DNA from: a virus | IMG/VR virus record: IMGVR_UViG_3300042888_002988 | Location: 62,001-126,000 of that record | DNA: 64,000 nt | Reading direction: 5' to 3' (one strand) | In this document: positions 1-64,000 of the stretch, piece by piece | Numbering within the stretch: the first letter of the stretch is position 1 | How the letters are laid out: the number at the start of each line of letters is the position of its first letter | Made by a program: the position numbers and the translations under genes | Notes under the pieces: generated by a model | The model's database searches: none | What the model was told of the DNA's origin: nothing | Seen by the model: only the letters and a program-made list of their open reading frames with translations

Positions 1-1
1 G

Positions 2-964
2 GAGCGCATCGGTATCGATGACTTCGTTGCCAATGTCCTGCCTACCGCCAAGCGCATCCGTGTGCTGGTGGAGCGCGAACACATGGGGCACTTCGTGACG
101 CTCACCGGCGCGGTGGATCCCGAGGCGAAGAACATGATGAAGCACGACAACAGCTTCAGCTTCAGCTACGCCGGCGGTGTGGCTGACGCGATCAAGGAGC
201 GTGTGAAGCGTGAGGGCGGCAATGTGAACGGCTGGATGCGTGCGTCCCTCGCCTGGCACAACTATGACGACCTCGACCTGCACTTCCAGGGCGGTGGCGA
301 GCACGTTTACTTCAGCAACAAGCGCGGCCGGCTCGCCTGGCTCGATGTTGATATGAATGCTGGCGGGGGCTCCACTCGTGAGCCTGTGGAGAACATCACC
401 TGCGACAAGCAGCTGCCAGCCGGTAGCTATGAAGTCTGGGTGAATCAATACAACCGCCGGGAAGAGCGCGATTCGGGATTCGAGCTGGAGATCGAGGCCA
501 ATGGCTCGACCTTCAACTTCGGGTCCCCTACGTCGCCCCGCGTCGACTCGGAGCGCATCAAGTTCACGGTCGACAAGGACGGCAACGTCAACATCGGCGA
601 GACCGCGATGTCGAAGTCGCACAGCGGCATGGTGAAGTGGGGCGTCAAGACCGGCACGTTCGTGCAGGTCAAGGCGATCACACTCAGCCCGAACCACTGG
701 ACCAAGCCCGTGGGCCTCAAGCACTGGTTCTTCCTGCTGGATGGTTGCGTCAGCGACGAGCAGACCCGGCCGTTCTTCAATGAGCACCTCTGCGCCGAGC
801 TGGCAAAGGACCGCAAGGTCACCGAGGTGCTGGCCAGCAAGATCCAGGTCGCGCCTGCTGAAGGGGCTGAGCTCTCCGGGCTCGGCTTCAGTGAGTCCAA
901 CCGCAACCACATCTACGTGGAAGTGGAAGGGCAATTCAAGCGGACACTGAAGGTGCTATTCTGA
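2..964 (+). CDS. YfaP/DUF2135-like beta-sandwich protein, 5' end outside the window
   Basis: The frame is open from base 2, so the gene probably begins before the window; an internal GTG at 62 is the first start codon inside it. The central part carries YDDLDLHF, then GEHVYF, LDVDMNAGGG and EPVENI, followed by GSYEVWVNQYNRR. This order (acidic DLDLH, an aromatic strand, ENI, then a GxYxVxVxxYxxR strand) is what I recall from the YfaP/DUF2135 beta-sandwich family, extracellular or adhesion-like domains of unknown role. It overlaps the next gene by TGATG. A VWA protein encoded nearby (3556) could be a partner, but that is inference. Confidence 0.5.
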   Translation, partial: ERIGIDDFVANVLPTAKRIRVLVEREHMGHFVTLTGAVDPEAKNMMKHDNSFSFSYAGGVADAIKERVKREGGNVNGWMRASLAWHNYDDLDLHFQGGGEHVYFSNKRGRLAWLDVDMNAGGGSTREPVENITCDKQLPAGSYEVWVNQYNRREERDSGFELEIEANGSTFNFGSPTSPRVDSERIKFTVDKDGNVNIGETAMSKSHSGMVKWGVKTGTFVQVKAITLSPNHWTKPVGLKHWFFLLDGCVSDEQTRPFFNEHLCAELAKDRKVTEVLASKIQVAPAEGAELSGLGFSESNRNHIYVEVEGQFKRTLKVLF

Positions 965-1503
965 TGCTGATCAACAAGCTCAAAACCGACATCGCTTCCA
1001 ACGACATCGCTTGGGCTATCCAAAGCCGCATCGCCAACTCGCGCTTCACCGCTGAGGTGGAGCCGAGAAGGCGTGCGGTCAAGATACTCCAGGTGCGCCT
1101 GCGGAAGAAGAAGATGTATTGCGGTAACCACCCGAAGGCCTGCGAAGCAATCGGTGGCGCGCCCCACTGTCGAAGAGACTACCTGGAAGGCGCGGATTGG
1201 GTCGAATTCAACGACCTGGTCAACGACGTCCTGGATAGGCTCAACGTCGAGTGCAGCGTGAAGACTTCGCAATGCATCCTGCGGAAGGGCCGGCTGCGTC
1301 GCGCTGAGTATGATGCCAACGAACAGTTCTTTAACGGCACCTGGAAGTGGGACATGGACGGTCCTGACTCCCATTACGTGGACAACTGCGGGAACGAAGA
1401 GGCCGACAAGGTCCTGAGCAAGTTCCCGTTCGGAACACCCGGGATTGACGAGCGGCAGGAATACTTCTGCGTAGGAGCGCACGACCACGATCATGCCCAC
1501 TGA
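964..1503 (+). CDS. Hypothetical cysteine- and histidine-rich protein
   Basis: This 179-residue protein matches no family I recognise. It starts at an ATG overlapping the TGA of the previous gene, so translation is probably coupled. It has a basic region near residues 36-52 (EPRRRAVKILQVRLRKKK), several scattered cysteines (CGNHPKAC, ECSVKTSQC, FCVG) and a histidine/aspartate tail (HDHDHAH) that could bind metal. There is no signal peptide or membrane segment. Confidence 0.6.
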   Translation: MLINKLKTDIASNDIAWAIQSRIANSRFTAEVEPRRRAVKILQVRLRKKKMYCGNHPKACEAIGGAPHCRRDYLEGADWVEFNDLVNDVLDRLNVECSVKTSQCILRKGRLRRAEYDANEQFFNGTWKWDMDGPDSHYVDNCGNEEADKVLSKFPFGTPGIDERQEYFCVGAHDHDHAH

Positions 1504-1723
1504 GTTCAACCTGAGAAACGTCTTGGTCGCGGGTAGCGTCATCGTCGTGGGAGCCCACATCGTGACAGGTGGGTTGATGTGGCTGGTGGGCGCTGCATCC
1601 AACGAGCAGACCATTGGTTTCATGGTCGGCGCGGCCGGCGGAACAGCGTGCGTCTGGATCGCCTACGTCTTCGGCTTGTTCTGCCGGTGGCTACGCCGCA
1701 AGCAAGTGGAGGGCGATCAGTGA
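1493..1723 (+). CDS. Small two-pass membrane protein
   Basis: This 76-residue protein has two hydrophobic stretches (about residues 10-30 and 37-62, the latter including TACVWIAYVFGLF) and a basic C-terminus (RWLRRKQ), consistent with a two-pass inner-membrane protein. It overlaps the histidine-rich tail of the upstream gene by 11 bases, and its stop overlaps the next start (GTGA). No family is recognised. A membrane-active or superinfection-type role is possible but unsupported. Confidence 0.6.
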   Translation: MPTEFNLRNVLVAGSVIVVGAHIVTGGLMWLVGAASNEQTIGFMVGAAGGTACVWIAYVFGLFCRWLRRKQVEGDQ

Positions 1724-2271
1724 ATCGCCCCGACGAGTGTCCCCACTGTGGGGACGAAAACATCAACCGTGACGGCGCGAGGTGGCGCTGTGAGCGGTGC
1801 TGGAATTGGTTCGGGGATTCACGTCCCCGAGCCGCTGTAACCACCTCACCAACCAAACCAAATACCAACACCATGATTGAAATGCATCCATTCGTCGCAG
1901 CTACCAAGACCAAGCTGCGTTTCGCTGCCGCCGGCCACATCTCCGCGGAGGACCTCTGGGACCTCCCGTTGAACAAGCTGGACGAGATGGCGATCGAAAT
2001 CGACGGCGAGCTCTCCGGCTCGCGCAAGTCGTTCCTTGCCAACCCTGACCGCCGGGTGACCATCGCCCAGCAGCAGGACGCCCTGCGCCTTGAGGTGCTC
2101 AAGCTGGTCATCGAGACCAAGCAGGCCGAGAACGCTGCGAAGCGTGAGGCTGCCGACAAGCGCGCACGGAAGGAATTCCTGGAGCGCCTGCTCGAGAAGA
2201 AGAAGATCGACCAGCTCGAGTCGCTGTCCGCCGAGGACATCGAGAAGGAGCTTGCTTCGATCGAGGCCTAA
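1720..2271 (+). CDS. Zinc-ribbon protein fused to a helical/coiled-coil domain
   Basis: From the GTG overlapping the previous stop the frame encodes CPHCGDENINRDG then CERCWNWFG, a four-cysteine zinc ribbon at about residues 7-33. It then reads without a stop through a Thr/Pro/Asn-rich linker into a charged helical region ending in EKKKIDQLESLSAEDIEKE. The linker DNA is A/C-rich and looks like the untranslated leaders used elsewhere in this genome, and an in-frame ATG at 1873 (MIEMHPFVA) follows it. The locus may therefore make both a 183-residue fusion and a 132-residue internal product. The function is unknown. Confidence 0.55.
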   Translation: MNRPDECPHCGDENINRDGARWRCERCWNWFGDSRPRAAVTTSPTKPNTNTMIEMHPFVAATKTKLRFAAAGHISAEDLWDLPLNKLDEMAIEIDGELSGSRKSFLANPDRRVTIAQQQDALRLEVLKLVIETKQAENAAKREAADKRARKEFLERLLEKKKIDQLESLSAEDIEKELASIEA

Positions 2272-2368
2272 TCAGCCACGCACGCACAGCACGAGGACAC
2301 ATCGCCCTGATCGGGGGCTAGAGTTTCACTGCCGGGCGCCGATCGAGCCCGGCATTCTACAACCACAC

Positions 2369-2767
2369 ATGTTACGCAAAATCGAAATCAACGCCGTCCT
2401 GAACGGCTTCATCGTCCAAGTCGGCTGCACCGCTGTCGTCTTCGAGTCTGTGCCCAAGATGCTCGAAGAGCTGGGCAAGTATCTCGCTGATCCTGCTGCC
2501 ACCGAGAAGGCCTACCAGACCGACAGCATCAATGCTGACAAGCTGGGGCTGGCGAGGCCTGTCGATGAACGGCCCGTCGAGCGCGCCGCGCGCATCCTGC
2601 GTGACAGGAATGTCGGCGAATCTCTCGGTGGTATCGCCGCAGGAGCAGGCGCTATGCTGGGGCAAGCCATCGCCGAAGGCCGCCTCGCCGATCTGCGCAC
2701 GGCTCAGGCGATGGCCGAAGATCCAGGTGACGCTTGCGTCGGCCAGGGTCCCGTAGGCGACCGCTGA
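2369..2767 (+). CDS. Small conserved phage protein of unknown function
   Basis: The 132-residue product begins at the ATG preceded by the leader ACAACCACAC. Its N-terminal half (IEINAVLNGFIVQVGC, then VVFES and LEELGKYLADP) resembles a small protein I recall in other phages, in which a short beta-hairpin carrying NGFxVxVGC precedes a helix, but no role is established. The rest is Ala/Gly-rich and probably helical. The frame continues upstream without a start that suits the context, so the leadered ATG was chosen. Confidence 0.5.
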   Translation: MLRKIEINAVLNGFIVQVGCTAVVFESVPKMLEELGKYLADPAATEKAYQTDSINADKLGLARPVDERPVERAARILRDRNVGESLGGIAAGAGAMLGQAIAEGRLADLRTAQAMAEDPGDACVGQGPVGDR

Positions 2768-2863
2768 CCTGACCGTCAGCACTGACAAACCCGGGGCGTC
2801 TCGCTGGCGTCTCGGTATTGAGGAAAAATTGGAAAAATCAGAACTATCACATCAAACATCATT

Positions 2864-3298
2864 ATGTCCGACGAAGACACCACCACCCCAGTCGCGCCCG
2901 CCATCAAAGGTCAATTCGCCAAGGCGCTCACCGCGTCCAATGCGAAGATCAAACTGTCGCGCGCCCTCCAGCTCACCGAGACCACCCGCACGACCTATCG
3001 TCGCCGCGTGGAGGACTTGGCGAACGACATCCGCATGAAGACCCTGGAAGCCCAAGGCCAACTCGACCTGCGCGGTGACAGCGCGTTGTCGCTGAACCCG
3101 GCCGCCAAGGACTTCTCCGCGGTTGACTGGGTCCAAGCGAATATCGAGGCTCGCATGGACATCCGCAACCTCCGCATTAAGCTCGCCGTCACCTACTACG
3201 GTTACTGCGATCTCTTCGGAGAAGACCAGACGCTGATCCAGGGCATCGACATCTCCGGTGTTGATGGCTCCAACATCATCATTCCCCTGCTCGACTAA
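2864..3298 (+). CDS. Hypothetical protein
   Basis: This 144-residue soluble protein is not recognised. After an acidic/Thr/Pro N-terminus it has a basic, probably helical centre (LTETTRTTYRRRVEDLANDI) and a more hydrophobic C-terminal third (IKLAVTYYGYCDLFGEDQ) ending in SNIIIPLLD. The leader (AACTATCACATCAAACATCATT) lacks a Shine-Dalgarno sequence, as at many genes here. Confidence 0.55.
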   Translation: MSDEDTTTPVAPAIKGQFAKALTASNAKIKLSRALQLTETTRTTYRRRVEDLANDIRMKTLEAQGQLDLRGDSALSLNPAAKDFSAVDWVQANIEARMDIRNLRIKLAVTYYGYCDLFGEDQTLIQGIDISGVDGSNIIIPLLD

Positions 3299-3335
3299 CA
3301 CCAACCACAACCACCAACAATTAGAGACTACCATT

Positions 3336-3524
3336 ATGGGAGCACCACAAACATACGACGCCAAGCCCACCACCCCAGCGCCAGCTGAGGTCACCGAAAC
3401 CCCAGCAGCACCGGCCGTCGAGGCCTCGCCAGCTGAGACCACCGAGCCGGAGGTCGGATACCCGGGCGACCCAGTCGGCGAACCCGGCGAAGAAGGTCCT
3501 GCAGGCGAACCAGCCGCTGAGTAA
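3336..3524 (+). CDS. Short Pro/Glu/Ala-rich low-complexity protein
   Basis: This 62-residue protein is made almost wholly of Pro, Ala, Glu, Thr and Gly (for example GEPGEEGPAGEPAAE), so it is expected to be disordered and acidic. The start is the ATG after a nearly G-free leader (CCAACCACAACCACCAACAA). No domain can be assigned. Coding is supported by the leader and by the open frame ending close to the next gene. Confidence 0.45.
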   Translation: MGAPQTYDAKPTTPAPAEVTETPAAPAVEASPAETTEPEVGYPGDPVGEPGEEGPAGEPAAE

Positions 3525-3555
3525 GCTCAACCTCTAACCCACGACACGTAAAAAT

Positions 3556-4512
3556 ATGGGAAATTCAGGTTACAGCTTCTCGGCCCGCGCCACTCGCAGC
3601 GCCACCCTCGGCTATGCCGCGGCCTCTGCGGGCGACGCGCGGGTATTCCGACAAAACGCACTGAAGCGCGTCAACGAGGGGATGGACCCTTCGCAAATCA
3701 TCCGGCGTGAAGCCCGTGATAGCGAAGCCCACCCCCTGTCCGTCCCGATCGTCCTCAAGCTGGATGTCACCGGGTCCATGGGTCGCATCCCGGCCGAACT
3801 GATCAAGGGTGATCTGCCTCATCTGATGGGGCACCTGGTGGAAGGCGAACGCGAATGTCCTGACGCAGCCCTGCTGTTCATGGCAGTGGGTGACCTGTTC
3901 TCGGACAGTGGTCCGCTGCAGGTCGGCCAGTTCGAGTCCGGCGACGCCGAGCTTGACCACTGGCTCACCACCACGTGGATCGAGGGTAACGGCGGCAACA
4001 ACGATGGCGAGAGCTACTCGTTGGGCTGGTTGTTCGCTCTCAACATGATCGAGACGGACGCCTGGGACAAGCGCAAGGAGCGCGGGCTGTTCATCAGCGT
4101 CGGAGACGAGCCGCTGCATCGCGAGATGCCAGTGTCGAAACTCCGCCAGCTGTTCGGGAACAACTTCGACAAGGTCGTGGAAGGTCTGGAGTTCAGTGGC
4201 AACACCATCCAGTCCGCCGACGTCTTGGCCAAGTTGAAGAAGCGTTGGAACGTCCACCACATCCAAGTGGGGGAAGGTGCCGACGGCTTCCACACGAACA
4301 GCTGGAAGATGCTGGGCGAAGGCTACCACACGATCTGCCGTGACTGTTCCGTCGCGGACAAGACCAGGGAGATCATCAAGGCCCACATGGCCAGCGGCCG
4401 TCGCAGTGCCGCAGCCGTCACGGAACCGGCCCCCGTCGAGGCTGCTGCAGGTGAGCCTGCGCAACCGGGAACCCCGACGCCTCCCAAGGCGTCGATTCCT
4501 GAACCGCTCTGA
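3556..4512 (+). CDS. Von Willebrand factor A (VWA) domain protein
   Basis: A metal-ion-dependent adhesion site is visible as LKLDVTGSMG (Asp70, with Gly73/Ser74 in the DxTGS variant of DxSxS). A later FMAVGD strand and the conserved GNGGNNDGESYSLG region plausibly complete the site. The fold continues with GLFISVGDEPLH and WNVHHIQVGEG. The last 50 residues are Ala/Pro-rich and probably disordered. VWA proteins bind protein partners through a divalent cation and often work with AAA ATPases, none of which is seen here. A YfaP-like protein lies 2.6 kb upstream. The leader has no Shine-Dalgarno sequence. Confidence 0.75.
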   Translation: MGNSGYSFSARATRSATLGYAAASAGDARVFRQNALKRVNEGMDPSQIIRREARDSEAHPLSVPIVLKLDVTGSMGRIPAELIKGDLPHLMGHLVEGERECPDAALLFMAVGDLFSDSGPLQVGQFESGDAELDHWLTTTWIEGNGGNNDGESYSLGWLFALNMIETDAWDKRKERGLFISVGDEPLHREMPVSKLRQLFGNNFDKVVEGLEFSGNTIQSADVLAKLKKRWNVHHIQVGEGADGFHTNSWKMLGEGYHTICRDCSVADKTREIIKAHMASGRRSAAAVTEPAPVEAAAGEPAQPGTPTPPKASIPEPL

Positions 4513-4526
4513 ACTGAGCACTACTG

Positions 4527-4559
4527 GGCGCCGGTGGCTTCGTGCTGCCGGCGCCTTTT
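4527..4559 (+). terminator. Hairpin terminator after the VWA gene
   Basis: An 8-bp GC stem (GGCGCCGG at 4527-4534 with CCGGCGCC at 4548-4555) is followed by TTTTC. The 13-base loop contains TTCG. The next gene begins only 13 bases later. Confidence 0.6.
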
Positions 4560-4571
4560 CCTTTCCAAAGC

Positions 4572-4769
4572 ATGAGCCGCACACCTTCACAACTGTCCAT
4601 CGATCTGATCGAGGCCATGGTCAACGACCCCAAACTACCCAAGAAGCTGCGCGAATTTCAACGTGGGCAGCTGGCCGACCTGAAGAGCAGGCGGGCTGCA
4701 GCACTTGTCGAAAAGCGTCCCAATCCGTTCTCCAGATTTGTAGATCACCTCGAAAAAGAATCACCATGA
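4572..4769 (+). CDS. Small hypothetical protein
   Basis: This 65-residue charged, probably helical protein (SIDLIEAMVNDPKLPKK, REFQRGQLADLKSRRAAAL) starts at the ATG just after a hairpin. Its stop overlaps the start of the adenylosuccinate-synthetase-like gene (ATGA), so the two are likely co-translated. No family is recognised. Confidence 0.5.
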   Translation: MSRTPSQLSIDLIEAMVNDPKLPKKLREFQRGQLADLKSRRAAALVEKRPNPFSRFVDHLEKESP

Positions 4770-6118
4770 AACACGCACACATCATCACAGACCTCGGCTT
4801 TGGCGACTCCGGAAAAGGAGCCGTCACTGACCGCCTCGCATCCTACTGCAAGAGCGACAACGTGGTTGTCGTCCGCTACACCGGCGGCAGCCAGGCCGGC
4901 CACACCGTCGACCTCAATGATCCCGGCGGCACCGATCCGCTGCTGCGCCACATCCACTCCTCGTTCGCATCGGGGGCGCTGGGAGGCGTCCCGAGCCACA
5001 TGTCGCAATACTGCCCGATCTACCCGCAGAATCTGGTGCGCGAGGCGGCCGTCCTGCGCGACAAGAATCCGGAATACAACGCCAGGCAGAACAACACCGC
5101 GGATCCACTCGCACCGTTGATCACGGTATACGACGTGGCCTGGAACCGCATCACGCAGACCAACACCAACACGGTGGGCATCGGCATCGGCGCCACCATG
5201 GAGCGCATGCTGCATTCCGAGAACCGCACGTTCATGATCGACGTGACGCACCGTCACGTGCTGACGCACAAGCTGGCACGCGTGCAGGACTACTACCTGA
5301 GCAAGATCGCTGCGATGTGCCCCGATAAGCTCCACGACTTCATGGCGGTGACCGAGCACGAGGACCTGTCCCCCGAGGATGCGTGGGACTACATCGAGTT
5401 CCGCCCCACACCTTGGGTGTTGGCCAAATACGACAACGTGATCTTCGAGGGTGCCCAGGGCATCATGCTCGACCAGGACCACGGGTTCATGCCGCACGTG
5501 ACCTGGGGCCGCACCACGAGCCGCAACGCCGTCGAGATCATCAACGCCTACGGCCGGTGCCAAGAAGTGACCACGCACCATGTGACCCGGGCCTACCAGA
5601 CTCGCCATGGCGACGGTCCAATGACCATGCCTCGCACGCACTCGATTGCGCCCAATGACCTGACCAACGTGACCAATCCGTTTCAAGGTGAGCTGCGCGT
5701 GAGCGGGCTGGACGTGAATCTGCTGACCTTCGCCGCCGCCGTGGACGACACCTACCTTCAGCAGCTGAAGTGTCATCGCAACCCCATGCAGCTGCATGTC
5801 ACTTGCTGCGACCACCTGGATCCGGACGCCTTGCTTCAGGTGAAGCGACAGCTGATGCAGCAGATCAAGCTCAAAGGCCCCATCACCTGCTGGTATGGTC
5901 CAACACGCCGCGCCATTCATTCTGACCTCGCATTCCTGCCGGCAGTGAGCATGGCAGAAGCCTATGAGGCCGTCCTTGGCGGGGTCATGGCGATAGCACC
6001 GGATTTTTATAGCTTGGCACTCGAACAGATGGCGCAGCTAATGGGCCGCACCAACGATGACGCCTTCCGCGCCGAGGTAGCGGAGCATGGCCGATCATTG
6101 CCGAGCGACATGGATTGA
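4766..6118 (+). CDS. Adenylosuccinate synthetase family enzyme (PurA/PurZ-like)
   Basis: PurA joins IMP and aspartate using GTP; phage PurZ does the matching reaction on dGMP to start 2-aminoadenine (Z) synthesis. This 450-residue protein has the P-loop-like GFGDSGKG (Asp14), GGSQAGHT with the catalytic His46, FEGAQG at 227-232 followed by DQDHG, and VTRAYQTRHGDGP at 273-285. The Asp of the first loop is kept but the usual following Glu is Ser, and the arginine-rich aspartate-binding loop of bacterial PurA is reduced to FQGELR. It is therefore a divergent member. Substrate choice (IMP, dGMP or other) cannot be settled here, and no MazZ, DatZ or DpoZ partner lies in the window. Confidence 0.8.
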   Translation: MKHAHIITDLGFGDSGKGAVTDRLASYCKSDNVVVVRYTGGSQAGHTVDLNDPGGTDPLLRHIHSSFASGALGGVPSHMSQYCPIYPQNLVREAAVLRDKNPEYNARQNNTADPLAPLITVYDVAWNRITQTNTNTVGIGIGATMERMLHSENRTFMIDVTHRHVLTHKLARVQDYYLSKIAAMCPDKLHDFMAVTEHEDLSPEDAWDYIEFRPTPWVLAKYDNVIFEGAQGIMLDQDHGFMPHVTWGRTTSRNAVEIINAYGRCQEVTTHHVTRAYQTRHGDGPMTMPRTHSIAPNDLTNVTNPFQGELRVSGLDVNLLTFAAAVDDTYLQQLKCHRNPMQLHVTCCDHLDPDALLQVKRQLMQQIKLKGPITCWYGPTRRAIHSDLAFLPAVSMAEAYEAVLGGVMAIAPDFYSLALEQMAQLMGRTNDDAFRAEVAEHGRSLPSDMD

Positions 6119-6123
6119 CGACC

Positions 6124-6140
6124 TGCGCATTATAAAATGC
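6124..6140 (+). repeat. Short AT-centred inverted repeat
   Basis: CGCATT-ATAA-AATGCG is a perfect 6-bp stem with a 4-base loop just after the PurA-like gene. It lacks a T-tract, so it may be a weak terminator or an operator for the gene at 6237. Confidence 0.3.
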
Positions 6141-6158
6141 GTATACGAGGAAAATCGC

Positions 6159-6188
6159 TTGACGTTATGCGCCGGCGGTCATTAGTCA
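6159..6188 (+). promoter_or_regulatory. Possible sigma70-like promoter for the gene at 6237
   Basis: TTGACG (6159-6164) lies 18 bases from TAGTCA (6183-6188). The leader to the ATG at 6237 ends in the A/C-rich CTAGCAAACCACATACAC. The -10 match is imperfect. Confidence 0.4.
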
Positions 6189-6236
6189 TTGGTCGAAGAC
6201 CATGAGGTCGTTCTAACACTAGCAAACCACATACAC

Positions 6237-6455
6237 ATGAAACTGAAAGCAAACCAGATCGCTGACCTTGAGAAAATCGCCGCTGCCGAGAAGCCAGGCC
6301 TTCCCGAAAAGCAAGTCCACTTCCGTGTGCGCGCGGTACTCACCAGTGCCGGCCTGATCAAGGCTACCGATAAGAAGGGTGTCGTCACCCTTACCATCAC
6401 CGCCGAAGGCCGCAAGGCTCTGAAGGCTGCAGCCAAGGCTCTGGCACCAGCCTAA
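6237..6455 (+). CDS. Small winged-helix-like protein
   Basis: The 72-residue product (start chosen at the ATG after an A/C-rich leader) ends in LTSAGLIKATDKKGVVTLT followed by ITAEGRKALKAA. This resembles the recognition-helix and wing half of small MarR/PadR-type winged helices (LxxAGLI...vxLTxxG). The N-terminal half is a charged helix. A DNA-binding role is plausible but the domain is minimal. It stands alone between a possible promoter and a strong terminator. Confidence 0.5.
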   Translation: MKLKANQIADLEKIAAAEKPGLPEKQVHFRVRAVLTSAGLIKATDKKGVVTLTITAEGRKALKAAAKALAPA

Positions 6456-6473
6456 TCGGTAACCATCGACTCA

Positions 6474-6505
6474 GGGCCCCACGTGTCATGCGTGGGGCCC
6501 TTTTT
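6474..6505 (+). terminator. Strong hairpin terminator
   Basis: A perfect 10-bp stem (GGGCCCCACG at 6474-6483, CGTGGGGCCC at 6491-6500) with a 7-base loop is followed by five T residues. Confidence 0.85.
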
Positions 6506-6511
6506 ATTGCC

Positions 6512-7177
6512 ATGATCACAATCACGATTTCAAACGCAGCGTGGGGCTACCTCACCGACCTGCCGGACTATACCGGCGGAAAGATTTTCAAGAAGGGCAA
6601 GCTGCCGCTCGACGGCCGGCACTCATTCAAGCCGGGGCTCGGCGACACGATCATCCCGGGCGTAACGGACAAGTCGCTTCTGGGCAACATGCCTGGCGGC
6701 TATGGCTTCGTCCGCCCATGGGACACCGAGGGCCGGGTCGCCGAGCTGGCGCTCAACGTCGACTGGCAGAAGGCCCGCGTGCCACGCCTAGATTACTACG
6801 TGGCCATGATCAACGGCTCGCCGTGCCCGGATGCCGTGCGGCTTTACTACCCTGAGCGGGTGTTTGTCACCGGCGAGGGCAACGACGGCGAGGATCTCGA
6901 TCGAGTGGATATCCTCAAGCATCTGCGGGCAGTCGACATCCGAGCGACCTCGCACTTCTGGCTGCCGTGCCAGATCTTCCACGGCCTGAAGCAGGGCGGG
7001 ATTCCCAACATCAGTGCCGGCCTGCGGTCTGACACGGACATGGGCGCCTCGTGGTATGAGGTGTGCAACCGTCTGGCCGCCAAGCTGCCGGCGGGCTACG
7101 AGTGGTATTTCAGTGGCGGCCGATACGGTGAGCTGTTCATCACCGAGGACCGAGCCAAATACCCCGAAGCACAATGA
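6512..7177 (+). CDS. Hypothetical protein
   Basis: This 221-residue protein is not recognised. It starts at an ATG just past a terminator T-tract and its stop overlaps the next ATG (ATGA). It is mixed alpha/beta with many aromatics and Gly/Pro turns (YLTDLPDYTGGKIF, GNMPGGYGFVRPWDTEG, RLYYPERVFVTGEG). Its last part (AGYEWYFSGGRYGELFITED) looks like edge strands. It has no signal peptide. It probably forms a translation unit with the oxygenase-like gene downstream. Confidence 0.6.
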   Translation: MITITISNAAWGYLTDLPDYTGGKIFKKGKLPLDGRHSFKPGLGDTIIPGVTDKSLLGNMPGGYGFVRPWDTEGRVAELALNVDWQKARVPRLDYYVAMINGSPCPDAVRLYYPERVFVTGEGNDGEDLDRVDILKHLRAVDIRATSHFWLPCQIFHGLKQGGIPNISAGLRSDTDMGASWYEVCNRLAAKLPAGYEWYFSGGRYGELFITEDRAKYPEAQ

Positions 7178-7509
7178 AATGGAAAGCCGGCCGACAAGGA
7201 TCGGGCTACTTCAAGCTCACGCTATTCAGTAGCCAGTGGTTGAAATGTGATTGTCACATCATACGCCTGCCGAAAGGCGCGCGAGTACCGCCACACCGGG
7301 ATCCATGCCCGGCCGGATGGGAGCACCACCGCATCAACCTGACTCTGTGCGCTGCCCAGCTGGGCGGCGTCACGTTCTGTGAGCACCCGCCGCACCCACG
7401 CGGTCGCATCTACCGCTTCCGCCCCGACCAGGTCTACCATTGGGTGACCATGGTCCGGGAAGGATCGCTGTGGCTGCTGAGCGTGGGCTGGCTCACCCGC
7501 ATCAAATAA
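7174..7509 (+). CDS. Small 2-oxoglutarate/Fe(II)-oxygenase-like beta-helix protein
   Basis: The 111-residue protein shows the pattern of a compact double-stranded beta-helix: IIRLPKG, PPHRDP with the H-x-D metal pair (His41, Asp43), RINLTL, GGVTFCEH, then FRPDQVYHWVT with a distal His89 and LLSVGW. This H-x-D...H arrangement is typical of Fe(II) dioxygenases, and similar short proteins occur in phages. A 2-oxoglutarate-binding basic residue is not certain, so it could be inactive or use another cofactor. It overlaps the upstream gene by 4 bases. Confidence 0.55.
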   Translation: MKWKAGRQGSGYFKLTLFSSQWLKCDCHIIRLPKGARVPPHRDPCPAGWEHHRINLTLCAAQLGGVTFCEHPPHPRGRIYRFRPDQVYHWVTMVREGSLWLLSVGWLTRIK

Positions 7510-7524
7510 ACACATCTACAAATC

Positions 7525-8310
7525 ATGATACAAGAATCCAAACGCAAATCAGACCTACTCGCACTACTGCTCACCCTCACCGGCAACAAGGGAATCACGC
7601 CTGACTCCGCCTTGCGCGGCGACCTCGACTTCGACTCGATGGACTTCGTCGAGCTGCTGAGCGAGATGGAGGAGCACTTCGACATCGACATTCCGGACTC
7701 GGCTGAGTTCGCCACCAATGAGAGCGCCACCGTCATGGACATCCTGCGCTTCCTCGACGACCACCTCGGACCTGAATACCCGGACGAGCACGGGCTGCTC
7801 AACCTGACCGACGAACAGTTCATCAACCGCTACATCCCGGAGACCGAAGAAGGCGGTGGATACTTCCGCCAGCGTGAGTGGAGCGACAGCCGGGAGGATC
7901 TGGTTGCCGCCGTCGAGAAGAAATGCTGCTGGACCGCTGCGAGCGATGACAACGGCGACTTCTGCATCGTGTGGGGTAACCGCACAGTGAACCGCCTCTA
8001 CAACATCATCACGAGCCATCCCATCGAGGACGAGGCGTGGGAGGTGCAGGTGCCGGAGGAGGTCGGCCCGCGTATCCTGTGTGACGTCGACTGGGACACT
8101 ACGGAAGGCAACGAGGACGGTGAGCGCCCGGAGGATCCGGATCTGCCGAAACAGGTCGTGGTGCGCCTCTACAACTTGGGCATGGGGGAGATGACGGACG
8201 ACGTCGCCGACACCATCGCCATCACCGACTACCTGTCCAACGAGTATGGGTTCTGCGTAAACTCATTCACCTGGCGGGCGCTGGCCGAGGGAGAGGAGGT
8301 AGAGTCGTGA
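7525..8310 (+). CDS. Acyl-carrier-protein domain fused to an unknown C-terminal domain
   Basis: Residues 1-83 match an acyl carrier protein: SALRGDLDFDSMDFVEL contains the DSxD site for 4'-phosphopantetheine (Ser38), followed by SEMEEHFDIDIPD and a final helix MDILRFLDDHLG, closely parallel to bacterial AcpP. The remaining 178 residues (GYFRQREWSDSREDL, CDVDWDTTEGNEDGE, CVNSFTWRAL) are acidic and not recognised. A phage ACP could hijack host fatty-acid machinery or tether an acyl group to its own C-terminal domain; both ideas are inference. The gene has an A-rich leader and its stop overlaps the next start (GTGA). Confidence 0.75.
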   Translation: MIQESKRKSDLLALLLTLTGNKGITPDSALRGDLDFDSMDFVELLSEMEEHFDIDIPDSAEFATNESATVMDILRFLDDHLGPEYPDEHGLLNLTDEQFINRYIPETEEGGGYFRQREWSDSREDLVAAVEKKCCWTAASDDNGDFCIVWGNRTVNRLYNIITSHPIEDEAWEVQVPEEVGPRILCDVDWDTTEGNEDGERPEDPDLPKQVVVRLYNLGMGEMTDDVADTIAITDYLSNEYGFCVNSFTWRALAEGEEVES

Positions 8311-8825
8311 GAGATGACGCACACGAACTGCTCAAGAGCGACCTGATGCGCATGGCGGAGCTGTTGGAGCGGCTGAGCGTGAATACGCTGCCGCCAGCAT
8401 CAAAAATCGCTGAATCATTCGCTACGTCGACGACGCGCGGAAACAAATCGCTGCTCGCGCTGTCCGCTGATAACATCCAGGTGACGCTGCAGATCGCGCA
8501 CGACATCCACGAGCACATTCGGATCGCCACCGATCCGCGCACGGAGATGGCCAGGTGCATCGGCATCTTCCGGGATGACGGTGGCACGGCCCTCGCCTAC
8601 GCGGTGGTGCTCTGCACCGGCGACGAGCTGAACCAGGGCCATCATTACGACATGGTGCGTGAATGGGCTGAAGATCATGCCGGCTACGACGTGGCAATAG
8701 GTGACCCTGTGGTGGACGATAATGACGGTGAGTTTAGCAGCTTCTCGACTTTCGAGTGGTCATCTATCTCCCCTCGTGATTGGCTTGTTTCGGCTCAGAT
8801 AAGGGCCACATTCCTACTCGAATGA
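8307..8825 (+). CDS. Hypothetical protein
   Basis: This 172-residue protein starts at a GTG overlapping the stop of the ACP-fusion gene and ends overlapping the next ATG, so it belongs to a tightly coupled run. The N-terminal half is helical with a Leu-rich stretch (LMRMAELLERLSVNTL). The C-terminal half is acidic and strand-rich (DVAIGDPVVDDNDGE). No family is recognised; coupling to the ACP gene is the only functional hint. Confidence 0.6.
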   Translation: MRDDAHELLKSDLMRMAELLERLSVNTLPPASKIAESFATSTTRGNKSLLALSADNIQVTLQIAHDIHEHIRIATDPRTEMARCIGIFRDDGGTALAYAVVLCTGDELNQGHHYDMVREWAEDHAGYDVAIGDPVVDDNDGEFSSFSTFEWSSISPRDWLVSAQIRATFLLE

Positions 8826-9307
8826 AAACTCCCCGCGAACCCGACCAACCAACCTCCGAGCCCTGCACCGCCGGGGATAACCTGACATTCATGATTGCCC
8901 GCTCGAAGCGCGGTGAGCCGATCTGGCAAACCAACCGCAAGGGCCGGCCGTTCATCATCGAGTCCAACGGCATCACCAAACGGAACCTGGGAGCGTTCTG
9001 GTGGTGGCCCTGGTGGCCGTCCACGATGCGTCGCTTGCCCAAGCCACACCTGACCTACAGCCAGGTGGCGGTGGCCAACGAGAAGTCCAAGCTGATCCTG
9101 CGTGCTCTCCGCAACGGTCCCATCTACTTAGAGAAGGGATTCCTGAAGGGGCGCGACAACAAGATCATCACCACGAAATCCATCTCCCGGATTGTCCTGC
9201 ACTGGCTGGAAGGCTGCGGCGTCGTGCTCAAGCGCACGCCAATGCGCGGCGGTCGGGTCATGCTGGACATCGACGTGGAGGAAACCAACAAGAACAATGT
9301 CCGATAA
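8822..9307 (+). CDS. Hypothetical basic protein with a tryptophan cluster
   Basis: The 161-residue protein contains an unusual aromatic patch (FWWWPWWPSTMRRLPKP) between a hydrophilic N-terminus and a basic C-terminal region rich in Lys/Arg (EKGFLKGRDNKIITTKS, KRTPMRGGRVML). The patch suggests a membrane-interface or carbohydrate-contact surface, but no family is recognised. The start was chosen at the ATG overlapping the preceding stop. Confidence 0.55.
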   Translation: MKTPREPDQPTSEPCTAGDNLTFMIARSKRGEPIWQTNRKGRPFIIESNGITKRNLGAFWWWPWWPSTMRRLPKPHLTYSQVAVANEKSKLILRALRNGPIYLEKGFLKGRDNKIITTKSISRIVLHWLEGCGVVLKRTPMRGGRVMLDIDVEETNKNNVR

Positions 9308-9319
9308 ACCACCAACATC

Positions 9320-9505
9320 ATGATCAACAGAGAAGTCGTAGCCGAAGCCTTGTATACCGCCTATTGCGCCGCAGTCGGCGGAGTCGCCTTCAACGGTGAC
9401 CCGCTACCTGACTGGGCCACCTTCGCCGCCGATCCGACGAAGGAGAAACAATCGAACGCGTGGTTGGCAGCCGCTGATCGCGCCATGGAACTCCTGATGC
9501 CGTGA
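9320..9505 (+). CDS. Small conserved phage protein
   Basis: This 61-residue helical protein has the pattern PDWATFAADPTKEKQSNAW followed by AADRAME, which I recall from small uncharacterised proteins in many tailed phages (WxxFxxDPxKxxQxxAW). The leader CCACCAACATC is A/C-rich. Its stop overlaps the GTG of the HAD gene. Confidence 0.5.
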   Translation: MINREVVAEALYTAYCAAVGGVAFNGDPLPDWATFAADPTKEKQSNAWLAAADRAMELLMP

Positions 9506-9960
9506 ACGACCACCCACCGGTTCTGTTCCTGGATGTTGACGGCGTGCTCAACCGGTGCGGCGCTTCGAACCAGGGGCTCGAGACGGACAAGTGTGACCGC
9601 CTGGCGAACCTGTGCCGGCTCACCGGCTGCAGGGTCGTGGTGAGTTCGACATGGCGCAAGAAGGAGCACCAGATGGATCGCCTCCTGGGACTGTTCCGAA
9701 GCCGTGGAATCGTTTGCATCGGGCAGACGCCAGAGCTGGTGGCAGAGCGCAAGCTGCTGGACGGCTTTATGCTCTACACCGCGAAGCCACGCCGGGACGA
9801 GATTCGGGCATGGCTCGACGCACACCCCCGCGTGGCCCGCTACGCCATACTGGACGATGACCCAGGCGCAGATGACAACACCGGTCGCTTTGTGCGGACC
9901 AATTCGGATGATGGGCTGCAGGACAGCCACGTCGCTAAGCTACAACAACTTTTAAGGTGA
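9502..9960 (+). CDS. HAD-superfamily phosphatase
   Basis: The protein opens with FLDVDGVLN (Asp11 nucleophile, Asp13 acid/base), followed by VVVSSTWR (motif II Ser/Thr) and YAILDDDPGADD (motif IV acidic cluster), a complete minimal HAD hydrolase in 152 residues. It looks closest to the small HAD domains found in phages and in RNA-repair proteins. The substrate is unknown; a polynucleotide or nucleotide phosphate is plausible. It starts at a GTG overlapping the previous stop. Confidence 0.75.
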   Translation: MNDHPPVLFLDVDGVLNRCGASNQGLETDKCDRLANLCRLTGCRVVVSSTWRKKEHQMDRLLGLFRSRGIVCIGQTPELVAERKLLDGFMLYTAKPRRDEIRAWLDAHPRVARYAILDDDPGADDNTGRFVRTNSDDGLQDSHVAKLQQLLR

Positions 9961-10041
9961 GCCTGTGGCCCGCCTATAGGTGATAGATAATAGAGTAATA
10001 AATAAAACAACCAACGCTATTAAATAGGAAATACCACAACA

Positions 10042-10515
10042 ATGGAAGAGAACAGCAAACCCGAACCAACCGACAGCAAACCACATAAGAAGACCAAATC
10101 CTACAGGACCCTGGTTGCCGATGAGAAGACCTTGGTGATAGCGTGGATGAGAGACCACGCAGAGGAGCTTCACGACAAAACCGCGAAGCAACTCATGACT
10201 TTGGTATCGGACGGCGTTGGATTCCCTGTGTCGGACAGCACCATGCCTTTCCTCTGCGACAACGCCGGCGTCAGGCTCAAGGTCAGGCCGAAGCGGGTTA
10301 AGAAGCCAGAGCCAGAGCCGGAACCCGAGCCACCGACGCTTGAAAATCTCGCCGAGCGCCTCGACCGCCTTGAAACGGCCATCACCGCCTACAGATCAGA
10401 GACGGTGCAGGCCACCTCTCGACTGGTCGCTGAGAACCAGCGGCTGAACACTGAGAACCAGCAGCTGAAAGCACCGTTGCTGCCGTTCGACGAGCCAGGG
10501 AAGGCCGCCAGCTGA
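10042..10515 (+). CDS. Basic/coiled-coil protein with a Pro-Glu hinge
   Basis: The 157-residue protein has three parts: a basic N-terminal helical region (KKTKSYRTLVADEKTLV) that could be a small DNA-binding fold, a hinge of repeated Pro-Glu (PEPEPEPEPP), and a C-terminal coiled coil (LAERLDRLETAI, LVAENQRLNTENQQLK). This resembles an oligomeric nucleic-acid-binding protein. It lies directly upstream of the RNA polymerase fragment, so an accessory role in transcription is possible but unproven. The leader is unusually AT-rich for this genome. Confidence 0.55.
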   Translation: MEENSKPEPTDSKPHKKTKSYRTLVADEKTLVIAWMRDHAEELHDKTAKQLMTLVSDGVGFPVSDSTMPFLCDNAGVRLKVRPKRVKKPEPEPEPEPPTLENLAERLDRLETAITAYRSETVQATSRLVAENQRLNTENQQLKAPLLPFDEPGKAAS

Positions 10516-10521
10516 TACGAC

Positions 10522-10550
10522 TCGCCAACGGCCGGCGTCGGGTGTAGATT
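10522..10550 (+). promoter_or_regulatory. Sigma70-like promoter, leaderless type, for the beta-prime N gene
   Basis: TCGCCA (10522-10527), 17 bases, TAGATT (10545-10550), then 6 bases to the ATG at 10557. The expected start of transcription falls at the start codon. Confidence 0.5.
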
Positions 10551-10556
10551 CGCCGC

Positions 10557-11708
10557 ATGACGACAATCCCGACGACCGGCCCGGAAGCCATCCTGGCCTA
10601 CCTGCAGTCCATGGACATCGACGCCTTGGAGCAAGAGCAGCGCGCCGCAATCGCTTCCGGCAGCAAGACCAAGCGCAGCCGGGCGGTGCGCCTGCTCAAC
10701 GCCGTCCAGGGCCTGCGGGTCAACGAGCTGACGCCGGCCGACCTGATGCTCAATTCGGTACCGGTGATTCCGCCGAAGTTCCGACCGTTCTCCGTCACTG
10801 GCAACACGTTCCTCCCGGGCGACTCGAACGAGGTGTATCGCGACCTGCTGGAGTATCGCCGCCTCTATCAGGACACCGAGAAGTCGATGGGCAAGGACGG
10901 CGCGTCCGAGGCCTACATGGACCTGGCGCGCGCAACCAGGGCTGCCTACGGCTACGGCGACAGCCCGAACCCCAAGACGCGGGCGCGGCAAGTGAAGGGG
11001 TTCTTCAAAATGGTTACCGGCACCAATCCCAAGACGTCCTTCTACCAGCAGAAGATGCTGTCCAAGCCGGTGGACAGCGTCGGCCGCGGCGTCATCGTGC
11101 CTGACGCCGACCTGGGCATGGATGACGTCGGGCTGCCCGAGGAAATGGCGTGGAAGCTGTTCGGCAACTACGTCCAGCGCAGCCTGGTTCGCTCCGGCAT
11201 GCCGGCCGCCGCTGCGCTGAAGCACCTGACAGAGCGCACGCCAATGGCCCGCAAGGCTCTGGACTACGAGATGTCCACCGAACTCGACAAGAACGGGCGC
11301 ATGGTCCCGCGCCGGCCCGTGGTGATCACCCGGTCGCCCGCATGGCACCGCACCAACACGATCGGCCAGCGTGCCCGCATTGTCGACGGCGACGCGATCC
11401 GCGTGAACACCTTCATCACTGAGGGTGCCAACGCGGACTTCGACGGCGACACGATGTCGGTTCACGTCCCGACCACCGACGAGGCGGTCAAGGATGTCAG
11501 GGAAAAAATGATGGCTTCCAGAATGCTGTGGTCGATCAAGGACCGCAGCAAGACGATGGCCAACCCCAAGCACGAGCAGATCTTGGGCCTCAGCATGGGC
11601 CAGCTGCCGGGAGGCAAGCGGCACAAGTTCGGGAACGACGACGACGCCATGGCCGCCATCGAGCGCGGCGAAGTGGACCTGAATGACGATATCGAAATCA
11701 CCAAATGA
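10557..11708 (+). CDS. RNA polymerase beta-prime subunit, N-terminal fragment (catalytic Mg2+ site)
   Basis: This 383-residue protein holds the active-site half of a multisubunit RNA polymerase beta-prime. It has VDSVGRGVIVPDADLG with LPEEMAWKLF (the bacterial GR-S-VIV...GLPxxMAxxLF block) and the metal-binding NADFDGDTM with Asp294, Asp296 and Asp298, followed by SVHVP. The end (AIERGEVDLNDDI) matches the point just before bacterial beta-prime enters the bridge/trigger region. The N-terminal zinc finger and most of the clamp are absent. The complementary half is encoded 22 kb downstream (33597). No beta subunit is seen in the window. Confidence 0.9.
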   Translation: MTTIPTTGPEAILAYLQSMDIDALEQEQRAAIASGSKTKRSRAVRLLNAVQGLRVNELTPADLMLNSVPVIPPKFRPFSVTGNTFLPGDSNEVYRDLLEYRRLYQDTEKSMGKDGASEAYMDLARATRAAYGYGDSPNPKTRARQVKGFFKMVTGTNPKTSFYQQKMLSKPVDSVGRGVIVPDADLGMDDVGLPEEMAWKLFGNYVQRSLVRSGMPAAAALKHLTERTPMARKALDYEMSTELDKNGRMVPRRPVVITRSPAWHRTNTIGQRARIVDGDAIRVNTFITEGANADFDGDTMSVHVPTTDEAVKDVREKMMASRMLWSIKDRSKTMANPKHEQILGLSMGQLPGGKRHKFGNDDDAMAAIERGEVDLNDDIEITK

Positions 11709-12445
11709 GCCGATTACCTAATAAAAAAATCACCACCACCATCCCAGGCGTGAAATTCTGGCACAAGATGCCGCTCAACGACGGAACTTTCACGGACGGT
11801 GATAAAGACGTATTAGATTCATGCCAAGACCATTTGTGGTCGAGCTTGAATCTAAAGGGCAGCACTGTGTTGGACGCAGGCTGCTGGGACGGAGGGTTCT
11901 CGTTCTTGGCGGAGAAAGCCGGCGCAACACGGGTGGTGTCTATGGACAGGGCCGATACCAGAGGTGGAATTCCTGGGACGTCTGGTTATCACTTCCTGCA
12001 CGCCCATTACGCCAGCAAGTGCGAATACCTTGATCACAACATTTACACTTGCCACGAGGTGTTGCGCGAGCGGGAGTTCGATGTGGTCTTGGGGTATGGC
12101 ATTCTCTACCATATGAGCGATCCGCTACTATCGTTGCGCAACCTGTTTCGAGTGTGCGATAAACAGATCGTGTTCGAGGGAGTTTGGTATCGAAGCCAGA
12201 CACCACTGCTACACTTCAAGCTGTCAAAAAATATCCGCGGTGCTAAATCGGACAAATCGTTCGTGTATGCGCCGTCGATCGGATTCATGAAGGATGTGGC
12301 GGCGATCTACGGCTTCAAGCTTGCAGGCACACATTATGGTGCGCGGCGACAATCAGATAATAAATACATCCGCGGGTCATTGCTGTTCGAACGCTTCAGC
12401 TCTGCCGAGCAGGTGACGATACCCGACCGAGTGTTCCCCGTTTAA
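11705..12445 (+). CDS. SAM-dependent methyltransferase, CmoB-like
   Basis: The 246-residue protein has a class I SAM-binding motif VLDAGCWDGGFSF (Asp57-Gly64), an acidic strand end VVSMD, and FDVVLGYGILYHMSDPLL, the post-motif typical of CmoB-type tRNA wobble-uridine modification enzymes and their relatives. The substrate is not shown by sequence; RNA or a small molecule are both possible. It overlaps the stop of the beta-prime N fragment (ATGA), so the two are co-translated, and it is followed by a TAATG junction. Confidence 0.75.
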   Translation: MSRLPNKKITTTIPGVKFWHKMPLNDGTFTDGDKDVLDSCQDHLWSSLNLKGSTVLDAGCWDGGFSFLAEKAGATRVVSMDRADTRGGIPGTSGYHFLHAHYASKCEYLDHNIYTCHEVLREREFDVVLGYGILYHMSDPLLSLRNLFRVCDKQIVFEGVWYRSQTPLLHFKLSKNIRGAKSDKSFVYAPSIGFMKDVAAIYGFKLAGTHYGARRQSDNKYIRGSLLFERFSSAEQVTIPDRVFPV

Positions 12446-12504
12446 TGTACTACAGCCCAGCGCGCGAGGAACTACACGAATATGAATCAGCAACCCATAC
12501 CCAC

Positions 12505-12741
12505 ATGCCCATCGCAAGACTTTCCACCAAGCCATGGTGGCGCGGTATCGCCCCAGGTGATACCGTCCACTATTCGACCCAGCACGGCAGCCCAGGTAAA
12601 GGCCGGGTCGTCATGAGTCTGCCGACCCACGTCGTGCTCAACATCGGCGGCCGGCATGGCACACCCAAGCTCGTCGACGAGAACAACTACATGAGCCACA
12701 AGTCGATGCCGACGCCTAAGCCCCGAAAGAAGAAGTCATGA
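12505..12741 (+). CDS. Small SH3-like basic protein
   Basis: The 78-residue product from ATG 12505 has GDTVHYSTQHG, GKGRVV and VVLNIGGRHGTP, a succession of short strands reminiscent of small SH3-type phage domains, and a Lys/Arg/Pro tail (PTPKPRKKKS). An earlier ATG at 12445, overlapping the previous stop, would add 20 residues. The A/C-rich run CAGCAACCCATACCCAC just before 12505 favours the later start. The role is unknown. Confidence 0.45.
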   Translation: MPIARLSTKPWWRGIAPGDTVHYSTQHGSPGKGRVVMSLPTHVVLNIGGRHGTPKLVDENNYMSHKSMPTPKPRKKKS

Positions 12742-12935
12742 GACCTACGTCTAACCCTATGAAAACCATCCTGCGAGTCTTACTGAAGCTGATCAAGTGG
12801 CCCGTCAGGTCTGCTTGTGTCATCCGCCGCCGGGCTTATGACTTGCTGGGCATCCGTAACGGCCGTGGCGTGCACATCCTCACGGTCAACGGGCAGCCTC
12901 TTGGATTCACAAGCTCACCCCCGCCGCGCCCATGA
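12738..12935 (+). CDS. Small basic hydrophobic protein
   Basis: This 65-residue product overlaps both neighbours by 4 bases. It has an amphipathic, strongly basic N-terminal region (MKTILRVLLKLIKWPVR) that could sit at a membrane surface, and a short strand-like segment (VHILTVNGQPLGF). An internal ATG at 12759 after ACGTCTAACCCT is an alternative start. No family is recognised. Confidence 0.4.
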   Translation: MRPTSNPMKTILRVLLKLIKWPVRSACVIRRRAYDLLGIRNGRGVHILTVNGQPLGFTSSPPPRP

Positions 12936-13195
12936 GGCGGAGAGGATTCCTGAAAGGCCTGATCGGCGGCATTGTCGCCGGTCCGGCCGCCTTGCAAGCG
13001 ATCGTTACCCAAGCTGCTCCGGTTGCCGTCGTGGCCCCGATCCCCGTGGAGGCCGCCGTGGTCTCGACCGTCGCCCAGCTGGACATCCGTGCCATCCTGA
13101 CGGCGAACATGCTGCGTGACATCCAATACGAAGAGGACAGACTTTTCCTTGAGCGCGTAGGCGCTATGACCCAACACCACTATGAACCGTCGTAA
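12932..13195 (+). CDS. Tat-signal-like protein with a segment resembling the major capsid protein
   Basis: The 87-residue protein begins MRRRGFLKGLIGGIVAG, a twin-arginine signal pattern (RRxFL plus hydrophobic core) ending in an Ala-rich stretch. Residues 51-73 (DIRAILTANMLRDIQ, then EEDRLFL) align without gaps to residues 128-150 of the major capsid protein at 50034 (DIRQIVNDNMLRDIH, then AEDTAFL). Either a capsid fragment was captured behind an export signal, or the N-terminus is a hydrophobic arm that only resembles a Tat signal. It overlaps the next gene, which also opens with a Tat-type signal. Confidence 0.5.
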   Translation: MRRRGFLKGLIGGIVAGPAALQAIVTQAAPVAVVAPIPVEAAVVSTVAQLDIRAILTANMLRDIQYEEDRLFLERVGAMTQHHYEPS

Positions 13196-13820
13196 TTTCA
13201 TCCAAACCGTCGGCGCGACCATGTCCGCCTCCCTACTCCCTGTCTCTGGTGCCAACCTGCAGGCGCTGAAGCCGAAGCAGCCCAACATCCCCATGGAGAT
13301 GTATCGCCACTGGCACCCCGGGGTGATCCTCAAGCGCGTCGTTGAGCTGGCGCAAGAACATCCCGACGGCTGGCTGTCAGCCCACAGCTACCGGAAGATT
13401 CAGGGCGGCGACGGTTGGTGCGCCATCAGTGGCGGCTCCAGCACAGCCAGCATGCTGCGGGACATAGGGTCCACGATGGAGGACATTGCTGCCGTCGTAG
13501 GGATCCCAGAGTGCCTCCGCGGCGCCGATTTGTCGCAGATCGATCCGGCGGTGCAGCTGCACCACATCACCCGCGGACAGAGCATCCACGAGCACGTCTA
13601 CCCAGGCGAGACGCATATCTACTGGACTGTCGGCGGCCCATTCCTCGTGCTCTGCTACGTCCTACCTGACAAAAGTCGATTCATCTTCAAGGTGGGCGAG
13701 CGCGGAGATGACCAGCACAAGCTGCGACTGGATACCCCGGAGCACCAGCTTGAGTGGGTGGACGCCTACCGGGTCGAACTGCGTGGCACCTTGGCCGAAA
13801 TGGCCCTGAACTACCCGTAA
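13182..13820 (+). CDS. Tat-signal protein, function unknown
   Basis: The 212-residue protein starts MNRRNFIQTVGATMSASL, a textbook twin-arginine motif followed by a moderately hydrophobic stretch and a possible AxA-like site near SGANLQA. The mature part (WHPGVILKRVVELAQEH, GDGWCAISGGSS, ITRGQSIHEHVYPGETHIY) is mixed alpha/beta and unrecognised. Tat export carries folded proteins, often cofactor-containing enzymes, so a periplasmic role is possible. It overlaps the preceding Tat-like gene by 14 bases, which suggests co-expression. Confidence 0.55.
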   Translation: MNRRNFIQTVGATMSASLLPVSGANLQALKPKQPNIPMEMYRHWHPGVILKRVVELAQEHPDGWLSAHSYRKIQGGDGWCAISGGSSTASMLRDIGSTMEDIAAVVGIPECLRGADLSQIDPAVQLHHITRGQSIHEHVYPGETHIYWTVGGPFLVLCYVLPDKSRFIFKVGERGDDQHKLRLDTPEHQLEWVDAYRVELRGTLAEMALNYP

Positions 13821-13881
13821 GTGAAGATTGCCAAACCTGGCGACGCGTTCTACCGTGCGGAGCACTCACTGCAAACCGCAC

Positions 13882-14175
13882 ATGAACAGAACATCACGCC
13901 AACTGCTTTCCAAGACCGCTGAGGTCTTGAACCGCCACGTCGCCGAGGGTAGCCCCCTCGGTAAGGAACTCGCTGCCGGCTCGGAAGTCGGACGAACCAC
14001 GGTAGTTGCCATCAACGAGATCCTCCGCGAAGCCGCGGAAGGCGCCACCCTGGTGTGCGCCACGGAAGTCGATGGCACCCTGCTGGGCTTTGTCGCCCGT
14101 GCCGACGTGACGCTTCCCTCGCTGGTCCCGCCTCCCCCGATGCAGGTCCCGCCGAGCCCCGAAGACGTGAAGTGA
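13882..14175 (+). CDS. Hypothetical protein
   Basis: The 97-residue product starts at the ATG following GCAAACCGCAC. It has a helical N-terminal half (LSKTAEVLNRHVAEG), an Ala-rich middle and a strand-rich segment (TLVCATEVDGTLLGFVARADV) ending in a Pro-rich tail (PPPPMQVPPSPE). No family is recognised. It is the last gene before a terminator. Confidence 0.5.
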   Translation: MNRTSRQLLSKTAEVLNRHVAEGSPLGKELAAGSEVGRTTVVAINEILREAAEGATLVCATEVDGTLLGFVARADVTLPSLVPPPPMQVPPSPEDVK

Positions 14176-14263
14176 AATTTTCCCGCACAGAGTGAGCGGA
14201 AATCCCGATACATTGAGAGGCGCCACAAAACGAGCGTAGAAAGAGGATTATCACACACACTCT

Positions 14264-14295
14264 TCCGGTCCCTTTCACGAGGGGCCGGATTTTTT
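14264..14295 (+). terminator. Hairpin terminator ending the accessory gene run
   Basis: A 10-bp stem with one G-T pair (TCCGGTCCCT at 14264-14273, AGGGGCCGGA at 14280-14289) is followed by TTTTTTACC. The surrounding 204-base intergenic stretch (14176-14379) holds nothing else I can identify. Confidence 0.8.
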
Positions 14296-14379
14296 ACCTC
14301 CAGCGGAGCGGTGTGTTTCTACTCGACTACGGGGCTGTGTGCATTAAGATACGGGCGTCCTTCACGCGGAACCTGACCT

Positions 14380-15429
14380 ATGCCCACCATCACTTTAGAG
14401 CCCGGCGGCGCACGTCCGCCCACACCCGAGGAACAGGGTTTCATTCGCTCCGCCATTGGCGTGTCTACCCTATACCGTAGTCAGGCCGCTGGAGTTCCCA
14501 CGCCACTCGATCCCGTGCCACAGTCCGTGGGGCAGTGGCTGCGGCGCGAGACTGCGGTTGTCGGGGAGTATCAATGGTACCAGTGGAACGGCACTGCGTG
14601 GGTGTTTGTTCGGCTAGACAATGCATCACCGGGTGGCGGGCCCGAGGTATTGACGCGTGCCGCCAACGCCGCGTATTACGCTTTCGCCGGTCACACATCA
14701 CTGACCGTTACAGGGATCGGCGGCGCGGGGACGCTGACCCTGGCGCCGGATGGCGCAGGATGGACTGACGGAGATTTTACGATCGGTTTGGAGCATTACG
14801 GAAGTTCGCGCTACAGATTTAGGCTCGAGAATCTCGCATTGGATGTCGCCGGTTACTCCGTGGAATTGACTAGCGGATCTCCGTCGCCAGTCGGACTGGA
14901 ATTCACGCTGAGCAACGGGACAGGAAGGGTAGTTGTCAGCGGCAACGTAAACGCCAACGTCATTCAAATCTTCCCGCCCGGCAGCGACGTCGGGCAACTG
15001 CTCTACGTTTCCAACGAAGTTGGTCCCGGCTCCTGGTATCAGTGGGACGGCACTACGTGGTATTACGTCCGCACCGATGACGAGGTGCCGACTGTCGGCC
15101 CCTACAAGCAAAAGGTATTGGAGGCCCCATGGAATTCCGCCTCCCCTTGCATCCTCAGTCGCGCGCGAGGTGAGTCGCAAGTCGGCACGACAAGCTCCAA
15201 TGTTTTACTGGGACTTCCAACCGACATGCTGGACGGGCAAACTCTGCTGCTGGACATCATCGCGTCCGCCGCGATAACGCTGAATTTCACCGGCTATCAG
15301 ATGCCTGCCGCGGTGTCCGGTCTCTTGCCGCTGTCCATCGCCTCCAATCGCGCTGTTCGCGTCACCATCCTACGGATTGGTGGACGTTTCTGGGTGCGCG
15401 GCATTGATGGTCCGATCAACCTCACCTAA
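14380..15429 (+). CDS. Probable fibre-like virion protein
   Basis: The 349-residue protein is rich in short strands, Gly, Ser and Thr, as expected for a tail-fibre or receptor-binding component. Two copies of a tryptophan motif are present, EYQWYQWNGTAWVFVRLD and GSWYQWDGTTWYYVRTD, each followed by a Gly/Pro-rich linker, suggesting duplicated small beta domains. There is no signal peptide. It stands between a terminator and the 943-residue virion polyprotein. A fibre role is inferred from composition. Confidence 0.5.
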   Translation: MPTITLEPGGARPPTPEEQGFIRSAIGVSTLYRSQAAGVPTPLDPVPQSVGQWLRRETAVVGEYQWYQWNGTAWVFVRLDNASPGGGPEVLTRAANAAYYAFAGHTSLTVTGIGGAGTLTLAPDGAGWTDGDFTIGLEHYGSSRYRFRLENLALDVAGYSVELTSGSPSPVGLEFTLSNGTGRVVVSGNVNANVIQIFPPGSDVGQLLYVSNEVGPGSWYQWDGTTWYYVRTDDEVPTVGPYKQKVLEAPWNSASPCILSRARGESQVGTTSSNVLLGLPTDMLDGQTLLLDIIASAAITLNFTGYQMPAAVSGLLPLSIASNRAVRVTILRIGGRFWVRGIDGPINLT

Positions 15430-15432
15430 TCA
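15404..15432 (+). promoter_or_regulatory. Sigma70-like promoter, leaderless type, for the gene at 15441
   Basis: TTGATG (15404-15409), 17 bases, TAATCA (15427-15432), then 8 bases to the GTG at 15441. It overlaps the end of the upstream gene. Confidence 0.55.
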
Positions 15433-15440
15433 CGACCACC

Positions 15441-18272
15441 GTGCGACCGTCCGCCGTATACGCCAGGAACATGCTGATGCTGCACAAGCAGGCAGCCTTT
15501 GAAGGCTGCTCCGAAGAGCAGCTGCGATGCCTCGGCGACGCCTTCGGGCTCGGCCCTTACGCCAAGCCCTACGTGCCGAATTACCGTGAGTGCCCCAAGT
15601 GCCACGAGAAAAAGGCGCGGGTAAAAGAGGTCCACGCCGACACCGGGATGGATGACTTTGAGCTGAAGTGCGACGCCTGCGGTGCGTGGAGCGACATTGA
15701 GCCAGAGAAGTCGGCCTTCCTTGGGGCCGGCAAGCTGATGGGCAACGGCAAGGTTGTAAAAGACTTCATCCGTCATATGCGCGGGATGGATATCCCCATT
15801 AACCGGGTGCGTCCTGCGAATCCCGCAGCTATTCTGGCCAACACCAGCCACCTACCGGTCGGCGCGTCGCAGCACAGCTTCTCCAAGGTGTATCCTGGTT
15901 TGCGTAGGACAACCGACCTACCAATGAACACCAGCAGTTTGGATGTCGGCAAAGGGGTGCCTAGAGTGAATCTACAGATGCGCGATGGTAAATTCTTCCA
16001 GACACCTGGGGTGCAAGGCGGCACTAACCCGTCACCGATCGCGTCGATGTTCCACGAGGGAGGGCACGCCATGCACCAGCGCGAACTGCTGCGCGTCGCC
16101 AAGCAATCGCCCGAGCGCTTTGGCGGTGTGCCGCACTGGAAAACACTGGAGTATGGCAATCATTTCATCCCCGGGCAACCGGGGTTGTCGACCGTGCTGG
16201 ACGAGATCGGCGCCAACAACGCCGCCTTGCAGTTTGGGCAGCAGGCGGGGGCGACACCGGAGGCTATGAACTTCTATCGAGCAGCCAGACAGAACTCGTT
16301 CAATACATACAAGGGTGCGGTTGAAAACACCCCGCTGGCTCAGCAGGTGATGCAGCGCGGCGGCAAGGGCTACACCGATGACCTCAGAACCGTGAATCTC
16401 TACGAAGGGTTCGGTAAGTCAGCGAGCGCTGAGCTCGTCTTGCGAAAGAAGGCCTCAATCGCACCGAAGGACCTACGCTACTGGGACGATGTCAACGATG
16501 CGGTGGCTAAAAAAATCAGCGCCCTGACTCCCGAGGAGCAAGCTCAAGCTGCCGCTGGGCAGGTGTCGGTGATCGGCTCCTGTGGGCACCCGATACGCCA
16601 GGGCAACAACGGCGTGACCGTCGAGATCGGCAAGGAGTGCTTTACCTGCATGCAGGCCAACGCCCCGCTGTTGAAGTCCGGCAGCATACTGGAGCTGTTC
16701 GGAGGCGTCGAGCTCGAGAAATACGCGGTGGTCAAGCAGGATGCTGACACCGGCAAATGGATCCTGTGGGCCCGGGACGGCAAACGCAAGCTGGGCACGC
16801 ATGATACGCCGGATGAGGCCTACAAGCAGGAGTATGCGATCCAGAAAGCACAGGAGCGCAAGAAGTCTGCTTCGGCAGAAGAGACAGCGCAGGATCTCAT
16901 GAAGCGCCCGTGCTGCGGCTCAGGCTGCGATAACTGCCCCTACTACCCGCGCTACCAGAAGGGCAACACCGAGGTGCGCGCCGAATTCAAGAAGTCAGCC
17001 TCGTCGCGATCCGCAGAGATCCAGCAGCTGCTGAACGATTCCGACATTCCGGCTGACGTCTATTTCTACACGGACGGTAAGGGGCGCGCCACCGTATGCC
17101 TCGGCGACTGGCACGAAGATCCTGTGCCCGACATCGCCATACAGTTCGGGCGTGCCAACTGGGATCAGTGGGAAGATCCGGATGACACCGAGATCGGCAA
17201 GCCATCGTGGGCAACCGCTACCCTCAGCAAGCGCCAGGAGAAGGCTGCAGCCATCGCCGCCCACATCCGCCGAGCCCGCAACGTCACCCACACTGACCCC
17301 ACGCCGGCTCAGGCCCACGAGGGTAACTATCGCAAGGGTGAGTTCACCATGCACGGCATGACCATCAAGCTTGAAAATCCCAAGGGCACCACGCGCCGCG
17401 GTTACAAGGACGGGAAGGAGATCTGGGCGCGCGTCATGCAAGCCGACTACGGCTACTTCAAAGGCACTGAAGCGGTGGACGGCGATGCCATTGACTGTTT
17501 CGTCGGCCCGAATCCAGACAGCGAGATGGTGGTGGCGATCGACCAATACCGGGGCGATACCTTCGACGAGACCAAGTTTGTCCTGGGGGTCGACTCCCAG
17601 GACGAGGGCTCCAAACTTTACCTGGCACACTACCCGAAGGGATGGCGGCTCGGCCCCGTCTCGACCACTACCGTGCAGCAGCTCAAGGCGTGGCTGAAGG
17701 CCGGCAAGCACAAGGTGCCGTTCAAGGGGCAGCTGGTGAAAGCGGCTTCGATTAGCGGGCTGCTGCGTTCTGCGCTCTCCGCTCGGTCCTTGAAGCCATT
17801 CGCCACCAACGCGCCCATGTCCCGGCGTGTGTTCTTTGACAAGTCCATCAGGAAGGCTGCGCCGATGATGTTGCCGGACACCCCCATGGTGCAGGCTGGC
17901 TTCAAGGGGCTCGCCGCTGCCACCAACAAGGATGTCGTGAGCAAGGTAGGCGACACGATCGGCGCTGTCGGGAAGATCGGCCAACCGCACACTCCGCAAG
18001 CATTGCCGAAGATGGTTGCTGCGGGCGGTGCAAATCCGTCTCGAAATTTCACGGACGCAGCAGAGCGCATGATACCCGCAGTGCCCAAAGCTCCCGCAGA
18101 GCTGCCAGGCGTGGCGGCGATGGCCATGCTTCCGGGAACCTACTCACGAAGGTCGTTGCTGCAACGGTTTCTGCTCGCCAGCGCGACCGACGCCAACACG
18201 CTTCCCACGCTGGCTCGGTTTGGAGCTGGCGTAACAAGCGGGGCAGGCAATGTGGCCAATATGCTGGCATGA
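15441..18272 (+). CDS. Multidomain virion polyprotein: zinc ribbon, HEGGH zincin, pyrophosphatase-like domain
   Basis: This 943-residue protein contains several recognisable parts. Residues about 52-80 form a CPKC...CDAC zinc ribbon. FHEGGHAMH (His205-His209) is an HExxH metalloprotease motif, with DEIGANNAAL downstream as a likely helix carrying the third ligand. Cys pairs follow (CGHPIRQGNNG...CFTC; RPCCGSGCDNCPYYP). Residues about 630-775 hold ADYGYFKGTEAVDGDAIDC, matching the inorganic-pyrophosphatase-like domain found in phage head-region polyproteins. KSA motifs separate the blocks (GFGKSASAEL, RKKSASAEE, EFKKSASSRS) and could be linkers or cleavage sites. It starts at a GTG just after a leaderless-type promoter. 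Confidence 0.75.
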   Translation: MRPSAVYARNMLMLHKQAAFEGCSEEQLRCLGDAFGLGPYAKPYVPNYRECPKCHEKKARVKEVHADTGMDDFELKCDACGAWSDIEPEKSAFLGAGKLMGNGKVVKDFIRHMRGMDIPINRVRPANPAAILANTSHLPVGASQHSFSKVYPGLRRTTDLPMNTSSLDVGKGVPRVNLQMRDGKFFQTPGVQGGTNPSPIASMFHEGGHAMHQRELLRVAKQSPERFGGVPHWKTLEYGNHFIPGQPGLSTVLDEIGANNAALQFGQQAGATPEAMNFYRAARQNSFNTYKGAVENTPLAQQVMQRGGKGYTDDLRTVNLYEGFGKSASAELVLRKKASIAPKDLRYWDDVNDAVAKKISALTPEEQAQAAAGQVSVIGSCGHPIRQGNNGVTVEIGKECFTCMQANAPLLKSGSILELFGGVELEKYAVVKQDADTGKWILWARDGKRKLGTHDTPDEAYKQEYAIQKAQERKKSASAEETAQDLMKRPCCGSGCDNCPYYPRYQKGNTEVRAEFKKSASSRSAEIQQLLNDSDIPADVYFYTDGKGRATVCLGDWHEDPVPDIAIQFGRANWDQWEDPDDTEIGKPSWATATLSKRQEKAAAIAAHIRRARNVTHTDPTPAQAHEGNYRKGEFTMHGMTIKLENPKGTTRRGYKDGKEIWARVMQADYGYFKGTEAVDGDAIDCFVGPNPDSEMVVAIDQYRGDTFDETKFVLGVDSQDEGSKLYLAHYPKGWRLGPVSTTTVQQLKAWLKAGKHKVPFKGQLVKAASISGLLRSALSARSLKPFATNAPMSRRVFFDKSIRKAAPMMLPDTPMVQAGFKGLAAATNKDVVSKVGDTIGAVGKIGQPHTPQALPKMVAAGGANPSRNFTDAAERMIPAVPKAPAELPGVAAMAMLPGTYSRRSLLQRFLLASATDANTLPTLARFGAGVTSGAGNVANMLA

Positions 18273-18298
18273 CCTGATCGCCAGGTGCCTGGGTGTAT

Positions 18299-18334
18299 GC
18301 AAGTCCATGACCGCCGGTGTCATAAGGATTTGCT
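18299..18334 (+). promoter_or_regulatory. Five-copy promoter module, copy 1 (gene 18335)
   Basis: GCAAGT (18299-18304), 16 bases, CATAAG (18321-18326), GATTTGCT, then ATG. The stretch CGGTGTCATAARGAWTTGCT is shared almost exactly with the copy at 28258. Confidence 0.65.
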
Positions 18335-18964
18335 ATGAGTACTACCAAGCCAACACCAACAGTCCGCCCCGCAACGACGGGGAAGGCTCAGCCCGTATCT
18401 GAAACCCCAACCTTCACGAAGGACAGCGAGATGCCTCTCTCCTACAGCGAGAAGTCTCCGTTGCTTGACGCGAAGCCGCTGCCGAAGCAGATGGAAGATC
18501 TGGATGATACCCAGTTCGAAAACCTGCAGGAGCAGCTGGCGCACGAGGCGTTCGTCCGCTCTCCAGAACATCGTGGTGACATGATGTTCCAAGAGCTGAT
18601 GCACGAAAAAGACCTGCTGACCCGCAAGCAGGTCCACAACGCAAAGGACGCGGTCCGCCTGATCTCGGGCGCGATCACGACCTTTGCGGATCACAAAGAC
18701 TCGCGGGCCAAGATCCGTCAAGACGACGGACCAGTCATCAACCATGCGCGTGAGCGTGTGGAGATGACCACCACGGTGAGATCGCTGCGCTTCGTGCGCG
18801 GTCGCTACACCGTCTGGGTATCGATTGCCGAAGACGAGGACGACGCCCGCTGTGGTGTCGTCATCAAGCGCCGCTGGCGTGACCCCATCCACATCACGGC
18901 GGAAGAGTTCCCCACGGTGTTGGAAAAGCTCGCCTGGCACTTCAGCCTGGCGGGGAGGATCTGA
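18335..18964 (+). CDS. Hypothetical protein
   Basis: The 209-residue protein has a Thr/Pro/Lys-rich, probably disordered N-terminus, an acidic helical middle (QMEDLDDTQFENLQEQLAHE) and a C-terminal mixed domain with basic strands (RSLRFVRGRYTVWVSIAED, GVVIKRRWRDPIHIT). No family is recognised. The ATG lies 8 bases after the CATAAG box of a conserved promoter module, so the mRNA should be leaderless. A strong terminator follows. Confidence 0.6.
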   Translation: MSTTKPTPTVRPATTGKAQPVSETPTFTKDSEMPLSYSEKSPLLDAKPLPKQMEDLDDTQFENLQEQLAHEAFVRSPEHRGDMMFQELMHEKDLLTRKQVHNAKDAVRLISGAITTFADHKDSRAKIRQDDGPVINHARERVEMTTTVRSLRFVRGRYTVWVSIAEDEDDARCGVVIKRRWRDPIHITAEEFPTVLEKLAWHFSLAGRI

Positions 18965-18973
18965 TCGGAATCA

Positions 18974-19014
18974 CACCGGGCCGGCTGACAACCGGCCCGG
19001 TGTTCACCTTTTTT
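18974..19014 (+). terminator. Hairpin terminator
   Basis: A perfect 11-bp stem (CACCGGGCCGG at 18974-18984, CCGGCCCGGTG at 18992-19002) is followed, after a 6-base gap, by TTTTTTACC. Confidence 0.75.
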
Positions 19015-19020
19015 ACCATC

Positions 19021-19350
19021 ATGGAAAAAGAATACATCAAGGCCATGTTCGGCCAGCACGCCGTCCACGCGGCGTTCAACTACATCGTGCAGGAGTCCGG
19101 CACCAAAGATGAAGACCGTGGTCTCATCGCCGGGAACACCAGCTTCGTTGAGGCCATGAGCTTCGGCGGAGTGAACCACGGTATCCACACGCTCGTGCTG
19201 TGCGACGTCGTCATCCGCCCCAGGCTGGTGATCGCGTCGAGCCACCTGAAGGGATCGGGAGCCAGCGGGCTGTTCAAGGGCATGGCCCTGGCGACGGTCA
19301 AGCCATGGCTTGATCAAGGCAAGATCATCATCAACAATATGCCCGGATGA
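19021..19350 (+). CDS. Hypothetical protein
   Basis: This 109-residue protein starts at the ATG six bases after a terminator T-tract and its stop overlaps the ATG of the SufE-like gene. It is Gly-rich in its C-terminal half (SSHLKGSGASGLFKG) with hydrophobic strands (HTLVLCDVVIRPRLVIA), so it is probably a small alpha/beta fold. No family is recognised. Confidence 0.55.
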   Translation: MEKEYIKAMFGQHAVHAAFNYIVQESGTKDEDRGLIAGNTSFVEAMSFGGVNHGIHTLVLCDVVIRPRLVIASSHLKGSGASGLFKGMALATVKPWLDQGKIIINNMPG

Positions 19351-19982
19351 TACCGATGAACCCGAAACTACTGCAAGCGGTCATGCTGGCCGCCATGTTC
19401 GGTGGTGATCCTCCGGTCCGCAAGGATACGCCGGTCGCCGACGAGAACGAGGACTTCCACGCCCACCTGAAGCGCTGCAAGCAGTGCGCCGATCATCCGT
19501 TTGCGCTCTGCGTGACAGGTGAGCGGCTCATCGAGCTCGCCGCGGAAGCCATCAACAACCCGCCAGCCGGCATATACAAAAAGCAAGAGGGCCTGCTGAC
19601 GAAGCTCGAAGCCTTCCAGGACTGGCCTGAGCGTTACGAATACATCATCGGTTTAGGTAGATCGTTGCCGCAAATGCCGGAAGCTCTGAAAACCCCAGAG
19701 CGTTTGATTAGGGGTTGCCAATCGCAAGTGTGGCTCGACGCCGCGCACGAAGACGGGCGTATCCGTTACGCTGCGGATTCAGACTCGGCCATTACCAAGG
19801 GGATGATCGCACTCTTCGTGCAAGTATTGGACGGTGAAACGCCCGCCGCTGTCAGGACAGCGGACATGAGTTTCATTGACCGCACCAGGCTCAGGGAGCA
19901 CCTCACCCCTAGCCGAGCAAACGCCATCAACTTGATGGTGACTCGAATGAAACAACTCGCCGCAGCGCCACCATGTTCGTAA
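19347..19982 (+). CDS. SufE-like sulfur-acceptor protein with an N-terminal Cys/His region
   Basis: SufE accepts persulfide sulfur from the cysteine desulfurase SufS during Fe-S cluster assembly. Residues about 85-208 of this 211-residue protein match it: DWPERYEYIIGLGRSLPQ, then RLIRGCQSQVWL with the acceptor Cys124, then AITKGMIALFVQVLDGETP and MSFIDRTRLREHLTPSRANA. The extra N-terminal 84 residues contain FHAHLKRCKQCADHPFALC, possibly a metal site. No other Suf gene is in the window, so it may feed host SufS or a phage Fe-S protein. It overlaps the upstream stop, and its own stop overlaps the next gene. Confidence 0.85.
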   Translation: MIPMNPKLLQAVMLAAMFGGDPPVRKDTPVADENEDFHAHLKRCKQCADHPFALCVTGERLIELAAEAINNPPAGIYKKQEGLLTKLEAFQDWPERYEYIIGLGRSLPQMPEALKTPERLIRGCQSQVWLDAAHEDGRIRYAADSDSAITKGMIALFVQVLDGETPAAVRTADMSFIDRTRLREHLTPSRANAINLMVTRMKQLAAAPPCS

Positions 19983-20896
19983 AAGACATCTCCTATCCGC
20001 CGCCAGAAGCAATCCGCAGTCCACAGGCGTGCAAGCAAGTGTTGAACATAGCCGCCGTGGACGCCGGCTCGTATCTGCGGTTCGCCACCGTGCTGCTACA
20101 GGCTCGCTTTGGGTCCCAGCTGTGGGTGACTAAGGATGTCAGCGACGACATGATGGCCGCCGACATCGATCCGGACGAAATCAAGTTCGATGAGGTCGAC
20201 TGGCCAGCGAACCGCATGGAGGTCTACTTCCAGGATCGAGATCTGCCGACGCTACTGGTTGCCCGGTTCTCGAACCGGTCCCAGCGTGTCGAGATCGAGA
20301 AGATGGCACAGGAGTCGCTATTTGCGAAGCCATCGCCTGGTGACGCTCTGGATCCCGACCTGCAGCTGCTGCACGTGCAGGCCGAGGACCACGAGGGCTC
20401 GGTCGTGTCCATGTCGTATACCGCCGAGGACGTCGACCGGTTTGCGGCCGGCGAGGATCTGCATGATGCGTCGAAAGACCATCACGGCATGTCCACCGCC
20501 ATGGACCGGAATGAGGAAGCGGAACTCCGCCGTCTCACCATACTGTTCTACAAGGTGCTGCTGCTCGCCGGCAGCGAGGGTCACTCGATCCGCAGAACCC
20601 GGGACAAGCCCACCAAGAAGGAAGGTGGTAAGGCCGGCTTCAAGAACCGCCCCAACCATGAGCGGCTCATCGTCGAGTACCTGCCCCGACACTTGCAGGA
20701 GCGGCGCAAGGACGCTGAGACTCACACGCGCAAGCATCAGTTCAACGGCCGCCGTGGTCATTGGCGTCGCTTCCGCAGTGAAAAATTCGTCCACAAGCGT
20801 GGTACGCGTAAATTCATCTACCCGATCAACGGGCCCGATGGACAGCCGCCGAAGCGCAAATTCGTAGTCAAGAAACCAACCCCACCAACACCGTGA
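19973..20896 (+). CDS. Conserved phage protein with a basic C-terminus
   Basis: The 307-residue protein is unrecognised. Its C-terminal third is strongly basic with a striking run NERLIVEYLPRHLQERRKD-like in content and then GRRGHWRRFRSEKF, a pattern (LIVEYLPRH...GRRGHWRR) I recall from uncharacterised phage proteins and which suggests nucleic-acid contact. The N-terminal half is acidic. It overlaps the SufE-like gene by 10 bases. Confidence 0.55.
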   Translation: MFVKDISYPPPEAIRSPQACKQVLNIAAVDAGSYLRFATVLLQARFGSQLWVTKDVSDDMMAADIDPDEIKFDEVDWPANRMEVYFQDRDLPTLLVARFSNRSQRVEIEKMAQESLFAKPSPGDALDPDLQLLHVQAEDHEGSVVSMSYTAEDVDRFAAGEDLHDASKDHHGMSTAMDRNEEAELRRLTILFYKVLLLAGSEGHSIRRTRDKPTKKEGGKAGFKNRPNHERLIVEYLPRHLQERRKDAETHTRKHQFNGRRGHWRRFRSEKFVHKRGTRKFIYPINGPDGQPPKRKFVVKKPTPPTP

Positions 20897-21387
20897 ATAT
20901 CGATCCATCCAAATACATCGCAGCAGAGGAGCCTGCCGTAAGGCCTTACAACCACGCCACCGACAGCGACCTCGTCGAGGATTACATGACCGAAATCCGC
21001 CGGTTGGGCTTCGTCATGGGAGACAGCCCGCGGATGATGGAATTCATCACCGTGGATTACGACATCACCGTCGCGCGCAGCCTGGTCTTCCCGGAGCGCC
21101 CGGAGGTGGCCGTGTTCCACTTGGAAGTGGATACGCCCATCGGCAAGATGCATGTGACATCTATGATGCTGTTCGGTGTGGACGACCAGAACGTCCTGTG
21201 GTTCTCGGAGCACGGCGGCTACGTCACAGCGGCCAACCACATCGCCATGAAGCGCGAGATGAAGAAGGCGCTCACGGAAACATTCGGCGAGGACTTCATG
21301 CAGAATATCATGAAGCGCGCCAAGGAGGGTAACATGCCACCGCCGGACGAGGGCGACTGGTGGAAGAACGGAGGCGACCCTCCGTGA
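20893..21387 (+). CDS. Hypothetical protein
   Basis: This 164-residue protein starts at a GTG overlapping the previous stop and ends overlapping the next GTG. It has alternating strands and helices (VEDYMTEIRRLGFVMGD, EVAVFHLEVDTPIGKMHVT) and a Met-rich helical region (HIAMKREMKKALTETFGED). No signal peptide or family is recognised. Confidence 0.6.
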   Translation: MNIDPSKYIAAEEPAVRPYNHATDSDLVEDYMTEIRRLGFVMGDSPRMMEFITVDYDITVARSLVFPERPEVAVFHLEVDTPIGKMHVTSMMLFGVDDQNVLWFSEHGGYVTAANHIAMKREMKKALTETFGEDFMQNIMKRAKEGNMPPPDEGDWWKNGGDPP

Positions 21388-21578
21388 AGACACTGCCGCT
21401 ATGGCCTGGCGCCCACCTGACCGAGGACAACCTCTGCGGCATTGCCGAGGAGATCGTAAAGGATCCAACTTGGAAGATCAGCCCGGCGTTCGGTGCCGGG
21501 TGCTGTCGGCCTCTATTCAATGAGGCTCGGGAGCGTATCCTGCGCGAGCGTGCAATTCTGGCGTCTGGCGGGTCATAA
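21384..21578 (+). CDS. Small hypothetical protein
   Basis: The 64-residue product starts at the GTG overlapping the preceding stop (GTGA). It has a helix (LTEDNLCGIAEEIVKDP), a Gly/Cys turn (FGAGCCRPLF) and a final charged helix. Its last 27 bases contain the GCAATT box of the next gene's promoter, so the coding end and the promoter overlap. Confidence 0.5.
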   Translation: MKTLPLWPGAHLTEDNLCGIAEEIVKDPTWKISPAFGAGCCRPLFNEARERILRERAILASGGS

Positions 21579-21587
21579 TGGTTTACT
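21552..21587 (+). promoter_or_regulatory. Five-copy promoter module, copy 2 (gene 21588)
   Basis: GCAATT (21552-21557), 16 bases, CATAAT (21574-21579), GGTTTACT, then ATG. Confidence 0.65.
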
Positions 21588-22175
21588 ATGGAAACCAACA
21601 CCAAAGACATCACGCATGCTCTCGACAAAATCGCAGAGTGTGCCCGGAACCTGAAGGCAGTCACGACCACCGTTCACACCACGGACTATCGGCACAACAT
21701 CTTTCAACTGGCCTACAACGCCGGTCGGCTCTCGGAGCTGACTGGTGAGGGCCGGAAGATCTATGACGAGCTGAAACCGGAGATTGCGAGCGGCCTACTC
21801 AGCGGCTGGAACACCATCGAGAACGTCATCGTGCCCCAGTGGCGCGAGAAGTTCCTGAAGGCACAGATGGATCCGGATCGTCAGCTGCACTTCGCCTCCT
21901 ACAGAATAGACAGGCGGGACCGCGAAGACCGCGTAATGATTCTGGAGAAGATCGAAGGCGGCTACTACGCTCGCATCGACGGTGCCTTTTTGAATCACGG
22001 CAATGATCGCAACGGCACTGTCCTGATGGACGGTGTCGTTGCGATCGGTCGGTTCAAGGATGGCGCAGCCGAACTACTGGGCCTCCCTGAGTGCCCTCGG
22101 TTCTTCGACACTCACGAGCAGACTTACGATCTAGTCGCGGAGGAGCTTGAAGAGACGCCGGTAACGCTCCACTAA
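21588..22175 (+). CDS. Hypothetical protein
   Basis: This 195-residue protein has a helical N-terminal half (TKDITHALDKIAECARNLK, LAYNAGRLSELTGEG) and a strand-rich C-terminal half (ILEKIEGGYYARIDGAFL, GTVLMDGVVAIGRFKDG). No family is recognised. It is the first of three consecutive single-gene units, each with the same promoter module and followed by a hairpin. Confidence 0.6.
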   Translation: METNTKDITHALDKIAECARNLKAVTTTVHTTDYRHNIFQLAYNAGRLSELTGEGRKIYDELKPEIASGLLSGWNTIENVIVPQWREKFLKAQMDPDRQLHFASYRIDRRDREDRVMILEKIEGGYYARIDGAFLNHGNDRNGTVLMDGVVAIGRFKDGAAELLGLPECPRFFDTHEQTYDLVAEELEETPVTLH

Positions 22176-22180
22176 TCGGT

Positions 22181-22226
22181 TTGCAGCTGCTGGCTCCTAC
22201 GGGGGCCGGCGGCTGCAATTCTTTAC
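22181..22226 (+). terminator. Hairpin terminator overlapping the next promoter
   Basis: Outer arms TTGCAGC (22181-22187) and GCTGCAA (22212-22218) enclose a GC-rich inner stem with a TACG loop, followed by TTCTTTACC. The right arm contains part of the GCAATT box of the next promoter. Confidence 0.65.
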
Positions 22227-22250
22227 CTGGGTGGGTCATAATGATTTACT
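22215..22250 (+). promoter_or_regulatory. Five-copy promoter module, copy 3 (gene 22251)
   Basis: GCAATT (22215-22220), 16 bases, CATAAT (22237-22242), GATTTACT, then ATG. Confidence 0.7.
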
Positions 22251-22520
22251 ATGAACCAAACCATTGAAATTAGTATCACCGAAAAGGCCCTCCTCGACGC
22301 AGTCATTGAAAACGCGACTTTGCGCCTCGAAAGAGCACGAGTCGTGACAACCGTGGACTACATGAAGATGGCGTGCGAGGATGCCATCGCGGAGACCATC
22401 GCGGAGACAAAGAAAGAAGCTGAAGCGCGCTACGAAAAGTTGCTGGAACTGATGACGAGGCCCGCACCGGCACCCGCCAAGAAGGCGCCCGCCAAGAAGG
22501 TAGCCGCCAAGAAGGTCTAG
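22251..22520 (+). CDS. Small helical protein with a PAKKA-type basic tail
   Basis: The 89-residue protein has a helical acidic body (ITEKALLDAVIENATLRLE, DAIAETIAETKKEAEARYE) and a tail of repeated Pro/Ala/Lys units (APAKKAPAKKVAAKKV), like histone-H1-type nucleic-acid-binding tails. The tail suggests DNA or RNA binding; the body is not recognised. The ATG lies 8 bases after the CATAAT box. Confidence 0.6.
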   Translation: MNQTIEISITEKALLDAVIENATLRLERARVVTTVDYMKMACEDAIAETIAETKKEAEARYEKLLELMTRPAPAPAKKAPAKKVAAKKV

Positions 22521-22528
22521 TTGACGAT

Positions 22529-22574
22529 AGAATTGCACCTCAGCCCCGCGAGGGGTTGTTGTGCAATTCTTTAC
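22529..22574 (+). terminator. Long hairpin terminator overlapping the next promoter
   Basis: A perfect 10-bp outer stem (AGAATTGCAC at 22529-22538, GTGCAATTCT at 22561-22570) encloses a 7-bp stem with one G-T pair (CAGCCCC / GGGGTTG) and loop GCGA. TTTACC follows. The right arm carries the GCAATT box of the next promoter. Confidence 0.7.
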
Positions 22575-22598
22575 CTGGTTGTGCCATAATGGATTGCT
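22563..22598 (+). promoter_or_regulatory. Five-copy promoter module, copy 4 (gene 22599)
   Basis: GCAATT (22563-22568), 16 bases, CATAAT (22585-22590), GGATTGCT, then ATG. Confidence 0.7.
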
Positions 22599-22883
22599 AT
22601 GAGCGCAACCATTACGCCGACCGCGCAAGCGGAGGCCAAGAAAGTTCCACAAGTGTATGTCGATCTCACCACCATCGGCGAACAGCTGGATGAGGTGGAG
22701 CGGCGTATGCGAGCTACTGTATTCGGCGCGGAAAAACGCCTGGGACTGGAAAACGTCCTCAAGTCTTTCCGCTTGATGGCGACCGCGCAGGAAGCCCTGC
22801 GCGAGCTGTCGGTCACGGTCCACCCGATGCCTCCCATGAAGGAGCCGTCGGTGGAGGAGTTGATGGCCGGAGGCTACATGTGA
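22599..22883 (+). CDS. Small helical protein
   Basis: This 94-residue, probably all-helical protein (LTTIGEQLDEVERRMRAT, ENVLKSFRLMATAQEALRE) ends in a Pro/Met-rich segment. No family is recognised. It has its own promoter module and its own terminator, so it is a one-gene transcription unit. Confidence 0.55.
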   Translation: MSATITPTAQAEAKKVPQVYVDLTTIGEQLDEVERRMRATVFGAEKRLGLENVLKSFRLMATAQEALRELSVTVHPMPPMKEPSVEELMAGGYM

Positions 22884-22894
22884 TCCACAGCACG

Positions 22895-22933
22895 CACTGC
22901 CCGGGGTGACCTGGGCAGTGTGGTAGCTTTTTT
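22895..22933 (+). terminator. Hairpin terminator
   Basis: An 8-bp stem (CACTGCCC at 22895-22902, GGGCAGTG at 22913-22920) is followed by TGGTAGC and TTTTTTACG. Confidence 0.7.
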
Positions 22934-22939
22934 ACGTGA

Positions 22940-22968
22940 TTGCCCTGAGCAAAAAGTCAAGGTATGCT
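22940..22968 (+). promoter_or_regulatory. Sigma70-like promoter, leaderless type, for the gene at 22975
   Basis: TTGCCC (22940-22945), 17 bases, TATGCT (22963-22968), then 6 bases to GTG 22975. This placement decides the start of the gene. Confidence 0.6.
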
Positions 22969-22974
22969 CCGCCC

Positions 22975-25845
22975 GTGCCGAATGATCCCGAATCCTTAGG
23001 AACCGGTATTGGACCGCTGTTGGCGGATCTGATTCCGCTGATGCCGTCTGGGGCGCGCCGAGCCGGTGCCGCCAGGGTGATGGCCGCCCGCGTGGGACGA
23101 GATCCTTCCGTCCTCATCGACCAACCCCGTATCACGCAGCTGCTGGCCTTGGGGCTGGGAGCCGTCGGCGGTGCCTACACGCAGGGGCAGAGCACGCCGG
23201 TGCGGCTGGCCGCCATCGCCGGCCCCCTGACCCTGGTGCAGCTACTGCGCCGCATGGAGCTCGGCAGCATCCAGAAGTCCTACGACACCGACAAGCGCAA
23301 GCGCCTGCGGGAGTTGGACGAGAAGGCGCTGCTCGACAGTCCCGGGTGGTTCGGCACCAACGGCAGCACGAGGCTCGGGGCGGTCAGCGCCTACGAGACG
23401 ATGCGCGACCGCAAATACAAGGGCTACAGCTCGCTGGCCGAAGCTGGCGATGCGCTGCACCTGGCGGCCGGCGGCTTGCATCCCGGATTCGCGCTGCCCA
23501 TGTCGACGCTCGTCAGCATTCTCGACAACAAGGAGGCTCAGGGTATGCGTGACCTGAGCAAGCAGGCTGAGTTCACCGACCAGCGCAACATGCCGGCCAT
23601 CCCGCTCTACCTGGCCGCCGCACTTGCCGGTTCCGCCGGTCTGGTGGGGGCACGCCACGTGGCGATCAACGAAGGGCGGAACACTGCGCCTCTCGGCACT
23701 GAGAACTGGGCGGGAATGATCGGCCGCGTCTCCGGCACCGAGCCGATGATGCTGGCCACCCAGGGTAACGATAACGCATTTTTTTACAAGCCACGCACTC
23801 AGCGTGAAGCGTTGAGCTTCCTCAACAACTACGCGACCGGACTGCAGGATGTCACGTCCTACGCAGGTGGCCCGCGCCGCGGCGATTACGGGCAGCGGAT
23901 GGACCAGGTGAACCGTCTGATGCGCGCAGGGGTAATCGTCGCCGACGACACGGCCGGCGCGCCCACAATCGCCCACGAGGCAGGGCACGCCAAGATCGAG
24001 GAGACCCCGGGCATCCTCCGGGCCCTGCAGCGTCACGTCTACCCTCACCAGAGCTGGATCGCTCCGCTCGCCGGTGCTGGATCCATGGCCGCCGGCCTCG
24101 CCAGTGGCAGCGCGCTGAAGGGTGGACTGCTGGGCACGGGGATCGGCGCACTGGCAGGCCTCGGACACCTTGGACCTGAGGCCGGAGCCAGCTACCACGC
24201 GATGAGAGGCCTCGGCGGCGGCACCCTGACGACCGAGGGCAAGAAGGACCTACTGGCCGCGCTGTCCACTTACCTTGCGTTCAACGTCCTGCCGAGTACG
24301 CTCTCAGGAGTGGCCGGCGGCTGGATCTCCGGGCGACGTAAAAAGAAGCGCGAGGCGGAAGAGGAAGGCGTCGAAAAAGCGGCCGGCGGCGCGTGGCGTA
24401 AGTTGCTGAACATCGGCAAAGTTTTCAAAGCTCAAGGGGGCAACCTTGAACACTTGGGTTCCGGTCAGAATTTGGCGGCACTGAAGCAAACAATGGGGCA
24501 AACCATGCGGGCTCCGGCGACTGACAAAATCGGGCAACGCGTAATGCAGCAAGAGCGCAACGCGATGAACGCAGCTAGGGCACCGTATCGCGGGGACGAC
24601 GACGCTATGAAGGCTTTTGTCGACAGCACCCGGCAGCGTTCCTCCCACGAGCGATTATTCGACCGGTTTGGTCAGGATATGCCGTCATTCAACGAAGGTA
24701 GCCGGGTATTCCGCGGCACGGTCGGAGGTAACCCTTGGGGAGGTGGCGCCTACAACGGCGCATTTCAATACGCCGCTCCCACACCAGCCGGCGCTGCTTT
24801 TTATGGTCGCCAGCCAGCTTCTTTCTTGGCGCCAGAAGCGCGCGGAATACTATCCTCACGCTCGCACTTGGAAACCATTCATCACTACGGGGCGGGGCCA
24901 AATCAGAAAATGTGGCAACCATGGGGACCGGAGGACGCCATCACATCGTCAGCCAAAAACCGCGCGCGGATACTTCGGGACGGGCCTGGCACATTCGGAG
25001 GCAACGCAGAGACTGCGGTGATGCAACAGCATAATCCCTATCTCGGCACAGCGCTGAGAGCTACGAGCCGTGATGGCGCATACGGCGCCGCCAAGTTTTT
25101 CCCCGCCGGTCGCCCCGGACAAGCGGCGCAGAACTACGTCGGGCAAATCTCGCAGGGCGTGAAGATGGCACCGGACGGAACGCTGCAGACAGCGCAGCAG
25201 CAGGTGTCCGGCCTGAACACGACACCGTGGCAGGCATCAGTGGACGCCAGTCCGTCACTCAGTCGCTTGCAGAGTCGCAATCCGGTGGCGTTTCAGGGGG
25301 TGATGAATCGCCGGGCTGATCGCATGCTGGGTCCTAGCGGATTCGAGAAGGCGTCCGCCTGGGACCCCCGAAAAATGTGGGAGGTGCTCAGTCGCATCCA
25401 GTCACACAACATGTCCGGCAACCTGGCCGACGAATACGTCAAGGGCATTTTCGGCGTGCACTACAAGCCGCTGAAGCGTGGCTTCAGTAAACTGCCGCTG
25501 GATGTCCAGCAGGCCGCCAAGCTTCCCCTACCGCCAGCACCCGTCCCCATGCTTCCGCCGGCCGCGCCAGCGCAGGGACTGCTCGACCTGTTCAAGCAAG
25601 GGGCGCATCCGGCCCTACCCATGCTGCTGGAGGCCAAAAGACATTCCGACGCCAAGCGCTACGACATCAAGAATCGCTACATCCGCCAAAACATGCGCCG
25701 CGACCCGGACTCGTGGATCGTGGATTCGGACGACGGTAAAGGTATCGTCGGCGTCACGCACACTCCAACCGGGTTCCGTCTGCACATGCTGAAAAGTGTG
25801 GTGGATCCGGACGTTTTGAAATATCATAATGCCGTCGCACCATGA
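22975..25845 (+). CDS. Large putative virion protein with a HEAGH zincin domain and glycine-rich membrane segments
   Basis: The 956-residue product starts at the GTG after a leaderless-type promoter; an upstream GTG at 22936 would add 13 residues overlapping that promoter. APTIAHEAGHAKIEE carries an HExxH motif (His334-His338) with Glu in HLGPEAGASYH as a possible third ligand. Around it are hydrophobic Gly/Ala-rich stretches (AGAGSMAAGLASGSALKGG, LLGTGIGALAGLGHLG) that could span membranes, and a basic RRKKKREAEEE. The C-terminal 480 residues are Gln/Arg-rich and unrecognised. KQA, EKAA and EKAS motifs recur. An ejected virion protein acting at the cell envelope is a reasonable guess. Confidence 0.65.
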   Translation: MPNDPESLGTGIGPLLADLIPLMPSGARRAGAARVMAARVGRDPSVLIDQPRITQLLALGLGAVGGAYTQGQSTPVRLAAIAGPLTLVQLLRRMELGSIQKSYDTDKRKRLRELDEKALLDSPGWFGTNGSTRLGAVSAYETMRDRKYKGYSSLAEAGDALHLAAGGLHPGFALPMSTLVSILDNKEAQGMRDLSKQAEFTDQRNMPAIPLYLAAALAGSAGLVGARHVAINEGRNTAPLGTENWAGMIGRVSGTEPMMLATQGNDNAFFYKPRTQREALSFLNNYATGLQDVTSYAGGPRRGDYGQRMDQVNRLMRAGVIVADDTAGAPTIAHEAGHAKIEETPGILRALQRHVYPHQSWIAPLAGAGSMAAGLASGSALKGGLLGTGIGALAGLGHLGPEAGASYHAMRGLGGGTLTTEGKKDLLAALSTYLAFNVLPSTLSGVAGGWISGRRKKKREAEEEGVEKAAGGAWRKLLNIGKVFKAQGGNLEHLGSGQNLAALKQTMGQTMRAPATDKIGQRVMQQERNAMNAARAPYRGDDDAMKAFVDSTRQRSSHERLFDRFGQDMPSFNEGSRVFRGTVGGNPWGGGAYNGAFQYAAPTPAGAAFYGRQPASFLAPEARGILSSRSHLETIHHYGAGPNQKMWQPWGPEDAITSSAKNRARILRDGPGTFGGNAETAVMQQHNPYLGTALRATSRDGAYGAAKFFPAGRPGQAAQNYVGQISQGVKMAPDGTLQTAQQQVSGLNTTPWQASVDASPSLSRLQSRNPVAFQGVMNRRADRMLGPSGFEKASAWDPRKMWEVLSRIQSHNMSGNLADEYVKGIFGVHYKPLKRGFSKLPLDVQQAAKLPLPPAPVPMLPPAAPAQGLLDLFKQGAHPALPMLLEAKRHSDAKRYDIKNRYIRQNMRRDPDSWIVDSDDGKGIVGVTHTPTGFRLHMLKSVVDPDVLKYHNAVAP

Positions 25846-28256
25846 GTAGCCTCGTTTTACCATCCGTCGCCCCACGCCCCGCTGATCCCGCCGGAGACTG
25901 GCGGTGGGGTGTCCCCGCGCTGGCCGCCGGAGCTGCCGGTACAGGCCTGGCCGCCAACAAGGTGTATGCCGACAGTATGGAGATCCAGCGCAAGATGGAC
26001 GCGTGGCTGCAGCAGACTGGTGCCATCGCCGCCTCGGGCCAACGGAACCCAGTGCAGGGCATGCGCGCGGTGGAGAACTACGTCCGCGGCGGGCAGGACG
26101 TCATCCAGTCGCGTATTCTCGGAATGCCCATTCCGCACTGGCTGATGCAGGCCAGCGTCCCGCTGCGAGGCATGGGCGGAGAGAACGGCATGCAGGGACC
26201 TTCTGCTTATGTGAAATCCATGATGGGCAAGTTGCTGGGCGACAAGAACGCGCAACTCCCCCAGGCAAACCGGGTGATGCACGATCACTACTCCCAGTTC
26301 GCGAAAGGTGACCCAGCCGACCTGCGTCGCTACATGCAGACCAAGTTCCTTGATCGCAAAAGTCTCAGTCCGATCGCGCTTGATATCGTCGACGACGGGG
26401 CGCTGTCCGTGACCGAGAAGCTGAGAAAGCTGCGTGCGCACGACCCAGGCGCCCACAAGGCATTCTACGAGCATCTCAGCGACCTACCGGAGATCCTGGG
26501 CGGCAAAGCCTACGGACCCGGCAACATACGTGGCGGACTGACCGATGTGTATCGCACGTCGCTGCTGCCAAAACTGTTCGGCACCATGCGGACGGCCAAA
26601 GCCACAGGGCGCCTCGCTGTGCCGGTGGCCGCGCTGGCCGGCGCCGCAGGGCTGTGGCAGAACAGGGACAAGCTGTCGGAGATGGGCAAGCAGGCCGCGT
26701 CTTCGGATTCTGATTTTGGTCCGCTCCATGCGCTCGCGGCAGGTGGAGCTATGCCGCTCGCCCTATCAGGTATCGGCGATATCCGCCGGCCGCTGGAGGT
26801 CGGGTTGTCGTATGGAACGATGCCGGACATCGGCGACGGGCACAAGACACCCGCGAAATCACTCGAGGCGATGCTCAGCGAACTGCGCATGCGTCAAGGC
26901 ACCCCGAGGTTCAATGTCACGCACGCGGTGCGCGACAACATTGGCTGGGTGAATCCTGAACTCAACAAGAAGCGCTTCGACGCCATGATCGACACCGGTT
27001 GGGGCGCAGTCAATCCGCCAGGCTGGGGACAGGGCGCTTCGCCGTATGCACGCCACGCGCGGGCCGGCGCTCCTGACGTTCCGATCCGCGTGAGCACCGG
27101 CGGACTTATCGGCGTGCAGACCGACCTCGGAGACCTCGGTATGCCGGGTAACGCGGGGCACTTGTCGCGCCACACCGGCACGGGGGTGAAAGATTCCATC
27201 GCCAGGGCCTTGGGCTTTTCTGATCGCTTCGTTTCCTACGATCCCAATCCCGAGAAGCTGCGGGCGTCACAGCCATTGCTATCGAAGATGAAGTTGGAGC
27301 ATATGGGACGCAACGGCTTCCCCACCATGACGCCGTCTGCGCTCAAAACGCTGAAGGATCTGCAGGGCACGTCCCGCGAGCAACTGATCGCTGAGATGCT
27401 GGATGCCCCGGGTGTCGTCAACGGCAAGAACCGTCAGCTGCTCGGAAACTTGGACGGCCGCCAGCTCTACGCCATCACCGGTTCGGGTCGCGGCGACCAG
27501 GTCGCATACAAAGCGTTGCAGATGCAGAAGCACTTCGAGCGGCTCGGACTGGCCGACAAGTATCGAGTGGTGGCCATGCTGGGCAATAGCGCCGAAGACA
27601 ACCCTCTCGCACAGAAGGTCATGGCGCACCCAGACATCGCGGCCTTCGGTCGTATGCCTCAGCGCTACTACATCGGCCTCCCCGGAAAGTCGAACTTCCA
27701 CAACGCTTCCAGCGGCACGTCTGCAATGATGGAAGCGCTCGGCACCGATGCACACCTGATCTTCCACCCGCGTCAAGCAGAGGTGAAGCAGCGTGAGTTG
27801 CGTGCGCTGGGTAGGTCCAAGTTCAACGATCCGGGTAAAAACGACTGGGGACTTCGCGACGTCAAACCGCACAGCGGCTACAAGAACCCCGAAAAGATCG
27901 AGGAGTTGATGCATCGCATTCAGCGCGTGGATCTGGATACTTGGAACAAGGGCAACAAGGAATACGCGTTCCGTATGCCAGGCGTGTCCGCTGCCAACCA
28001 TCCCAACGAGATCATGGACATCCTGCGCAACCCGGCGTTGATGGGCGATGAGGCGAACGGCGTTCGTGCGGCGAGGGCCAAGTTCCTGACCGACGCCACC
28101 GAGCAGTCGCGTGGGGCAACCAAAGACTTCCTCCACAACTTCCTCCGTGAGCGTCGCACCTTCGCAAACCTGAAGGGCGCAGGCAAGCTGACTGGTGCCG
28201 CCGGCCTGCTGAGCCTGGCTGGTCTGCCGTTCATGACCAAGAGAACGGAAGAGTGA
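25842..28256 (+). CDS. Large putative virion protein, possible GT-B-like domain
   Basis: This 804-residue protein overlaps the previous stop and has short hydrophobic Gly/Ala segments near residues 22-42, 245-265 and the C-terminus (LTGAAGLLSLAGLPFM). The segment about 545-650 (LYAITGSGRGDQVAYKAL, YRVVAMLGNSAED, then YIGLPGKSNFHNASSGTSA) resembles the C-terminal half of MurG-like GT-B glycosyltransferases, where a PG-G-T motif precedes a conserved acidic helix. The similarity is visual only. It lies beside the zincin protein, which suggests a shared structural or injected role. A possible CATAAT box lies 11 bases before the ATG without a clear -35. Confidence 0.55.
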   Translation: MSSLVLPSVAPRPADPAGDWRWGVPALAAGAAGTGLAANKVYADSMEIQRKMDAWLQQTGAIAASGQRNPVQGMRAVENYVRGGQDVIQSRILGMPIPHWLMQASVPLRGMGGENGMQGPSAYVKSMMGKLLGDKNAQLPQANRVMHDHYSQFAKGDPADLRRYMQTKFLDRKSLSPIALDIVDDGALSVTEKLRKLRAHDPGAHKAFYEHLSDLPEILGGKAYGPGNIRGGLTDVYRTSLLPKLFGTMRTAKATGRLAVPVAALAGAAGLWQNRDKLSEMGKQAASSDSDFGPLHALAAGGAMPLALSGIGDIRRPLEVGLSYGTMPDIGDGHKTPAKSLEAMLSELRMRQGTPRFNVTHAVRDNIGWVNPELNKKRFDAMIDTGWGAVNPPGWGQGASPYARHARAGAPDVPIRVSTGGLIGVQTDLGDLGMPGNAGHLSRHTGTGVKDSIARALGFSDRFVSYDPNPEKLRASQPLLSKMKLEHMGRNGFPTMTPSALKTLKDLQGTSREQLIAEMLDAPGVVNGKNRQLLGNLDGRQLYAITGSGRGDQVAYKALQMQKHFERLGLADKYRVVAMLGNSAEDNPLAQKVMAHPDIAAFGRMPQRYYIGLPGKSNFHNASSGTSAMMEALGTDAHLIFHPRQAEVKQRELRALGRSKFNDPGKNDWGLRDVKPHSGYKNPEKIEELMHRIQRVDLDTWNKGNKEYAFRMPGVSAANHPNEIMDILRNPALMGDEANGVRAARAKFLTDATEQSRGATKDFLHNFLRERRTFANLKGAGKLTGAAGLLSLAGLPFMTKRTEE

Positions 28257-28257
28257 T

Positions 28258-28293
28258 GCAATTTCGGTAGGGTCGGTGTCATAAAGAATTGCT
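28258..28293 (+). promoter_or_regulatory. Five-copy promoter module, copy 5 (gene 28294)
   Basis: GCAATT (28258-28263), 16 bases, CATAAA (28280-28285), GAATTGCT, then ATG. A TATAAT (28304-28309) a little downstream might serve a second start leading to the ATG at 28348. Confidence 0.65.
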
Positions 28294-28644
28294 ATGGACT
28301 TGGGTATAATACCTTCAGTTCTAACCAACACTAACATCAACAACACCATGAAATCGTTTATCACCAGCATCATCGGAAACACAGTCGGAGCAGTCGGATC
28401 ATTCACCGGAGGCATCATGATGGCGACCGGCATAAATCCCGGTTACGTCGGCGACCAACTGCACCGCGCGGGAAATGAATTCGCCGACGGCATGCACAAG
28501 CAGTCGCAAGCACTCGCAGAGCAGGAGGCCGTCGAGGCCGCCGATCGCGAGGCCAAGCGCCACGAAGAACGCTGCTTGGAGATCGCAATGGCCGCGGCGG
28601 CCGAACAGGCTCGCCACGACAAGGCGACGGGCGTCGCAGCCTGA
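28294..28644 (+). CDS. Small protein with a glycine-rich hydrophobic N-terminus
   Basis: From ATG 28294 the product has 116 residues. An internal ATG at 28348 after the A/C-rich CTAACATCAACAACACC gives 98 residues beginning MKSFITSIIGNTVGAVGSF. The hydrophobic Gly-rich stretch could insert in a membrane, and the rest is a charged Ala/Glu/Arg helix (AEQEAVEAADREAKRHEE). The promoter module favours the first ATG and the leader favours the second. No family is recognised. Confidence 0.5.
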   Translation: MDLGIIPSVLTNTNINNTMKSFITSIIGNTVGAVGSFTGGIMMATGINPGYVGDQLHRAGNEFADGMHKQSQALAEQEAVEAADREAKRHEERCLEIAMAAAAEQARHDKATGVAA

Positions 28645-28655
28645 GCAACTCGGAC

Positions 28656-28699
28656 CCTGGGCGTGGAGGCAACTCCGCGCCCAGGTGCTCCGATTTTTT
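28656..28699 (+). terminator. Hairpin terminator
   Basis: A 13-bp stem with one G-T pair (CCTGGGCGTGGAG at 28656-28668, CTCCGCGCCCAGG at 28673-28685) is followed by TGCTCCGA and TTTTTTACT. Confidence 0.75.
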
Positions 28700-28701
28700 A
28701 C

Positions 28702-28730
28702 TTGGCGCGCCCATGAAACGATTCGACAGT
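28702..28730 (+). promoter_or_regulatory. Possible promoter, leaderless type, for the gene at 28739
   Basis: TTGGCG (28702-28707), 17 bases, GACAGT (28725-28730), then 8 bases to the ATG. The -10 is weak but resembles CACAGT at 29126. Confidence 0.4.
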
Positions 28731-28738
28731 CCCACTCC

Positions 28739-29098
28739 ATGGAGGACAGCCACGCGGTAGATATCCTGCTTGAGGTGCTTACCGTATCCGGCGGCCGTCG
28801 CTGCGTGAACTTTCGGCGCGACAATACTTCGACGCTCGATCCGTCAACGAGGCCTCCCGAATGGGGCGACGAAATCACGCAGCACTGGAAGCAGCAGCTC
28901 ACACCCCAGCAGCTCGCTATCTATCACACGGAGCTGCTGCGGCGCGCGGAAGAGTTTCTGAAATTCATGGACGCCAACGTCGGACCCACGGAGGAGTTCC
29001 CCTTGGTGATACAGGCAGAGACGGCAGAGACGATGGAAGTATTTCGCAGTTACCTGCATCGATTGCGGACGCCGGTGAATTTTTTACTCGAAATATGA
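28739..29098 (+). CDS. Hypothetical helical protein
   Basis: The 119-residue product starts at the ATG 8 bases after a possible -10 box. It is largely helical and charged (DEITQHWKQQLTPQQLAIY, HTELLRRAEEFLKFMD) and ends with a hydrophobic NFLLEI. The last codons include TTTTTTACT, the same T-tract seen after terminators here. No family is recognised. Confidence 0.5.
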   Translation: MEDSHAVDILLEVLTVSGGRRCVNFRRDNTSTLDPSTRPPEWGDEITQHWKQQLTPQQLAIYHTELLRRAEEFLKFMDANVGPTEEFPLVIQAETAETMEVFRSYLHRLRTPVNFLLEI

Positions 29099-29102
29099 CG
29101 AC

Positions 29103-29131
29103 TTGCCTCCCGGGTCTAATTCTGGCACAGT
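29103..29131 (+). promoter_or_regulatory. Sigma70-like promoter, leaderless type, for the gene at 29138
   Basis: TTGCCT (29103-29108), 17 bases, CACAGT (29126-29131), then CTCCCC and ATG 29138. Confidence 0.5.
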
Positions 29132-29137
29132 CTCCCC

Positions 29138-29695
29138 ATGGCCGACTCACTCACCACCCTGAAAACCCGTCTCGCTAACCTGCGCCAGGAGCGGAACGAA
29201 ATTGCCTTGATTCAGAAGGAAGCCTTCATGGCTGCCCCTCCGATGCCAGGTGGTGGCGGAATGCCGCCGCAAGGAATGCCCCCAGGCATGGATCCCAGCA
29301 TGATGGGCGGAATGCCTCCGCAGGGTATGCCGCCGGGCATGGATCCCAGCATGATGGGCGGAATGCCTCCGCAGGGTATGCCGCCGGGCATGGACCCCAG
29401 CATGATGGGCGGAATGCCCCCGCAGGGAATGCCTGTGGATCCGGCTACCGGCATGCCGATGGATCCCAACGCAATGGGCGGACAGCCGCAGCCGCCGGCC
29501 TCCCCGCTCACACCGGAAATGCTCGAGGAGCTGATCGGTGTCGTTGAGCAACTCGCGGCTGGTCAGGAGAAATCCGAGCAGGCTTTGCAGCAGATGGCTC
29601 AGCAGCAGGAGGAGATCATGGGGCAATTCGAGCAGATGCAGCAGCAGCTCGCTCAAATGTTCTCAGGTCCGCAGCCGGGCGCAGGAGGTATGTGA
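29138..29695 (+). CDS. Met/Gly/Pro repeat protein with a C-terminal coiled coil
   Basis: This 185-residue protein has a short helical N-terminus (LKTRLANLRQERNEIALIQ), a 17-residue unit GMPPQGMPPGMDPSMMG repeated three times plus a partial copy, and a Gln-rich coiled coil (QALQQMAQQQEEIMGQFEQ). The layout suggests a flexible linker holding an oligomeric stalk, as in some virion proteins. A real Shine-Dalgarno-like GGAGG near its end may serve the next gene. No family is recognised. Confidence 0.6.
   Translation: MADSLTTLKTRLANLRQERNEIALIQKEAFMAAPPMPGGGGMPPQGMPPGMDPSMMGGMPPQGMPPGMDPSMMGGMPPQGMPPGMDPSMMGGMPPQGMPVDPATGMPMDPNAMGGQPQPPASPLTPEMLEELIGVVEQLAAGQEKSEQALQQMAQQQEEIMGQFEQMQQQLAQMFSGPQPGAGGM
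29255..29433 (+). repeat. Tandem 51-bp coding repeat, about 3.5 copies
   Basis: Copies begin at 29255, 29306 and 29357, with a partial copy from 29408. Each encodes GMPPQGMPPGMDPSMMG with a few synonymous changes. Copies 2 and 3 are nearly identical, which suggests recent expansion. Confidence 0.85.
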
Positions 29696-29937
29696 TGCCA
29701 GTCCGACTTCGACAACTCGACGGGACGGTGAAAGTCGTCGACAAACTTGAGTCGATCGAGGTGACCGACTCCGAAGGCTTGCTGGCGGTGGTCGTCTTCA
29801 CCAATCGCCGCGACGTCATCCAGGCACTGATCCCGGGTGACCCTATCTTCACAGCTTACTGCCGCGCTCACGGCCTCGGCGCGGCTCGGGTGCATCGCCA
29901 CGAACAGACGCCAGTCAAAACCAATCTCTCCGACTGA
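29695..29937 (+). CDS. Small hypothetical protein
   Basis: The 80-residue protein starts at the ATG one codon after a GTG overlapping the previous stop. GGAGG lies 7 bases upstream, one of the few Shine-Dalgarno-like sites in the window, though it also encodes Gly-Gly of the previous protein. The product is a compact beta-rich fold (MPVRLRQLDGTVKVVDKLE, LLAVVVFTNRRDVIQALI). No family is recognised. Confidence 0.55.
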   Translation: MPVRLRQLDGTVKVVDKLESIEVTDSEGLLAVVVFTNRRDVIQALIPGDPIFTAYCRAHGLGAARVHRHEQTPVKTNLSD

Positions 29938-29941
29938 AGCC

Positions 29942-30292
29942 ATGGACGACGAACCTGCAGTCACCAAGCCTACCACCGTGAAGCAACACGTGGACCACTG
30001 GAAGTGGTTGGTCGGCGTGCTCGGTGGTCTGCTGCTCCTCATGGAGGGATTCGGCTGGGTAGAAGGCCGCATCGAGAAACGGGTCGAAGAGCGGGTGCTG
30101 ACCGCCACATCGATCTCCCGCTTGGACAACTACGGTAAGGAATCCAAAACCTGGATGGATGGGCGTATCAACACCCTGACTGCCGAAGTGGACGCACTGC
30201 GTCGGGAACTTGGTATCCTGCGCTTAGACGTGCGAACGAACGCCACGACAATCCGCAGCGCCCCCGAGTCGGCCCCCGCGTCGCCTAAGTGA
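29942..30292 (+). CDS. Single-pass membrane protein with a coiled coil
   Basis: This 116-residue protein has one hydrophobic helix (WKWLVGVLGGLLLLMEGFGW) near residues 20-40 followed by a coiled coil (GRINTLTAEVDALRRELGI). It lies just upstream of the u-spanin and so belongs to the probable lysis region. It could be a holin accessory protein or a membrane-anchored structural protein. Its stop overlaps a GTG of the next frame. Confidence 0.55.
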   Translation: MDDEPAVTKPTTVKQHVDHWKWLVGVLGGLLLLMEGFGWVEGRIEKRVEERVLTATSISRLDNYGKESKTWMDGRINTLTAEVDALRRELGILRLDVRTNATTIRSAPESAPASPK

Positions 30293-30298
30293 CCACAC

Positions 30299-30327
30299 TT
30301 GACTGGACCTCCAAAAAATGGCAGGTT
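30299..30327 (+). promoter_or_regulatory. Possible promoter, leaderless type, for the u-spanin
   Basis: TTGACT (30299-30304), 17 bases, CAGGTT (30322-30327), then 6 bases to GTG 30334. The -10 is weak. Confidence 0.35.
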
Positions 30328-30333
30328 AAGGGC

Positions 30334-31035
30334 GTGAGAAGCAAACTCCTAATCATCGGGCTATGCCTAGTCATACCCTGGAGCACCGGGTGCCACACGC
30401 CTCCGCGTGCTGTGCCTGTTGTGCCGGTCGTGACTGCTGCACCGCGGCAGGTCTCCGCCAAGTCACCGCTGAGTGAGGCTCGGGCTGCCACCGTCGAGTC
30501 GAATCGTCGTGTCGATGCCGCCCGCAACAAGGTCGATGTCTCGGTCGGTAATGTCGAACGCTACCGCGACGCCGAGTATGCCGAGCTGCACGCCCTGGTT
30601 ACCCGGGTCAAGGCGAAGGGCTCCATCACGACTGCGGAGCTGGAGGAACTCATCACGCGGGTGCTGGCACAGAAAGGTCAGCTCGACACGCTGCTCGCCC
30701 GCCTCAAGCAGGTGCAGGACGAACTCTACGTGTCGTGGGAGCTGCGCCAGCAGATCGATTCTAAGCTCACCGAGGCCCTAGCCAGGGTCGCCGCAAAGGA
30801 CAGCGAGGCGGACATGCTTCGACAGCAGCTGGCTGACCAGCAGCAGACATCGAAGGCGCTGGAGCAGAATGCCCAGACCAATTTGGAGTCGGCTGTGAAA
30901 TCGCAGTCCGCCGCCGCACACATGAAGGGTCAGCGCGACCTCGTCCTCAAAGTTCTCATCGGGGTATCCATACTCGCCATGCTGTCGCTGATAGGCAACT
31001 ATCTCCAGTTCCGCAGGGGTCTACTACCGTTCTGA
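30334..31035 (+). CDS. Unimolecular spanin (u-spanin) candidate
   Basis: A u-spanin links outer and inner membranes and fuses them in the last step of Gram-negative lysis. From GTG 30334 the 233-residue protein begins MRSKLLIIGLCLVIPWSTGC, a lipoprotein signal with a lipobox before Cys20. A long periplasmic coiled coil follows (about residues 55-190), and a C-terminal membrane helix (VLIGVSILAMLSLIGNYL) at 208-226. An outer-membrane lipid anchor plus a C-terminal inner-membrane helix is the u-spanin architecture. An upstream GTG at 30289 would add 15 residues before the signal peptide and is less likely. The endolysin lies 400 bases downstream. Confidence 0.75.
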   Translation: MRSKLLIIGLCLVIPWSTGCHTPPRAVPVVPVVTAAPRQVSAKSPLSEARAATVESNRRVDAARNKVDVSVGNVERYRDAEYAELHALVTRVKAKGSITTAELEELITRVLAQKGQLDTLLARLKQVQDELYVSWELRQQIDSKLTEALARVAAKDSEADMLRQQLADQQQTSKALEQNAQTNLESAVKSQSAAAHMKGQRDLVLKVLIGVSILAMLSLIGNYLQFRRGLLPF

Positions 31036-31070
31036 TCAAAGCAAACCGCCTACATCAACACACCAATACC

Positions 31071-31421
31071 ATGCAGATAATCAAGACCATCAAAACCAAC
31101 TGGCGCGACGTCGTCATCGGGATCGCCCTCACTCTCGGCTTGGCCCTCGGGGCCGACATCCTGGAGCGCATGGCCACCACCGACGACGGTAAGGTCTGGC
31201 TCACCAACGTCGTCACGTCCCTCCGCGGACTTGCGGCCTTCGCTGGTGCCAACCTTGCGGCTTTCTTTATGATCGCCGTGGCCTGGCCGACGCTGAATCA
31301 ATACAGTAACGATAGCTTCAGCTTCGGCTGGAACTCCCTGAGCAACTCTCAGCGATTCCTAGCCTTCCTCGCTGTTGCCATCGGCTACCTCATTGCCGCC
31401 TCCCTGTGCTTCGCCCCATAA
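31071..31421 (+). CDS. Three-helix membrane protein, holin candidate
   Basis: The 116-residue protein has three hydrophobic segments (VVIGIALTLGLALGADIL; LAAFAGANLAAFFMIAVAW; FLAFLAVAIGYLIAASL) and lies between the u-spanin and the endolysin. Size, topology and position fit a class I holin that would release the endolysin. The leader is A/C-rich (AACACACCAATACC). Other membrane roles cannot be excluded. Confidence 0.6.
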   Translation: MQIIKTIKTNWRDVVIGIALTLGLALGADILERMATTDDGKVWLTNVVTSLRGLAAFAGANLAAFFMIAVAWPTLNQYSNDSFSFGWNSLSNSQRFLAFLAVAIGYLIAASLCFAP

Positions 31422-31439
31422 CCCGCAAGTATCATCGTC

Positions 31440-32129
31440 ATGAAGTTCCTTGCGCTGATCGTGGCTATGGCATCGTTTCCCACATCGGGAGGCGCTGACG
31501 CGGTGTATATGCGGGCCGAGCCGCTGGCCATCTCCAAGGAAGGCTACAACCTGATCCTGAAGCATGAGGTCGGCGGCGGCGCTTACTACTACTCGCGCTT
31601 CCTGGCTCGGCCCTGCTGGCCGGGAGGCGCGTCTGGCGTTACGATCGGCGTGGGATACGACCTGGGATACAATACCCGCAGCCAGATCGCCGCGGACTGG
31701 AAATCACTGTCCCCGGACATCATCGCTAGGCTGCAGTCCGTGGCTGGCGTGAAGGGCGCGTCAGCGAGTCGTTTGGCTCCCACGCTGCGCTCCATTTCGA
31801 TCCCGTGGGACATCGCAGAGAAAGTCTATCGTGAGCGCACCATTCCCAGGTTCGCTCGTCTCACTGAGGGCGCTTACCGTGGTACCGCCACCATGCACCC
31901 GCACGCCCAGAGTGCCATGCTCTCCTGGGTGTTTAACCGCGGCGAGGGTATCTCCTCGTCGTCGCGTGATACTGAAAAACGCGCCATGCGGTCGGACATC
32001 CCGACACGTGTGAAGCTGTTGCCAGGCCACTTCCGAGCGTCCAAGCGCATCTGGGTGGGTCGCGGGCTTGACGGCTTGCTGCGACGTCGTGAAGATGAGG
32101 CGCGCCTCATCGAATCCATCTGGAACTAA
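31440..32129 (+). CDS. Endolysin, GH24 pesticin-like lysozyme with an N-terminal signal
   Basis: The 229-residue protein begins with a signal or signal-anchor sequence (MKFLALIVAMASFPTSGG). The catalytic part shows LILKHE (Glu43), then PGGASGVTIGVGYDLGYNT with Asp74 and Thr79, matching the E...D...T triad of GH24 muramidases, in particular the pesticin-like subgroup with its GGxSGxTxGxGYDLGY signature. The C-terminal lobe is helical and basic. It cleaves peptidoglycan glycan strands. The signal implies export by the host Sec system, or a membrane-tethered form released on depolarisation. Confidence 0.85.
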   Translation: MKFLALIVAMASFPTSGGADAVYMRAEPLAISKEGYNLILKHEVGGGAYYYSRFLARPCWPGGASGVTIGVGYDLGYNTRSQIAADWKSLSPDIIARLQSVAGVKGASASRLAPTLRSISIPWDIAEKVYRERTIPRFARLTEGAYRGTATMHPHAQSAMLSWVFNRGEGISSSSRDTEKRAMRSDIPTRVKLLPGHFRASKRIWVGRGLDGLLRRREDEARLIESIWN

Positions 32130-32161
32130 TCTTGATCGCATGGTCAGCATCGTCTACCGTC

Positions 32162-32860
32162 ATGGCAACCCCACGTAACACTTCCAAAGCCAAGAAACCG
32201 CACGCAATGTCCTCTGAACAAGTCTCGGAAAGTAACACCCATCACGAGCGTAGGTTTGCGCAAATTGACCGTGATATTTTCAGCGTCAAAACGGACGTCG
32301 GCGTGCTGCAGGCGGACGTTAAAACCCTGGCGTCGGGCCAGGTCGCCCTGCAGGAATCGCAAGACCGGGGGTTCCGCGACGTCAAGGATACGCTAGTTGC
32401 CAAGAGCCAAGAACAACCAAAAGTCAGCGTGGCAATGCTGATATCCATCCTCGGTGTCATGGTGACCGTTGTGGTGGTCGGGGTGGGTGCATTCTGGTCC
32501 GTCGTAGTGCTGCTGGCGGACCCGATCCGCAACGAAGTGCGCGAGCACAAGTTGTCGACGCTCAACAATAACAAGGAGATCGCATTACTGGATGAGCGCG
32601 CCAGACAGATGCAATCGAACCTCGAGATCCGCCTCCGGCAAGTGGAAGACCATGAGCTAACTCGGTACGAACAGCAGGCGGCGCGCATGAGTGAGCTGGC
32701 TGCGACATTGAAGGAGTTTCAAACGCACGCGGTCGAGAATGCGCGGCTGGAGGGACGGCTGACAGCCCTGGAAGAGGTGCGTCGCCTCAACGATCAGCGC
32801 ACATGTGACCGTATCGGAAATCTCGAGAAGCTCCACCAGACACCCGGCGCAACTCCATGA
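32162..32860 (+). CDS. Coiled-coil / membrane-helix / coiled-coil protein
   Basis: From ATG 32162 the 232-residue protein has a basic N-terminus, a heptad-like region (FSVKTDVGVLQADVKTLAS), one strong membrane helix (VAMLISILGVMVTVVVVGV) near residues 95-120, and a long C-terminal coiled coil (LEIRLRQVEDHELTRYEQQ). It follows the endolysin, so a lysis-associated role is possible. TTGATC at 32132 precedes it, but no convincing -10 is spaced correctly. Confidence 0.55.
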   Translation: MATPRNTSKAKKPHAMSSEQVSESNTHHERRFAQIDRDIFSVKTDVGVLQADVKTLASGQVALQESQDRGFRDVKDTLVAKSQEQPKVSVAMLISILGVMVTVVVVGVGAFWSVVVLLADPIRNEVREHKLSTLNNNKEIALLDERARQMQSNLEIRLRQVEDHELTRYEQQAARMSELAATLKEFQTHAVENARLEGRLTALEEVRRLNDQRTCDRIGNLEKLHQTPGATP

Positions 32861-32889
32861 TTGATCATCGGACTCTTTTCCCTTAGAAT
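32861..32889 (+). promoter_or_regulatory. Sigma70-like promoter, leaderless type, for the gene at 32896
   Basis: TTGATC (32861-32866), 17 bases, TAGAAT (32884-32889), then ACCCTC and ATG. Confidence 0.65.
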
Positions 32890-32895
32890 ACCCTC

Positions 32896-33177
32896 ATGCA
32901 ATACAACGGCACCGCACAAACGATACAGCTCACTGGCTTGGACCAGGGGCACGAGGTTACGGTCATCATCACCGGGGCCACTGCTATCGTCAACTTGGAG
33001 TTCAAGCACGGCACCGAAGACATCTGGCGTCCGCACCCGAATTTCACCGCCGTGGCAGCTGCCACCGTCAACCTTATGACGTTCCGTATTCTGTCCGGCG
33101 TCATGCGCATCCGTTTCAACACGGTGCCCAGCACCTACGAATTGACGACCGTCTTCAGCGCGGAAGCCTCTTTCTAA
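32896..33177 (+). CDS. Small beta-sandwich protein, possible virion decoration
   Basis: The 93-residue protein is almost all strands (MQYNGTAQTIQLTGLDQGH, VTVIITGATAIVNLEF, LMTFRILSGVMRIRF) without Cys. Small all-beta proteins like this often decorate capsids or tails, but nothing specific identifies it. Its end meets the end of the minus-strand MarR gene, overlapping it by 4 bases tail-to-tail. Confidence 0.5.
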   Translation: MQYNGTAQTIQLTGLDQGHEVTVIITGATAIVNLEFKHGTEDIWRPHPNFTAVAAATVNLMTFRILSGVMRIRFNTVPSTYELTTVFSAEASF

Positions 33178-33515
33178 GAAAGCGTCCCAGCAGCTCGGAT
33201 CGCATCCTCGGCAGCAACAAGCGCACGCAATGTGCGCCACATGTCCGAGGCCGTCTCGTGCCCCTTCTCGGTTAGGTAGACCTTCGTGACGCGCTTGTCC
33301 CGCTCCGGGAAGTGCTCAACGAGCAGGCCCTGGCTGGCGAGTTTCTGCTTGGCCATCGTCACCGCAGAGGGCTGCGCGCCAGTGGCCTTCGTGATGTCGG
33401 CAACGTGCCAGCCGGCGAGTTGCTTGTTGGCCATCAGCAACAGCATGAGCTGCGGCAGCTTGATGAGCGCGGAGTCGACGATTTCGCTGAGCGTGTCGGT
33501 GTGACGTGTTTCCAT
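33174..33515 (-). CDS. MarR-family transcriptional regulator
   Basis: This is the only convincing minus-strand gene. The 113-residue protein shows a MarR-type winged helix: LMLLLMANKQLAGWHVADI, then TKATGAQPSAVTMAKQKL as the helix-turn-helix, GLLVEHFPERDKRVTKVYL as the wing with the typical D-K-R, and TEKGHE. It lacks part of the N-terminal dimerisation helix of full-length MarR (about 140 residues). It is divergent from the beta-prime C gene and only 81 bases from it, so it probably controls that promoter, its own, or both. Confidence 0.85.
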   Translation of the reverse strand: METRHTDTLSEIVDSALIKLPQLMLLLMANKQLAGWHVADITKATGAQPSAVTMAKQKLASQGLLVEHFPERDKRVTKVYLTEKGHETASDMWRTLRALVAAEDAIRAAGTLS

Positions 33516-33519
33516 GGGA

Positions 33520-33541
33520 GTGCGCCCATACTTGCGCGCAC
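33520..33541. promoter_or_regulatory. Candidate operator between MarR and beta-prime C
   Basis: GTGCGC (33520-33525) and GCGCAC (33536-33541) form a 6-bp inverted repeat spaced by 10 bases, inside the region covered by the minus-strand promoter. Confidence 0.35.
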
Positions 33542-33558
33542 AATCCGCACGTAGTCAA
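33530..33558 (-). promoter_or_regulatory. Possible minus-strand promoter of the MarR gene
   Basis: On the minus strand TTGACT (33558-33553) lies 17 bases before GCAAGT (33535-33530), a weak -10. Fourteen bases remain to the ATG. Confidence 0.35.
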
Positions 33559-33560
33559 GC

Positions 33561-33589
33561 TTGCTGTGGCGTAACGGATGCACTATGGT
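33561..33589 (+). promoter_or_regulatory. Sigma70-like promoter, leaderless type, for the beta-prime C gene
   Basis: TTGCTG (33561-33566), 17 bases, TATGGT (33584-33589), then 7 bases to ATG 33597. It is directly back-to-back with the minus-strand TTGACT at 33553-33558. Confidence 0.6.
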
Positions 33590-33596
33590 GACGCTC

Positions 33597-35450
33597 ATGC
33601 GAGCCGTTGACTTTGCTGTCTCACGAATTTTACCCAGCGACATGCGCCAGGAGACCTATGACCTTGGCAAGAACGGCATGGCGAAGATCATGTCGGACGT
33701 CGCCCTGCGTTACCCGGATCAGTTTCCCCAGATCGTGAAGCAGCTCGGTGACCTGGGCCGCCGCGCCAGCTGGTTGCAGGGTTACACCACCGGCCCCGAC
33801 GACACCAAGGGAGTCGTGGACACGGCCAGCTACTACGCCAAGATGGACGCGGAGCTGGACCGCCTGCGCAAGGACAAGGTCTCTCCGGATGAATTCGAGG
33901 AACGTCGTGCTGAAATCCTGACTCGCTACTCGGACCTGATCGAGCGCGATACTATGACGGCGGCGATGAAGAATCGTAACGCCTTTGCGCTTGCTGTCAG
34001 CAGCGGCGCGCGTGGTAATGCTGCCCATGTCAAAGCCATCCTCTCCACCCCAGGAGTCTTCCAAGACTCAAAAGGACGAACGATTCCTCTCTTTGTTCGG
34101 AATTCCTTTGGTGCCGGTGTGCGACCCGCCGAGACACTTGCTGGCACGTATGGAGCTCGAACCGCGGTTGTCAGCACCAAAAAGGCGACTGCCAAAGGTG
34201 GGGATCTACTGAAGATCATGACGCAGTCCACCCTGAACTACAACGTCACCGGAAAGGACTGTTCTACGACCAACGGGTTGTCCATGGATCCAACGGAAGG
34301 TCAGATCACCGGTCGTGTGCTCGCCCGTGCCGTCGATGACATGCCAGCCGGCACCGTCATCGACCGCCAGACCCTGTCGCGCCTGCGCCGCCTCGGCAAA
34401 CCGGTGCTGGTGCGCAGCCCGATGACCTGCCGCGCCAAGCACGGACTATGCGCTCACTGCGTCGGCGTTCAGGCGGACGGTCACTTCCCGAACATCGGCG
34501 ACTCGGTGGGCGTGACGGCCGCAGCGGCCATCGGCGAGCCCATCGTGCAGGGCGCGCTCAACGTGAAGCACAACGCCGGTATGGCGAAGGGTAAAAAATC
34601 GTTCTCCGGCCTCAACTACATCACGCAGTTCCTCTCGATCCCAGAGGAGTTCAAGGACCGCGCCACCGTGGCCGAAGTCGACGGCACCGTGGACAAGATC
34701 GAGGAGGCACCCCAGGGCGGCACCTACATCACGGTCAACGGCGAGCGCCACTTCGCACTACCCGGGTTCCAGCCGCTGGTGAAAGTGGGGCAGAGCGTTG
34801 AATCCGGCGACGCCCTTTCCGACGGGCTGATCAACCCCGCCGACATCGTGAGGCTGCGTGGGCTCGGCGAGGGCCGGCGTTATTATGCCGACCGCCTGTC
34901 CCAGATGCTGGCCGACTCCGGTCAGAAGCCGGACGCCCGCAACGTGGAAATCCTCACCCGTGCCGCGCTGGACAACTACCTGATCGAGGATCCCGACGAG
35001 GATTCTCCCTGGCTGCCCGACGACATGGTGCGCGAGAGCGAGTTCCTCGATCGCTACAAGCCGCCTGCCGATACCACGGACATGCCGGTGCGCAAGGCGG
35101 CCGGCAAATACCTGCAGGCGCCTGCGCTTCACTACACCGTGGGCACCCGGCTGACACCCAGTATGGCAATCAAGCTCGACGAAGCCGGGGTCACCAACGT
35201 GCCGGTGTCGTCGCAGATCCCATGGTTCCGTCCGGAGATGCAACGCCTGCGGGTGGCCGCTCACGGATCGGACGACTGGATGGCCTCGCTGGGCACCTCG
35301 TATCTATCGTCTCAGATGCGCAGCTCACTGGAGCGCGGCGACGAGACCAACATCGCCGAGAACTACCACTACGGTCCGCGCCTGGCATTCGGAGCTGACG
35401 CAGGCGCTGGAGGGTTCGGGGAGAACATCTCCCGCACTGGGAAATTCTAG
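33597..35450 (+). CDS. RNA polymerase beta-prime subunit, C-terminal fragment
   Basis: The 617-residue protein carries the second half of a multisubunit RNA polymerase beta-prime. SSGARGNAAHVK (residues 135-146) matches the bacterial SGARGSxxQ block, followed by a bridge-helix/trigger-loop-like region (GTYGARTAVVSTKKATAKG). The four-cysteine zinc site is complete: Cys222 in DCSTTNG, then CRAKHGLCAHC (Cys278, 285, 288). Next comes GDSVGVTAAAAIGEPIVQG, the counterpart of GxxVGxxAAQSIGEPxTQ. Its N-terminus aligns to the point where the 383-residue N fragment ends, so the two parts total about 1000 residues. The Gln of AAQSIGEP is Ala. Confidence 0.9.
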   Translation: MRAVDFAVSRILPSDMRQETYDLGKNGMAKIMSDVALRYPDQFPQIVKQLGDLGRRASWLQGYTTGPDDTKGVVDTASYYAKMDAELDRLRKDKVSPDEFEERRAEILTRYSDLIERDTMTAAMKNRNAFALAVSSGARGNAAHVKAILSTPGVFQDSKGRTIPLFVRNSFGAGVRPAETLAGTYGARTAVVSTKKATAKGGDLLKIMTQSTLNYNVTGKDCSTTNGLSMDPTEGQITGRVLARAVDDMPAGTVIDRQTLSRLRRLGKPVLVRSPMTCRAKHGLCAHCVGVQADGHFPNIGDSVGVTAAAAIGEPIVQGALNVKHNAGMAKGKKSFSGLNYITQFLSIPEEFKDRATVAEVDGTVDKIEEAPQGGTYITVNGERHFALPGFQPLVKVGQSVESGDALSDGLINPADIVRLRGLGEGRRYYADRLSQMLADSGQKPDARNVEILTRAALDNYLIEDPDEDSPWLPDDMVRESEFLDRYKPPADTTDMPVRKAAGKYLQAPALHYTVGTRLTPSMAIKLDEAGVTNVPVSSQIPWFRPEMQRLRVAAHGSDDWMASLGTSYLSSQMRSSLERGDETNIAENYHYGPRLAFGADAGAGGFGENISRTGKF

Positions 35451-35465
35451 CGTTTATTTTGACGA

Positions 35466-35494
35466 TTGCCTCTTCATCAACTTTCACTTACAAT
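35466..35494 (+). promoter_or_regulatory. Sigma70-like promoter, leaderless type, for the gene at 35502
   Basis: TTGCCT (35466-35471), 17 bases, TACAAT (35489-35494), then ACAAGCC and ATG 35502. Confidence 0.7.
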
Positions 35495-35501
35495 ACAAGC
35501 C

Positions 35502-37265
35502 ATGACCACGCCATTTGCCGCGCTCGCCGTAATGACGAAATCCGCTCACGCGTATTCAGTCGAACCTTCTCGCAACACTTCACCGGTGCTGCACCCGTTC
35601 GCTCAGCTGGATCCGTTCCTCAAGGAGGCGGGGTTCTTCGGCGACGTCACGGACGGTATTTGGAACAACACCATGAAGCCGCTTGGTAACGCCGTTGGGC
35701 AGATGGGTCAAGGCGTGGGACAGGTATTTGGAGGTATGTCGGAGGGTATCGGTAACACGCTGAAAGCTGCGCCTCGCGCGATTGGCGGAGCCCTTCAGGG
35801 CGGTATGAACGCATTCAAACAGCAGCTCACACAGCCGGGCGCCGTGAGCCTGGGATCGATCGGTCAGGGTATGATGGACGGCGGCTGGAATGCCGGCAAG
35901 CAGAGCCTTGGCTGGGCGGCTGACGGCGCGATGAAGAATATGCAGGGATTCGGTAACATCGCCGGCGGCGCAGCCAAGACAGCCTGGGGCGCGAATCCCC
36001 TGGTCATGGGCGGACGCGCAGCCTACGGCGCAGGTCAAGGCGTCATGAACGGCGTCCAGAACTTCGCGAACGATCTCAAAAGCCGTATGATGCCTCAAGG
36101 CGGCACCGCTCCAGGTGGTATACCATCTGGAATGCAGATGATTCCGCCAGGACAAACGGGTTCGATCATGCACGGCCCACCGGCACCTGGGACTCCCGCG
36201 AATCCTACTCCCGCGAATCCTACTCCTGCGCCGGGCACTGTCGCGCCCGGACAAAACAACCTGCAGAACAACATGCAGCCCGCGTCCGGTTTCGGTGGTA
36301 ACATCATGATGGGCGGCGGCGACAGCAATTCCGCCATGGGCGCAGGCTATGGTGGCGGCTTCAACCCCGGCGCGCCTCCCAACATGAGCGCCTCGGCCCC
36401 GCGTCCGGCCAATGGCTCGCCGAGCCCTGTCGGCAACGCGCCATCCTATCAGGGCCCGACTGCGGCCGACTACCAGCGGACGATGGGCAGCTACAATCCG
36501 AACTCACCATTCGACCAACGCAAGGCGCAGGCGATCGACGCAGCGTGGCAGCAGAACGGCGGGAGAATGTCCCCCAACCAGATGTATCAAGCTCCCGGCT
36601 ACATGGGCATCAGCAAGTCTGGCTCGCTGACTCCGTTTGCGATTTACGAACTCGACCCCGCGGCGAGCATGGAGAAAGCCGCCATGGCCGGCGGCATTGC
36701 CGGGTGGTTGCGGGGCGCTTTGCAACGCGGTGCCCAGGGTCTCAACCGTGGATCGCGGATGGCCAAAGCGACAGCCGGCCGCACGGCCAAGACTGAAGCA
36801 AACGCAGCGCAGAAGGTGCAAGCCGGTGCTACCTCGGTTGCTGGGGATCTCCCGAAGCTGCCTACCGGCCGCGAAGCTTTCCAGACGGCTTACGCCGGTG
36901 CCGGTAACGGCCGCCAAGGCCTCGCCGATTTCATGGGCAACGCCGGACTGCGCATCGACGCCTCCCCTGGCCTGCAGAAAGCCATCAACTACGGCGCACC
37001 CGCTGCGGCGGCCGGTGGCATCTTCTACGGCGGCAACCGGATGGGTCACAGCTCCGGCCTGGACGAGGGTCTCGACAAGGGCTTCGACACCGGAGCTGAC
37101 TATGGCATTCAGGCCGCGCTCGCCAACGCACCCAAAGACCCCGGCTTCTTCGGGCGCATCGCTGACGTGTTCACCGGCCAGCAGCAAGGTCCACAGGCCT
37201 ACGACATACAATCACTTCTGGACTCCAACAAGGCGCAGATCCTCAAACAACTCCGCGGCGCTTAA
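35502..37265 (+). CDS. Gly/Met/Pro-rich virion-region protein with the PFAxL tag
   Basis: The 587-residue protein starts MTTPFAALAVMTKSAHAYS, the first of several proteins sharing an N-terminal PFAxL motif. A second and third form occur inside (HPFAQLDPFLKEAGF; SLTPFAIYELDPAASMEKA). It is dominated by Gly-rich helical stretches, a Pro/Ala/Thr linker (NPTPANPTPAPG), and a C-terminal hydrophobic glycine zipper (APAAAAGGIFYGGNRMG) followed by GLDEGLDKGFDTGADYG. The composition suggests a membrane-active or injected virion protein. No enzymatic domain is seen. Confidence 0.6.
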   Translation: MTTPFAALAVMTKSAHAYSVEPSRNTSPVLHPFAQLDPFLKEAGFFGDVTDGIWNNTMKPLGNAVGQMGQGVGQVFGGMSEGIGNTLKAAPRAIGGALQGGMNAFKQQLTQPGAVSLGSIGQGMMDGGWNAGKQSLGWAADGAMKNMQGFGNIAGGAAKTAWGANPLVMGGRAAYGAGQGVMNGVQNFANDLKSRMMPQGGTAPGGIPSGMQMIPPGQTGSIMHGPPAPGTPANPTPANPTPAPGTVAPGQNNLQNNMQPASGFGGNIMMGGGDSNSAMGAGYGGGFNPGAPPNMSASAPRPANGSPSPVGNAPSYQGPTAADYQRTMGSYNPNSPFDQRKAQAIDAAWQQNGGRMSPNQMYQAPGYMGISKSGSLTPFAIYELDPAASMEKAAMAGGIAGWLRGALQRGAQGLNRGSRMAKATAGRTAKTEANAAQKVQAGATSVAGDLPKLPTGREAFQTAYAGAGNGRQGLADFMGNAGLRIDASPGLQKAINYGAPAAAAGGIFYGGNRMGHSSGLDEGLDKGFDTGADYGIQAALANAPKDPGFFGRIADVFTGQQQGPQAYDIQSLLDSNKAQILKQLRGA

Positions 37266-37277
37266 TCTGAAGATCGC

Positions 37278-38342
37278 ATGACTCCATTCGCCCAACTCGA
37301 ACATGGGGCGGGCCTATCCAAAGCCGCGTCACCCGGAACTATGCTGCGCGGCCTGCATAATCTGGTGCGCGGCGGTATCTGGAAGCACGTCGCCGAGAAG
37401 ACCGCGCCGTCCGGCCTGATGGGGCGCACGGCGCGCATGTTCCACAATCCAGTTACGGATAAGTCGACCCTGTTCAGCAACGCGCTGATGGGTTACGGCC
37501 TGACCGGTATGGGGGCACAGTTGGCCGGTTACGACATGCCTGGATCCAACCTCGCGCTCAACCTGGCTACCCCGGTGCTGGGTGCGTTATTCACCGCCCC
37601 GAGTCTCATCACTTCGATGAGGGCCGGAACCGACGCCAACAAGGCGCGGATGAAGGAGGACCTGATGTCTGGGGCACGTGGCGCTGGTAGTGATATGATC
37701 TCCCTGGGACAGATGGATCATCGCTTCCTGACTCAGCCTGGCCTGGCCCAGCAATACCTCCAGCAGAACGACCCTGACACCGCCAAGCTGGTGAACCAAT
37801 ACAGCACCGGGCAACACAAGCCGATGACCGGCCTGAAGCGGATGCAGTCCATGTTCGAGAATCCCCAGGATCTTATCAACAACCAAGTCGATCAGCACAT
37901 GCACAGTTTGATGCCTCAGTCGTCGCCGTTCGGTATGCACAAGGCCGGCGGTTTCGGGTCGGCGCTTAGGGCGGGATTCTCCCACGGGTTCCCGTGGTTG
38001 TTCCCAGCGCTGGGTGTGGGCATGCTAGGGCACTCCGTAATGAGCGACAAGCCATACGACGAGACCGCCATTCGCGCGCGCGGCTACGCTGGCGGGCAGG
38101 CCAAGATCCAGCAGGAGCTGGGCAACCTCAGCGGGATGGAACGCTTTGCGCTGCAGATGGATCCTTCGATGTTCGCCAACCGCCTAGAGGCTAAGCTGCC
38201 CGGCACCATTCAGAATTGGGAGCAGCAAACGGGACAGAAGCACCAGCCTGGTCTCATCAGCAATCTCGCGAGCGGTTGGAAGAAGGGTGGCGACACCGAA
38301 TACTACAGCTACGACGCCAAGGGCGGGCGAAAATACCTCTAA
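37278..38342 (+). CDS. Virion-region protein with the PFAxL tag
   Basis: This 354-residue protein begins MTPFAQLEHGAGLSKAASP. It has a hydrophobic Gly/Ala/Leu segment (NALMGYGLTGMGAQLAGYD; LATPVLGALFTAPSLITSM), a polar helical middle (NQVDQHMHSLMPQSSPFGM) and a second hydrophobic block (FPWLFPALGVGMLGHSVM). It probably interacts with membranes or with other tagged proteins. No family is recognised. Confidence 0.55.
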   Translation: MTPFAQLEHGAGLSKAASPGTMLRGLHNLVRGGIWKHVAEKTAPSGLMGRTARMFHNPVTDKSTLFSNALMGYGLTGMGAQLAGYDMPGSNLALNLATPVLGALFTAPSLITSMRAGTDANKARMKEDLMSGARGAGSDMISLGQMDHRFLTQPGLAQQYLQQNDPDTAKLVNQYSTGQHKPMTGLKRMQSMFENPQDLINNQVDQHMHSLMPQSSPFGMHKAGGFGSALRAGFSHGFPWLFPALGVGMLGHSVMSDKPYDETAIRARGYAGGQAKIQQELGNLSGMERFALQMDPSMFANRLEAKLPGTIQNWEQQTGQKHQPGLISNLASGWKKGGDTEYYSYDAKGGRKYL

Positions 38343-38349
38343 CATCACC

Positions 38350-39213
38350 ATGCACACACCATCACCATTCGCCTGCCTGGGGGACACCCCCATGGAGAAA
38401 AAAGCCTTCGGTTCGTTGTTGCGTGGGGCCACTAACATGGTCTCGCGCCACGCTGACGACGCCGGTAAAATGCTCGCCAATAAGCAGCTGGCCAGCACCC
38501 TGATGCCGAAGGGACAGGCGTTTGACGATGCGATTATGGCATCCCTCGGTCCTCAAGGTGTTCGGAACGCGCAGCCTGTAGCGAAGGTGCGCAGCGCTCT
38601 GGATGCGGCCAACATGCGCTATCCTGCCCTATCAAGCGGTAGCACCGGGGAGTTATTAAATGGCGCGCTGGCTCAGTATCGACGCGGCGGACAGCTGGCG
38701 CCGTATCGCCTATCGCGTTTTTCCGGTCCATACGCTCACCCACGTGGAGGCTTGGATCGCGCGAACGCCGCCGCATTCCAGCGCGCGCAGCGGGAATTAG
38801 CGCGTAAAGGCCCAACTCCTTCGTCGATGGAGGAGCTACAAAAACTTTTACAGGGCAATTCCCGCGCGGCGGGTGCGCAGATGCGCTCACAATTACCGCT
38901 CGCGAATGATGGCTTGAATCTACAGATGAAACGTGATTATCTGGCACGCTTAGCGCCTAACTCACCGGCGCGCCCACGCGCGCTTCAGGCGGCTCCTGAT
39001 AATGTGCCTATAACATATTCGAATGGTGCCGCCAAACCGGCCGCACCATCAGCCGCTCCGGCCGTCGCCACTCCTCCAGCCATGCCAGCAGCAGCGGCAC
39101 CGACCGCTGCAGCCCCTCCGCCGATGCCGGTCAATAACCCGTCTGGTATGGGTATGGCGGGCAGCGTTTTAGGCGGCTTAGGAGCTGGCTATCTCGGCGC
39201 TGAGTATCTCTAA
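38350..39213 (+). CDS. Virion-region protein with the PFAxL...EKxAF tag
   Basis: The 287-residue product from ATG 38350 begins MHTPSPFACLGDTPMEKKAF, nearly the same as the next gene's N-terminus. The body is Arg/Gln/Ala-rich (RRGGQLAPYRLSRF, AFQRAQRELARKGPT). The C-terminus is an Ala/Pro linker ending in a Gly-rich hydrophobic tail (GMAGSVLGGLGAGYLGAEY). An upstream ATG at 38287 lies inside the preceding gene and would read through its end, so it was rejected. Confidence 0.55.
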   Translation: MHTPSPFACLGDTPMEKKAFGSLLRGATNMVSRHADDAGKMLANKQLASTLMPKGQAFDDAIMASLGPQGVRNAQPVAKVRSALDAANMRYPALSSGSTGELLNGALAQYRRGGQLAPYRLSRFSGPYAHPRGGLDRANAAAFQRAQRELARKGPTPSSMEELQKLLQGNSRAAGAQMRSQLPLANDGLNLQMKRDYLARLAPNSPARPRALQAAPDNVPITYSNGAAKPAAPSAAPAVATPPAMPAAAAPTAAAPPPMPVNNPSGMGMAGSVLGGLGAGYLGAEYL

Positions 39214-39227
39214 CTAGACATCAAACA

Positions 39228-40532
39228 ATGCGCACACCACCGTCACCATTCGCTTGCCTCGGGCACACTGATATCGAAAAGCAAGCATTCGCGAAGCTAC
39301 TGAAAGGCCTCTCACAGCTCGTCGCCAAAGGTGGTCGAGGCACTGGTCGGGCATTGAAGGCGGCCCCCACCGGAGCCAAGAGTCCGCAGGAACTTGGGTT
39401 CCTCAAGGGTGAGCGCACGCACCCGTATCCTACCATGAGCGAGATGCCACCGCAGCGCTCACTGCCGTCGCAGCAAGGTAACGCCGTTCCGCTCGGTGGC
39501 GTCAACGGGCCGACGCCGAAATACGACCCCACGCGTCCTAAGATGACGGTGGAGGGTCAAGGTGGTGGTAACTATGTTGTCCTCGGTGGTGGCGGCCCTT
39601 CCAAAGGTTCGCCCACCCGTTACGGCCCTTTCGGTCCGACCGACATACGTTCCAAGTTGCACGCGGCCTCCACCGGCAAGAGTCCGCAGGAAATCGGTTT
39701 CCTCAAAGGCGAGCGCACGCATCCGTATCCGACCATGGCAGAAATGCCGCCGCAGCGTTCGATCGGCAAATCCGCCGCTGATCTCAAGGAAACCGCCAAG
39801 GAAACGCTGGGGGCTACTGCAGCCGCACCGCTCGGTATGTATGCCGGGGCGTTGGCTGCGCCACAGGCTGTTGGGCGGCTGCCTGCTTTCAAAAAGCTAC
39901 CACCACATTCGGCGCTGGGTGCTATTTTATTGAGCTTGATGTATGGGGGAGCGGCTGGCGGCGGTGTGGCGGCCAATGCCGGAGCCGAATTGCTTGGTTC
40001 CGAAAAGGGCGGCGTAGGCGCTAACGTCGGGGGCACGCTCGGCGGTGCTGCCGGTGGGGCTGCCGGCCTCCACGCGGGGGTTGCTATGCAGGATCTGCCC
40101 AAGTTGAAAAATCATTCCGGCAAGGCCATGCTGCTGGCAACACTTCTTGGTGGTGTCGGCGGTGCCATGGGCGGGCGCGAACTTGGTAAGATGGCAGCAG
40201 AGGAAGAAGCACCCAAGGAGCCCAAGGAAGCACCCAAACCGAAAGAAGGGGAAGTCGATGTCCGTCGTCAACGCGACGAGAAAGCGCTGCGCAACAGGCA
40301 CATCGCACTCTCGCTGAAGCGCGGCATGTCGGGCGGCATGCTCGGCGCAATCCTGGGCGGTCTCGGCGCGGCCGGGAACGAAGGTGGTATGACCGGCGGC
40401 CAAGGCGCGCTCGCGGGAGGTGCCGGCGGCGCGTTAGCTGGCGCGGGACTCGGTGCCGCTGAAGGTGGCGTGAAGAGACTGCTGGGGCTCGACCCGATCC
40501 TAGACACCACGCTGATCGCGCAGCGTGCGTGA
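39228..40532 (+). CDS. Virion-region protein with the PFAxL...EKxAF tag and an internal duplication
   Basis: The 434-residue protein opens MRTPPSPFACLGHTDIEKQA. A block of about 31 residues containing GFLKGERTHPYPTM and EMPPQRS occurs twice (about residues 46-78 and 146-178). The second half has long Gly/Ala-rich hydrophobic zippers (YGGAAGGGVAANAGAELLG; LGGAAGGAAGLHAGVAM; AILGGLGAAGNEGG) broken by an acidic/Lys/Pro hinge (EEEAPKEPKEAPKPKEGE). Such zippers are typical of membrane-inserting proteins. No enzymatic motif is seen. Confidence 0.6.
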   Translation: MRTPPSPFACLGHTDIEKQAFAKLLKGLSQLVAKGGRGTGRALKAAPTGAKSPQELGFLKGERTHPYPTMSEMPPQRSLPSQQGNAVPLGGVNGPTPKYDPTRPKMTVEGQGGGNYVVLGGGGPSKGSPTRYGPFGPTDIRSKLHAASTGKSPQEIGFLKGERTHPYPTMAEMPPQRSIGKSAADLKETAKETLGATAAAPLGMYAGALAAPQAVGRLPAFKKLPPHSALGAILLSLMYGGAAGGGVAANAGAELLGSEKGGVGANVGGTLGGAAGGAAGLHAGVAMQDLPKLKNHSGKAMLLATLLGGVGGAMGGRELGKMAAEEEAPKEPKEAPKPKEGEVDVRRQRDEKALRNRHIALSLKRGMSGGMLGAILGGLGAAGNEGGMTGGQGALAGGAGGALAGAGLGAAEGGVKRLLGLDPILDTTLIAQRA

Positions 40533-40540
40533 ATGAAGGA

Positions 40541-40569
40541 TTTACTCAGAAACAAAATCAGTTTACCAT
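40541..40569 (+). promoter_or_regulatory. Sigma70-like promoter, near-leaderless, for the gene at 40579
   Basis: TTTACT (40541-40546), 17 bases, TACCAT (40564-40569), then 9 bases to the ATG. Confidence 0.5.
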
Positions 40570-40578
40570 ACAAGCATC

Positions 40579-42816
40579 ATGAGCGTGGAAATCATCGACC
40601 CTAACTACCAGTGGAAGCAGGCCGCATCGCAAGAGGGCGTTGATTACGGCGCCGTGCAGAAGTCCTTCATGGACCAGAGCTACGCTGTCGTGGCCAACAA
40701 GGCCAAGATCCTGTTTCAAGATCCGTTCCGCCTCGGCTTCGAGATCGTTCACCGCAACGAGAAGGCCACGAAGATGGTCGGTATCTACGCCTTCCGTGTG
40801 AACGGCCAACTGCTGTATGCCCCGGTGTTCTTCGTCAACGGCGAGATCAAGGCCGCTGACATGCTCTACCGCGCGGACGTCAAACGCTTCGTGCCGCTCA
40901 CGGAAGACTGGTGCGCCTACTTGGTGCGCGGTGTCCACGAGAATGCCGGCGAGCCAATCGACCGCAACCGCTTCCGCCAGGCCGACGCCTACATGGACCG
41001 CCTCGCTTACCCGCAGCGCGTCAAGTATGCGAGCGAGGACGAAGAGAGAACCGCGATGCTCGCCGAGTTCCGCAAGGCTGCCGCCGACGGCAGCCTGTGG
41101 GCGGACATCATGCTGCACTGCGCAGACAACACTCCACTCCGCAAACTTCTGCCGCTGGTCATCAACGAGCACGGCCCCGAGGCGCTCGAGAAGGTCGCAG
41201 CGTTCGTCGAGAACAGCCCAACCGCAGCACGTTACCTCGCCACCCGCTATACCCGGGAGGAGCTGCAGACCGTGGACGGTTGGATGGCCAAGGAAGCTTC
41301 CGGCCCGCGCCCCGCCATTCAGATCATCACTTCGCCCACGCTGGCCAAGTCGGCCGCGTCACGTGAGCGCGTCTTCGACAAGGGCTATGACCTCGTGGAC
41401 AGCCGCCCTGCGGAATCCATCAACACGGTCATCGAGGAAGTCGGTGACGGCACCATCAAGGGGCTCTCCGCTCCGGGCAAGGTGCAAGTGCTCATGGGCG
41501 ACGGAGAGATGGTGGAAGCGTTGCTGCTTCGCCAGGATTCATCCTTGCTGCGCGAGAATGGGTATCCTACTGCGGATCCGGACATCCTCTGCAAGCCTGA
41601 ATACGTCTACTTCCCGAAGGACAAGCAGCTGCTCAAGCTCAACTACGACCAGGACATTTTCGGCGACGAAATGATCGACCAGGACACCAGCGCGAAGGCC
41701 GTCACCGCGGAGTCGCTTGCCAGCGGTAAGTGCTACGTCGCGCTCAACACGGAGCGTCTGACGATCTCCGATCCGTTCCGCGTCGACAAGTCCGAGGACG
41801 ATGGCGAATGTTCGGTCATCTCGATCACCACGCGCTACGGCGATACTGAGCAGCTCCTCTATGCGCCAGGTCGCGGCGAAACGGCCGGGAACTACATCAG
41901 CGACGAGACCTTCTTCCTAGAGGTCGAGTGCGATGTCGAAAACGGGGATAGCGGCGAAATCCGTAGCGTCAAGCCGACCTGCAACAAGGTCCTTATGACG
42001 TCCCGCACTATCGACCAATGGTTCCGCACCGCCGGTGGCTTGACTACGGCCCACGACGTGACCGTGAAGTCGAATGGCGTTTCGTTCGATGTCGAGCACC
42101 GCGAAAACGGAACGCTTCTCAAGGCTGCCCGCAATCTCGGCTGGCTCGAAACGCACTTGGCCCTCGCCGAGGACTTCTCTATCAGCACCGACAAAGCCGG
42201 CGAGATCCTCGACAAGGCCATCGATCGCGACGTGTCCTATCGCATCTACGACACCCTCAGTAAGAAGGCCTACATCACCCGGCCTGAGGGTATGCAGCAG
42301 TGGATCCAATCCTACGACCCCGAGCTGCAGGTGCAGATGGACGCGCCGCAGATTCAGACGCTGTCGACCCACACTCCTGAGCGTCCGCGCCAACAGCAGC
42401 GCTACGGCGATGTCTACAAGGGACCTCGTTCCGAGAACCGCAAGACTGCCGACGCGCTGATCCCGATGGACGCCATCATGAACCAGTCTCCAGAGGAGCT
42501 GGCGCAGATGTCCGACGCCTACGACCTGCCGCACATCTTCGACCACGGATGCGTGGGTCAGATGTCGACGAACAACTACAGCATCATCGAGCAGATCAAG
42601 CAGTATATCCCGGACCTCGAAGCAGGTGTTGACCGCCTCTTCCGAATCCTGTTCCTTCTGCGCTACCGCCCGGCGGACTTCGAAGAACTCTACGGCAAGG
42701 ATGACCTCGTGGCATTCGAGCAGGAGCTGGCCGATCTCGCCACCAGATCCGGAGACAACCTGCTGCGCATGCTGCAGCGTTTCGATCCGGATCAGTATGC
42801 GGCCCAGGAGAACTGA
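40579..42816 (+). CDS. Large hypothetical protein, probably structural
   Basis: The 745-residue soluble protein contains IIDPNYQWKQAASQEG and PFRLGFEIVHRN, then YAFRVNGQLLYAPVFFVNG, a pattern I vaguely recall from uncharacterised large-phage virion proteins. It has no membrane segment, is acidic, and mixes strands and helices throughout. The C-terminal 100 residues are helical (IIEQIKQYIPDLEAGVDRL). It heads a run of structural-type genes leading to the prohead protease. It was considered as a portal, but nothing supports that. Confidence 0.55.
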   Translation: MSVEIIDPNYQWKQAASQEGVDYGAVQKSFMDQSYAVVANKAKILFQDPFRLGFEIVHRNEKATKMVGIYAFRVNGQLLYAPVFFVNGEIKAADMLYRADVKRFVPLTEDWCAYLVRGVHENAGEPIDRNRFRQADAYMDRLAYPQRVKYASEDEERTAMLAEFRKAAADGSLWADIMLHCADNTPLRKLLPLVINEHGPEALEKVAAFVENSPTAARYLATRYTREELQTVDGWMAKEASGPRPAIQIITSPTLAKSAASRERVFDKGYDLVDSRPAESINTVIEEVGDGTIKGLSAPGKVQVLMGDGEMVEALLLRQDSSLLRENGYPTADPDILCKPEYVYFPKDKQLLKLNYDQDIFGDEMIDQDTSAKAVTAESLASGKCYVALNTERLTISDPFRVDKSEDDGECSVISITTRYGDTEQLLYAPGRGETAGNYISDETFFLEVECDVENGDSGEIRSVKPTCNKVLMTSRTIDQWFRTAGGLTTAHDVTVKSNGVSFDVEHRENGTLLKAARNLGWLETHLALAEDFSISTDKAGEILDKAIDRDVSYRIYDTLSKKAYITRPEGMQQWIQSYDPELQVQMDAPQIQTLSTHTPERPRQQQRYGDVYKGPRSENRKTADALIPMDAIMNQSPEELAQMSDAYDLPHIFDHGCVGQMSTNNYSIIEQIKQYIPDLEAGVDRLFRILFLLRYRPADFEELYGKDDLVAFEQELADLATRSGDNLLRMLQRFDPDQYAAQEN

Positions 42817-42819
42817 CCC

Positions 42820-43761
42820 ATGAATGCCTATACGATCGACCTGCTTGCAGCGGTGGACCCAGCGTCCACCTTACCCTCGGTGCGCGCCGGCCTGATGCAG
42901 CAACAGAAGCGATTCTCGCCGCTGCACGACGCTATGCGGGACCGCTTCCTGGCGAAGTATATCCAGACCAATTTTGGCTGGTATATTGCGCGCCAGTATG
43001 CCAACCGCCAGCTGCCGTTCCCGGCCTTCCTGAGCGGGCGTGACTCCTGGGTGCACAAGGCCTACATGCTTTGCCTTGATCCGTGGGCGAACTACGACGA
43101 GCACGTCGTGGTCGCCTATCACCTGGCTCAGTTCGTGAACGGCACGCCGAACCTGAGGCAGCACCTCAAAGCTCTGCTGCTGTCATTCAGTCCGGGCTGC
43201 ACGGCGGAGTCGCACCTGCAGGAAGTCTCTCGCAACACCGGTGTGCCGGTGGCCACGCTGGACGCTTTCGAGATCCTGTTCTTCAACGTCATCGACCGCC
43301 GCGCCGATGCGCTCTACCTGGCCCAGGAGGTCTACCCAAACACTCGCCTGGTGGAGTTCGACGAGAACTACCTAAAGAACTCGACCCACGAGGACCTCAT
43401 CAAACGCGTCGCCTACAACCACCGCGACATGAACCTGACTGCCTACCTGACCGGTCTGCACGATCATTCGTTCCTGCGCAAGCTGGCCGCCAGCGAGGAT
43501 CGCGAAGCCGAGCTGACCCGGTTCCTGATGGGTAACGGGTTGATCTTGGCTCACACCAATCTTCTCAACCAGCGCACCGTCGGCCTGAGCCGGGCGTCCA
43601 CGTTGCTGGCCGCAGCCCGTCAAAGCGGCAGCAATCAGGAAGAGCCTACGCTGACCGGTATCGTGCCCATGTATAACGATGCCTTCCAGCGCGCCCTGGC
43701 AGCCAACAAGGAGATGGTTTTGGAGCAGCTGAAGGTCGACAGCGGCTTCGTCGACGTTTGA
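42820..43761 (+). CDS. Hypothetical helical protein
   Basis: This 313-residue, mostly helical protein begins 3 bases after the previous stop and probably forms an operon with it. It contains HLQEVSRNTGVPVATLDAF, which looks like a helix-turn-helix, followed by a hydrophobic helix (EILFFNVIDRRADALYLA). An all-helical structural or adaptor protein is as likely as a DNA-binding one. No family is recognised. Confidence 0.5.
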   Translation: MNAYTIDLLAAVDPASTLPSVRAGLMQQQKRFSPLHDAMRDRFLAKYIQTNFGWYIARQYANRQLPFPAFLSGRDSWVHKAYMLCLDPWANYDEHVVVAYHLAQFVNGTPNLRQHLKALLLSFSPGCTAESHLQEVSRNTGVPVATLDAFEILFFNVIDRRADALYLAQEVYPNTRLVEFDENYLKNSTHEDLIKRVAYNHRDMNLTAYLTGLHDHSFLRKLAASEDREAELTRFLMGNGLILAHTNLLNQRTVGLSRASTLLAAARQSGSNQEEPTLTGIVPMYNDAFQRALAANKEMVLEQLKVDSGFVDV

Positions 43762-43781
43762 TTCAACTTTTTCTTATGGGG

Positions 43782-43810
43782 TGGACAGAACCACCGAAAG
43801 TGAGTATTAT
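43782..43810 (+). promoter_or_regulatory. Sigma70-like promoter, leaderless type, for the gene at 43817
   Basis: TGGACA (43782-43787), 17 bases, TATTAT (43805-43810), then CCCGCC and ATG 43817. Confidence 0.65.
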
Positions 43811-43816
43811 CCCGCC

Positions 43817-45418
43817 ATGACACATGATTCTGCTGTTCGGACTGTGGTTAGTCTCGTGCCCGAGATTGAAAAGCGTGGCGCGGCTGCTGTCCTGACCGAG
43901 TATGCTACTCGCGAAGACCTTCCGGCTGCGCAGCTTGAGAAGCTGGCCCAGGTTTATAACACCCTGCGCACGGTCAGTCATATCGATCACGCCCAACCTG
44001 ATGAGCGCGGCGCCACCGTGCCGCTGCTGGACGTGCCTACGCTCGTCGTCGGCTACGCCACGGGGCTCGACCAGGAGAAGGTCGCCGCCGGCCCGCATTC
44101 GTTTTCCTCGCACGACCCGCGCACCGTGGATCTCAACCTCGCCCTGAAGCGTGACATGGGACTGCGGAAGGCTGCCGCCCAGGCCACCGGGACGCCCGAC
44201 ACGGTCAATCAGCTGCTCAAACAGGCGGTGAGCCACGAGCAAGCAGCTGCCGCGCTACTGGAGGTCGAGCTCGACCTCCAGGACGAAATGTCCAAGCTCG
44301 CCGGTGAGCTGTTCTCGGCCGCGCCTCGCGTCGGTGCTGAACACTTCCGCCGCGACATCTCCGAGTTCGAAGAGGAAGCGCTGCAGTATCAGCCCGCCAG
44401 CATCGTGAAAGCGGCCGGCGACTTCATGGAAAAATTTGCCGCACCTCACCGCACGAAGCTCGTGCGCTTCGACTACAATCAGCCGGTGCAGGCGTATGCC
44501 TACGACATCGGCCACCAGAACGGCCAGAAGATGGCTGACCTGGCCAAGGCAGCCAGCACGCTGGAGATTATCAAGATGGCTGCGAAGACCATCGAAGAAG
44601 TCCGCGGCGCTGGCGCTTCGCCAGATGATCGGGCACACGTGGAACCATCAGCCACGCCTACCGCGGTGAATGGCACGACCGCCACGCTGTCACCCGATAT
44701 CATGGCCGCAATGTTCGGCGGCGCACAACCCGCTGCTCCCCCGGACATCGTGAAGAAGGACAACGACGAGGACGCTCCCACTGAGGACGAGCAACTCGGC
44801 AAAGCCGAGGGTGTGGTATCCGGGACACCCGAGAAGCCCCAGCCCGGCGGGAAGGCTCCTACCAACGACCTTCCCCTTGACAGGGAAACTACCAAGGACA
44901 CTAAAACCAGCGGTGGTGACGAAGGTAAGAAATCCGATGCCGCATCCATCACCCGCGATGAGATCCTCGCCATGTTTGCCGCTCCTCTGACTGCCGGTCG
45001 CGACGCCATCCAGGGCGCGGCTCGCAAGGCTGATGAAACCCTCGGCGCTATCGTCGGTAAGGAGCGCACGAACAAAGCGCAGATGTCTTCCGACCTGTCC
45101 GTCGAGGACATTCGCCGCGCGATGAACGTGCGCCGTCTGATCGGCACGGATCCCGTGCTGCGCGAGGCCGATCCCAAGGAAGTGCTTGAGGTCTACAATT
45201 CCGTCGTGGCCCGCAACCCGCAGCTCGCCGGTGACATGGCGGCCCTGCGGCTCGTCCTGCGGGAGGCTGTCAGCTACGAGGGCCTCACTCTGGATTCCCA
45301 GAAGCTCCTCACCGAGATTCGCCGCAATTCTGAGGAGGCCGACAAGACCTTCAGCGAAAACGAACGCCGCCGCTATGCAGTGGGCGGAACCACTCCTCTA
45401 CCGATCGCCAAAGTATGA
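43817..45418 (+). CDS. Hypothetical structural-region protein
   Basis: The 533-residue product starts at the ATG directly after a leaderless-type promoter. It has a helical N-terminal half (AAAALLEVELDLQDEMSKL, KMADLAKAASTLEIIKMAA), a long acidic Pro/Lys-rich linker (about residues 275-365) and a helical C-terminal domain (SVEDIRRAMNVRRLIGTDP). KAAG and KAAS motifs occur. It precedes the membrane and protease genes. No family is recognised. Confidence 0.55.
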   Translation: MTHDSAVRTVVSLVPEIEKRGAAAVLTEYATREDLPAAQLEKLAQVYNTLRTVSHIDHAQPDERGATVPLLDVPTLVVGYATGLDQEKVAAGPHSFSSHDPRTVDLNLALKRDMGLRKAAAQATGTPDTVNQLLKQAVSHEQAAAALLEVELDLQDEMSKLAGELFSAAPRVGAEHFRRDISEFEEEALQYQPASIVKAAGDFMEKFAAPHRTKLVRFDYNQPVQAYAYDIGHQNGQKMADLAKAASTLEIIKMAAKTIEEVRGAGASPDDRAHVEPSATPTAVNGTTATLSPDIMAAMFGGAQPAAPPDIVKKDNDEDAPTEDEQLGKAEGVVSGTPEKPQPGGKAPTNDLPLDRETTKDTKTSGGDEGKKSDAASITRDEILAMFAAPLTAGRDAIQGAARKADETLGAIVGKERTNKAQMSSDLSVEDIRRAMNVRRLIGTDPVLREADPKEVLEVYNSVVARNPQLAGDMAALRLVLREAVSYEGLTLDSQKLLTEIRRNSEEADKTFSENERRRYAVGGTTPLPIAKV

Positions 45419-46251
45419 TCTCCCACCAAAAATCCGCGGCGCTCAAAGAGCAGGCCACCAACTACCTTCAGTCGGACGACTTCAAAAGCATCGTGCCCTA
45501 CCTGATGTCGGGCGGCGTCGGAGCTTTGGCCGGCGGTGCCATGACCGGCCGCCGTCGCAAGGATAGCGGCGAAGGTCGTCTTGGCTACCTGGCGCGCATA
45601 CTTCGCAACGCTCTCATCACCGGTGGACTCGCTGGCGGCGCGCACGCGCTCCTCGACAAGGGGGTGGAGAAAACAGTCGGAAACCTATCGGACAGCTCGA
45701 AGGCCCTCACCGGCACACCCGGAGATGAAGGACCGATGGCCACCGCCACGAAGAACATTGCGTTCTCTCCTCTCACAGCCGCTGGTGCTGGCGCTGGAGC
45801 ACTGGCGCTGACCCACAACAACTCTACCATTGGGGCCGGGGACACCAGCGACGCCATGAAGCGTTTCAGTAAGGATCTCCCAGGTAAGCATGACAGCGCG
45901 TGGATGCGCACCTCGACGCCAGGCGAAATCGCGTCGACCCTGGAAGGTATCGCCGACCCGAAAAAGGTTGAGACCCTCGAACGCTTGCGTCGGGCTGCTG
46001 GAGTGCCGTCCTCGCACATCACTCCAGGTGGGAATGGTATAGGCAACCTGCTTGAGAAAATTCCTGGCATCGACGCCGCCAACGTAAAGGGCGCACTATC
46101 CTCGGCTGCGCGCCGCGGACCTTTGAGCACCTTTGGTCAATCGTGGCCTCGCCGCGCCGGTCGTGGCGCGCTTGCGCTTACAGCCGCGAGCCTCCCGGCG
46201 CTGATCGGCGCTCTCGTTACCAGTGATTCATCACCATCTTCTGCTTCCTGA
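45415..46251 (+). CDS. Glycine-rich membrane-associated protein
   Basis: The 278-residue protein overlaps the previous stop (ATGA). Its N-terminal region SGGVGALAGGAMTGRRRKD followed by RLGYLARILRNALITGGLA and GGAHALLD is a pattern I recall in other large phages: a Gly/Ala helix, a basic loop and a second helix. Further hydrophobic segments are FSPLTAAGAGAGALALTHN and the C-terminus. It is probably a multi-helix membrane or virion protein of unknown function. Confidence 0.5.
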   Translation: MISHQKSAALKEQATNYLQSDDFKSIVPYLMSGGVGALAGGAMTGRRRKDSGEGRLGYLARILRNALITGGLAGGAHALLDKGVEKTVGNLSDSSKALTGTPGDEGPMATATKNIAFSPLTAAGAGAGALALTHNNSTIGAGDTSDAMKRFSKDLPGKHDSAWMRTSTPGEIASTLEGIADPKKVETLERLRRAAGVPSSHITPGGNGIGNLLEKIPGIDAANVKGALSSAARRGPLSTFGQSWPRRAGRGALALTAASLPALIGALVTSDSSPSSAS

Positions 46252-46254
46252 CCT

Positions 46255-47697
46255 ATGGAAAAATCATTTGCCACTGACGACCACGACCAGCTGCTGGCAG
46301 CAGCAGACGGTCACGCGTTCACATTCTTCGAACGCCCCTATGGGCGTGGCTCATTCACCAAGTCTGCGTCGGATGTCATCTCGAAGTTGGACCTGCAGAA
46401 CCACATGCCGCCCGACACCCACTTCGGCGTGCATCTCATTTCCATGGGGTCCGAGGAAGACTACGGTGCCAATCGCAACGGTGACTCTGCCTCGCGCCGT
46501 TCGCTGCAAGAATACCACCCCACCTTCGAGAAGTTTGGGAACGTGTTCCGTGAGCACAACAACAAAGATCCCCGCAAGCGCTGTGGCGACGTCAAGCTGG
46601 CTCGCTACAACCCGCGCATGCACCGAGGAGAGCTCATCGTATGGGTCGACAAGGACAAGGCGCCCGACATGTATAAAAAGGCCAAGGCCGGCGAAGAGCT
46701 GTCGTGGTCCATGTCAATGCGCCTGCCGCATGACGAATGCTCGTGCTGCCGCAAGAAGAGCAAGCGCACCACCGAGTATTGCAGCCACCTTCGCAACAAC
46801 ATGCTGCAGTTCGTGCCTGGGTTTGAAAAGTATGCCTATGCCAGGAACGAAGAAGGTGTGAAGTTTTTCGACATCAGCGAGGTGAAGCGCCGCGCGGATC
46901 GGATCGCCACATACCTGGGTTACACTTTCAGTCCGGGCGACATGGCCAAGGCCGCGTCCTCCAGCACCATCATCACCGGCGCGCAGTGGGCCGAGCATCA
47001 GTTCGGCGTATCGCGTGCTGTGCCATTCGACGCGTGGGAAGATCTCACGCTCGACAAGCTGGCCGCCGCCGAGGAGTTTGTTCGGAACGCCGATGCCAAT
47101 ACGCTCACCACGCTCTATAAGATGGCCCCGCGCGATCTTACCCGCGAGCAGATCGAAACGCTGGCCGGCCCCGACTTCCGCAACGTCGGCGGTGAGCTTG
47201 CCAAGAAGGCGATGATTATCAACTTCATGACGTTCGCGTCGATGGTCACTAACCGCTCGATCGAGGAGCTGCAGAAGGACGCCGCGCTATGCGATGCGAT
47301 GGATGAGAAAATGCCATCGCTACTCTCTGATATGGCTCGCGACGGCGGCTCCGCATGCGGCGAGGAAGTCGCTGATTCGGTGTCACCCGATGAAGTCGGC
47401 TGCTCGTTCTCGCCAGGCAAGGACAACATCGATCGCCTCATGCAAGAGGTCGGTGACGAATGCGGTATGAAACCTGAGGATGCATCCAACCGTGCGCTAA
47501 GCGTGACCATCATGAAGACCGCCGGCCTGCGCCGCTCGGGTAAACTAACCGAGGTCGACGCCTACTACAGCGGTCTGATCGCCGCATACGGACACTACGT
47601 CGTCAAGGCTGCTCACCAGATCAAGGATTTACCCGGTATCTCCGCCAACACATTGTTCCGCGGCCTGGCCGCCAGTCTTTCAGTATCCCTACGATAA
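46255..47697 (+). CDS. Prohead core protease
   Basis: The 480-residue protein matches the herpes-assemblin-like prohead protease group that cleaves scaffold and capsid propeptides: GANRNGDSASRRSLQEYHP, then FREHNNKDP with a likely catalytic His101, LARYNPRMHRGELIVWVDK, and LSWSMSMRLPHDECSCC with the candidate nucleophile among Ser150-Ser154. A CxxC/CSH metal-like cluster (ECSCC...YCSHL) follows, as in many relatives. It sits immediately upstream of the scaffold-like gene and the major capsid protein, the expected order. The C-terminal half is helical and may be an added scaffold domain. Confidence 0.75.
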   Translation: MEKSFATDDHDQLLAAADGHAFTFFERPYGRGSFTKSASDVISKLDLQNHMPPDTHFGVHLISMGSEEDYGANRNGDSASRRSLQEYHPTFEKFGNVFREHNNKDPRKRCGDVKLARYNPRMHRGELIVWVDKDKAPDMYKKAKAGEELSWSMSMRLPHDECSCCRKKSKRTTEYCSHLRNNMLQFVPGFEKYAYARNEEGVKFFDISEVKRRADRIATYLGYTFSPGDMAKAASSSTIITGAQWAEHQFGVSRAVPFDAWEDLTLDKLAAAEEFVRNADANTLTTLYKMAPRDLTREQIETLAGPDFRNVGGELAKKAMIINFMTFASMVTNRSIEELQKDAALCDAMDEKMPSLLSDMARDGGSACGEEVADSVSPDEVGCSFSPGKDNIDRLMQEVGDECGMKPEDASNRALSVTIMKTAGLRRSGKLTEVDAYYSGLIAAYGHYVVKAAHQIKDLPGISANTLFRGLAASLSVSLR

Positions 47698-47701
47698 AAT
47701 G

Positions 47702-47730
47702 TTGCCATCGGTTCGATTTCGGTGCATAAT
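47702..47730 (+). promoter_or_regulatory. Sigma70-like promoter for the scaffold gene
   Basis: TTGCCA (47702-47707), 17 bases, CATAAT (47725-47730). A leader of about 50 bases ends in CATCAACCACACCAATACC before ATG 47787. Confidence 0.7.
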
Positions 47731-47786
47731 TCGATCGGACCTGGCGAACGCCTCAAAACAAGTCTCACATCAACCACACCAATACC

Positions 47787-48926
47787 ATGGCCGAACAACA
47801 ACACAAAGTGGCTGCGGCGATTCGCCAATACGCGGAAAAGCTCGCATCCGAAAAAGCAGCCGCCGGCGAAGGCGCACCAGACCGCTTGACTGTCGCTGAT
47901 GGTCAGGGTGGTATCACAACCTCCAAGGGAACCGTTCCAAAAGATGTCGGCCAGTCCGAGCTTGAAGTTCGCCAGCCCAAGGATGGGACCGCAGTCCAAA
48001 CCTCCAGCGCGAACGCCAGCGGCGGTGAGCGTATGACGGTGGCCGACGGTCAAGGCGGCATCACTGCCTCCAAGGGGAGCGTCCCCGCCGATCCGGGACA
48101 AGCGGAACTCGAAGTCAATCAACCCACCGACGGTTCCGTCGTGAAGGGTGCAACCATTTCCAAGCGGGCTGCCAGCATTCGCGCTGCGCTGATCAACGCC
48201 AACCCTGCGCTGGCCGAGAAGTTCGCGCCCGCCTCTCAGTCGTCCGCCGCTCCCGCAGTGAAGACGGCTGGTAACAACCAGGCTGCGGCTTCCGCTCCCA
48301 ACATTCAACTGAGCAGTGATACGCTGTGCAAGATTGCTCGAGCCATTCTCTCCTCCGACGAAGGTGTGCGTTTCGCGCACGACATGCTGGAGAAGCAAGC
48401 CGGCGAAGAAGCTGCACGCAATCAGATCATGGAGGCCATTCAGGCTTCACAGGTCTACGACGAGAGCGAGCATGTCAAACAAGCCGCTTTCAACGATCTC
48501 GGCAACAAGGCCGTGACCATTCACAACTCGCTCCTGCAAGCTGGCGTGACCGAAGACGATGCGGACTCGATCCTCAAGCAGGCTTCCGTCATCCAGGAGA
48601 AGCTCGCCGGCTACGAGCACCCGCTGCTCAAGGCTGCGTTCGCTCAAGGCATGGACGATGCCTCCCTCATGGCTGCCGCTGACGAAGCTGGCGGCGAAGA
48701 AGGTGCTCCTCCGATGGACGAAGCTCTCCCGATGGGCGGTGAGCAACTCGGCGAAGAAGAGATCATGGCGCTGCTTGAAGAGATGCTCGCCTCCGGTCAA
48801 ATCACCGAGGAAGACATCAAGACCGCAATCGGAGCCGCTGGCGGAGCCGGAGCCGAAGGAGGCATGCCTCCTGAAGGTGGCGGCGCGCCGCCCGAAGAAG
48901 CAGCCATGGCAGCCGCCGGAGCCTGA
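47787..48926 (+). CDS. Probable capsid scaffolding protein
   Basis: This 379-residue, acidic, helix-rich protein lies between the protease and the capsid genes, where scaffolds are encoded. The N-terminal part has a duplicated block of about 36 residues (LTVADGQGGITTSKGTVP and MTVADGQGGITASKGSVP). The centre is helical (LCKIARAILSSDEGVRFAH), and the C-terminus is a Gly/Glu/Met/Pro-rich tail (GGMPPEGGGAPPEEAAMAA). Low aromatic content fits a protein that is removed by proteolysis. The role is inferred mainly from position and composition. Confidence 0.6.
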   Translation: MAEQQHKVAAAIRQYAEKLASEKAAAGEGAPDRLTVADGQGGITTSKGTVPKDVGQSELEVRQPKDGTAVQTSSANASGGERMTVADGQGGITASKGSVPADPGQAELEVNQPTDGSVVKGATISKRAASIRAALINANPALAEKFAPASQSSAAPAVKTAGNNQAAASAPNIQLSSDTLCKIARAILSSDEGVRFAHDMLEKQAGEEAARNQIMEAIQASQVYDESEHVKQAAFNDLGNKAVTIHNSLLQAGVTEDDADSILKQASVIQEKLAGYEHPLLKAAFAQGMDDASLMAAADEAGGEEGAPPMDEALPMGGEQLGEEEIMALLEEMLASGQITEEDIKTAIGAAGGAGAEGGMPPEGGGAPPEEAAMAAAGA

Positions 48927-48940
48927 TCCACCCCACCCTA

Positions 48941-48949
48941 TTTTTTACC
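48941..48949 (+). other. TTTTTTACC tract without a clear hairpin
   Basis: The same T6-ACC sequence that follows hairpins elsewhere occurs here, 10 bases before the next ATG, but no convincing stem precedes it. Confidence 0.35.
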
Positions 48950-48958
48950 ACACAACGC

Positions 48959-49372
48959 ATGAACAAAGCAGCCTTCAGCGCAATGCTCGGTGTGATCGAT
49001 GATGCCATCGATCTCGCGGACTCCGCTGTCAAGTCCGCGGAGTTGGCGCAAAGCCGAGACGCCGAGCCAGTCACACTGGTGAAGGTCGCCGCGGAGCGCT
49101 ACCAGTCCGCTGCTGCTGAGCTCATGAAAACTGGCGCATTCCGAGACTACTCCCGGGATAGCCTCGCAAAATCTCTCGAGTCGGCCGGCCCTGCTGGTCT
49201 GCTCGGGTTTCTGGAGAAGCTGGCCTCCAGGGCTGTGTTTCCGCTCGATGTCGATTTCGGCAGCGATGGGGACCTAGTCGATAAGTCAGCCACCAACCGG
49301 ATGGATGCCCGTCCCGCTGAAAACAAGACCGACCTTTGGGAACGGTGTTGCCAAGAAGCGGGACTAAGCTGA
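48959..49372 (+). CDS. Small head-region protein
   Basis: The 137-residue protein is Ala-rich and helical in its first two thirds (MLGVIDDAIDLADSAVKSA; LLGFLEKLASRAVFPLD) with an acidic/polar end (DFGSDGDLVDKSATNRMD). It lies between the scaffold and decoration-like genes. No family is recognised; an internal scaffold or capsid accessory is possible. Confidence 0.5.
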   Translation: MNKAAFSAMLGVIDDAIDLADSAVKSAELAQSRDAEPVTLVKVAAERYQSAAAELMKTGAFRDYSRDSLAKSLESAGPAGLLGFLEKLASRAVFPLDVDFGSDGDLVDKSATNRMDARPAENKTDLWERCCQEAGLS

Positions 49373-49414
49373 AATGCCGGATCCGAACATACACACACCT
49401 GAAATAACAACAAT

Positions 49415-49996
49415 ATGCAATACGCACTGAATCGTCGAATCGCTCGCGCTCGCGTTCCAATGCAGGTCCTCCGTGGATTCAACCCCACCGAGCCCGGCAA
49501 GTTGTCGTTACTCGCTGCACCTATCGACGGTCAAGCGATCCAGTCAGGGATGGTGATTGTAAGAGGCACTGGCACTGTAAACGGAAAGGCATCCCAACAG
49601 GGATGGCTGAAGGCACAGGCCGCAGACTCCATTGGCGCTACTGGCGCTAACGAGGTCATCTCTTACTTCCTCGCCCTCCATGACCAGGATTCGCACGACG
49701 TCCAGGCAAGCGGCGGACTCGTTGGGCTTGATTGCTCCGACGATTACGAAGTCCAAACTGGCTACTTTGTCAAGTCTGGGTCATACGTCTTCAACTCCCC
49801 GCTTACCTGCGGAGCTGATGGCCAAGTGACTCTCGCGACGGTAACGAACGCCAACATCCTCGGATATGTGACTCGTGTCGGAAGCGGCGCTAACGGTCAG
49901 ATCCCGTATGTTGGGAAAACGCCGCCAACAGCTAACGCTGCTGACGCTGAAGTTCTCCAGTTCAAAACCTCCCGTAGCGGTCAGCGCAAGGCATAA
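49415..49996 (+). CDS. Probable capsid decoration/stabilisation protein
   Basis: This 193-residue, beta-rich protein directly precedes the major capsid gene. It has strands with Gly/Thr turns (GMVIVRGTGTVNG, YEVQTGYFVKSGSYVF, LGYVTRVGSGANGQIPYVG) and few charges, a composition like phage head decoration proteins, which are often encoded beside the capsid gene. The start is the ATG after an A/C-rich leader (ACACACACCTGAAATAACAA). Confidence 0.55.
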   Translation: MQYALNRRIARARVPMQVLRGFNPTEPGKLSLLAAPIDGQAIQSGMVIVRGTGTVNGKASQQGWLKAQAADSIGATGANEVISYFLALHDQDSHDVQASGGLVGLDCSDDYEVQTGYFVKSGSYVFNSPLTCGADGQVTLATVTNANILGYVTRVGSGANGQIPYVGKTPPTANAADAEVLQFKTSRSGQRKA

Positions 49997-50033
49997 CCTG
50001 AGCTCCTAACCAATAACCAAGAAAGAACCAGTT

Positions 50034-51017
50034 ATGTCTGACCAAAACGCAAAAGACCTGCTCATCAAGAAGCAACTCATCGACGATATCCTCGATTCCG
50101 AGGACGGCGTCGTGAAGCGCGCTTCTGCCGCCACCTCGAAAGCTACTCGGACTCAAATCCGGGAAGAAGGCTTTCAGCGTGCGATCATGTCGTTCGATAT
50201 GATCACCAACGAGGAACTCGATTACTTCGGTGATTCTGAGCTCCCCGGTGTGTGGTTCGAACTCGAGCCTGACTCGCCGCCGGCCCGTATCATCCCCTAC
50301 AATGACACCCCGAACACCTTCGCGTATCGCGCGGAGAAATACGTGGTTCTCATTTCGGTGATTACGACCGAGGAAGCGACGAAGAACGTCAACCATCTCC
50401 GTACTTACAAGACGGACATCCGCCAGATCGTCAACGACAACATGTTGCGTGACATCCACACCGCAGAAGATACCGCGTTCCTCGCGGAGGTCGACCGCCT
50501 CGTGGGTTCACCAGTCGCCTACGGCACTGTTGAAGCTGCGATCGTCGCCGGGGGCACCGGCGCTCAGAACGTGACTATGGGTACTGCTACCTTTAGTCGC
50601 GCCAACCTGAAGCGTGCCGTTAGCTACCTCATCGAGCGTCAGCTGCCAGTCGGTGTGTTCCTCGTGAACCAACGGACTGCCAACGAGTTCCTCGGCTGGG
50701 ATCGTAACGAGATGGGTGGTGATCTGTCCCAAGAGGTGGCTCGCAAGGGCCTCAAAGCTCTTGAGACGTTCGAGATGTTCGGTATCCCGTTCATCAGCAC
50801 CATCAAGAACAACCTCGTCGCCAACGGTGTGATGTACCAATTCGCTCCGCGTGAGTTCCTCGGAAACGCGCTGATGCTTGAGGACATCACTGTGACGATC
50901 AAGAAGGAGTATGACATCATCCGTATGCGTGCCCAGGAGCAAGTCGGTCTCACGATCGGCAACCCCCTCGGTCTGCAGAAGCTGAACTACACCATGTCCA
51001 GCGTCACTGGCGCCTGA
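50034..51017 (+). CDS. Major capsid protein
   Basis: The 327-residue protein is assigned from position (after protease, scaffold and decoration genes; before neck and sheath genes), size and fold pattern: a charged N-terminal arm (LLIKKQLIDDILDSEDGVV), an E-loop-like strand region, the helix KTDIRQIVNDNMLRDIHTAE (residues 127-146), P-domain-like strands (FLVNQRTANEFLGWD), and a C-terminal VTIKKEYDIIRMRAQEQ strand-helix typical of HK97-fold capsids. Part of it (128-150) is echoed in the Tat-signal protein at 12932. A strong terminator follows, as for a highly expressed gene. The leader contains CCAATAACCAAGAAAGAACC. Confidence 0.75.
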   Translation: MSDQNAKDLLIKKQLIDDILDSEDGVVKRASAATSKATRTQIREEGFQRAIMSFDMITNEELDYFGDSELPGVWFELEPDSPPARIIPYNDTPNTFAYRAEKYVVLISVITTEEATKNVNHLRTYKTDIRQIVNDNMLRDIHTAEDTAFLAEVDRLVGSPVAYGTVEAAIVAGGTGAQNVTMGTATFSRANLKRAVSYLIERQLPVGVFLVNQRTANEFLGWDRNEMGGDLSQEVARKGLKALETFEMFGIPFISTIKNNLVANGVMYQFAPREFLGNALMLEDITVTIKKEYDIIRMRAQEQVGLTIGNPLGLQKLNYTMSSVTGA

Positions 51018-51045
51018 TCCTTCTAGCCCTTAACAAGGCCTTCTG

Positions 51046-51075
51046 GCGCCGGTGGGAAACCACCGGCGCTTTTTT
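51046..51075 (+). terminator. Strong terminator after the major capsid gene
   Basis: A perfect 10-bp stem (GCGCCGGTGG at 51046-51055, CCACCGGCGC at 51060-51069) with a stable GAAA loop is followed by six T residues. Confidence 0.9.
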
Positions 51076-51192
51076 GTTGCCGATCCGCGGCGTCTCCGTA
51101 TCTTGCTGCGGGGTTCGCCGCAAGCGGTCCAGGAGGGCGAGGAACACCTTCCCAGTCCGGCCAGTGCAAGCTGGTGCTTATCCAATGCTCCA

Positions 51193-51227
51193 CGAAAGGC
51201 GTCGACTTCACGGTCCGACGCCTTTCG
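51193..51227 (+). repeat. Perfect 12-bp inverted repeat upstream of a promoter
   Basis: CGAAAGGCGTCG (51193-51204) and CGACGCCTTTCG (51216-51227) enclose 11 bases and end 2 bases before TTGCCA. It could be a second terminator read in either direction, or an operator. It lies in the 248-base gap 51018-51265. Confidence 0.6.
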
Positions 51228-51229
51228 CG

Positions 51230-51258
51230 TTGCCAGCCGCGGGTTTTCATTGTAGCAT
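51230..51258 (+). promoter_or_regulatory. Sigma70-like promoter, leaderless type, for the gene at 51266
   Basis: TTGCCA (51230-51235), 17 bases, TAGCAT (51253-51258), then ACGAACC and ATG 51266. Confidence 0.65.
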
Positions 51259-51265
51259 ACGAACC

Positions 51266-52327
51266 ATGAGCGAGCCGATGACTCAACAGTTTGTAACCGC
51301 ATTCCTAACCACCTGCTTCGACGCAGGCCTGAGCAAGGAAGCCGCCGCTGAACTCCTGCAGAAGGAGTCTGTCGACGTAGAGCTTCGTCGACGCCCAGCG
51401 TTCGCAGAAGGTTATCTGAAACAGGCATCAATGTTCCCGGGTCAGCTATGCCCCGCGCTGCGTGTCCGTTCCGCCCGCTCCGAGATGGAGAAGGCAGCTT
51501 TGCTGAAGGGGCTCGGCCGCGCTGGTAAGGCGCTGCTGTGGGATGCTCCTGCTGGTATCGCTCAGTCGCTCTTCGGAGCGGGAAAAGGCGTAGCTAAAGG
51601 CGTGGGGCGCACCTTTGGCCCACAGAAAGCCTCGCTCTTGGAGCGCTATCCGTTCACCGTCGGTATGGCGGGCATGGCCGGCGTCGGGGCCGGCACTTAC
51701 GGCCTGACGAAGTGGCTCAACCAGGACAACGGTCTGGGTGCCAATAGCAATGATCCATTCCTCCCACCAGGCGGCTACAGCAAGGCGCAATACGACGCCA
51801 TGTATGAGAACCGCCTCAAGGAACACGAGCCTGGTATCTTCTCCACCAACAAGGAATATGACTCTAGCGCTGGCCGTATCGCTGAGCTGCAGAAAGAGAT
51901 CGAGGAAGGTCGCGGCGGTAGTAACGCCTATCAGGAACTTCAACAACTGGAGCGCCGCCGTGGCAGCCTCGGCGGTGCCCGCTCGGACTACACCGAGCAA
52001 CTGGACATGAACCAGGATTCGAGCCGCGACCTCATGTCCCGGATCGCCAACCGCACTGCGGATCTTGAGAATCAGCGCACCGCTTGGTGGGCCGCGCCGA
52101 AGCGTTGGCTGATGCAGGCCCGCGGTGGCGATCTGTTCGACTCCAGCATCTCACAACGCCACTTCGACCGTCAGATCGGCGGTCTGCAGGACAACTCGGC
52201 GCGCGCCAGGATGCAAGAGCGTCTGGCTGCGGATCGGGCCAAGCTCGTACGCGGCGGTGCCACCGGGCGTTCCGCGCCTCAGCGCACCCAGGAACAGCTC
52301 ACCACGGATTTCTTCCCCGCCTACTAA
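51266..52327 (+). CDS. Hypothetical head-neck region protein
   Basis: The 353-residue product (start set by the promoter) begins with a helical domain (TQQFVTAFLTTCFDAGLSK, EAAAELLQKESVDVELRRR). A Gly/Ala segment follows (FTVGMAGMAGVGAGTYGLT), then a charged coiled-coil-like region (RIAELQKEIEEGRGGSNAY, YQELQQLERRRGSLGGARS). It starts the operon of neck genes. No family is recognised; a virion structural role is inferred from position. Confidence 0.5.
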   Translation: MSEPMTQQFVTAFLTTCFDAGLSKEAAAELLQKESVDVELRRRPAFAEGYLKQASMFPGQLCPALRVRSARSEMEKAALLKGLGRAGKALLWDAPAGIAQSLFGAGKGVAKGVGRTFGPQKASLLERYPFTVGMAGMAGVGAGTYGLTKWLNQDNGLGANSNDPFLPPGGYSKAQYDAMYENRLKEHEPGIFSTNKEYDSSAGRIAELQKEIEEGRGGSNAYQELQQLERRRGSLGGARSDYTEQLDMNQDSSRDLMSRIANRTADLENQRTAWWAAPKRWLMQARGGDLFDSSISQRHFDRQIGGLQDNSARARMQERLAADRAKLVRGGATGRSAPQRTQEQLTTDFFPAY

Positions 52328-52333
52328 TCAGCC

Positions 52334-52756
52334 ATGTCCGACGTCATCACCATTGCTGATGTCCGCGAGGACATGCTTGATCGCCAAGCTGAAGACCATT
52401 TGGTCCTGACCGACCTAGCGTTCACTGACCCGGACATCGAGTGGGCCATGAAGGCATGCATGCGCAAATTCAACGGGATCAGACCGATCGGTATCAACAT
52501 CTCGTGGGATGCGATGCCGAGCAACACGTCGGTGTTCTTCGACGGCGTCGCTTGGGCGCTGTGCCGCCGCTGGCACCGCAACGTCAGCATGAACGACTAC
52601 GACTACTCGGCCGGCGGTGTGACAGCCAACGTGCAGGGATCACTGCTGAAGAACCTGGAGCGCCTGCGCGACAAGTTGGAGCAGGAGTTCGTCGAGGCCG
52701 CCACCAATTTGAAGGTATCTGCTAACCTTGATGATGCATGGGGGGTAATAGGATGA
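52334..52756 (+). CDS. Putative head-tail connector (neck) protein
   Basis: The 140-residue helical protein lies just after the capsid gene group, where the head-completion/adaptor protein is usual. It has VREDMLDRQAEDHLVLTDL, FTDPDIEWAMKACMRKFNG and LLKNLERLRDKLEQEFVEA, a helix bundle compatible with gp6-type connectors. The assignment rests on size, helicity and position rather than a diagnostic motif. Confidence 0.45.
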   Translation: MSDVITIADVREDMLDRQAEDHLVLTDLAFTDPDIEWAMKACMRKFNGIRPIGINISWDAMPSNTSVFFDGVAWALCRRWHRNVSMNDYDYSAGGVTANVQGSLLKNLERLRDKLEQEFVEAATNLKVSANLDDAWGVIG

Positions 52757-53376
52757 CACCGTTCGCACGACTGGAACCAATGATGCTGAAGAGGGCCGGA
52801 ACGCAGCCCTTCCCGTTCGCTCCGCAATACATGCCGGGGCGAGTTCCGCAACCGATGCCAGACCCTGGGCAAGCGCCGGCCGCGCCTGATGAAGGCGGTT
52901 GGGGCTGGAAAGACACCGGCGGCCTGGCGCTGGATATCGCAGCCGGATCCAACCCGTTCACCGGCGTCCCATACTACGGCTACAAGGCGTTCAACGATTT
53001 CAAGGACGGGAACATCTGGTCCGGGCTCGGCAACGTCGCCTGGGGCGCGGCGTCCTTCTTGCCCGGCGCCGGATCTGCAGCCAAAGGCATCGTAGGCGGT
53101 ATCTCTCGTGGTGCCGCGAAAATGACCCCAGGTTTCGTCAAGTCTATGCAGACTGGCGGTAAGCTGTCGGCTGGTATGACCAAGGGTATTGGCACTGGAA
53201 GCTTGGTCGGCGGCCTGGGCGCAACGGGGATGGGTATGTATACCGGCGAAGGCATGCCGCAGCAACCCCAGCAACAGCCGATGATGCCGCAGCAGATGCC
53301 GCAGCAACAGCAGCCATTCAACTTCATCGACCACTCGATCAACACCATCCGCGGCACGCAGGGTGCAGCACCATAA
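52753..53376 (+). CDS. Gly/Gln-rich protein with the PFAxL tag
   Basis: The 207-residue protein starts MTPFARLEPMMLKRAGTQP, the same N-terminal pattern as four proteins encoded at 35-40 kb. It has a Gly/Ala hydrophobic zipper (LVGGLGATGMGMYTGEG), a Gln/Pro/Met-rich stretch (PQQPQQQPMMPQQMPQQQQ) and FNFIDHSINTIRGTQ at the end. The start overlaps the upstream gene by 4 bases. It probably belongs to the same functional set as the other tagged proteins. Confidence 0.55.
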   Translation: MTPFARLEPMMLKRAGTQPFPFAPQYMPGRVPQPMPDPGQAPAAPDEGGWGWKDTGGLALDIAAGSNPFTGVPYYGYKAFNDFKDGNIWSGLGNVAWGAASFLPGAGSAAKGIVGGISRGAAKMTPGFVKSMQTGGKLSAGMTKGIGTGSLVGGLGATGMGMYTGEGMPQQPQQQPMMPQQMPQQQQPFNFIDHSINTIRGTQGAAP

Positions 53377-54239
53377 TGAGCGTATTCCGCAATGTCCGAA
53401 TCTACCCCAAGCACGGCGACCGAGAAGCCGCGGTGACGTGGGAGCTTGAGAACGGCACGCCGGCTGGCAACGTCTACTTGGCGTTCTCCCCGACCGGCAC
53501 GAAGGGATCGTGGGAGGAGCTGAATCCGAATACGCCTGTGGCTTCGTCGCTGGGCTTCTACCAGGACCCGAGGTTGTTCATGAACAAGGGATCGGCCGAC
53601 GGGTTCTACCGTTTGCTGCTGATCGCCAACAGCACGGACTTCATGTCCGAGCCGTTCCAGATCATGGGCGACATCACCCGCGCGGAGTATGGCATCCTGC
53701 GCTCCATCATCCACCAGGAGTTCACCCAGATGCGCGTGACCAATGGCTTCCCCGTCTGGCACTGCATACCCCGGGAGCACGGTGACCCAGCTACGACTGT
53801 CGACCCCGACACCGGCAAGCAAGGCGGCGGTGAATGTGCCATACTGAATCCAGCTGATCGATCCTACGGCCTGCGCTTCAAGGGCGGCTTCTACACGCCG
53901 ATTCTTACCTGGATGCGCATCACGGCGCACAGCGAGGGACTCAAGGATGACCCAGACAAGTTTTCACCGGAGGACATGCTCAAAACGGCTGCGCGGCTCA
54001 TGGCGTTTCCACGGCCGGCCCGCGGTCACATGATCGTGGATCCCACCACCGACACGCGCTACCTAATCGGCGAGGAGATCAAGCCGTATCGCCTCCGGGG
54101 CGTCATGCCCGTTGCCTACAACGTGACGCTGGAGCATCTCAACCAGTCCGACGAACGCTACCAGTTCGAGCTGCCCGTCATCGACACCAAGCAGTATCGG
54201 CGCATCCCTTACTGGACGCCCAGCACTCTCACGCCATGA
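53376..54239 (+). CDS. Putative neck/tail-completion protein
   Basis: The 287-residue protein overlaps the previous stop (TAATG). The first 90 residues are strand-rich, like an FN3/Ig domain (FRNVRIYPKHGDREAAVTW, NVYLAFSPTGTKGSWEEL). Then come ITRAEYGILRSIIHQEFTQ and a region with FPVWHCIPREHG. An EYGxLR...GxPV order is what I recall in neck proteins of some large contractile phages. It is encoded between the connector candidate and the sheath. Confidence 0.5.
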   Translation: MSVFRNVRIYPKHGDREAAVTWELENGTPAGNVYLAFSPTGTKGSWEELNPNTPVASSLGFYQDPRLFMNKGSADGFYRLLLIANSTDFMSEPFQIMGDITRAEYGILRSIIHQEFTQMRVTNGFPVWHCIPREHGDPATTVDPDTGKQGGGECAILNPADRSYGLRFKGGFYTPILTWMRITAHSEGLKDDPDKFSPEDMLKTAARLMAFPRPARGHMIVDPTTDTRYLIGEEIKPYRLRGVMPVAYNVTLEHLNQSDERYQFELPVIDTKQYRRIPYWTPSTLTP

Positions 54240-54904
54240 ACGATCGACGGGACGAACTACTGAAGGACTTTCTGGCTCACGAAGTGGAGACCACGGAAGA
54301 GCTGCTTCATTGCCTGGCCGGCCCGCCCACCGCGGACTCGTTCCGGCGCATGCTGCTGCTGTTCCTACGCGGCCACTACTCGTCGGCGGACAACTACATG
54401 GGGTTCGACCAGCTGAACTGCTTCATCTGGCACCCAGACGAGAAGCAGAGCAAGATGGCGGTGGAGTTCACGCACAACCCTGACGATCGCAAGCCAGACA
54501 ACTACCCCGGGGTGTTCGTGGGGTTTGCGGAATCCAATTTCCAGAAGGTCGCGATCGGCAACTTCGCCGGCAACTCGCAGGACTTGGCCGGCACCGACAA
54601 CTCCAAGGAAGCGGTGGCGGACTATGAAATCTTCCACGTTGCGAAGAAGCCGACCGACGCCTATGACCTCGCCGAACTGACCGCCCGGGTGCTGCTGGCC
54701 ATGGGGCCGGTAATGGCCAAGAACGGTCGTGCCACGGGCTTTGAGGTGCTGGGCATGCGGAAACCCGTCGAAAAGAAACCCGCGCCGACGAATCAATACA
54801 CTGTTGCCATCCCCGTCCGAATCAGCTACACTATGGCTGTCACCCGGAACTTAGAGTCACACCGAGTTCGAATGATTTCACAATACCTAGCCACTGAGAA
54901 ATAA
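54236..54904 (+). CDS. Putative tail-terminator-like protein
   Basis: This 222-residue protein overlaps the previous stop (ATGA) and directly precedes the tail sheath. Its N-terminus is helical (LLKDFLAHEVETTEELLHC). The C-terminal half has strands resembling a tail-terminator core (YTVAIPVRISYTMAVTRNL). Its 3' end contains the promoter of the sheath gene. The role is inferred from position only. Confidence 0.45.
   Translation: MNDRRDELLKDFLAHEVETTEELLHCLAGPPTADSFRRMLLLFLRGHYSSADNYMGFDQLNCFIWHPDEKQSKMAVEFTHNPDDRKPDNYPGVFVGFAESNFQKVAIGNFAGNSQDLAGTDNSKEAVADYEIFHVAKKPTDAYDLAELTARVLLAMGPVMAKNGRATGFEVLGMRKPVEKKPAPTNQYTVAIPVRISYTMAVTRNLESHRVRMISQYLATEK
54804..54832 (+). promoter_or_regulatory. Sigma70-like promoter for the tail sheath gene
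   Basis: TTGCCA (54804-54809), 17 bases, TACACT (54827-54832), inside the end of the upstream gene. The leader to ATG 54917 would be about 78 bases. Confidence 0.55.
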
Positions 54905-54916
54905 ACAAAGACTGTC

Positions 54917-57766
54917 ATGATCACTCCATACGTTCGTCCGCAAGACACCATCACGCAGATCCTTCAACAGACCGCTGTGCGCGCTACTTCGCGACGCAAC
55001 CCAGTGGTCATCGGGCCCCAATACGACCTGTATCTGAACGATGGTCGCGACCTGACCGGGGCTTATCGGGCATTCTCTAACACCGGCCTTACCGGCGCTC
55101 TCTACACCGACGAAAACGGTGTTGCACTGGATCTGAATCGGGTGACTCCTCAGACGGCAGGTGCGGTGCTCTACGGCGATCAGCTTGAAGCTCTCGTCGC
55201 TTCTCTCGGCTCTGGTGTCATGACTCTGGATCCGCTCGATCCCACCTCCCGCACGATTCGCATCGCTGCGAACAACCTGGCGGGCGTGGGTGTGCTCAAC
55301 TCTGGGTTGGATGGTCGGGCTGTGCGTGTCGGTGACTCTGTGGCGCTTGGCTGGAGCGCCACTCTACCAGCGGCGAACGGAACTACCCGCCGCAAGGTGG
55401 TCGGCCTCGCCGGCAAAGTGACCGCAGCCAGCGTTGCAGGCAACGCGACGAATGCGGTGTCGCCGCTGAACCCCACTACCGTCGCCAGCTTCAGCCTCGC
55501 CACTCCGGTTACTTCTGCCACCACTGCCGGTATCAGCGCGGGTGCGGCCCCAGTTCTAGCTGCGGGCGATATCGACCTCATTCGCGCCGCTGGTAAGATC
55601 CTTCTCGTCGGCACGGCCTACAAGCTTACTGACCAGCTGGAAATCGTCTGCAAGACCGGCGGCGGACCAGTCGGCGCTGTCTTCACCGTCACGTCGCTCG
55701 TTACTGGCTTGACGCAAGACATCGCATCCAGCGGTACCGCCCCTAACTTCACCATCTCGCTCACCACGCTTGGCTACAGCGCAACGGCCGCAGTGACCAT
55801 CTCTCGGACTGGTAACATGTTACCAGGCGAGCGCTGCCGCTTGATGCTGCAGCCCATCTTCACTCCGGCCATCACCGGTTTCATCCCCGTCGCCGGCACT
55901 TACACGCCGACTGTCGATCGTCGCTACGCCATCGAGGTTGTGGCCACCACGGGCAGCACCGAATACGACATCAAAGTCTATGACGTCACCGGCGTCGACC
56001 CCGAGGTCACTTACACCGGCGTTGTCGCTTCTGGCGCGCTGGCTCTAGGCACTTCCGGCCTGACCATCAACCCTGCCGGCTCAGCGGCCGGCGTCTGCAA
56101 AGGCTTCATCTGGTATGTGGACGTGGTCGCCGCCAAGATCTCAGGCACGGAATTCACCGGCTTGGTGCTGGACGGCCCTGCGGTGCCTACCGTCAGCGTC
56201 GCGGCTTCTGTCGCAGGCGGCGGCGTGATCACCCTCACTTCTACCGCGATCCACCAGGTCTTCAGCGGCGCGTTGAATGACACCCACACCCCCGGCATCG
56301 ATCCAATCATCGTAGCCGGCGCAACGACCTGGGCATACGCAACCGGTATCGGTCTGTCGAGCACTGCGGCCGGACGCACCAGCGCAGCCTTCAGCCCGTT
56401 TGCTACCGTATTCGGATCCGTCTACCTCACCTTCAAGGCGCTGGTCAAACCGATCGCCAATGAAGGCGTCATCGAGATCAATCGCGAGGTCGATCTTCCG
56501 GACGACGTCGGCGAGACGAGCACGGAGAACTGGCTCGGCCGTGGCGCTCTCGAAGCGTTCCGCGGTAACCAGAACCGCGTGGTCTATGCTCTCCGCACCG
56601 GTGGCGACACCGTGGAGGACTTCCGCGTGGCGCTCCGCAAGATTCAAACGACCGACCGTATTTACGCTTTGGTCGGCCTGACCGACAACTTCGACGTGAT
56701 GACCCTGATCCGGGATCACTGCAACACCATGTCGAATAAGTTCAACAAGAACTTCCGCCGTGCCTACTTCGGGACCGATTCCCCAGGTGCCTACGTCTAC
56801 TGGGGTGTCCTTCCAGGCGGTGGTTACCGCACCGGTGACCTGGCGTCCTCGATCGTCACGCTGGCGGCCGGCTTCCGGAGCACTTCAAAATTCACCAACG
56901 CCGACGTTGGGTCCACCATCACGGTGCAGTCCATCGGTCAGACCTACACGATCCTCGAGCGGTTGTCGGACTTCGAAGTGCTGACCAACGCACCGAACGT
57001 GCTGACGGCTACCGGTTCGAATCTCATCCTGACCCGCTCGGACACCCCGGCCAACGCCGCTCTGTTCGTCAGCGACCGTAGCGTCGCCCTCGGCTCGCGC
57101 CGGGCGGTCAACGTCTGGTGCGATGATCCGACGATTACCGAAGGTGGTGTGTCGAAGGTCCTCCCGATGAAGTTTGTGGCCGCCGAAATCGCCGGCCTCC
57201 GTTGTGCGCTTCTCCCGCAGCAAGGCCTCACGATGACCGAGCTGAAGTCCGTGCAATCTGCGCCGTCGATGTATACCGCCTACGATCCGGAGGATCTGGA
57301 CGCGGTCGCAGCTGCCGGCACCTTCATCATCGTGCAGGAGTCGGAGGGCGGTGACGTCTTCATCCGTCACCAGCTCACCACTGGCACCGACGAAGGAGCC
57401 CTGGCATACGAGGACAACGTCGGCGTCATCGTCGATGAGTTCTCCTACGCCGTGAAGGACTCGTTCCGCTCCTACATCGGCCGCCGCAACGCGACGCCCG
57501 ACACCATCGCCGAGATCGACGACAAGCTCAAGGCCTTGGCCACCGACTTCACACAGGTCGAGCTGGTCAACCGCGATGTCGGACCCGCTGTTCTCGCCTT
57601 CTTCGACGAGAAGGGCAACGAAGGAGAAGTCACTGTCCGCCAAGACGGCGACCTCGCCGACACGCTGATGACTTACGTCAAGCTCCGCGTCCCGCTTCCG
57701 CTCAACGGCCTCAACCACTACATCGACGTGGAGGTTGCGGAATTGCTCGCCAGTGAGGACAACTAA
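54917..57766 (+). CDS. Tail sheath protein
   Basis: The 949-residue protein is the main evidence for a contractile tail. It starts with an arm (MITPYVRPQDTITQILQQT) followed by VVIGPQYDLYLNDGRDLTG, has long Ser/Thr/Gly strand-rich insert domains (about residues 150-510), and ends with conserved-looking sheath features: GLRCALLPQQGLTMTEL, FIIVQESEGGDVFIRHQLT, YVKLRVPLPLNGLNHYIDV. Its length exceeds the usual 400-700, which fits extra surface domains. The tail tube gene follows immediately, as in other myoviruses. Confidence 0.7.
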   Translation: MITPYVRPQDTITQILQQTAVRATSRRNPVVIGPQYDLYLNDGRDLTGAYRAFSNTGLTGALYTDENGVALDLNRVTPQTAGAVLYGDQLEALVASLGSGVMTLDPLDPTSRTIRIAANNLAGVGVLNSGLDGRAVRVGDSVALGWSATLPAANGTTRRKVVGLAGKVTAASVAGNATNAVSPLNPTTVASFSLATPVTSATTAGISAGAAPVLAAGDIDLIRAAGKILLVGTAYKLTDQLEIVCKTGGGPVGAVFTVTSLVTGLTQDIASSGTAPNFTISLTTLGYSATAAVTISRTGNMLPGERCRLMLQPIFTPAITGFIPVAGTYTPTVDRRYAIEVVATTGSTEYDIKVYDVTGVDPEVTYTGVVASGALALGTSGLTINPAGSAAGVCKGFIWYVDVVAAKISGTEFTGLVLDGPAVPTVSVAASVAGGGVITLTSTAIHQVFSGALNDTHTPGIDPIIVAGATTWAYATGIGLSSTAAGRTSAAFSPFATVFGSVYLTFKALVKPIANEGVIEINREVDLPDDVGETSTENWLGRGALEAFRGNQNRVVYALRTGGDTVEDFRVALRKIQTTDRIYALVGLTDNFDVMTLIRDHCNTMSNKFNKNFRRAYFGTDSPGAYVYWGVLPGGGYRTGDLASSIVTLAAGFRSTSKFTNADVGSTITVQSIGQTYTILERLSDFEVLTNAPNVLTATGSNLILTRSDTPANAALFVSDRSVALGSRRAVNVWCDDPTITEGGVSKVLPMKFVAAEIAGLRCALLPQQGLTMTELKSVQSAPSMYTAYDPEDLDAVAAAGTFIIVQESEGGDVFIRHQLTTGTDEGALAYEDNVGVIVDEFSYAVKDSFRSYIGRRNATPDTIAEIDDKLKALATDFTQVELVNRDVGPAVLAFFDEKGNEGEVTVRQDGDLADTLMTYVKLRVPLPLNGLNHYIDVEVAELLASEDN

Positions 57767-57775
57767 TGCTACAAT
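57747..57775 (+). promoter_or_regulatory. Sigma70-like promoter for the tail tube gene
   Basis: TCGCCA (57747-57752), 17 bases, TACAAT (57770-57775), then a 29-base leader with few G residues before ATG 57805. Confidence 0.5.
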
Positions 57776-57804
57776 CCTTCAGCAACTTCTAACTATCGAT
57801 CACC

Positions 57805-58248
57805 ATGAAAGACGTCTTCAGCTACGACAACAACATCAAAACCAGCGGGCAAATTGCTTCCGCTGACTTTGCCCGGGTATCCGTGAAGGCCGGCGGGGGA
57901 CGCAACTCCCTTGTCCAGTCCGTGGATGTGCAATATCGCCAGCAGATCGAGGAGGTCACCCAGGTGGGCTCCACGCAGATCTACTGGCTGCCTGGGCGCC
58001 CTCAGGGTTCCATCACCATCGGCTCGCTTGTGGGATCGGAAGGATTCTTCACCGACTGGAAATCGCCTTGCGGCCGTATCGACACTGCTTCCATCAGTGT
58101 CGAAGGTGGTAAGTGCGACTTCGGCGGTCAGGGCTCTCTGTTCTTCTCCGGTGCCATCGTGGAATCGCTCAACGCGAACATCCAGACTGGTCGCCAGACG
58201 ATCACTCAGGGCGCACAGATCCGCACGGCTGGCATGCGCGCCGCTTAA
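57805..58248 (+). CDS. Tail tube protein
   Basis: The 147-residue beta-rich protein lies directly after the sheath. It shows a run of strands with Gly turns (VQSVDVQYRQQIEEVTQVG, IYWLPGRPQGSITIGSLVG, GGQGSLFFSGAIVESLNAN) like tube proteins of contractile tails, whose size is typically 140-170. Its own promoter and the following strong terminator fit a highly expressed single gene. Confidence 0.65.
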   Translation: MKDVFSYDNNIKTSGQIASADFARVSVKAGGGRNSLVQSVDVQYRQQIEEVTQVGSTQIYWLPGRPQGSITIGSLVGSEGFFTDWKSPCGRIDTASISVEGGKCDFGGQGSLFFSGAIVESLNANIQTGRQTITQGAQIRTAGMRAA

Positions 58249-58286
58249 TTTCTTCCTCAAGCTAGGGACAGCAGGGGGACGAAGAG

Positions 58287-58321
58287 GTCCGCAGCGGGAT
58301 ACGTCACGCTGCGGACTTTTT
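58287..58321 (+). terminator. Strong hairpin terminator after the tail tube gene
   Basis: A perfect 10-bp stem (GTCCGCAGCG at 58287-58296, CGCTGCGGAC at 58307-58316) with a 10-base loop is followed by five T residues. Confidence 0.85.
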
Positions 58322-58327
58322 GCGCTC

Positions 58328-58356
58328 TTGATAAAGACGCCGCAGCCGATTAAAGT
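58328..58356 (+). promoter_or_regulatory. Sigma70-like promoter, leaderless type, for the spike/baseplate gene
   Basis: TTGATA (58328-58333), 17 bases, TAAAGT (58351-58356), then CGGCCT and ATG 58363. Confidence 0.7.
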
Positions 58357-58362
58357 CGGCCT

Positions 58363-60990
58363 ATGGCAGAGAGCACCCGCAAACCAGGCGATGGATTCCC
58401 GGACGTAAAGAAGTCGCGCAACGCGTCTGCCACTGGGGCACACAATGCAGAGCGTCTGGTGCCTGGCGCGACCTACACCGCCCAGGTTCAGGCTCGGCAA
58501 GGAGATGGCACCTATTCGGTGACCACTGAGGATCCAAAGCAGGAGGTGCATGGTGTGCGCCTGGCCGTGCCAGTGCTGGGTGGGTTATACGGACTGAAGA
58601 TTCGCTGCAGCTTGCCGCAATACACCAAGGTCAAAATCGCTTACGGAACTCCTTCGTTCATCTACGCTGTGATTCCAGAGAACAACACCGACTGGTTGAA
58701 CGCGCAGACGCGTTCAATTCTGTGGGGACCTGCGATGGACAAGGAACAGGGCGTGACCCTGGACAACTTCTCCGACCACGCCGAGGATCTCTTGGAGGGC
58801 GAAGTTGAACTCAACAACATGTTCGGTATCGCGCTGGAGTTCCTGACCACGCTGATCCGTATGAAGGCCAGCGACCGCGCGGCCGTGGAGTGCCACCTGA
58901 TCAATGACATGGTGCGCGTCATCTCCGCTCAGTATCGCCACATCAGCGGGCTCGGCGAGGATCTCATATTCGACCACGGCCGGCCCACGATGGAGCGCAG
59001 CTGGTCGATGTATCGTCACGAGGTGCTGGGCATCGCGAAGGAGAAGGAGCCGTTCGCTAAAATGAACGGCGACGAGGTAGACCGCGAAGATCTGGATGCC
59101 CGACGAGTTCTCGGGTTGGGGCGGAAGCGCCTGCACGAGTTTATCGGGTTCGCCGGTGACTTCATCCACAGTTTCGTGAGCGATCCGGCGAAGACAATCG
59201 TGTCTCTAGGAAGTCCATCTTCGGCTGCGTCTGGCGCCGGTAAGAGCTGGCTGCACCGCAACAGCGACGGGTCAGTCATTATCCAGTCGACAGCGGACAT
59301 CCGCATCGAGCGCACCTGCCGTATCCCCGTGGCCTTCCGCTATCAACACCACGAAGATCCTGAGATCACGAAGGGCCGAGAGTATGACGCGCTCACGAAG
59401 TCGTTCTTGGAGCTACCGAAAGCGCTCACGCCTGCCGATCCGCTGGATATCTATCAAGCCGCCTATCATATCCGCAGTTACTCCCGTTGGCTGGGGCGCT
59501 ATCACGCGTTCGCTCGCATGCTGCAGCTGGACCAGGAGTATCACGTGCCAGCGGAAGCAGATTCCCCGGCTCCGGACTGGCGGAACCGGGAAGCTGATCG
59601 CGAGGATGCCAACGGCCGTGCCACCTACCAGGACGACGTCACCGGCGACAAGGTTCTCTACTATGATGCCTACGCTTGTTTCGCGATCCATCGCGACGGA
59701 TCGATCGTGGTCTACGACGGCTATGGCGGAGCGGTCACCATGAGCAACGGCAACATTCAGATCAGCGCGACCCGTCACATCGACCTGGAGGCCGCTGGTG
59801 ATATCCGCATGGTGGCCGGCGGCAGCATCCTGATGAAGGCCCGCCGCAACATCGAACTGAATGCAGTGCTGGGAGGTATCGTCATGGCCAGCTACTCGTG
59901 GTTGAAAATGATCTGCCTGCAGGGGACGTTGTGGCTCCGGTCGAATGCGGTCACCGACAAGGAGGAGCCCATGCCAGAGCCCGCCGAACCGGGCATGCCG
60001 TTGCCAGAGGTGGCCGGCAAGGTTCACATCGCGCCTGGCAATCCCGACAACGCGCACGGCGCCGCCATCCTCATCGAGGCCGCCGAGGGCCATGCCATCT
60101 ACAGATCGCAGATGGGTGCGGTGCTGGCTGTGGACGGCTCACCCAGCGACACCAACGACGACAAGTTCAACCTCACGGTGAGTACGAACGGCGACCTGGA
60201 TCTGCGCGGCAAGCGGGCGGCCGACCTGCGCTCTAGCCAGCAGACGCGCGTCGCGGGCGGCACGAACCTGCTGCTCTCATCACTGTCCCTGCTGTCGGAC
60301 GCCAACGAGCTGCTCATCGGCCGCAACCTGGACGCCCCGGATCTCATCCTGCGCAACAAGCTGCTGTGGTGCCAGCGCATGTATGCTGGCGATCTGGCGG
60401 GCGGGCGCATCACCGGTCCGGAGCGCGGGCCGCGTGTGCCGATTCCCGATCCGCAGCGCGAAGTGCCGCTGAAGCATCACATCAACCACATCGACGTGTT
60501 TCCCAAGAACATCGCTCCCGCGCCGCCTGAGGGAGCCACGGACACGCAGAAGGAGCTCATGGCTGCCGCTGCCATGCTACCGTCCTCGCCGGCCATTCTG
60601 CCATGGAAGTCATCAGTCGATGGTCCGCTGTGGGCGTTCCCGCCGTCGGAAGAATACGTGTGGGACAACCGGGAGAAGACTGAGGGTGGCCTCCCGGAAA
60701 CGCTGACCCAGCAGCACCTGCGTCTTGACGCCCTGACGTCGGGCACCGACCGGTGGGGTGGTGCGGGCTACAAGACGTGGTCGATCAAGACTGGTATCAG
60801 TGGTAGGCGCATCAAGAGCTCTGGAGGCTTCGGTGCGAACGAGCTGCTGTATCGGGCCTCCGACGAGGGTGAGAGCCTACACGAACCATCCTCTACGCCG
60901 CCCTCCGGATTCGCTGACGTTCAGATCGAGTGGAAGCCAATCATCAGTCCCACGTTACAAGTCTTGAAACGCGCCGCAGAAGGCCCATAA
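58363..60990 (+). CDS. Baseplate spike protein, gp5/VgrG-like
   Basis: The 875-residue protein has an OB-like N-terminal domain (YTAQVQARQGDGTYSVTTE, LYGLKIRCSLPQYTKVKIA) and a large middle region. A series of short repeats follows from about residue 440 to 525 (HRDGSIVVYDGYGGAVTMS, GNIQISATRHIDLEAAGDI, RMVAGGSILMKARRNIELN), typical of the triple-stranded beta-helix needle of gp5/VgrG spikes. A second strand series precedes a polar C-terminus. It probably forms the membrane-piercing tip of the contractile tail. It follows a terminator and a leaderless-type promoter. Confidence 0.7.
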   Translation: MAESTRKPGDGFPDVKKSRNASATGAHNAERLVPGATYTAQVQARQGDGTYSVTTEDPKQEVHGVRLAVPVLGGLYGLKIRCSLPQYTKVKIAYGTPSFIYAVIPENNTDWLNAQTRSILWGPAMDKEQGVTLDNFSDHAEDLLEGEVELNNMFGIALEFLTTLIRMKASDRAAVECHLINDMVRVISAQYRHISGLGEDLIFDHGRPTMERSWSMYRHEVLGIAKEKEPFAKMNGDEVDREDLDARRVLGLGRKRLHEFIGFAGDFIHSFVSDPAKTIVSLGSPSSAASGAGKSWLHRNSDGSVIIQSTADIRIERTCRIPVAFRYQHHEDPEITKGREYDALTKSFLELPKALTPADPLDIYQAAYHIRSYSRWLGRYHAFARMLQLDQEYHVPAEADSPAPDWRNREADREDANGRATYQDDVTGDKVLYYDAYACFAIHRDGSIVVYDGYGGAVTMSNGNIQISATRHIDLEAAGDIRMVAGGSILMKARRNIELNAVLGGIVMASYSWLKMICLQGTLWLRSNAVTDKEEPMPEPAEPGMPLPEVAGKVHIAPGNPDNAHGAAILIEAAEGHAIYRSQMGAVLAVDGSPSDTNDDKFNLTVSTNGDLDLRGKRAADLRSSQQTRVAGGTNLLLSSLSLLSDANELLIGRNLDAPDLILRNKLLWCQRMYAGDLAGGRITGPERGPRVPIPDPQREVPLKHHINHIDVFPKNIAPAPPEGATDTQKELMAAAAMLPSSPAILPWKSSVDGPLWAFPPSEEYVWDNREKTEGGLPETLTQQHLRLDALTSGTDRWGGAGYKTWSIKTGISGRRIKSSGGFGANELLYRASDEGESLHEPSSTPPSGFADVQIEWKPIISPTLQVLKRAAEGP

Positions 60991-60991
60991 T
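60964..60991 (+). promoter_or_regulatory. Sigma70-like promoter for the tail-assembly chaperone gene
   Basis: TTGAAA (60964-60969), 16 bases, CATAAT (60986-60991), then the leader TTCCACACAGCAAACCAATA and CC before ATG 61014. Confidence 0.65.
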
Positions 60992-61013
60992 TTCCACACA
61001 GCAAACCAATACC

Positions 61014-61880
61014 ATGTCCAAGCACAAACATCCCGACACCCAGCCGCCAGAGCCCGACGAAACTCCAGCCTTCGACAGCATCTTCGATGGCGAACCTGAA
61101 ATGCCAGAACCTGGCGCTCATCGCCACGACGAGAGCGGCGAAGATCCTGCCGCACCTACGGTTACTACCGAGGACGGACACCTAAAAGCCAGCGTCCCGC
61201 TGGGCGACGTCAATCCCTACGACCACTCCGCGGAGCAGGACGCGATCGAGGAGAAGCGCAAGAAGGACGGCACCGCCCCGCCGCCGTTACCTGACGACGG
61301 CTTCACGCCTCTGCAGAATCCCAACATGATGCTGAACCCCACCGATCAGCTCATGGACGAGATGGAGCGCCGGTTCCAGATGGAGCTGGGCGACAGCAAG
61401 GTGAAAGTCACCGCCGCGGACCGCGACGCATTCGTGCGCTCCGCCCTGCTGGACCAGGAGATGGTCTTTGTCATCGAGGTCGAGGGCATCAATGCCACGG
61501 TCAAAGTCGCAATGGCCCCGGACGAGTTCACCAACAGCGCCGCCGCGGCCGTAACCCAGTGGGGCAAGGACGGATTCATCGATCCGGAAAGCCAGCTCCA
61601 GTGGCTCCTGGCGTTCCAACAGATACACGTGTGGTATCAGGTGCGCGAGATCAACGGTGAACCGACTCCCTGGTCGGACTACTGGGTCGATGGCCTGCCG
61701 ACGATCCGGGACATGCGCGCGAAGATGCGCGACCACGAGAGCTTCACGCCATTCTTCCAGATGAACGCGGTGAGGTGGCGCATGCTGCTGGACGCGGTGC
61801 GCACCGCCGAGCTCAAGTATAAGATCTGCCTCCAGAACTGGAAGAACCGGTCTTTTTTTACTGGGGCAGATACCGACTGA
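61014..61880 (+). CDS. Tail assembly chaperone, upstream (G-like) product
   Basis: The 288-residue protein starts at the ATG after an A/C-rich leader. It has an acidic disordered N-terminus (PDTQPPEPDETPAFDSIFD) and a helical C-terminal domain (SQLQWLLAFQQIHVWYQVR, MLLDAVRTAELKYKICLQN). It lies just before a short gene in the -1 frame and a large tape-measure-like gene, the classic G-GT-tape measure order. A slippery T7 run near its end should yield a longer fusion with the next frame. Confidence 0.6.
   Translation: MSKHKHPDTQPPEPDETPAFDSIFDGEPEMPEPGAHRHDESGEDPAAPTVTTEDGHLKASVPLGDVNPYDHSAEQDAIEEKRKKDGTAPPPLPDDGFTPLQNPNMMLNPTDQLMDEMERRFQMELGDSKVKVTAADRDAFVRSALLDQEMVFVIEVEGINATVKVAMAPDEFTNSAAAAVTQWGKDGFIDPESQLQWLLAFQQIHVWYQVREINGEPTPWSDYWVDGLPTIRDMRAKMRDHESFTPFFQMNAVRWRMLLDAVRTAELKYKICLQNWKNRSFFTGADTD
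61853..61859 (+). other. Probable -1 programmed ribosomal frameshift site
   Basis: In the zero frame the codons read T TTT TTT, a perfect slippery heptamer, then ACT. After a -1 slip the frame continues YWGRYRLM into the gene at 61880 with no stop, giving a fusion from 61014 to 62275. Confidence 0.7.
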
Positions 61881-62275
61881 TGGTAGTCGCCTATCTGCGT
61901 GGAGTGCTGCGCCCAAACCATCCCTTCGGCTCGCGATCGTTCACCACAGAGCAGATCGTGCTGGAGTCGCTGAGCGCCGAGCGCTTGTCCGACAACATGC
62001 AGGCGGAAGTCATGGCCGACCTCTCACTGATCCCGGCCATGAACCAGAAGGGTGTCATCAGCACGGCCGAGCGCGCGAACAGCCGCCTGGGTCGCGCCTG
62101 CGAACTGAGGTTGTTCGACATCTACAAAGTCGCCGACCAGATCGCTGGACGCATGAAGCGTGACACGAAAAATGAACTCTCCCTGTATCAGGTCTACCAA
62201 ATAGCTGAGAAGTCTGGTATCTTCGAAGCGTTCGACGCCCATTACAGGGAAGAGGACTCCAAGCCGCTGCTATGA
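61880..62275 (+). CDS. Tail assembly chaperone, frameshift extension (T-like)
   Basis: This 131-residue helical protein (AEVMADLSLIPAMNQKGV, ELSLYQVYQIAEKSGIFEA) can start at the ATG overlapping the previous stop, but it is in the -1 frame and open back to the slippery T7 at 61853. It is therefore likely made mainly as the C-terminal part of a frameshift fusion, as in the lambda G-GT system. Its stop overlaps the tape-measure-like start (ATGA). Confidence 0.6.
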   Translation: MVVAYLRGVLRPNHPFGSRSFTTEQIVLESLSAERLSDNMQAEVMADLSLIPAMNQKGVISTAERANSRLGRACELRLFDIYKVADQIAGRMKRDTKNELSLYQVYQIAEKSGIFEAFDAHYREEDSKPLL

Positions 62276-64000
62276 ATCCCTACGACCAATACCCCGTCGA
62301 TTACACCGGATACGGCCCCGCCGGCACCGGTGGCGCACCGACGCTGCAGGAGCTGCAGAGGCACCAGCGCAGCCGCCACATGACCACCCGCATGGCCCAG
62401 GCGGCCGGGTTCCTGGATCCGGTGGCTCAGGCCGCGGCGATGAAGATCACCAAGGGCGTCATCGGCGGTTCGCCGAGCCCGGACGCGCTGCGGCGCGCCA
62501 TGTTCAACTCGTCCACCGGTCAGATGGCGCAGGACGCGGCCATGGTCGGTCGGGCGTCCGGGATGCTGGGTCAGGGTGACCCGATCACCGCCGCATCCAA
62601 CATCATGCAGGGCGTGGCCGGTGGTGGCTTCCGCACCACCATGGGCGGAAACAATTCCTACGGCACGGGACCGGTGAGCGGAAATGGCAACATCTCCGAG
62701 CATGTGTCCATGGCCTTCATGAAGGGCATCATGCAGGACATGACCGGCGGCAAGGGTGACGGCAGTCGCACCAACGGCTTCAACGTCGAGGAGGTTTCGC
62801 AACTGTTCAAGACCTACGCGCAGCGCGGCGGCATCGGTCGCATCGCGCACATCCAGCAGGGGGCCGGCATCGGCACACGACTTTCTTCTGCCGCAGCAAA
62901 CGCTGTGGATCCGTCGCTGGCGGCGGACATGAAAGGCATCAAGCTGGAAGGCAGCGAGAAAGACCAGATCGCACAGTTGGAGGGTATCATGAATACCACC
63001 GACAACAAAAAGCTGAAGCAGGAGCTGGACAACGTCCTCAAGGCGCCGGCCGCTCTCATCATCAACAACGACGAGAAGCAGCGCGTCACCGGCTTCATGA
63101 AGAACATGACCGAGAGCCTGGCGGGCATGGCCGACATCTACGGCGAGCTGTCCGCCCCCGAACTGCAGCAAAAGCTCGAATCTATTTCCGGCATGCGCAT
63201 CACCAACCGGGAGCAGCTCGCCAAGGCCACTGCCATGACCAACCAGCTGCGCGGTGCGGCAGTGGTGAGCGGTATGGACCCACGGGCCTTCATGGACTGG
63301 TCCGGCGACATGCAGGCACAGCTCCGCGGCGACGTGGCCAATGTCCTCGGCGCTGACGGCCGCCACAGCGGCATCGTGAGCGGAGCCACCGCCGGCACGC
63401 ACAACCGCCTCATGGTCGACTCGGCCCTCGCCGGTAAAGCGGCGAACCAAGCCGTGGCGCAGGGCAGAGAGCTTGGCCTCAACCTGACAGACGCCCCGGA
63501 CATGACGGAGATCTACGAGGACAAGCGCCAGGGCACCATGCAGTTCATGGAGCGCTACGGCGGCGTGACCGCGGCCCAGGGCGGCCTGCAGTATCTGAGC
63601 GGCGACAAGCGCAAGGAGGTGGAGGGACTGATGGACAAGTTCAAGAATACCACCGACGCGGAGGAGCGCACGAACCTCAACAGCGAGATCGAAGCACTGC
63701 TCGGCGGCGAGAAGGGCTTCGACGCGTTCAAGGCCAGCCGCACCGGCAAGATCATGATGGCCAACTCCCAGAGCGACCCGGCCAATGCCAGGGAGATGGA
63801 GCGTATGGTCTCGGAGGGACGCGGCGACGCTGTGAGCATGGACCTACTGAACGACCAGCTGTCCGAGATGGGCATCAAGGACGCCGAGGGAACCGGCAAG
63901 ACGCTGTTCAAGGGTCTCGGCCTGAAGGGCATGGGCGACTTGCTGCGGACGTCTAAGACGGAGTTCACGCTGGATGAGAACGGCAAGTCCACGGATCGGA
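62272..64000 (+). CDS. Tape-measure-like protein, 3' end outside the window
   Basis: The frame runs from the ATG overlapping the chaperone stop to the end of the window without a stop (at least 576 residues). It is Met/Gly/Ala-rich, helical and without Cys (MTTRMAQAAGFLDPVAQAA; MKGIMQDMTGGKGDG; KLKQELDNVLKAPAALIIN). Position after the chaperone pair, large size and helical character fit the tape measure protein that sets tail length. No hydrolase or membrane domain is seen in the visible part. Confidence 0.6.
   Translation, partial: MNPYDQYPVDYTGYGPAGTGGAPTLQELQRHQRSRHMTTRMAQAAGFLDPVAQAAAMKITKGVIGGSPSPDALRRAMFNSSTGQMAQDAAMVGRASGMLGQGDPITAASNIMQGVAGGGFRTTMGGNNSYGTGPVSGNGNISEHVSMAFMKGIMQDMTGGKGDGSRTNGFNVEEVSQLFKTYAQRGGIGRIAHIQQGAGIGTRLSSAAANAVDPSLAADMKGIKLEGSEKDQIAQLEGIMNTTDNKKLKQELDNVLKAPAALIINNDEKQRVTGFMKNMTESLAGMADIYGELSAPELQQKLESISGMRITNREQLAKATAMTNQLRGAAVVSGMDPRAFMDWSGDMQAQLRGDVANVLGADGRHSGIVSGATAGTHNRLMVDSALAGKAANQAVAQGRELGLNLTDAPDMTEIYEDKRQGTMQFMERYGGVTAAQGGLQYLSGDKRKEVEGLMDKFKNTTDAEERTNLNSEIEALLGGEKGFDAFKASRTGKIMMANSQSDPANAREMERMVSEGRGDAVSMDLLNDQLSEMGIKDAEGTGKTLFKGLGLKGMGDLLRTSKTEFTLDENGKSTDR

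What the first reader, a model, noticed from the sequence alone, without database searches (positions are those of the whole stretch)
35502..53376. Shared N-terminal PFAxL...(E)KxA tag on several virion-region proteins
MTTPFAAL, MTPFAQLE...SKAA, MHTPSPFACLG...EKKAF, MRTPPSPFACLG...EKQAF and MTPFARLE...LKRA begin five otherwise dissimilar proteins (35502, 37278, 38350, 39228, 52753), and the motif recurs inside 35502. A common N-terminal peptide on unrelated bodies suggests a packaging, docking or protease-processing signal that sorts internal proteins into the head. A prohead protease is encoded at 46255.
Basis: partly seen in the sequence, partly recalled or inferred. Interest (0 to 1): 0.68.

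Follow-up and report, generated by a model that had tools for sequence, protein, structure and literature searches.

The report
Shared N-terminal phage head-protein tags
Five unrelated proteins in the head-gene cluster of an uncultured large phage begin with the same short peptide, which ends in what looks like the cutting site of the phage's own capsid protease; this points to an address-and-cut label for sorting proteins into the virus head, and similar labels occur across a wide group of little-studied phages.

Summary
All seven PFAx[L/Y] boxes in the 200-kb phage lie in five head-cluster proteins: five at N-termini, two inside the 35502 protein (shuffles give 0.07 proteins with an N-terminal box). 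Bodies are unrelated and wobble codons vary. Every box (15 of 15 across four related phages) is followed 6-14 residues later by K-x-A with a hydrophobic residue two before K.

That second element, phi-x-K-x-A, is the key. It is 5.7-fold enriched in the head module; elsewhere K-x-A is at expectation. It is invariant in 25 of 25 major capsid proteins. It sits at a fixed place before the protease domain in 28 of 29 homologous proteases and is 2-6-fold enriched around the protease gene in about 60 viral contigs. The same blind scan on phage T4 recovers its known gp21 sites (I/L-x-E).

[quoted passage not shown] Cleavage is inferred, not shown; targeting by PFAxL rests on analogy. Relatives carry other tag 'dialects' (MNKYLEKIA, MKYFEKxA). 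Novelty: new variant of a known kind.

The parts
35502..37265 (+). Tagged protein 1 (587 aa, Gly-rich 17%); three PFAx[L/Y]...KxA copies, aa 4-15, 32-43 and 378-394; predicted to be cut into pieces
   Evidence: homologs in G001 and G003 keep copies at the N-terminus and mid-protein
35511..35546 (+). Tag copy 1a PFAALAVMTKSA
35595..35630 (+). Tag copy 1b PFAQLDPFLKEA
36633..36683 (+). Tag copy 1c (internal) PFAIYELDPAASMEKAA, at the junction between a P/G-rich region and the conserved C-terminal part
37278..38342 (+). Tagged protein 2 (354 aa), MTPFAQLEHGAGLSKAAS; box residues F4 A5 Q6 L7 and K15 invariant in 3 phages
38350..39213 (+). Tagged protein 3 (287 aa), MHTPSPFACLGDTPMEKKAF
39228..40532 (+). 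Tagged protein 4 (434 aa, Gly-rich 19%), MRTPPSPFACLGHTDIEKQAF
52753..53376 (+). Tagged protein 5 (207 aa), MTPFARLEPMMLKRA; homolog in G001/G002 MTPTPFALLDPMVKAA
46255..47697 (+). Prohead (head maturation) protease, 480 aa; phi-x-K-x-A at aa 36, 232 and 421 in the three low-confidence linkers of the model
   Evidence: PHROG 18299 E 2.3e-8; fold top hits HSV-1 protease and T4 gp21, weak E
46360..46368 (+). KSA, proposed N-terminal autoprocessing site of the protease
46948..46956 (+). KAA at aa 232, proposed release site after the protease domain; K and A each 26/31 conserved
50034..51017 (+). Major capsid protein, HK97 fold; N-terminal helix 3-21, low-confidence linker 22-43 holding VVKRAS
50115..50123 (+). 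K28-R-A30 of the capsid protein, invariant in 25/25 homologs; proposed maturation cut
47787..48926 (+). Scaffold-like protein, 14 KxA against 3.75 expected
43817..45418 (+). Core/scaffold-like protein, 8 phi-x-K-x-A against 1.0 expected (counted from crude start 43856)
40579..42816 (+). Conserved head-cluster protein, 6 phi-x-K-x-A against 0.9 expected; counterpart by gene order of Arash gp218 (annotated structural)
48959..49372 (+). Small head-cluster protein MNKAAFSAML..., 4 phi-x-K-x-A against 0.35
51266..52327 (+). Head-cluster protein with N-terminal GLSKEAA and internal EMEKAALLKG

Best explanation
The shared N-terminus is a capsid-targeting sequence with a built-in cut site. A phi-x-K-x-A element (phi = L/M/F/I/V, often followed by S, A or E) is the recognition and cleavage site of the phage's assemblin-type prohead protease at 46255. 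The PFAxL box 6-14 residues upstream of the K is the part that recruits the protein into the scaffold core of the prohead. After assembly the protease removes its own N-terminal pro-segment, trims the capsid protein after K28-R-A30, shreds the scaffold-like proteins at their many sites, and clips the tags off the five cargo proteins, leaving them inside the head, probably as ejection or internal proteins. In the 35502 protein three tag copies imply cutting into pieces. Shown by sequence: the two-part motif, its restriction to head genes, its coupling and its fixed positions. Inferred: cleavage, the exact bond (after A), targeting by PFAxL, presence in the virion.
For: Blind scan of 1600 spaced residue pairs: KxA is first in the head module (70 vs 34.3) and near expectation elsewhere (238 vs 228, rank 464); phi-x-K-x-A 45 vs 7.9, z 13, next best pattern z 3.4. 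Positive control: the same scan on T4 core genes ranks IxE 1st and LxE 6th, the known gp21 sites, with no phi-x-K-x-A excess, 6 vs 4.5 (T4 motif from PMC9026906). In SPN3US propeptides it finds E-S first and A-x-x-S fourth, parts of the known AxE site with its P1' serine preference (PMC10052503). About 60 viral loci with the protease show a 2-6-fold phi-x-K-x-A excess, with the site enriched in the first 45 residues. K28 and A30 invariant in 25/25 capsid proteins, most at 21-33% identity. KxA 33-40 residues before NRNGD in 28/29 proteases, shuffle mean 1.3, maximum 6. The sites sit in low-confidence linkers next to folded domains. In Arash, proteins annotated structural have 67 sites vs 31 expected, others 38 vs 41. 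PFAxL is coupled to phi-x-K-x-A in 15/15 copies. Unrelated bodies share other tags in relatives.
Against: No mass spectrometry or N-terminal sequencing exists for this phage or, in the papers searched, for its relatives. Several phi-x-K-x-A matches in the protease fall in confidently folded helices, so not every match can be a site. The Foldseek match to HSV-1 protease and T4 gp21 is first-ranked but not significant by E-value (0.07-0.2), and Pfam has no match. Phage G, which has a protease homolog, has an apparently uncleaved capsid protein without the motif. In one 37278 homolog the site reads K-S-S instead of K-x-A. The Arash N-terminal association is modest (9/57 vs 10/183, p 0.02). PFAxL-specific targeting has no direct evidence.
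Confidence: 0.74

Rival explanations
1. The tag is a docking peptide that binds scaffold, capsid or protease and is not cut; phi-x-K-x-A is a short helical binding motif used throughout the head.
For: Motif repeats many times in scaffold-like proteins and sits beside an N-terminal helix in the capsid model; some matches lie in predicted helices.
Against: Pro-segment to domain boundary position in proteases; S/A/E preference after the A; the same blind scan picks out true cut sites in T4.
Confidence: 0.14
2. The five proteins are diverged paralogs; the N-terminus is only the best-preserved remnant of duplication and has no special role.
For: 38350 and 39228 have nearly the same first 20 residues; several bodies are Gly-rich.
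Against: No body similarity by BLASTP; box repeated inside one protein and kept at the same places in G001/G003 homologs at 38% identity; wobble codons vary; convergent tags of other sequence on unrelated bodies in relatives.
Confidence: 0.06
3. The tag directs proteins elsewhere (membrane, a phage compartment, or the tail) rather than into the head.
For: No virion localisation data exist; one tagged gene (52753) lies past the capsid gene, near the presumed tail genes.
Against: Its second half is shared with capsid protein, protease and scaffold-like proteins; genes lie in the head cluster.
Confidence: 0.06

Closest known systems
T4 capsid-targeting sequence (CTS) of IPI/IPII/IPIII/Alt, cut by gp21
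   Same: Short N-terminal peptide shared by dissimilar proteins; targeting residues upstream, processing residues at the end; protease also cuts capsid, scaffold and itself (PMC9026906)
   Different: No sequence similarity; site here is phi-x-K-x-A instead of L/I-x-E; copies also inside a protein; spacer of variable length
P1 DarB N-terminal packaging signal
   Same: First 30 residues are sufficient to send a reporter into the head (PMC9024508)
   Different: P1 capsid cut is after E120 (E|S); no shared multi-protein PFAxL-type tag known to me
SPN3US/phiKZ head propeptides cut by gp245 at AxE
   Same: N-terminal propeptides on head and ejection proteins; two ejection proteins share the same N-terminus (PMC5694885)
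   Different: Most propeptides are 100-250 residues; different cut motif
Herpesvirus assemblin (HSV-1, HCMV protease)
   Same: Top fold match of the protease model; known A|S cleavage (own knowledge) resembles A|[S/A]; sites flank the protease domain
   Different: Fold match not significant by E-value; upstream residues differ (K at the third position before the cut)
Salmonella phage Arash / Vibrio phage D69 head module
   Same: Homologous protease and capsid protein with the same KxA positions
   Different: No PFAxL tag found in Arash head proteins; site not yet reported there in the papers searched

Membership tests
Phage capsid-targeting sequence (T4/P1 type) | Short N-terminal peptide common to several otherwise dissimilar proteins | tested here: met
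   5 proteins, bodies unrelated; other tags on 4-6 proteins in L045, L055, L069
Phage capsid-targeting sequence (T4/P1 type) | Peptide ends in the recognition motif of the phage's prohead protease | tested here: inconclusive
   15/15 boxes followed by phi-x-K-x-A; that this is the protease motif is inferred
Phage capsid-targeting sequence (T4/P1 type) | Carrier proteins are inside the mature head | not testable with these tools
   Genes lie in the head cluster; no virion proteomics
Phage capsid-targeting sequence (T4/P1 type) | Peptide is sufficient to target a foreign protein to the head | not testable with these tools
   Needs a reporter experiment
Phage capsid-targeting sequence (T4/P1 type) | Peptide is removed by the protease during maturation | not testable with these tools
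   Needs N-terminal mass spectrometry
Prohead protease / herpes assemblin fold (46255) | Profile match to a head maturation protease family | tested here: met
   PHROG 18299, E 2.3e-8; no Pfam or NCBIfam match
Prohead protease / herpes assemblin fold (46255) | Assemblin-like fold | tested here: inconclusive
   Foldseek ranks HSV-1 protease 1st, T4 gp21 3rd-5th, HCMV protease 17th; probability 0.80-0.87 for HSV-1 and gp21 but E 0.07-0.2
Prohead protease / herpes assemblin fold (46255) | Catalytic Ser and His | tested here: inconclusive
   S152 and H101 invariant, H88 nearly so, in 31 homologs; not assigned structurally
Prohead protease / herpes assemblin fold (46255) | Gene next to scaffold and capsid genes | tested here: met
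   46255 protease, 47787 scaffold-like, 50034 capsid protein; same order in Arash, and a capsid gene follows the protease within the fetched flank in many of the viral contigs

The most novel reading that the evidence does not exclude
A large, little-characterised group of phages uses one protease code (phi-x-K-x-A) together with lineage-specific N-terminal address boxes (PFAxL, NKYLEK, MKYFEK, MDKAxxVFxK). New genes are recruited as head cargo by gaining the local box at their 5' end, and in the 35502 protein tagged cargo is fused into a polyprotein that is separated inside the head.
Probability: 0.4. Interest if true: 0.78.

Novelty: new variant of a known kind. Interest (0 to 1): 0.62.

Why it matters
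Only T4 and P1 have experimentally defined capsid-targeting sequences among the papers found here. If this holds, the cargo and protease substrates of hundreds of uncultured large phages could be read from sequence alone by looking for phi-x-K-x-A, which gives many 'hypothetical' head proteins a role. It would supply new short tags for loading proteins into phage heads. It also offers a general trick: a blind enrichment scan of head genes can reveal a phage's maturation-protease specificity, as it does for T4.

Tried and rejected
Chance or composition: rejected by shuffles. DNA-level element: rejected because wobble codons differ. Transmembrane signal: tagged proteins have no strong hydrophobic segment by Kyte-Doolittle. 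RNA element or tRNA: no Rfam or tRNA hit in the window. Homologs of the 39228 protein in viral contigs: none found. Capsid homologs by close search gave only three contigs; the protease alignment opened the wider group. Literature for a K-x-A cleavage motif, phage Arash, and phage G or mycobacteriophage capsid processing: nothing usable. A solved capsid structure of the KxA type: none; only phage G gp27, whose chain starts at residue 1 and lacks the motif. In SPN3US the scan recovered only part of the AxE|S site. Family scans of the five tagged proteins gave only sub-threshold matches: one weak tail-tape-measure hit for 35502 (E 3.6e-4) and one below-cut-off NCBIfam hit for 37278.
Full report
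What was checked. The window is bases 62001-126000 of a 200,158-bp virus record. In 218 predicted proteins there are seven PFAx[LY] matches, all in the five head-cluster proteins. Five lie within 20 residues of a start, against a shuffle mean of 0.07 and maximum 2. Codons differ at wobble positions, so selection acts on the peptide. The bodies share no significant BLASTP similarity.

The tag has two parts. Every PFA box in this phage and three relatives (G001-G003, capsid protein 82-84% identical), 15 of 15, is followed by K-x-A with K 6-14 residues after the P, and the residue two before K is always L, M, I or F. In the genome the chance of such a neighbour is 2.1% per position. In one 35502 homolog the second PFA box is lost but its K-x-A is kept, and in one 37278 homolog the box reads TAFAQL with K-S-S.

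The K-x-A part is a head-wide code. A blind scan of all residue pairs at spacings 1-4 in the head module put KxA first (70 vs 34.3 expected). With a hydrophobic residue two before K the count is 45 vs 7.9 (z 13; the next best pattern z 3.4). In the rest of the genome KxA is at expectation, 238 vs 228; with the hydrophobic residue it is 83 vs 58 there, an excess that comes largely from a few proteins that may themselves be head proteins. The densest proteins are the protease 46255, 43856, scaffold-like 47787, 40579 and 48959. The same scan applied to T4 head-core genes ranks I-x-E first and L-x-E sixth, which are the published gp21 sites, and gives no phi-x-K-x-A excess (PMC9026906). On SPN3US propeptides it finds E-S first and A-x-x-S fourth, fragments of the published AxE site with its P1' serine preference (PMC10052503). 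So the method can recover a true maturation-protease motif.

Fixed positions in distant homologs. The window capsid protein is HK97-fold (Foldseek E 1.6e-9). In 25 capsid homologs, most at 21-33% identity, K28 and A30 are invariant, in a low-confidence linker (22-43) between an N-terminal helix and the HK97 fold. The protease matches PHROG 18299, head maturation protease. Its model is most like HSV-1 protease and T4 gp21, but with weak E-values. In 28 of 29 homologous proteases a K-x-A lies 33-40 residues before the NRNGD motif (shuffle mean 1.3, maximum 6), even though the pro-segment itself is variable. In the model residues 1-37 are low-confidence and the fold starts just after, and the K-x-A at 232 and 421 lie in the two other low-confidence linkers. 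Eight further K-x-A matches lie in confidently folded parts, so the motif alone is not sufficient.

Spread. Protease homologs occur in 217 candidate viral stretches, of which 79 loci were fetched. Around them phi-x-K-x-A is 2-6-fold over expectation in about 60 distinct loci and KxA is often the top pair. The sites are about twice as dense in the first 45 residues, and the residue after A is enriched for S (3-fold), E (2.3-fold) and A (1.6-fold). In Salmonella phage Arash, whose record labels 57 proteins structural or head/tail, these have 67 sites vs 31 expected and other proteins 38 vs 41; N-terminal sites are in 9/57 vs 10/183. How Arash's labels were made is not stated in the record. Homologs of the protease also occur in Bacillus phage G and cluster C mycobacteriophages.

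Other tag dialects. In relatives, different N-terminal peptides ending in the same code are shared by unrelated neighbours: (S)NKYLEK[IV]A on 4-6 proteins in L045, L055 and L069, and MKYFEKxA on 4-5 proteins in L058 and L089, where some pairs are related. M[DN]KAxxVFxKxA recurs across L037, L049 and L074. This argues that the window's PFAxL tag is one local version of a wider theme.

Mechanism. By analogy with the T4 CTS, in which upstream residues target and the last residues are for processing (PMC9026906), and with the P1 DarB signal, where 30 residues suffice (PMC9024508), the PFAxL box most likely recruits cargo to the scaffold and phi-x-K-x-A is cut by the 46255 protease, with A at P1. 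Shown: motif anatomy, restriction, coupling, position. Inferred: cutting, the exact bond, targeting, virion location, and the polyprotein nature of 35502.

Verdict. It belongs to a known kind (capsid-targeting sequence plus prohead protease), but with an apparently undescribed protease code and tag set in a broad, poorly studied phage group; 'undescribed' is limited to the open-access papers searched here.

Noticed in passing
window 33606-35447 and 10671-10856; L003 10663-11682: Split multisubunit RNA polymerase: beta' C-terminal part (Rpb1_5), a weak beta' N-terminal match, and beta (Rpb2_6, E 2e-48) far apart in the genome. In Arash the beta subunit starts MPKSASEL, a possible head tag.
   Followed up: partly
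window 46255-47697 (aa 162-178): The protease carries a conserved CSxC...C-x-H set (C162, C165, C176 invariant in 31 homologs), a possible zinc-binding insert near the proposed catalytic serine.
   Followed up: no
window 15477-18272: 931-aa protein starting MLHKQAAF (N-terminal phi-x-K-x-A), with 7 such sites and a C-terminal InPase polyvalent domain (PF18823, E 1.6e-39) that also matches DarB-like and minor-head PHROGs; likely another head cargo protein.
   Followed up: partly
L008 9869-10879 (genome 154669-155682); L003 3126-4598: Two proteins far from the head cluster that are dense in phi-x-K-x-A (7 vs 0.85 and 6 vs 0.92); possible further protease substrates.
   Followed up: no
window 4766-6118: Divergent adenylosuccinate synthetase-like protein (PF00709, E 2.6e-29; below PurA and PurZ cut-offs), possibly linked to modified bases.
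   Followed up: partly
L058 5084, 6931, 7177; L089 5521, 7283: Tagged proteins in relatives that also share related bodies, hinting that tags may spread by duplication of whole genes as well as 5' ends.
   Followed up: no
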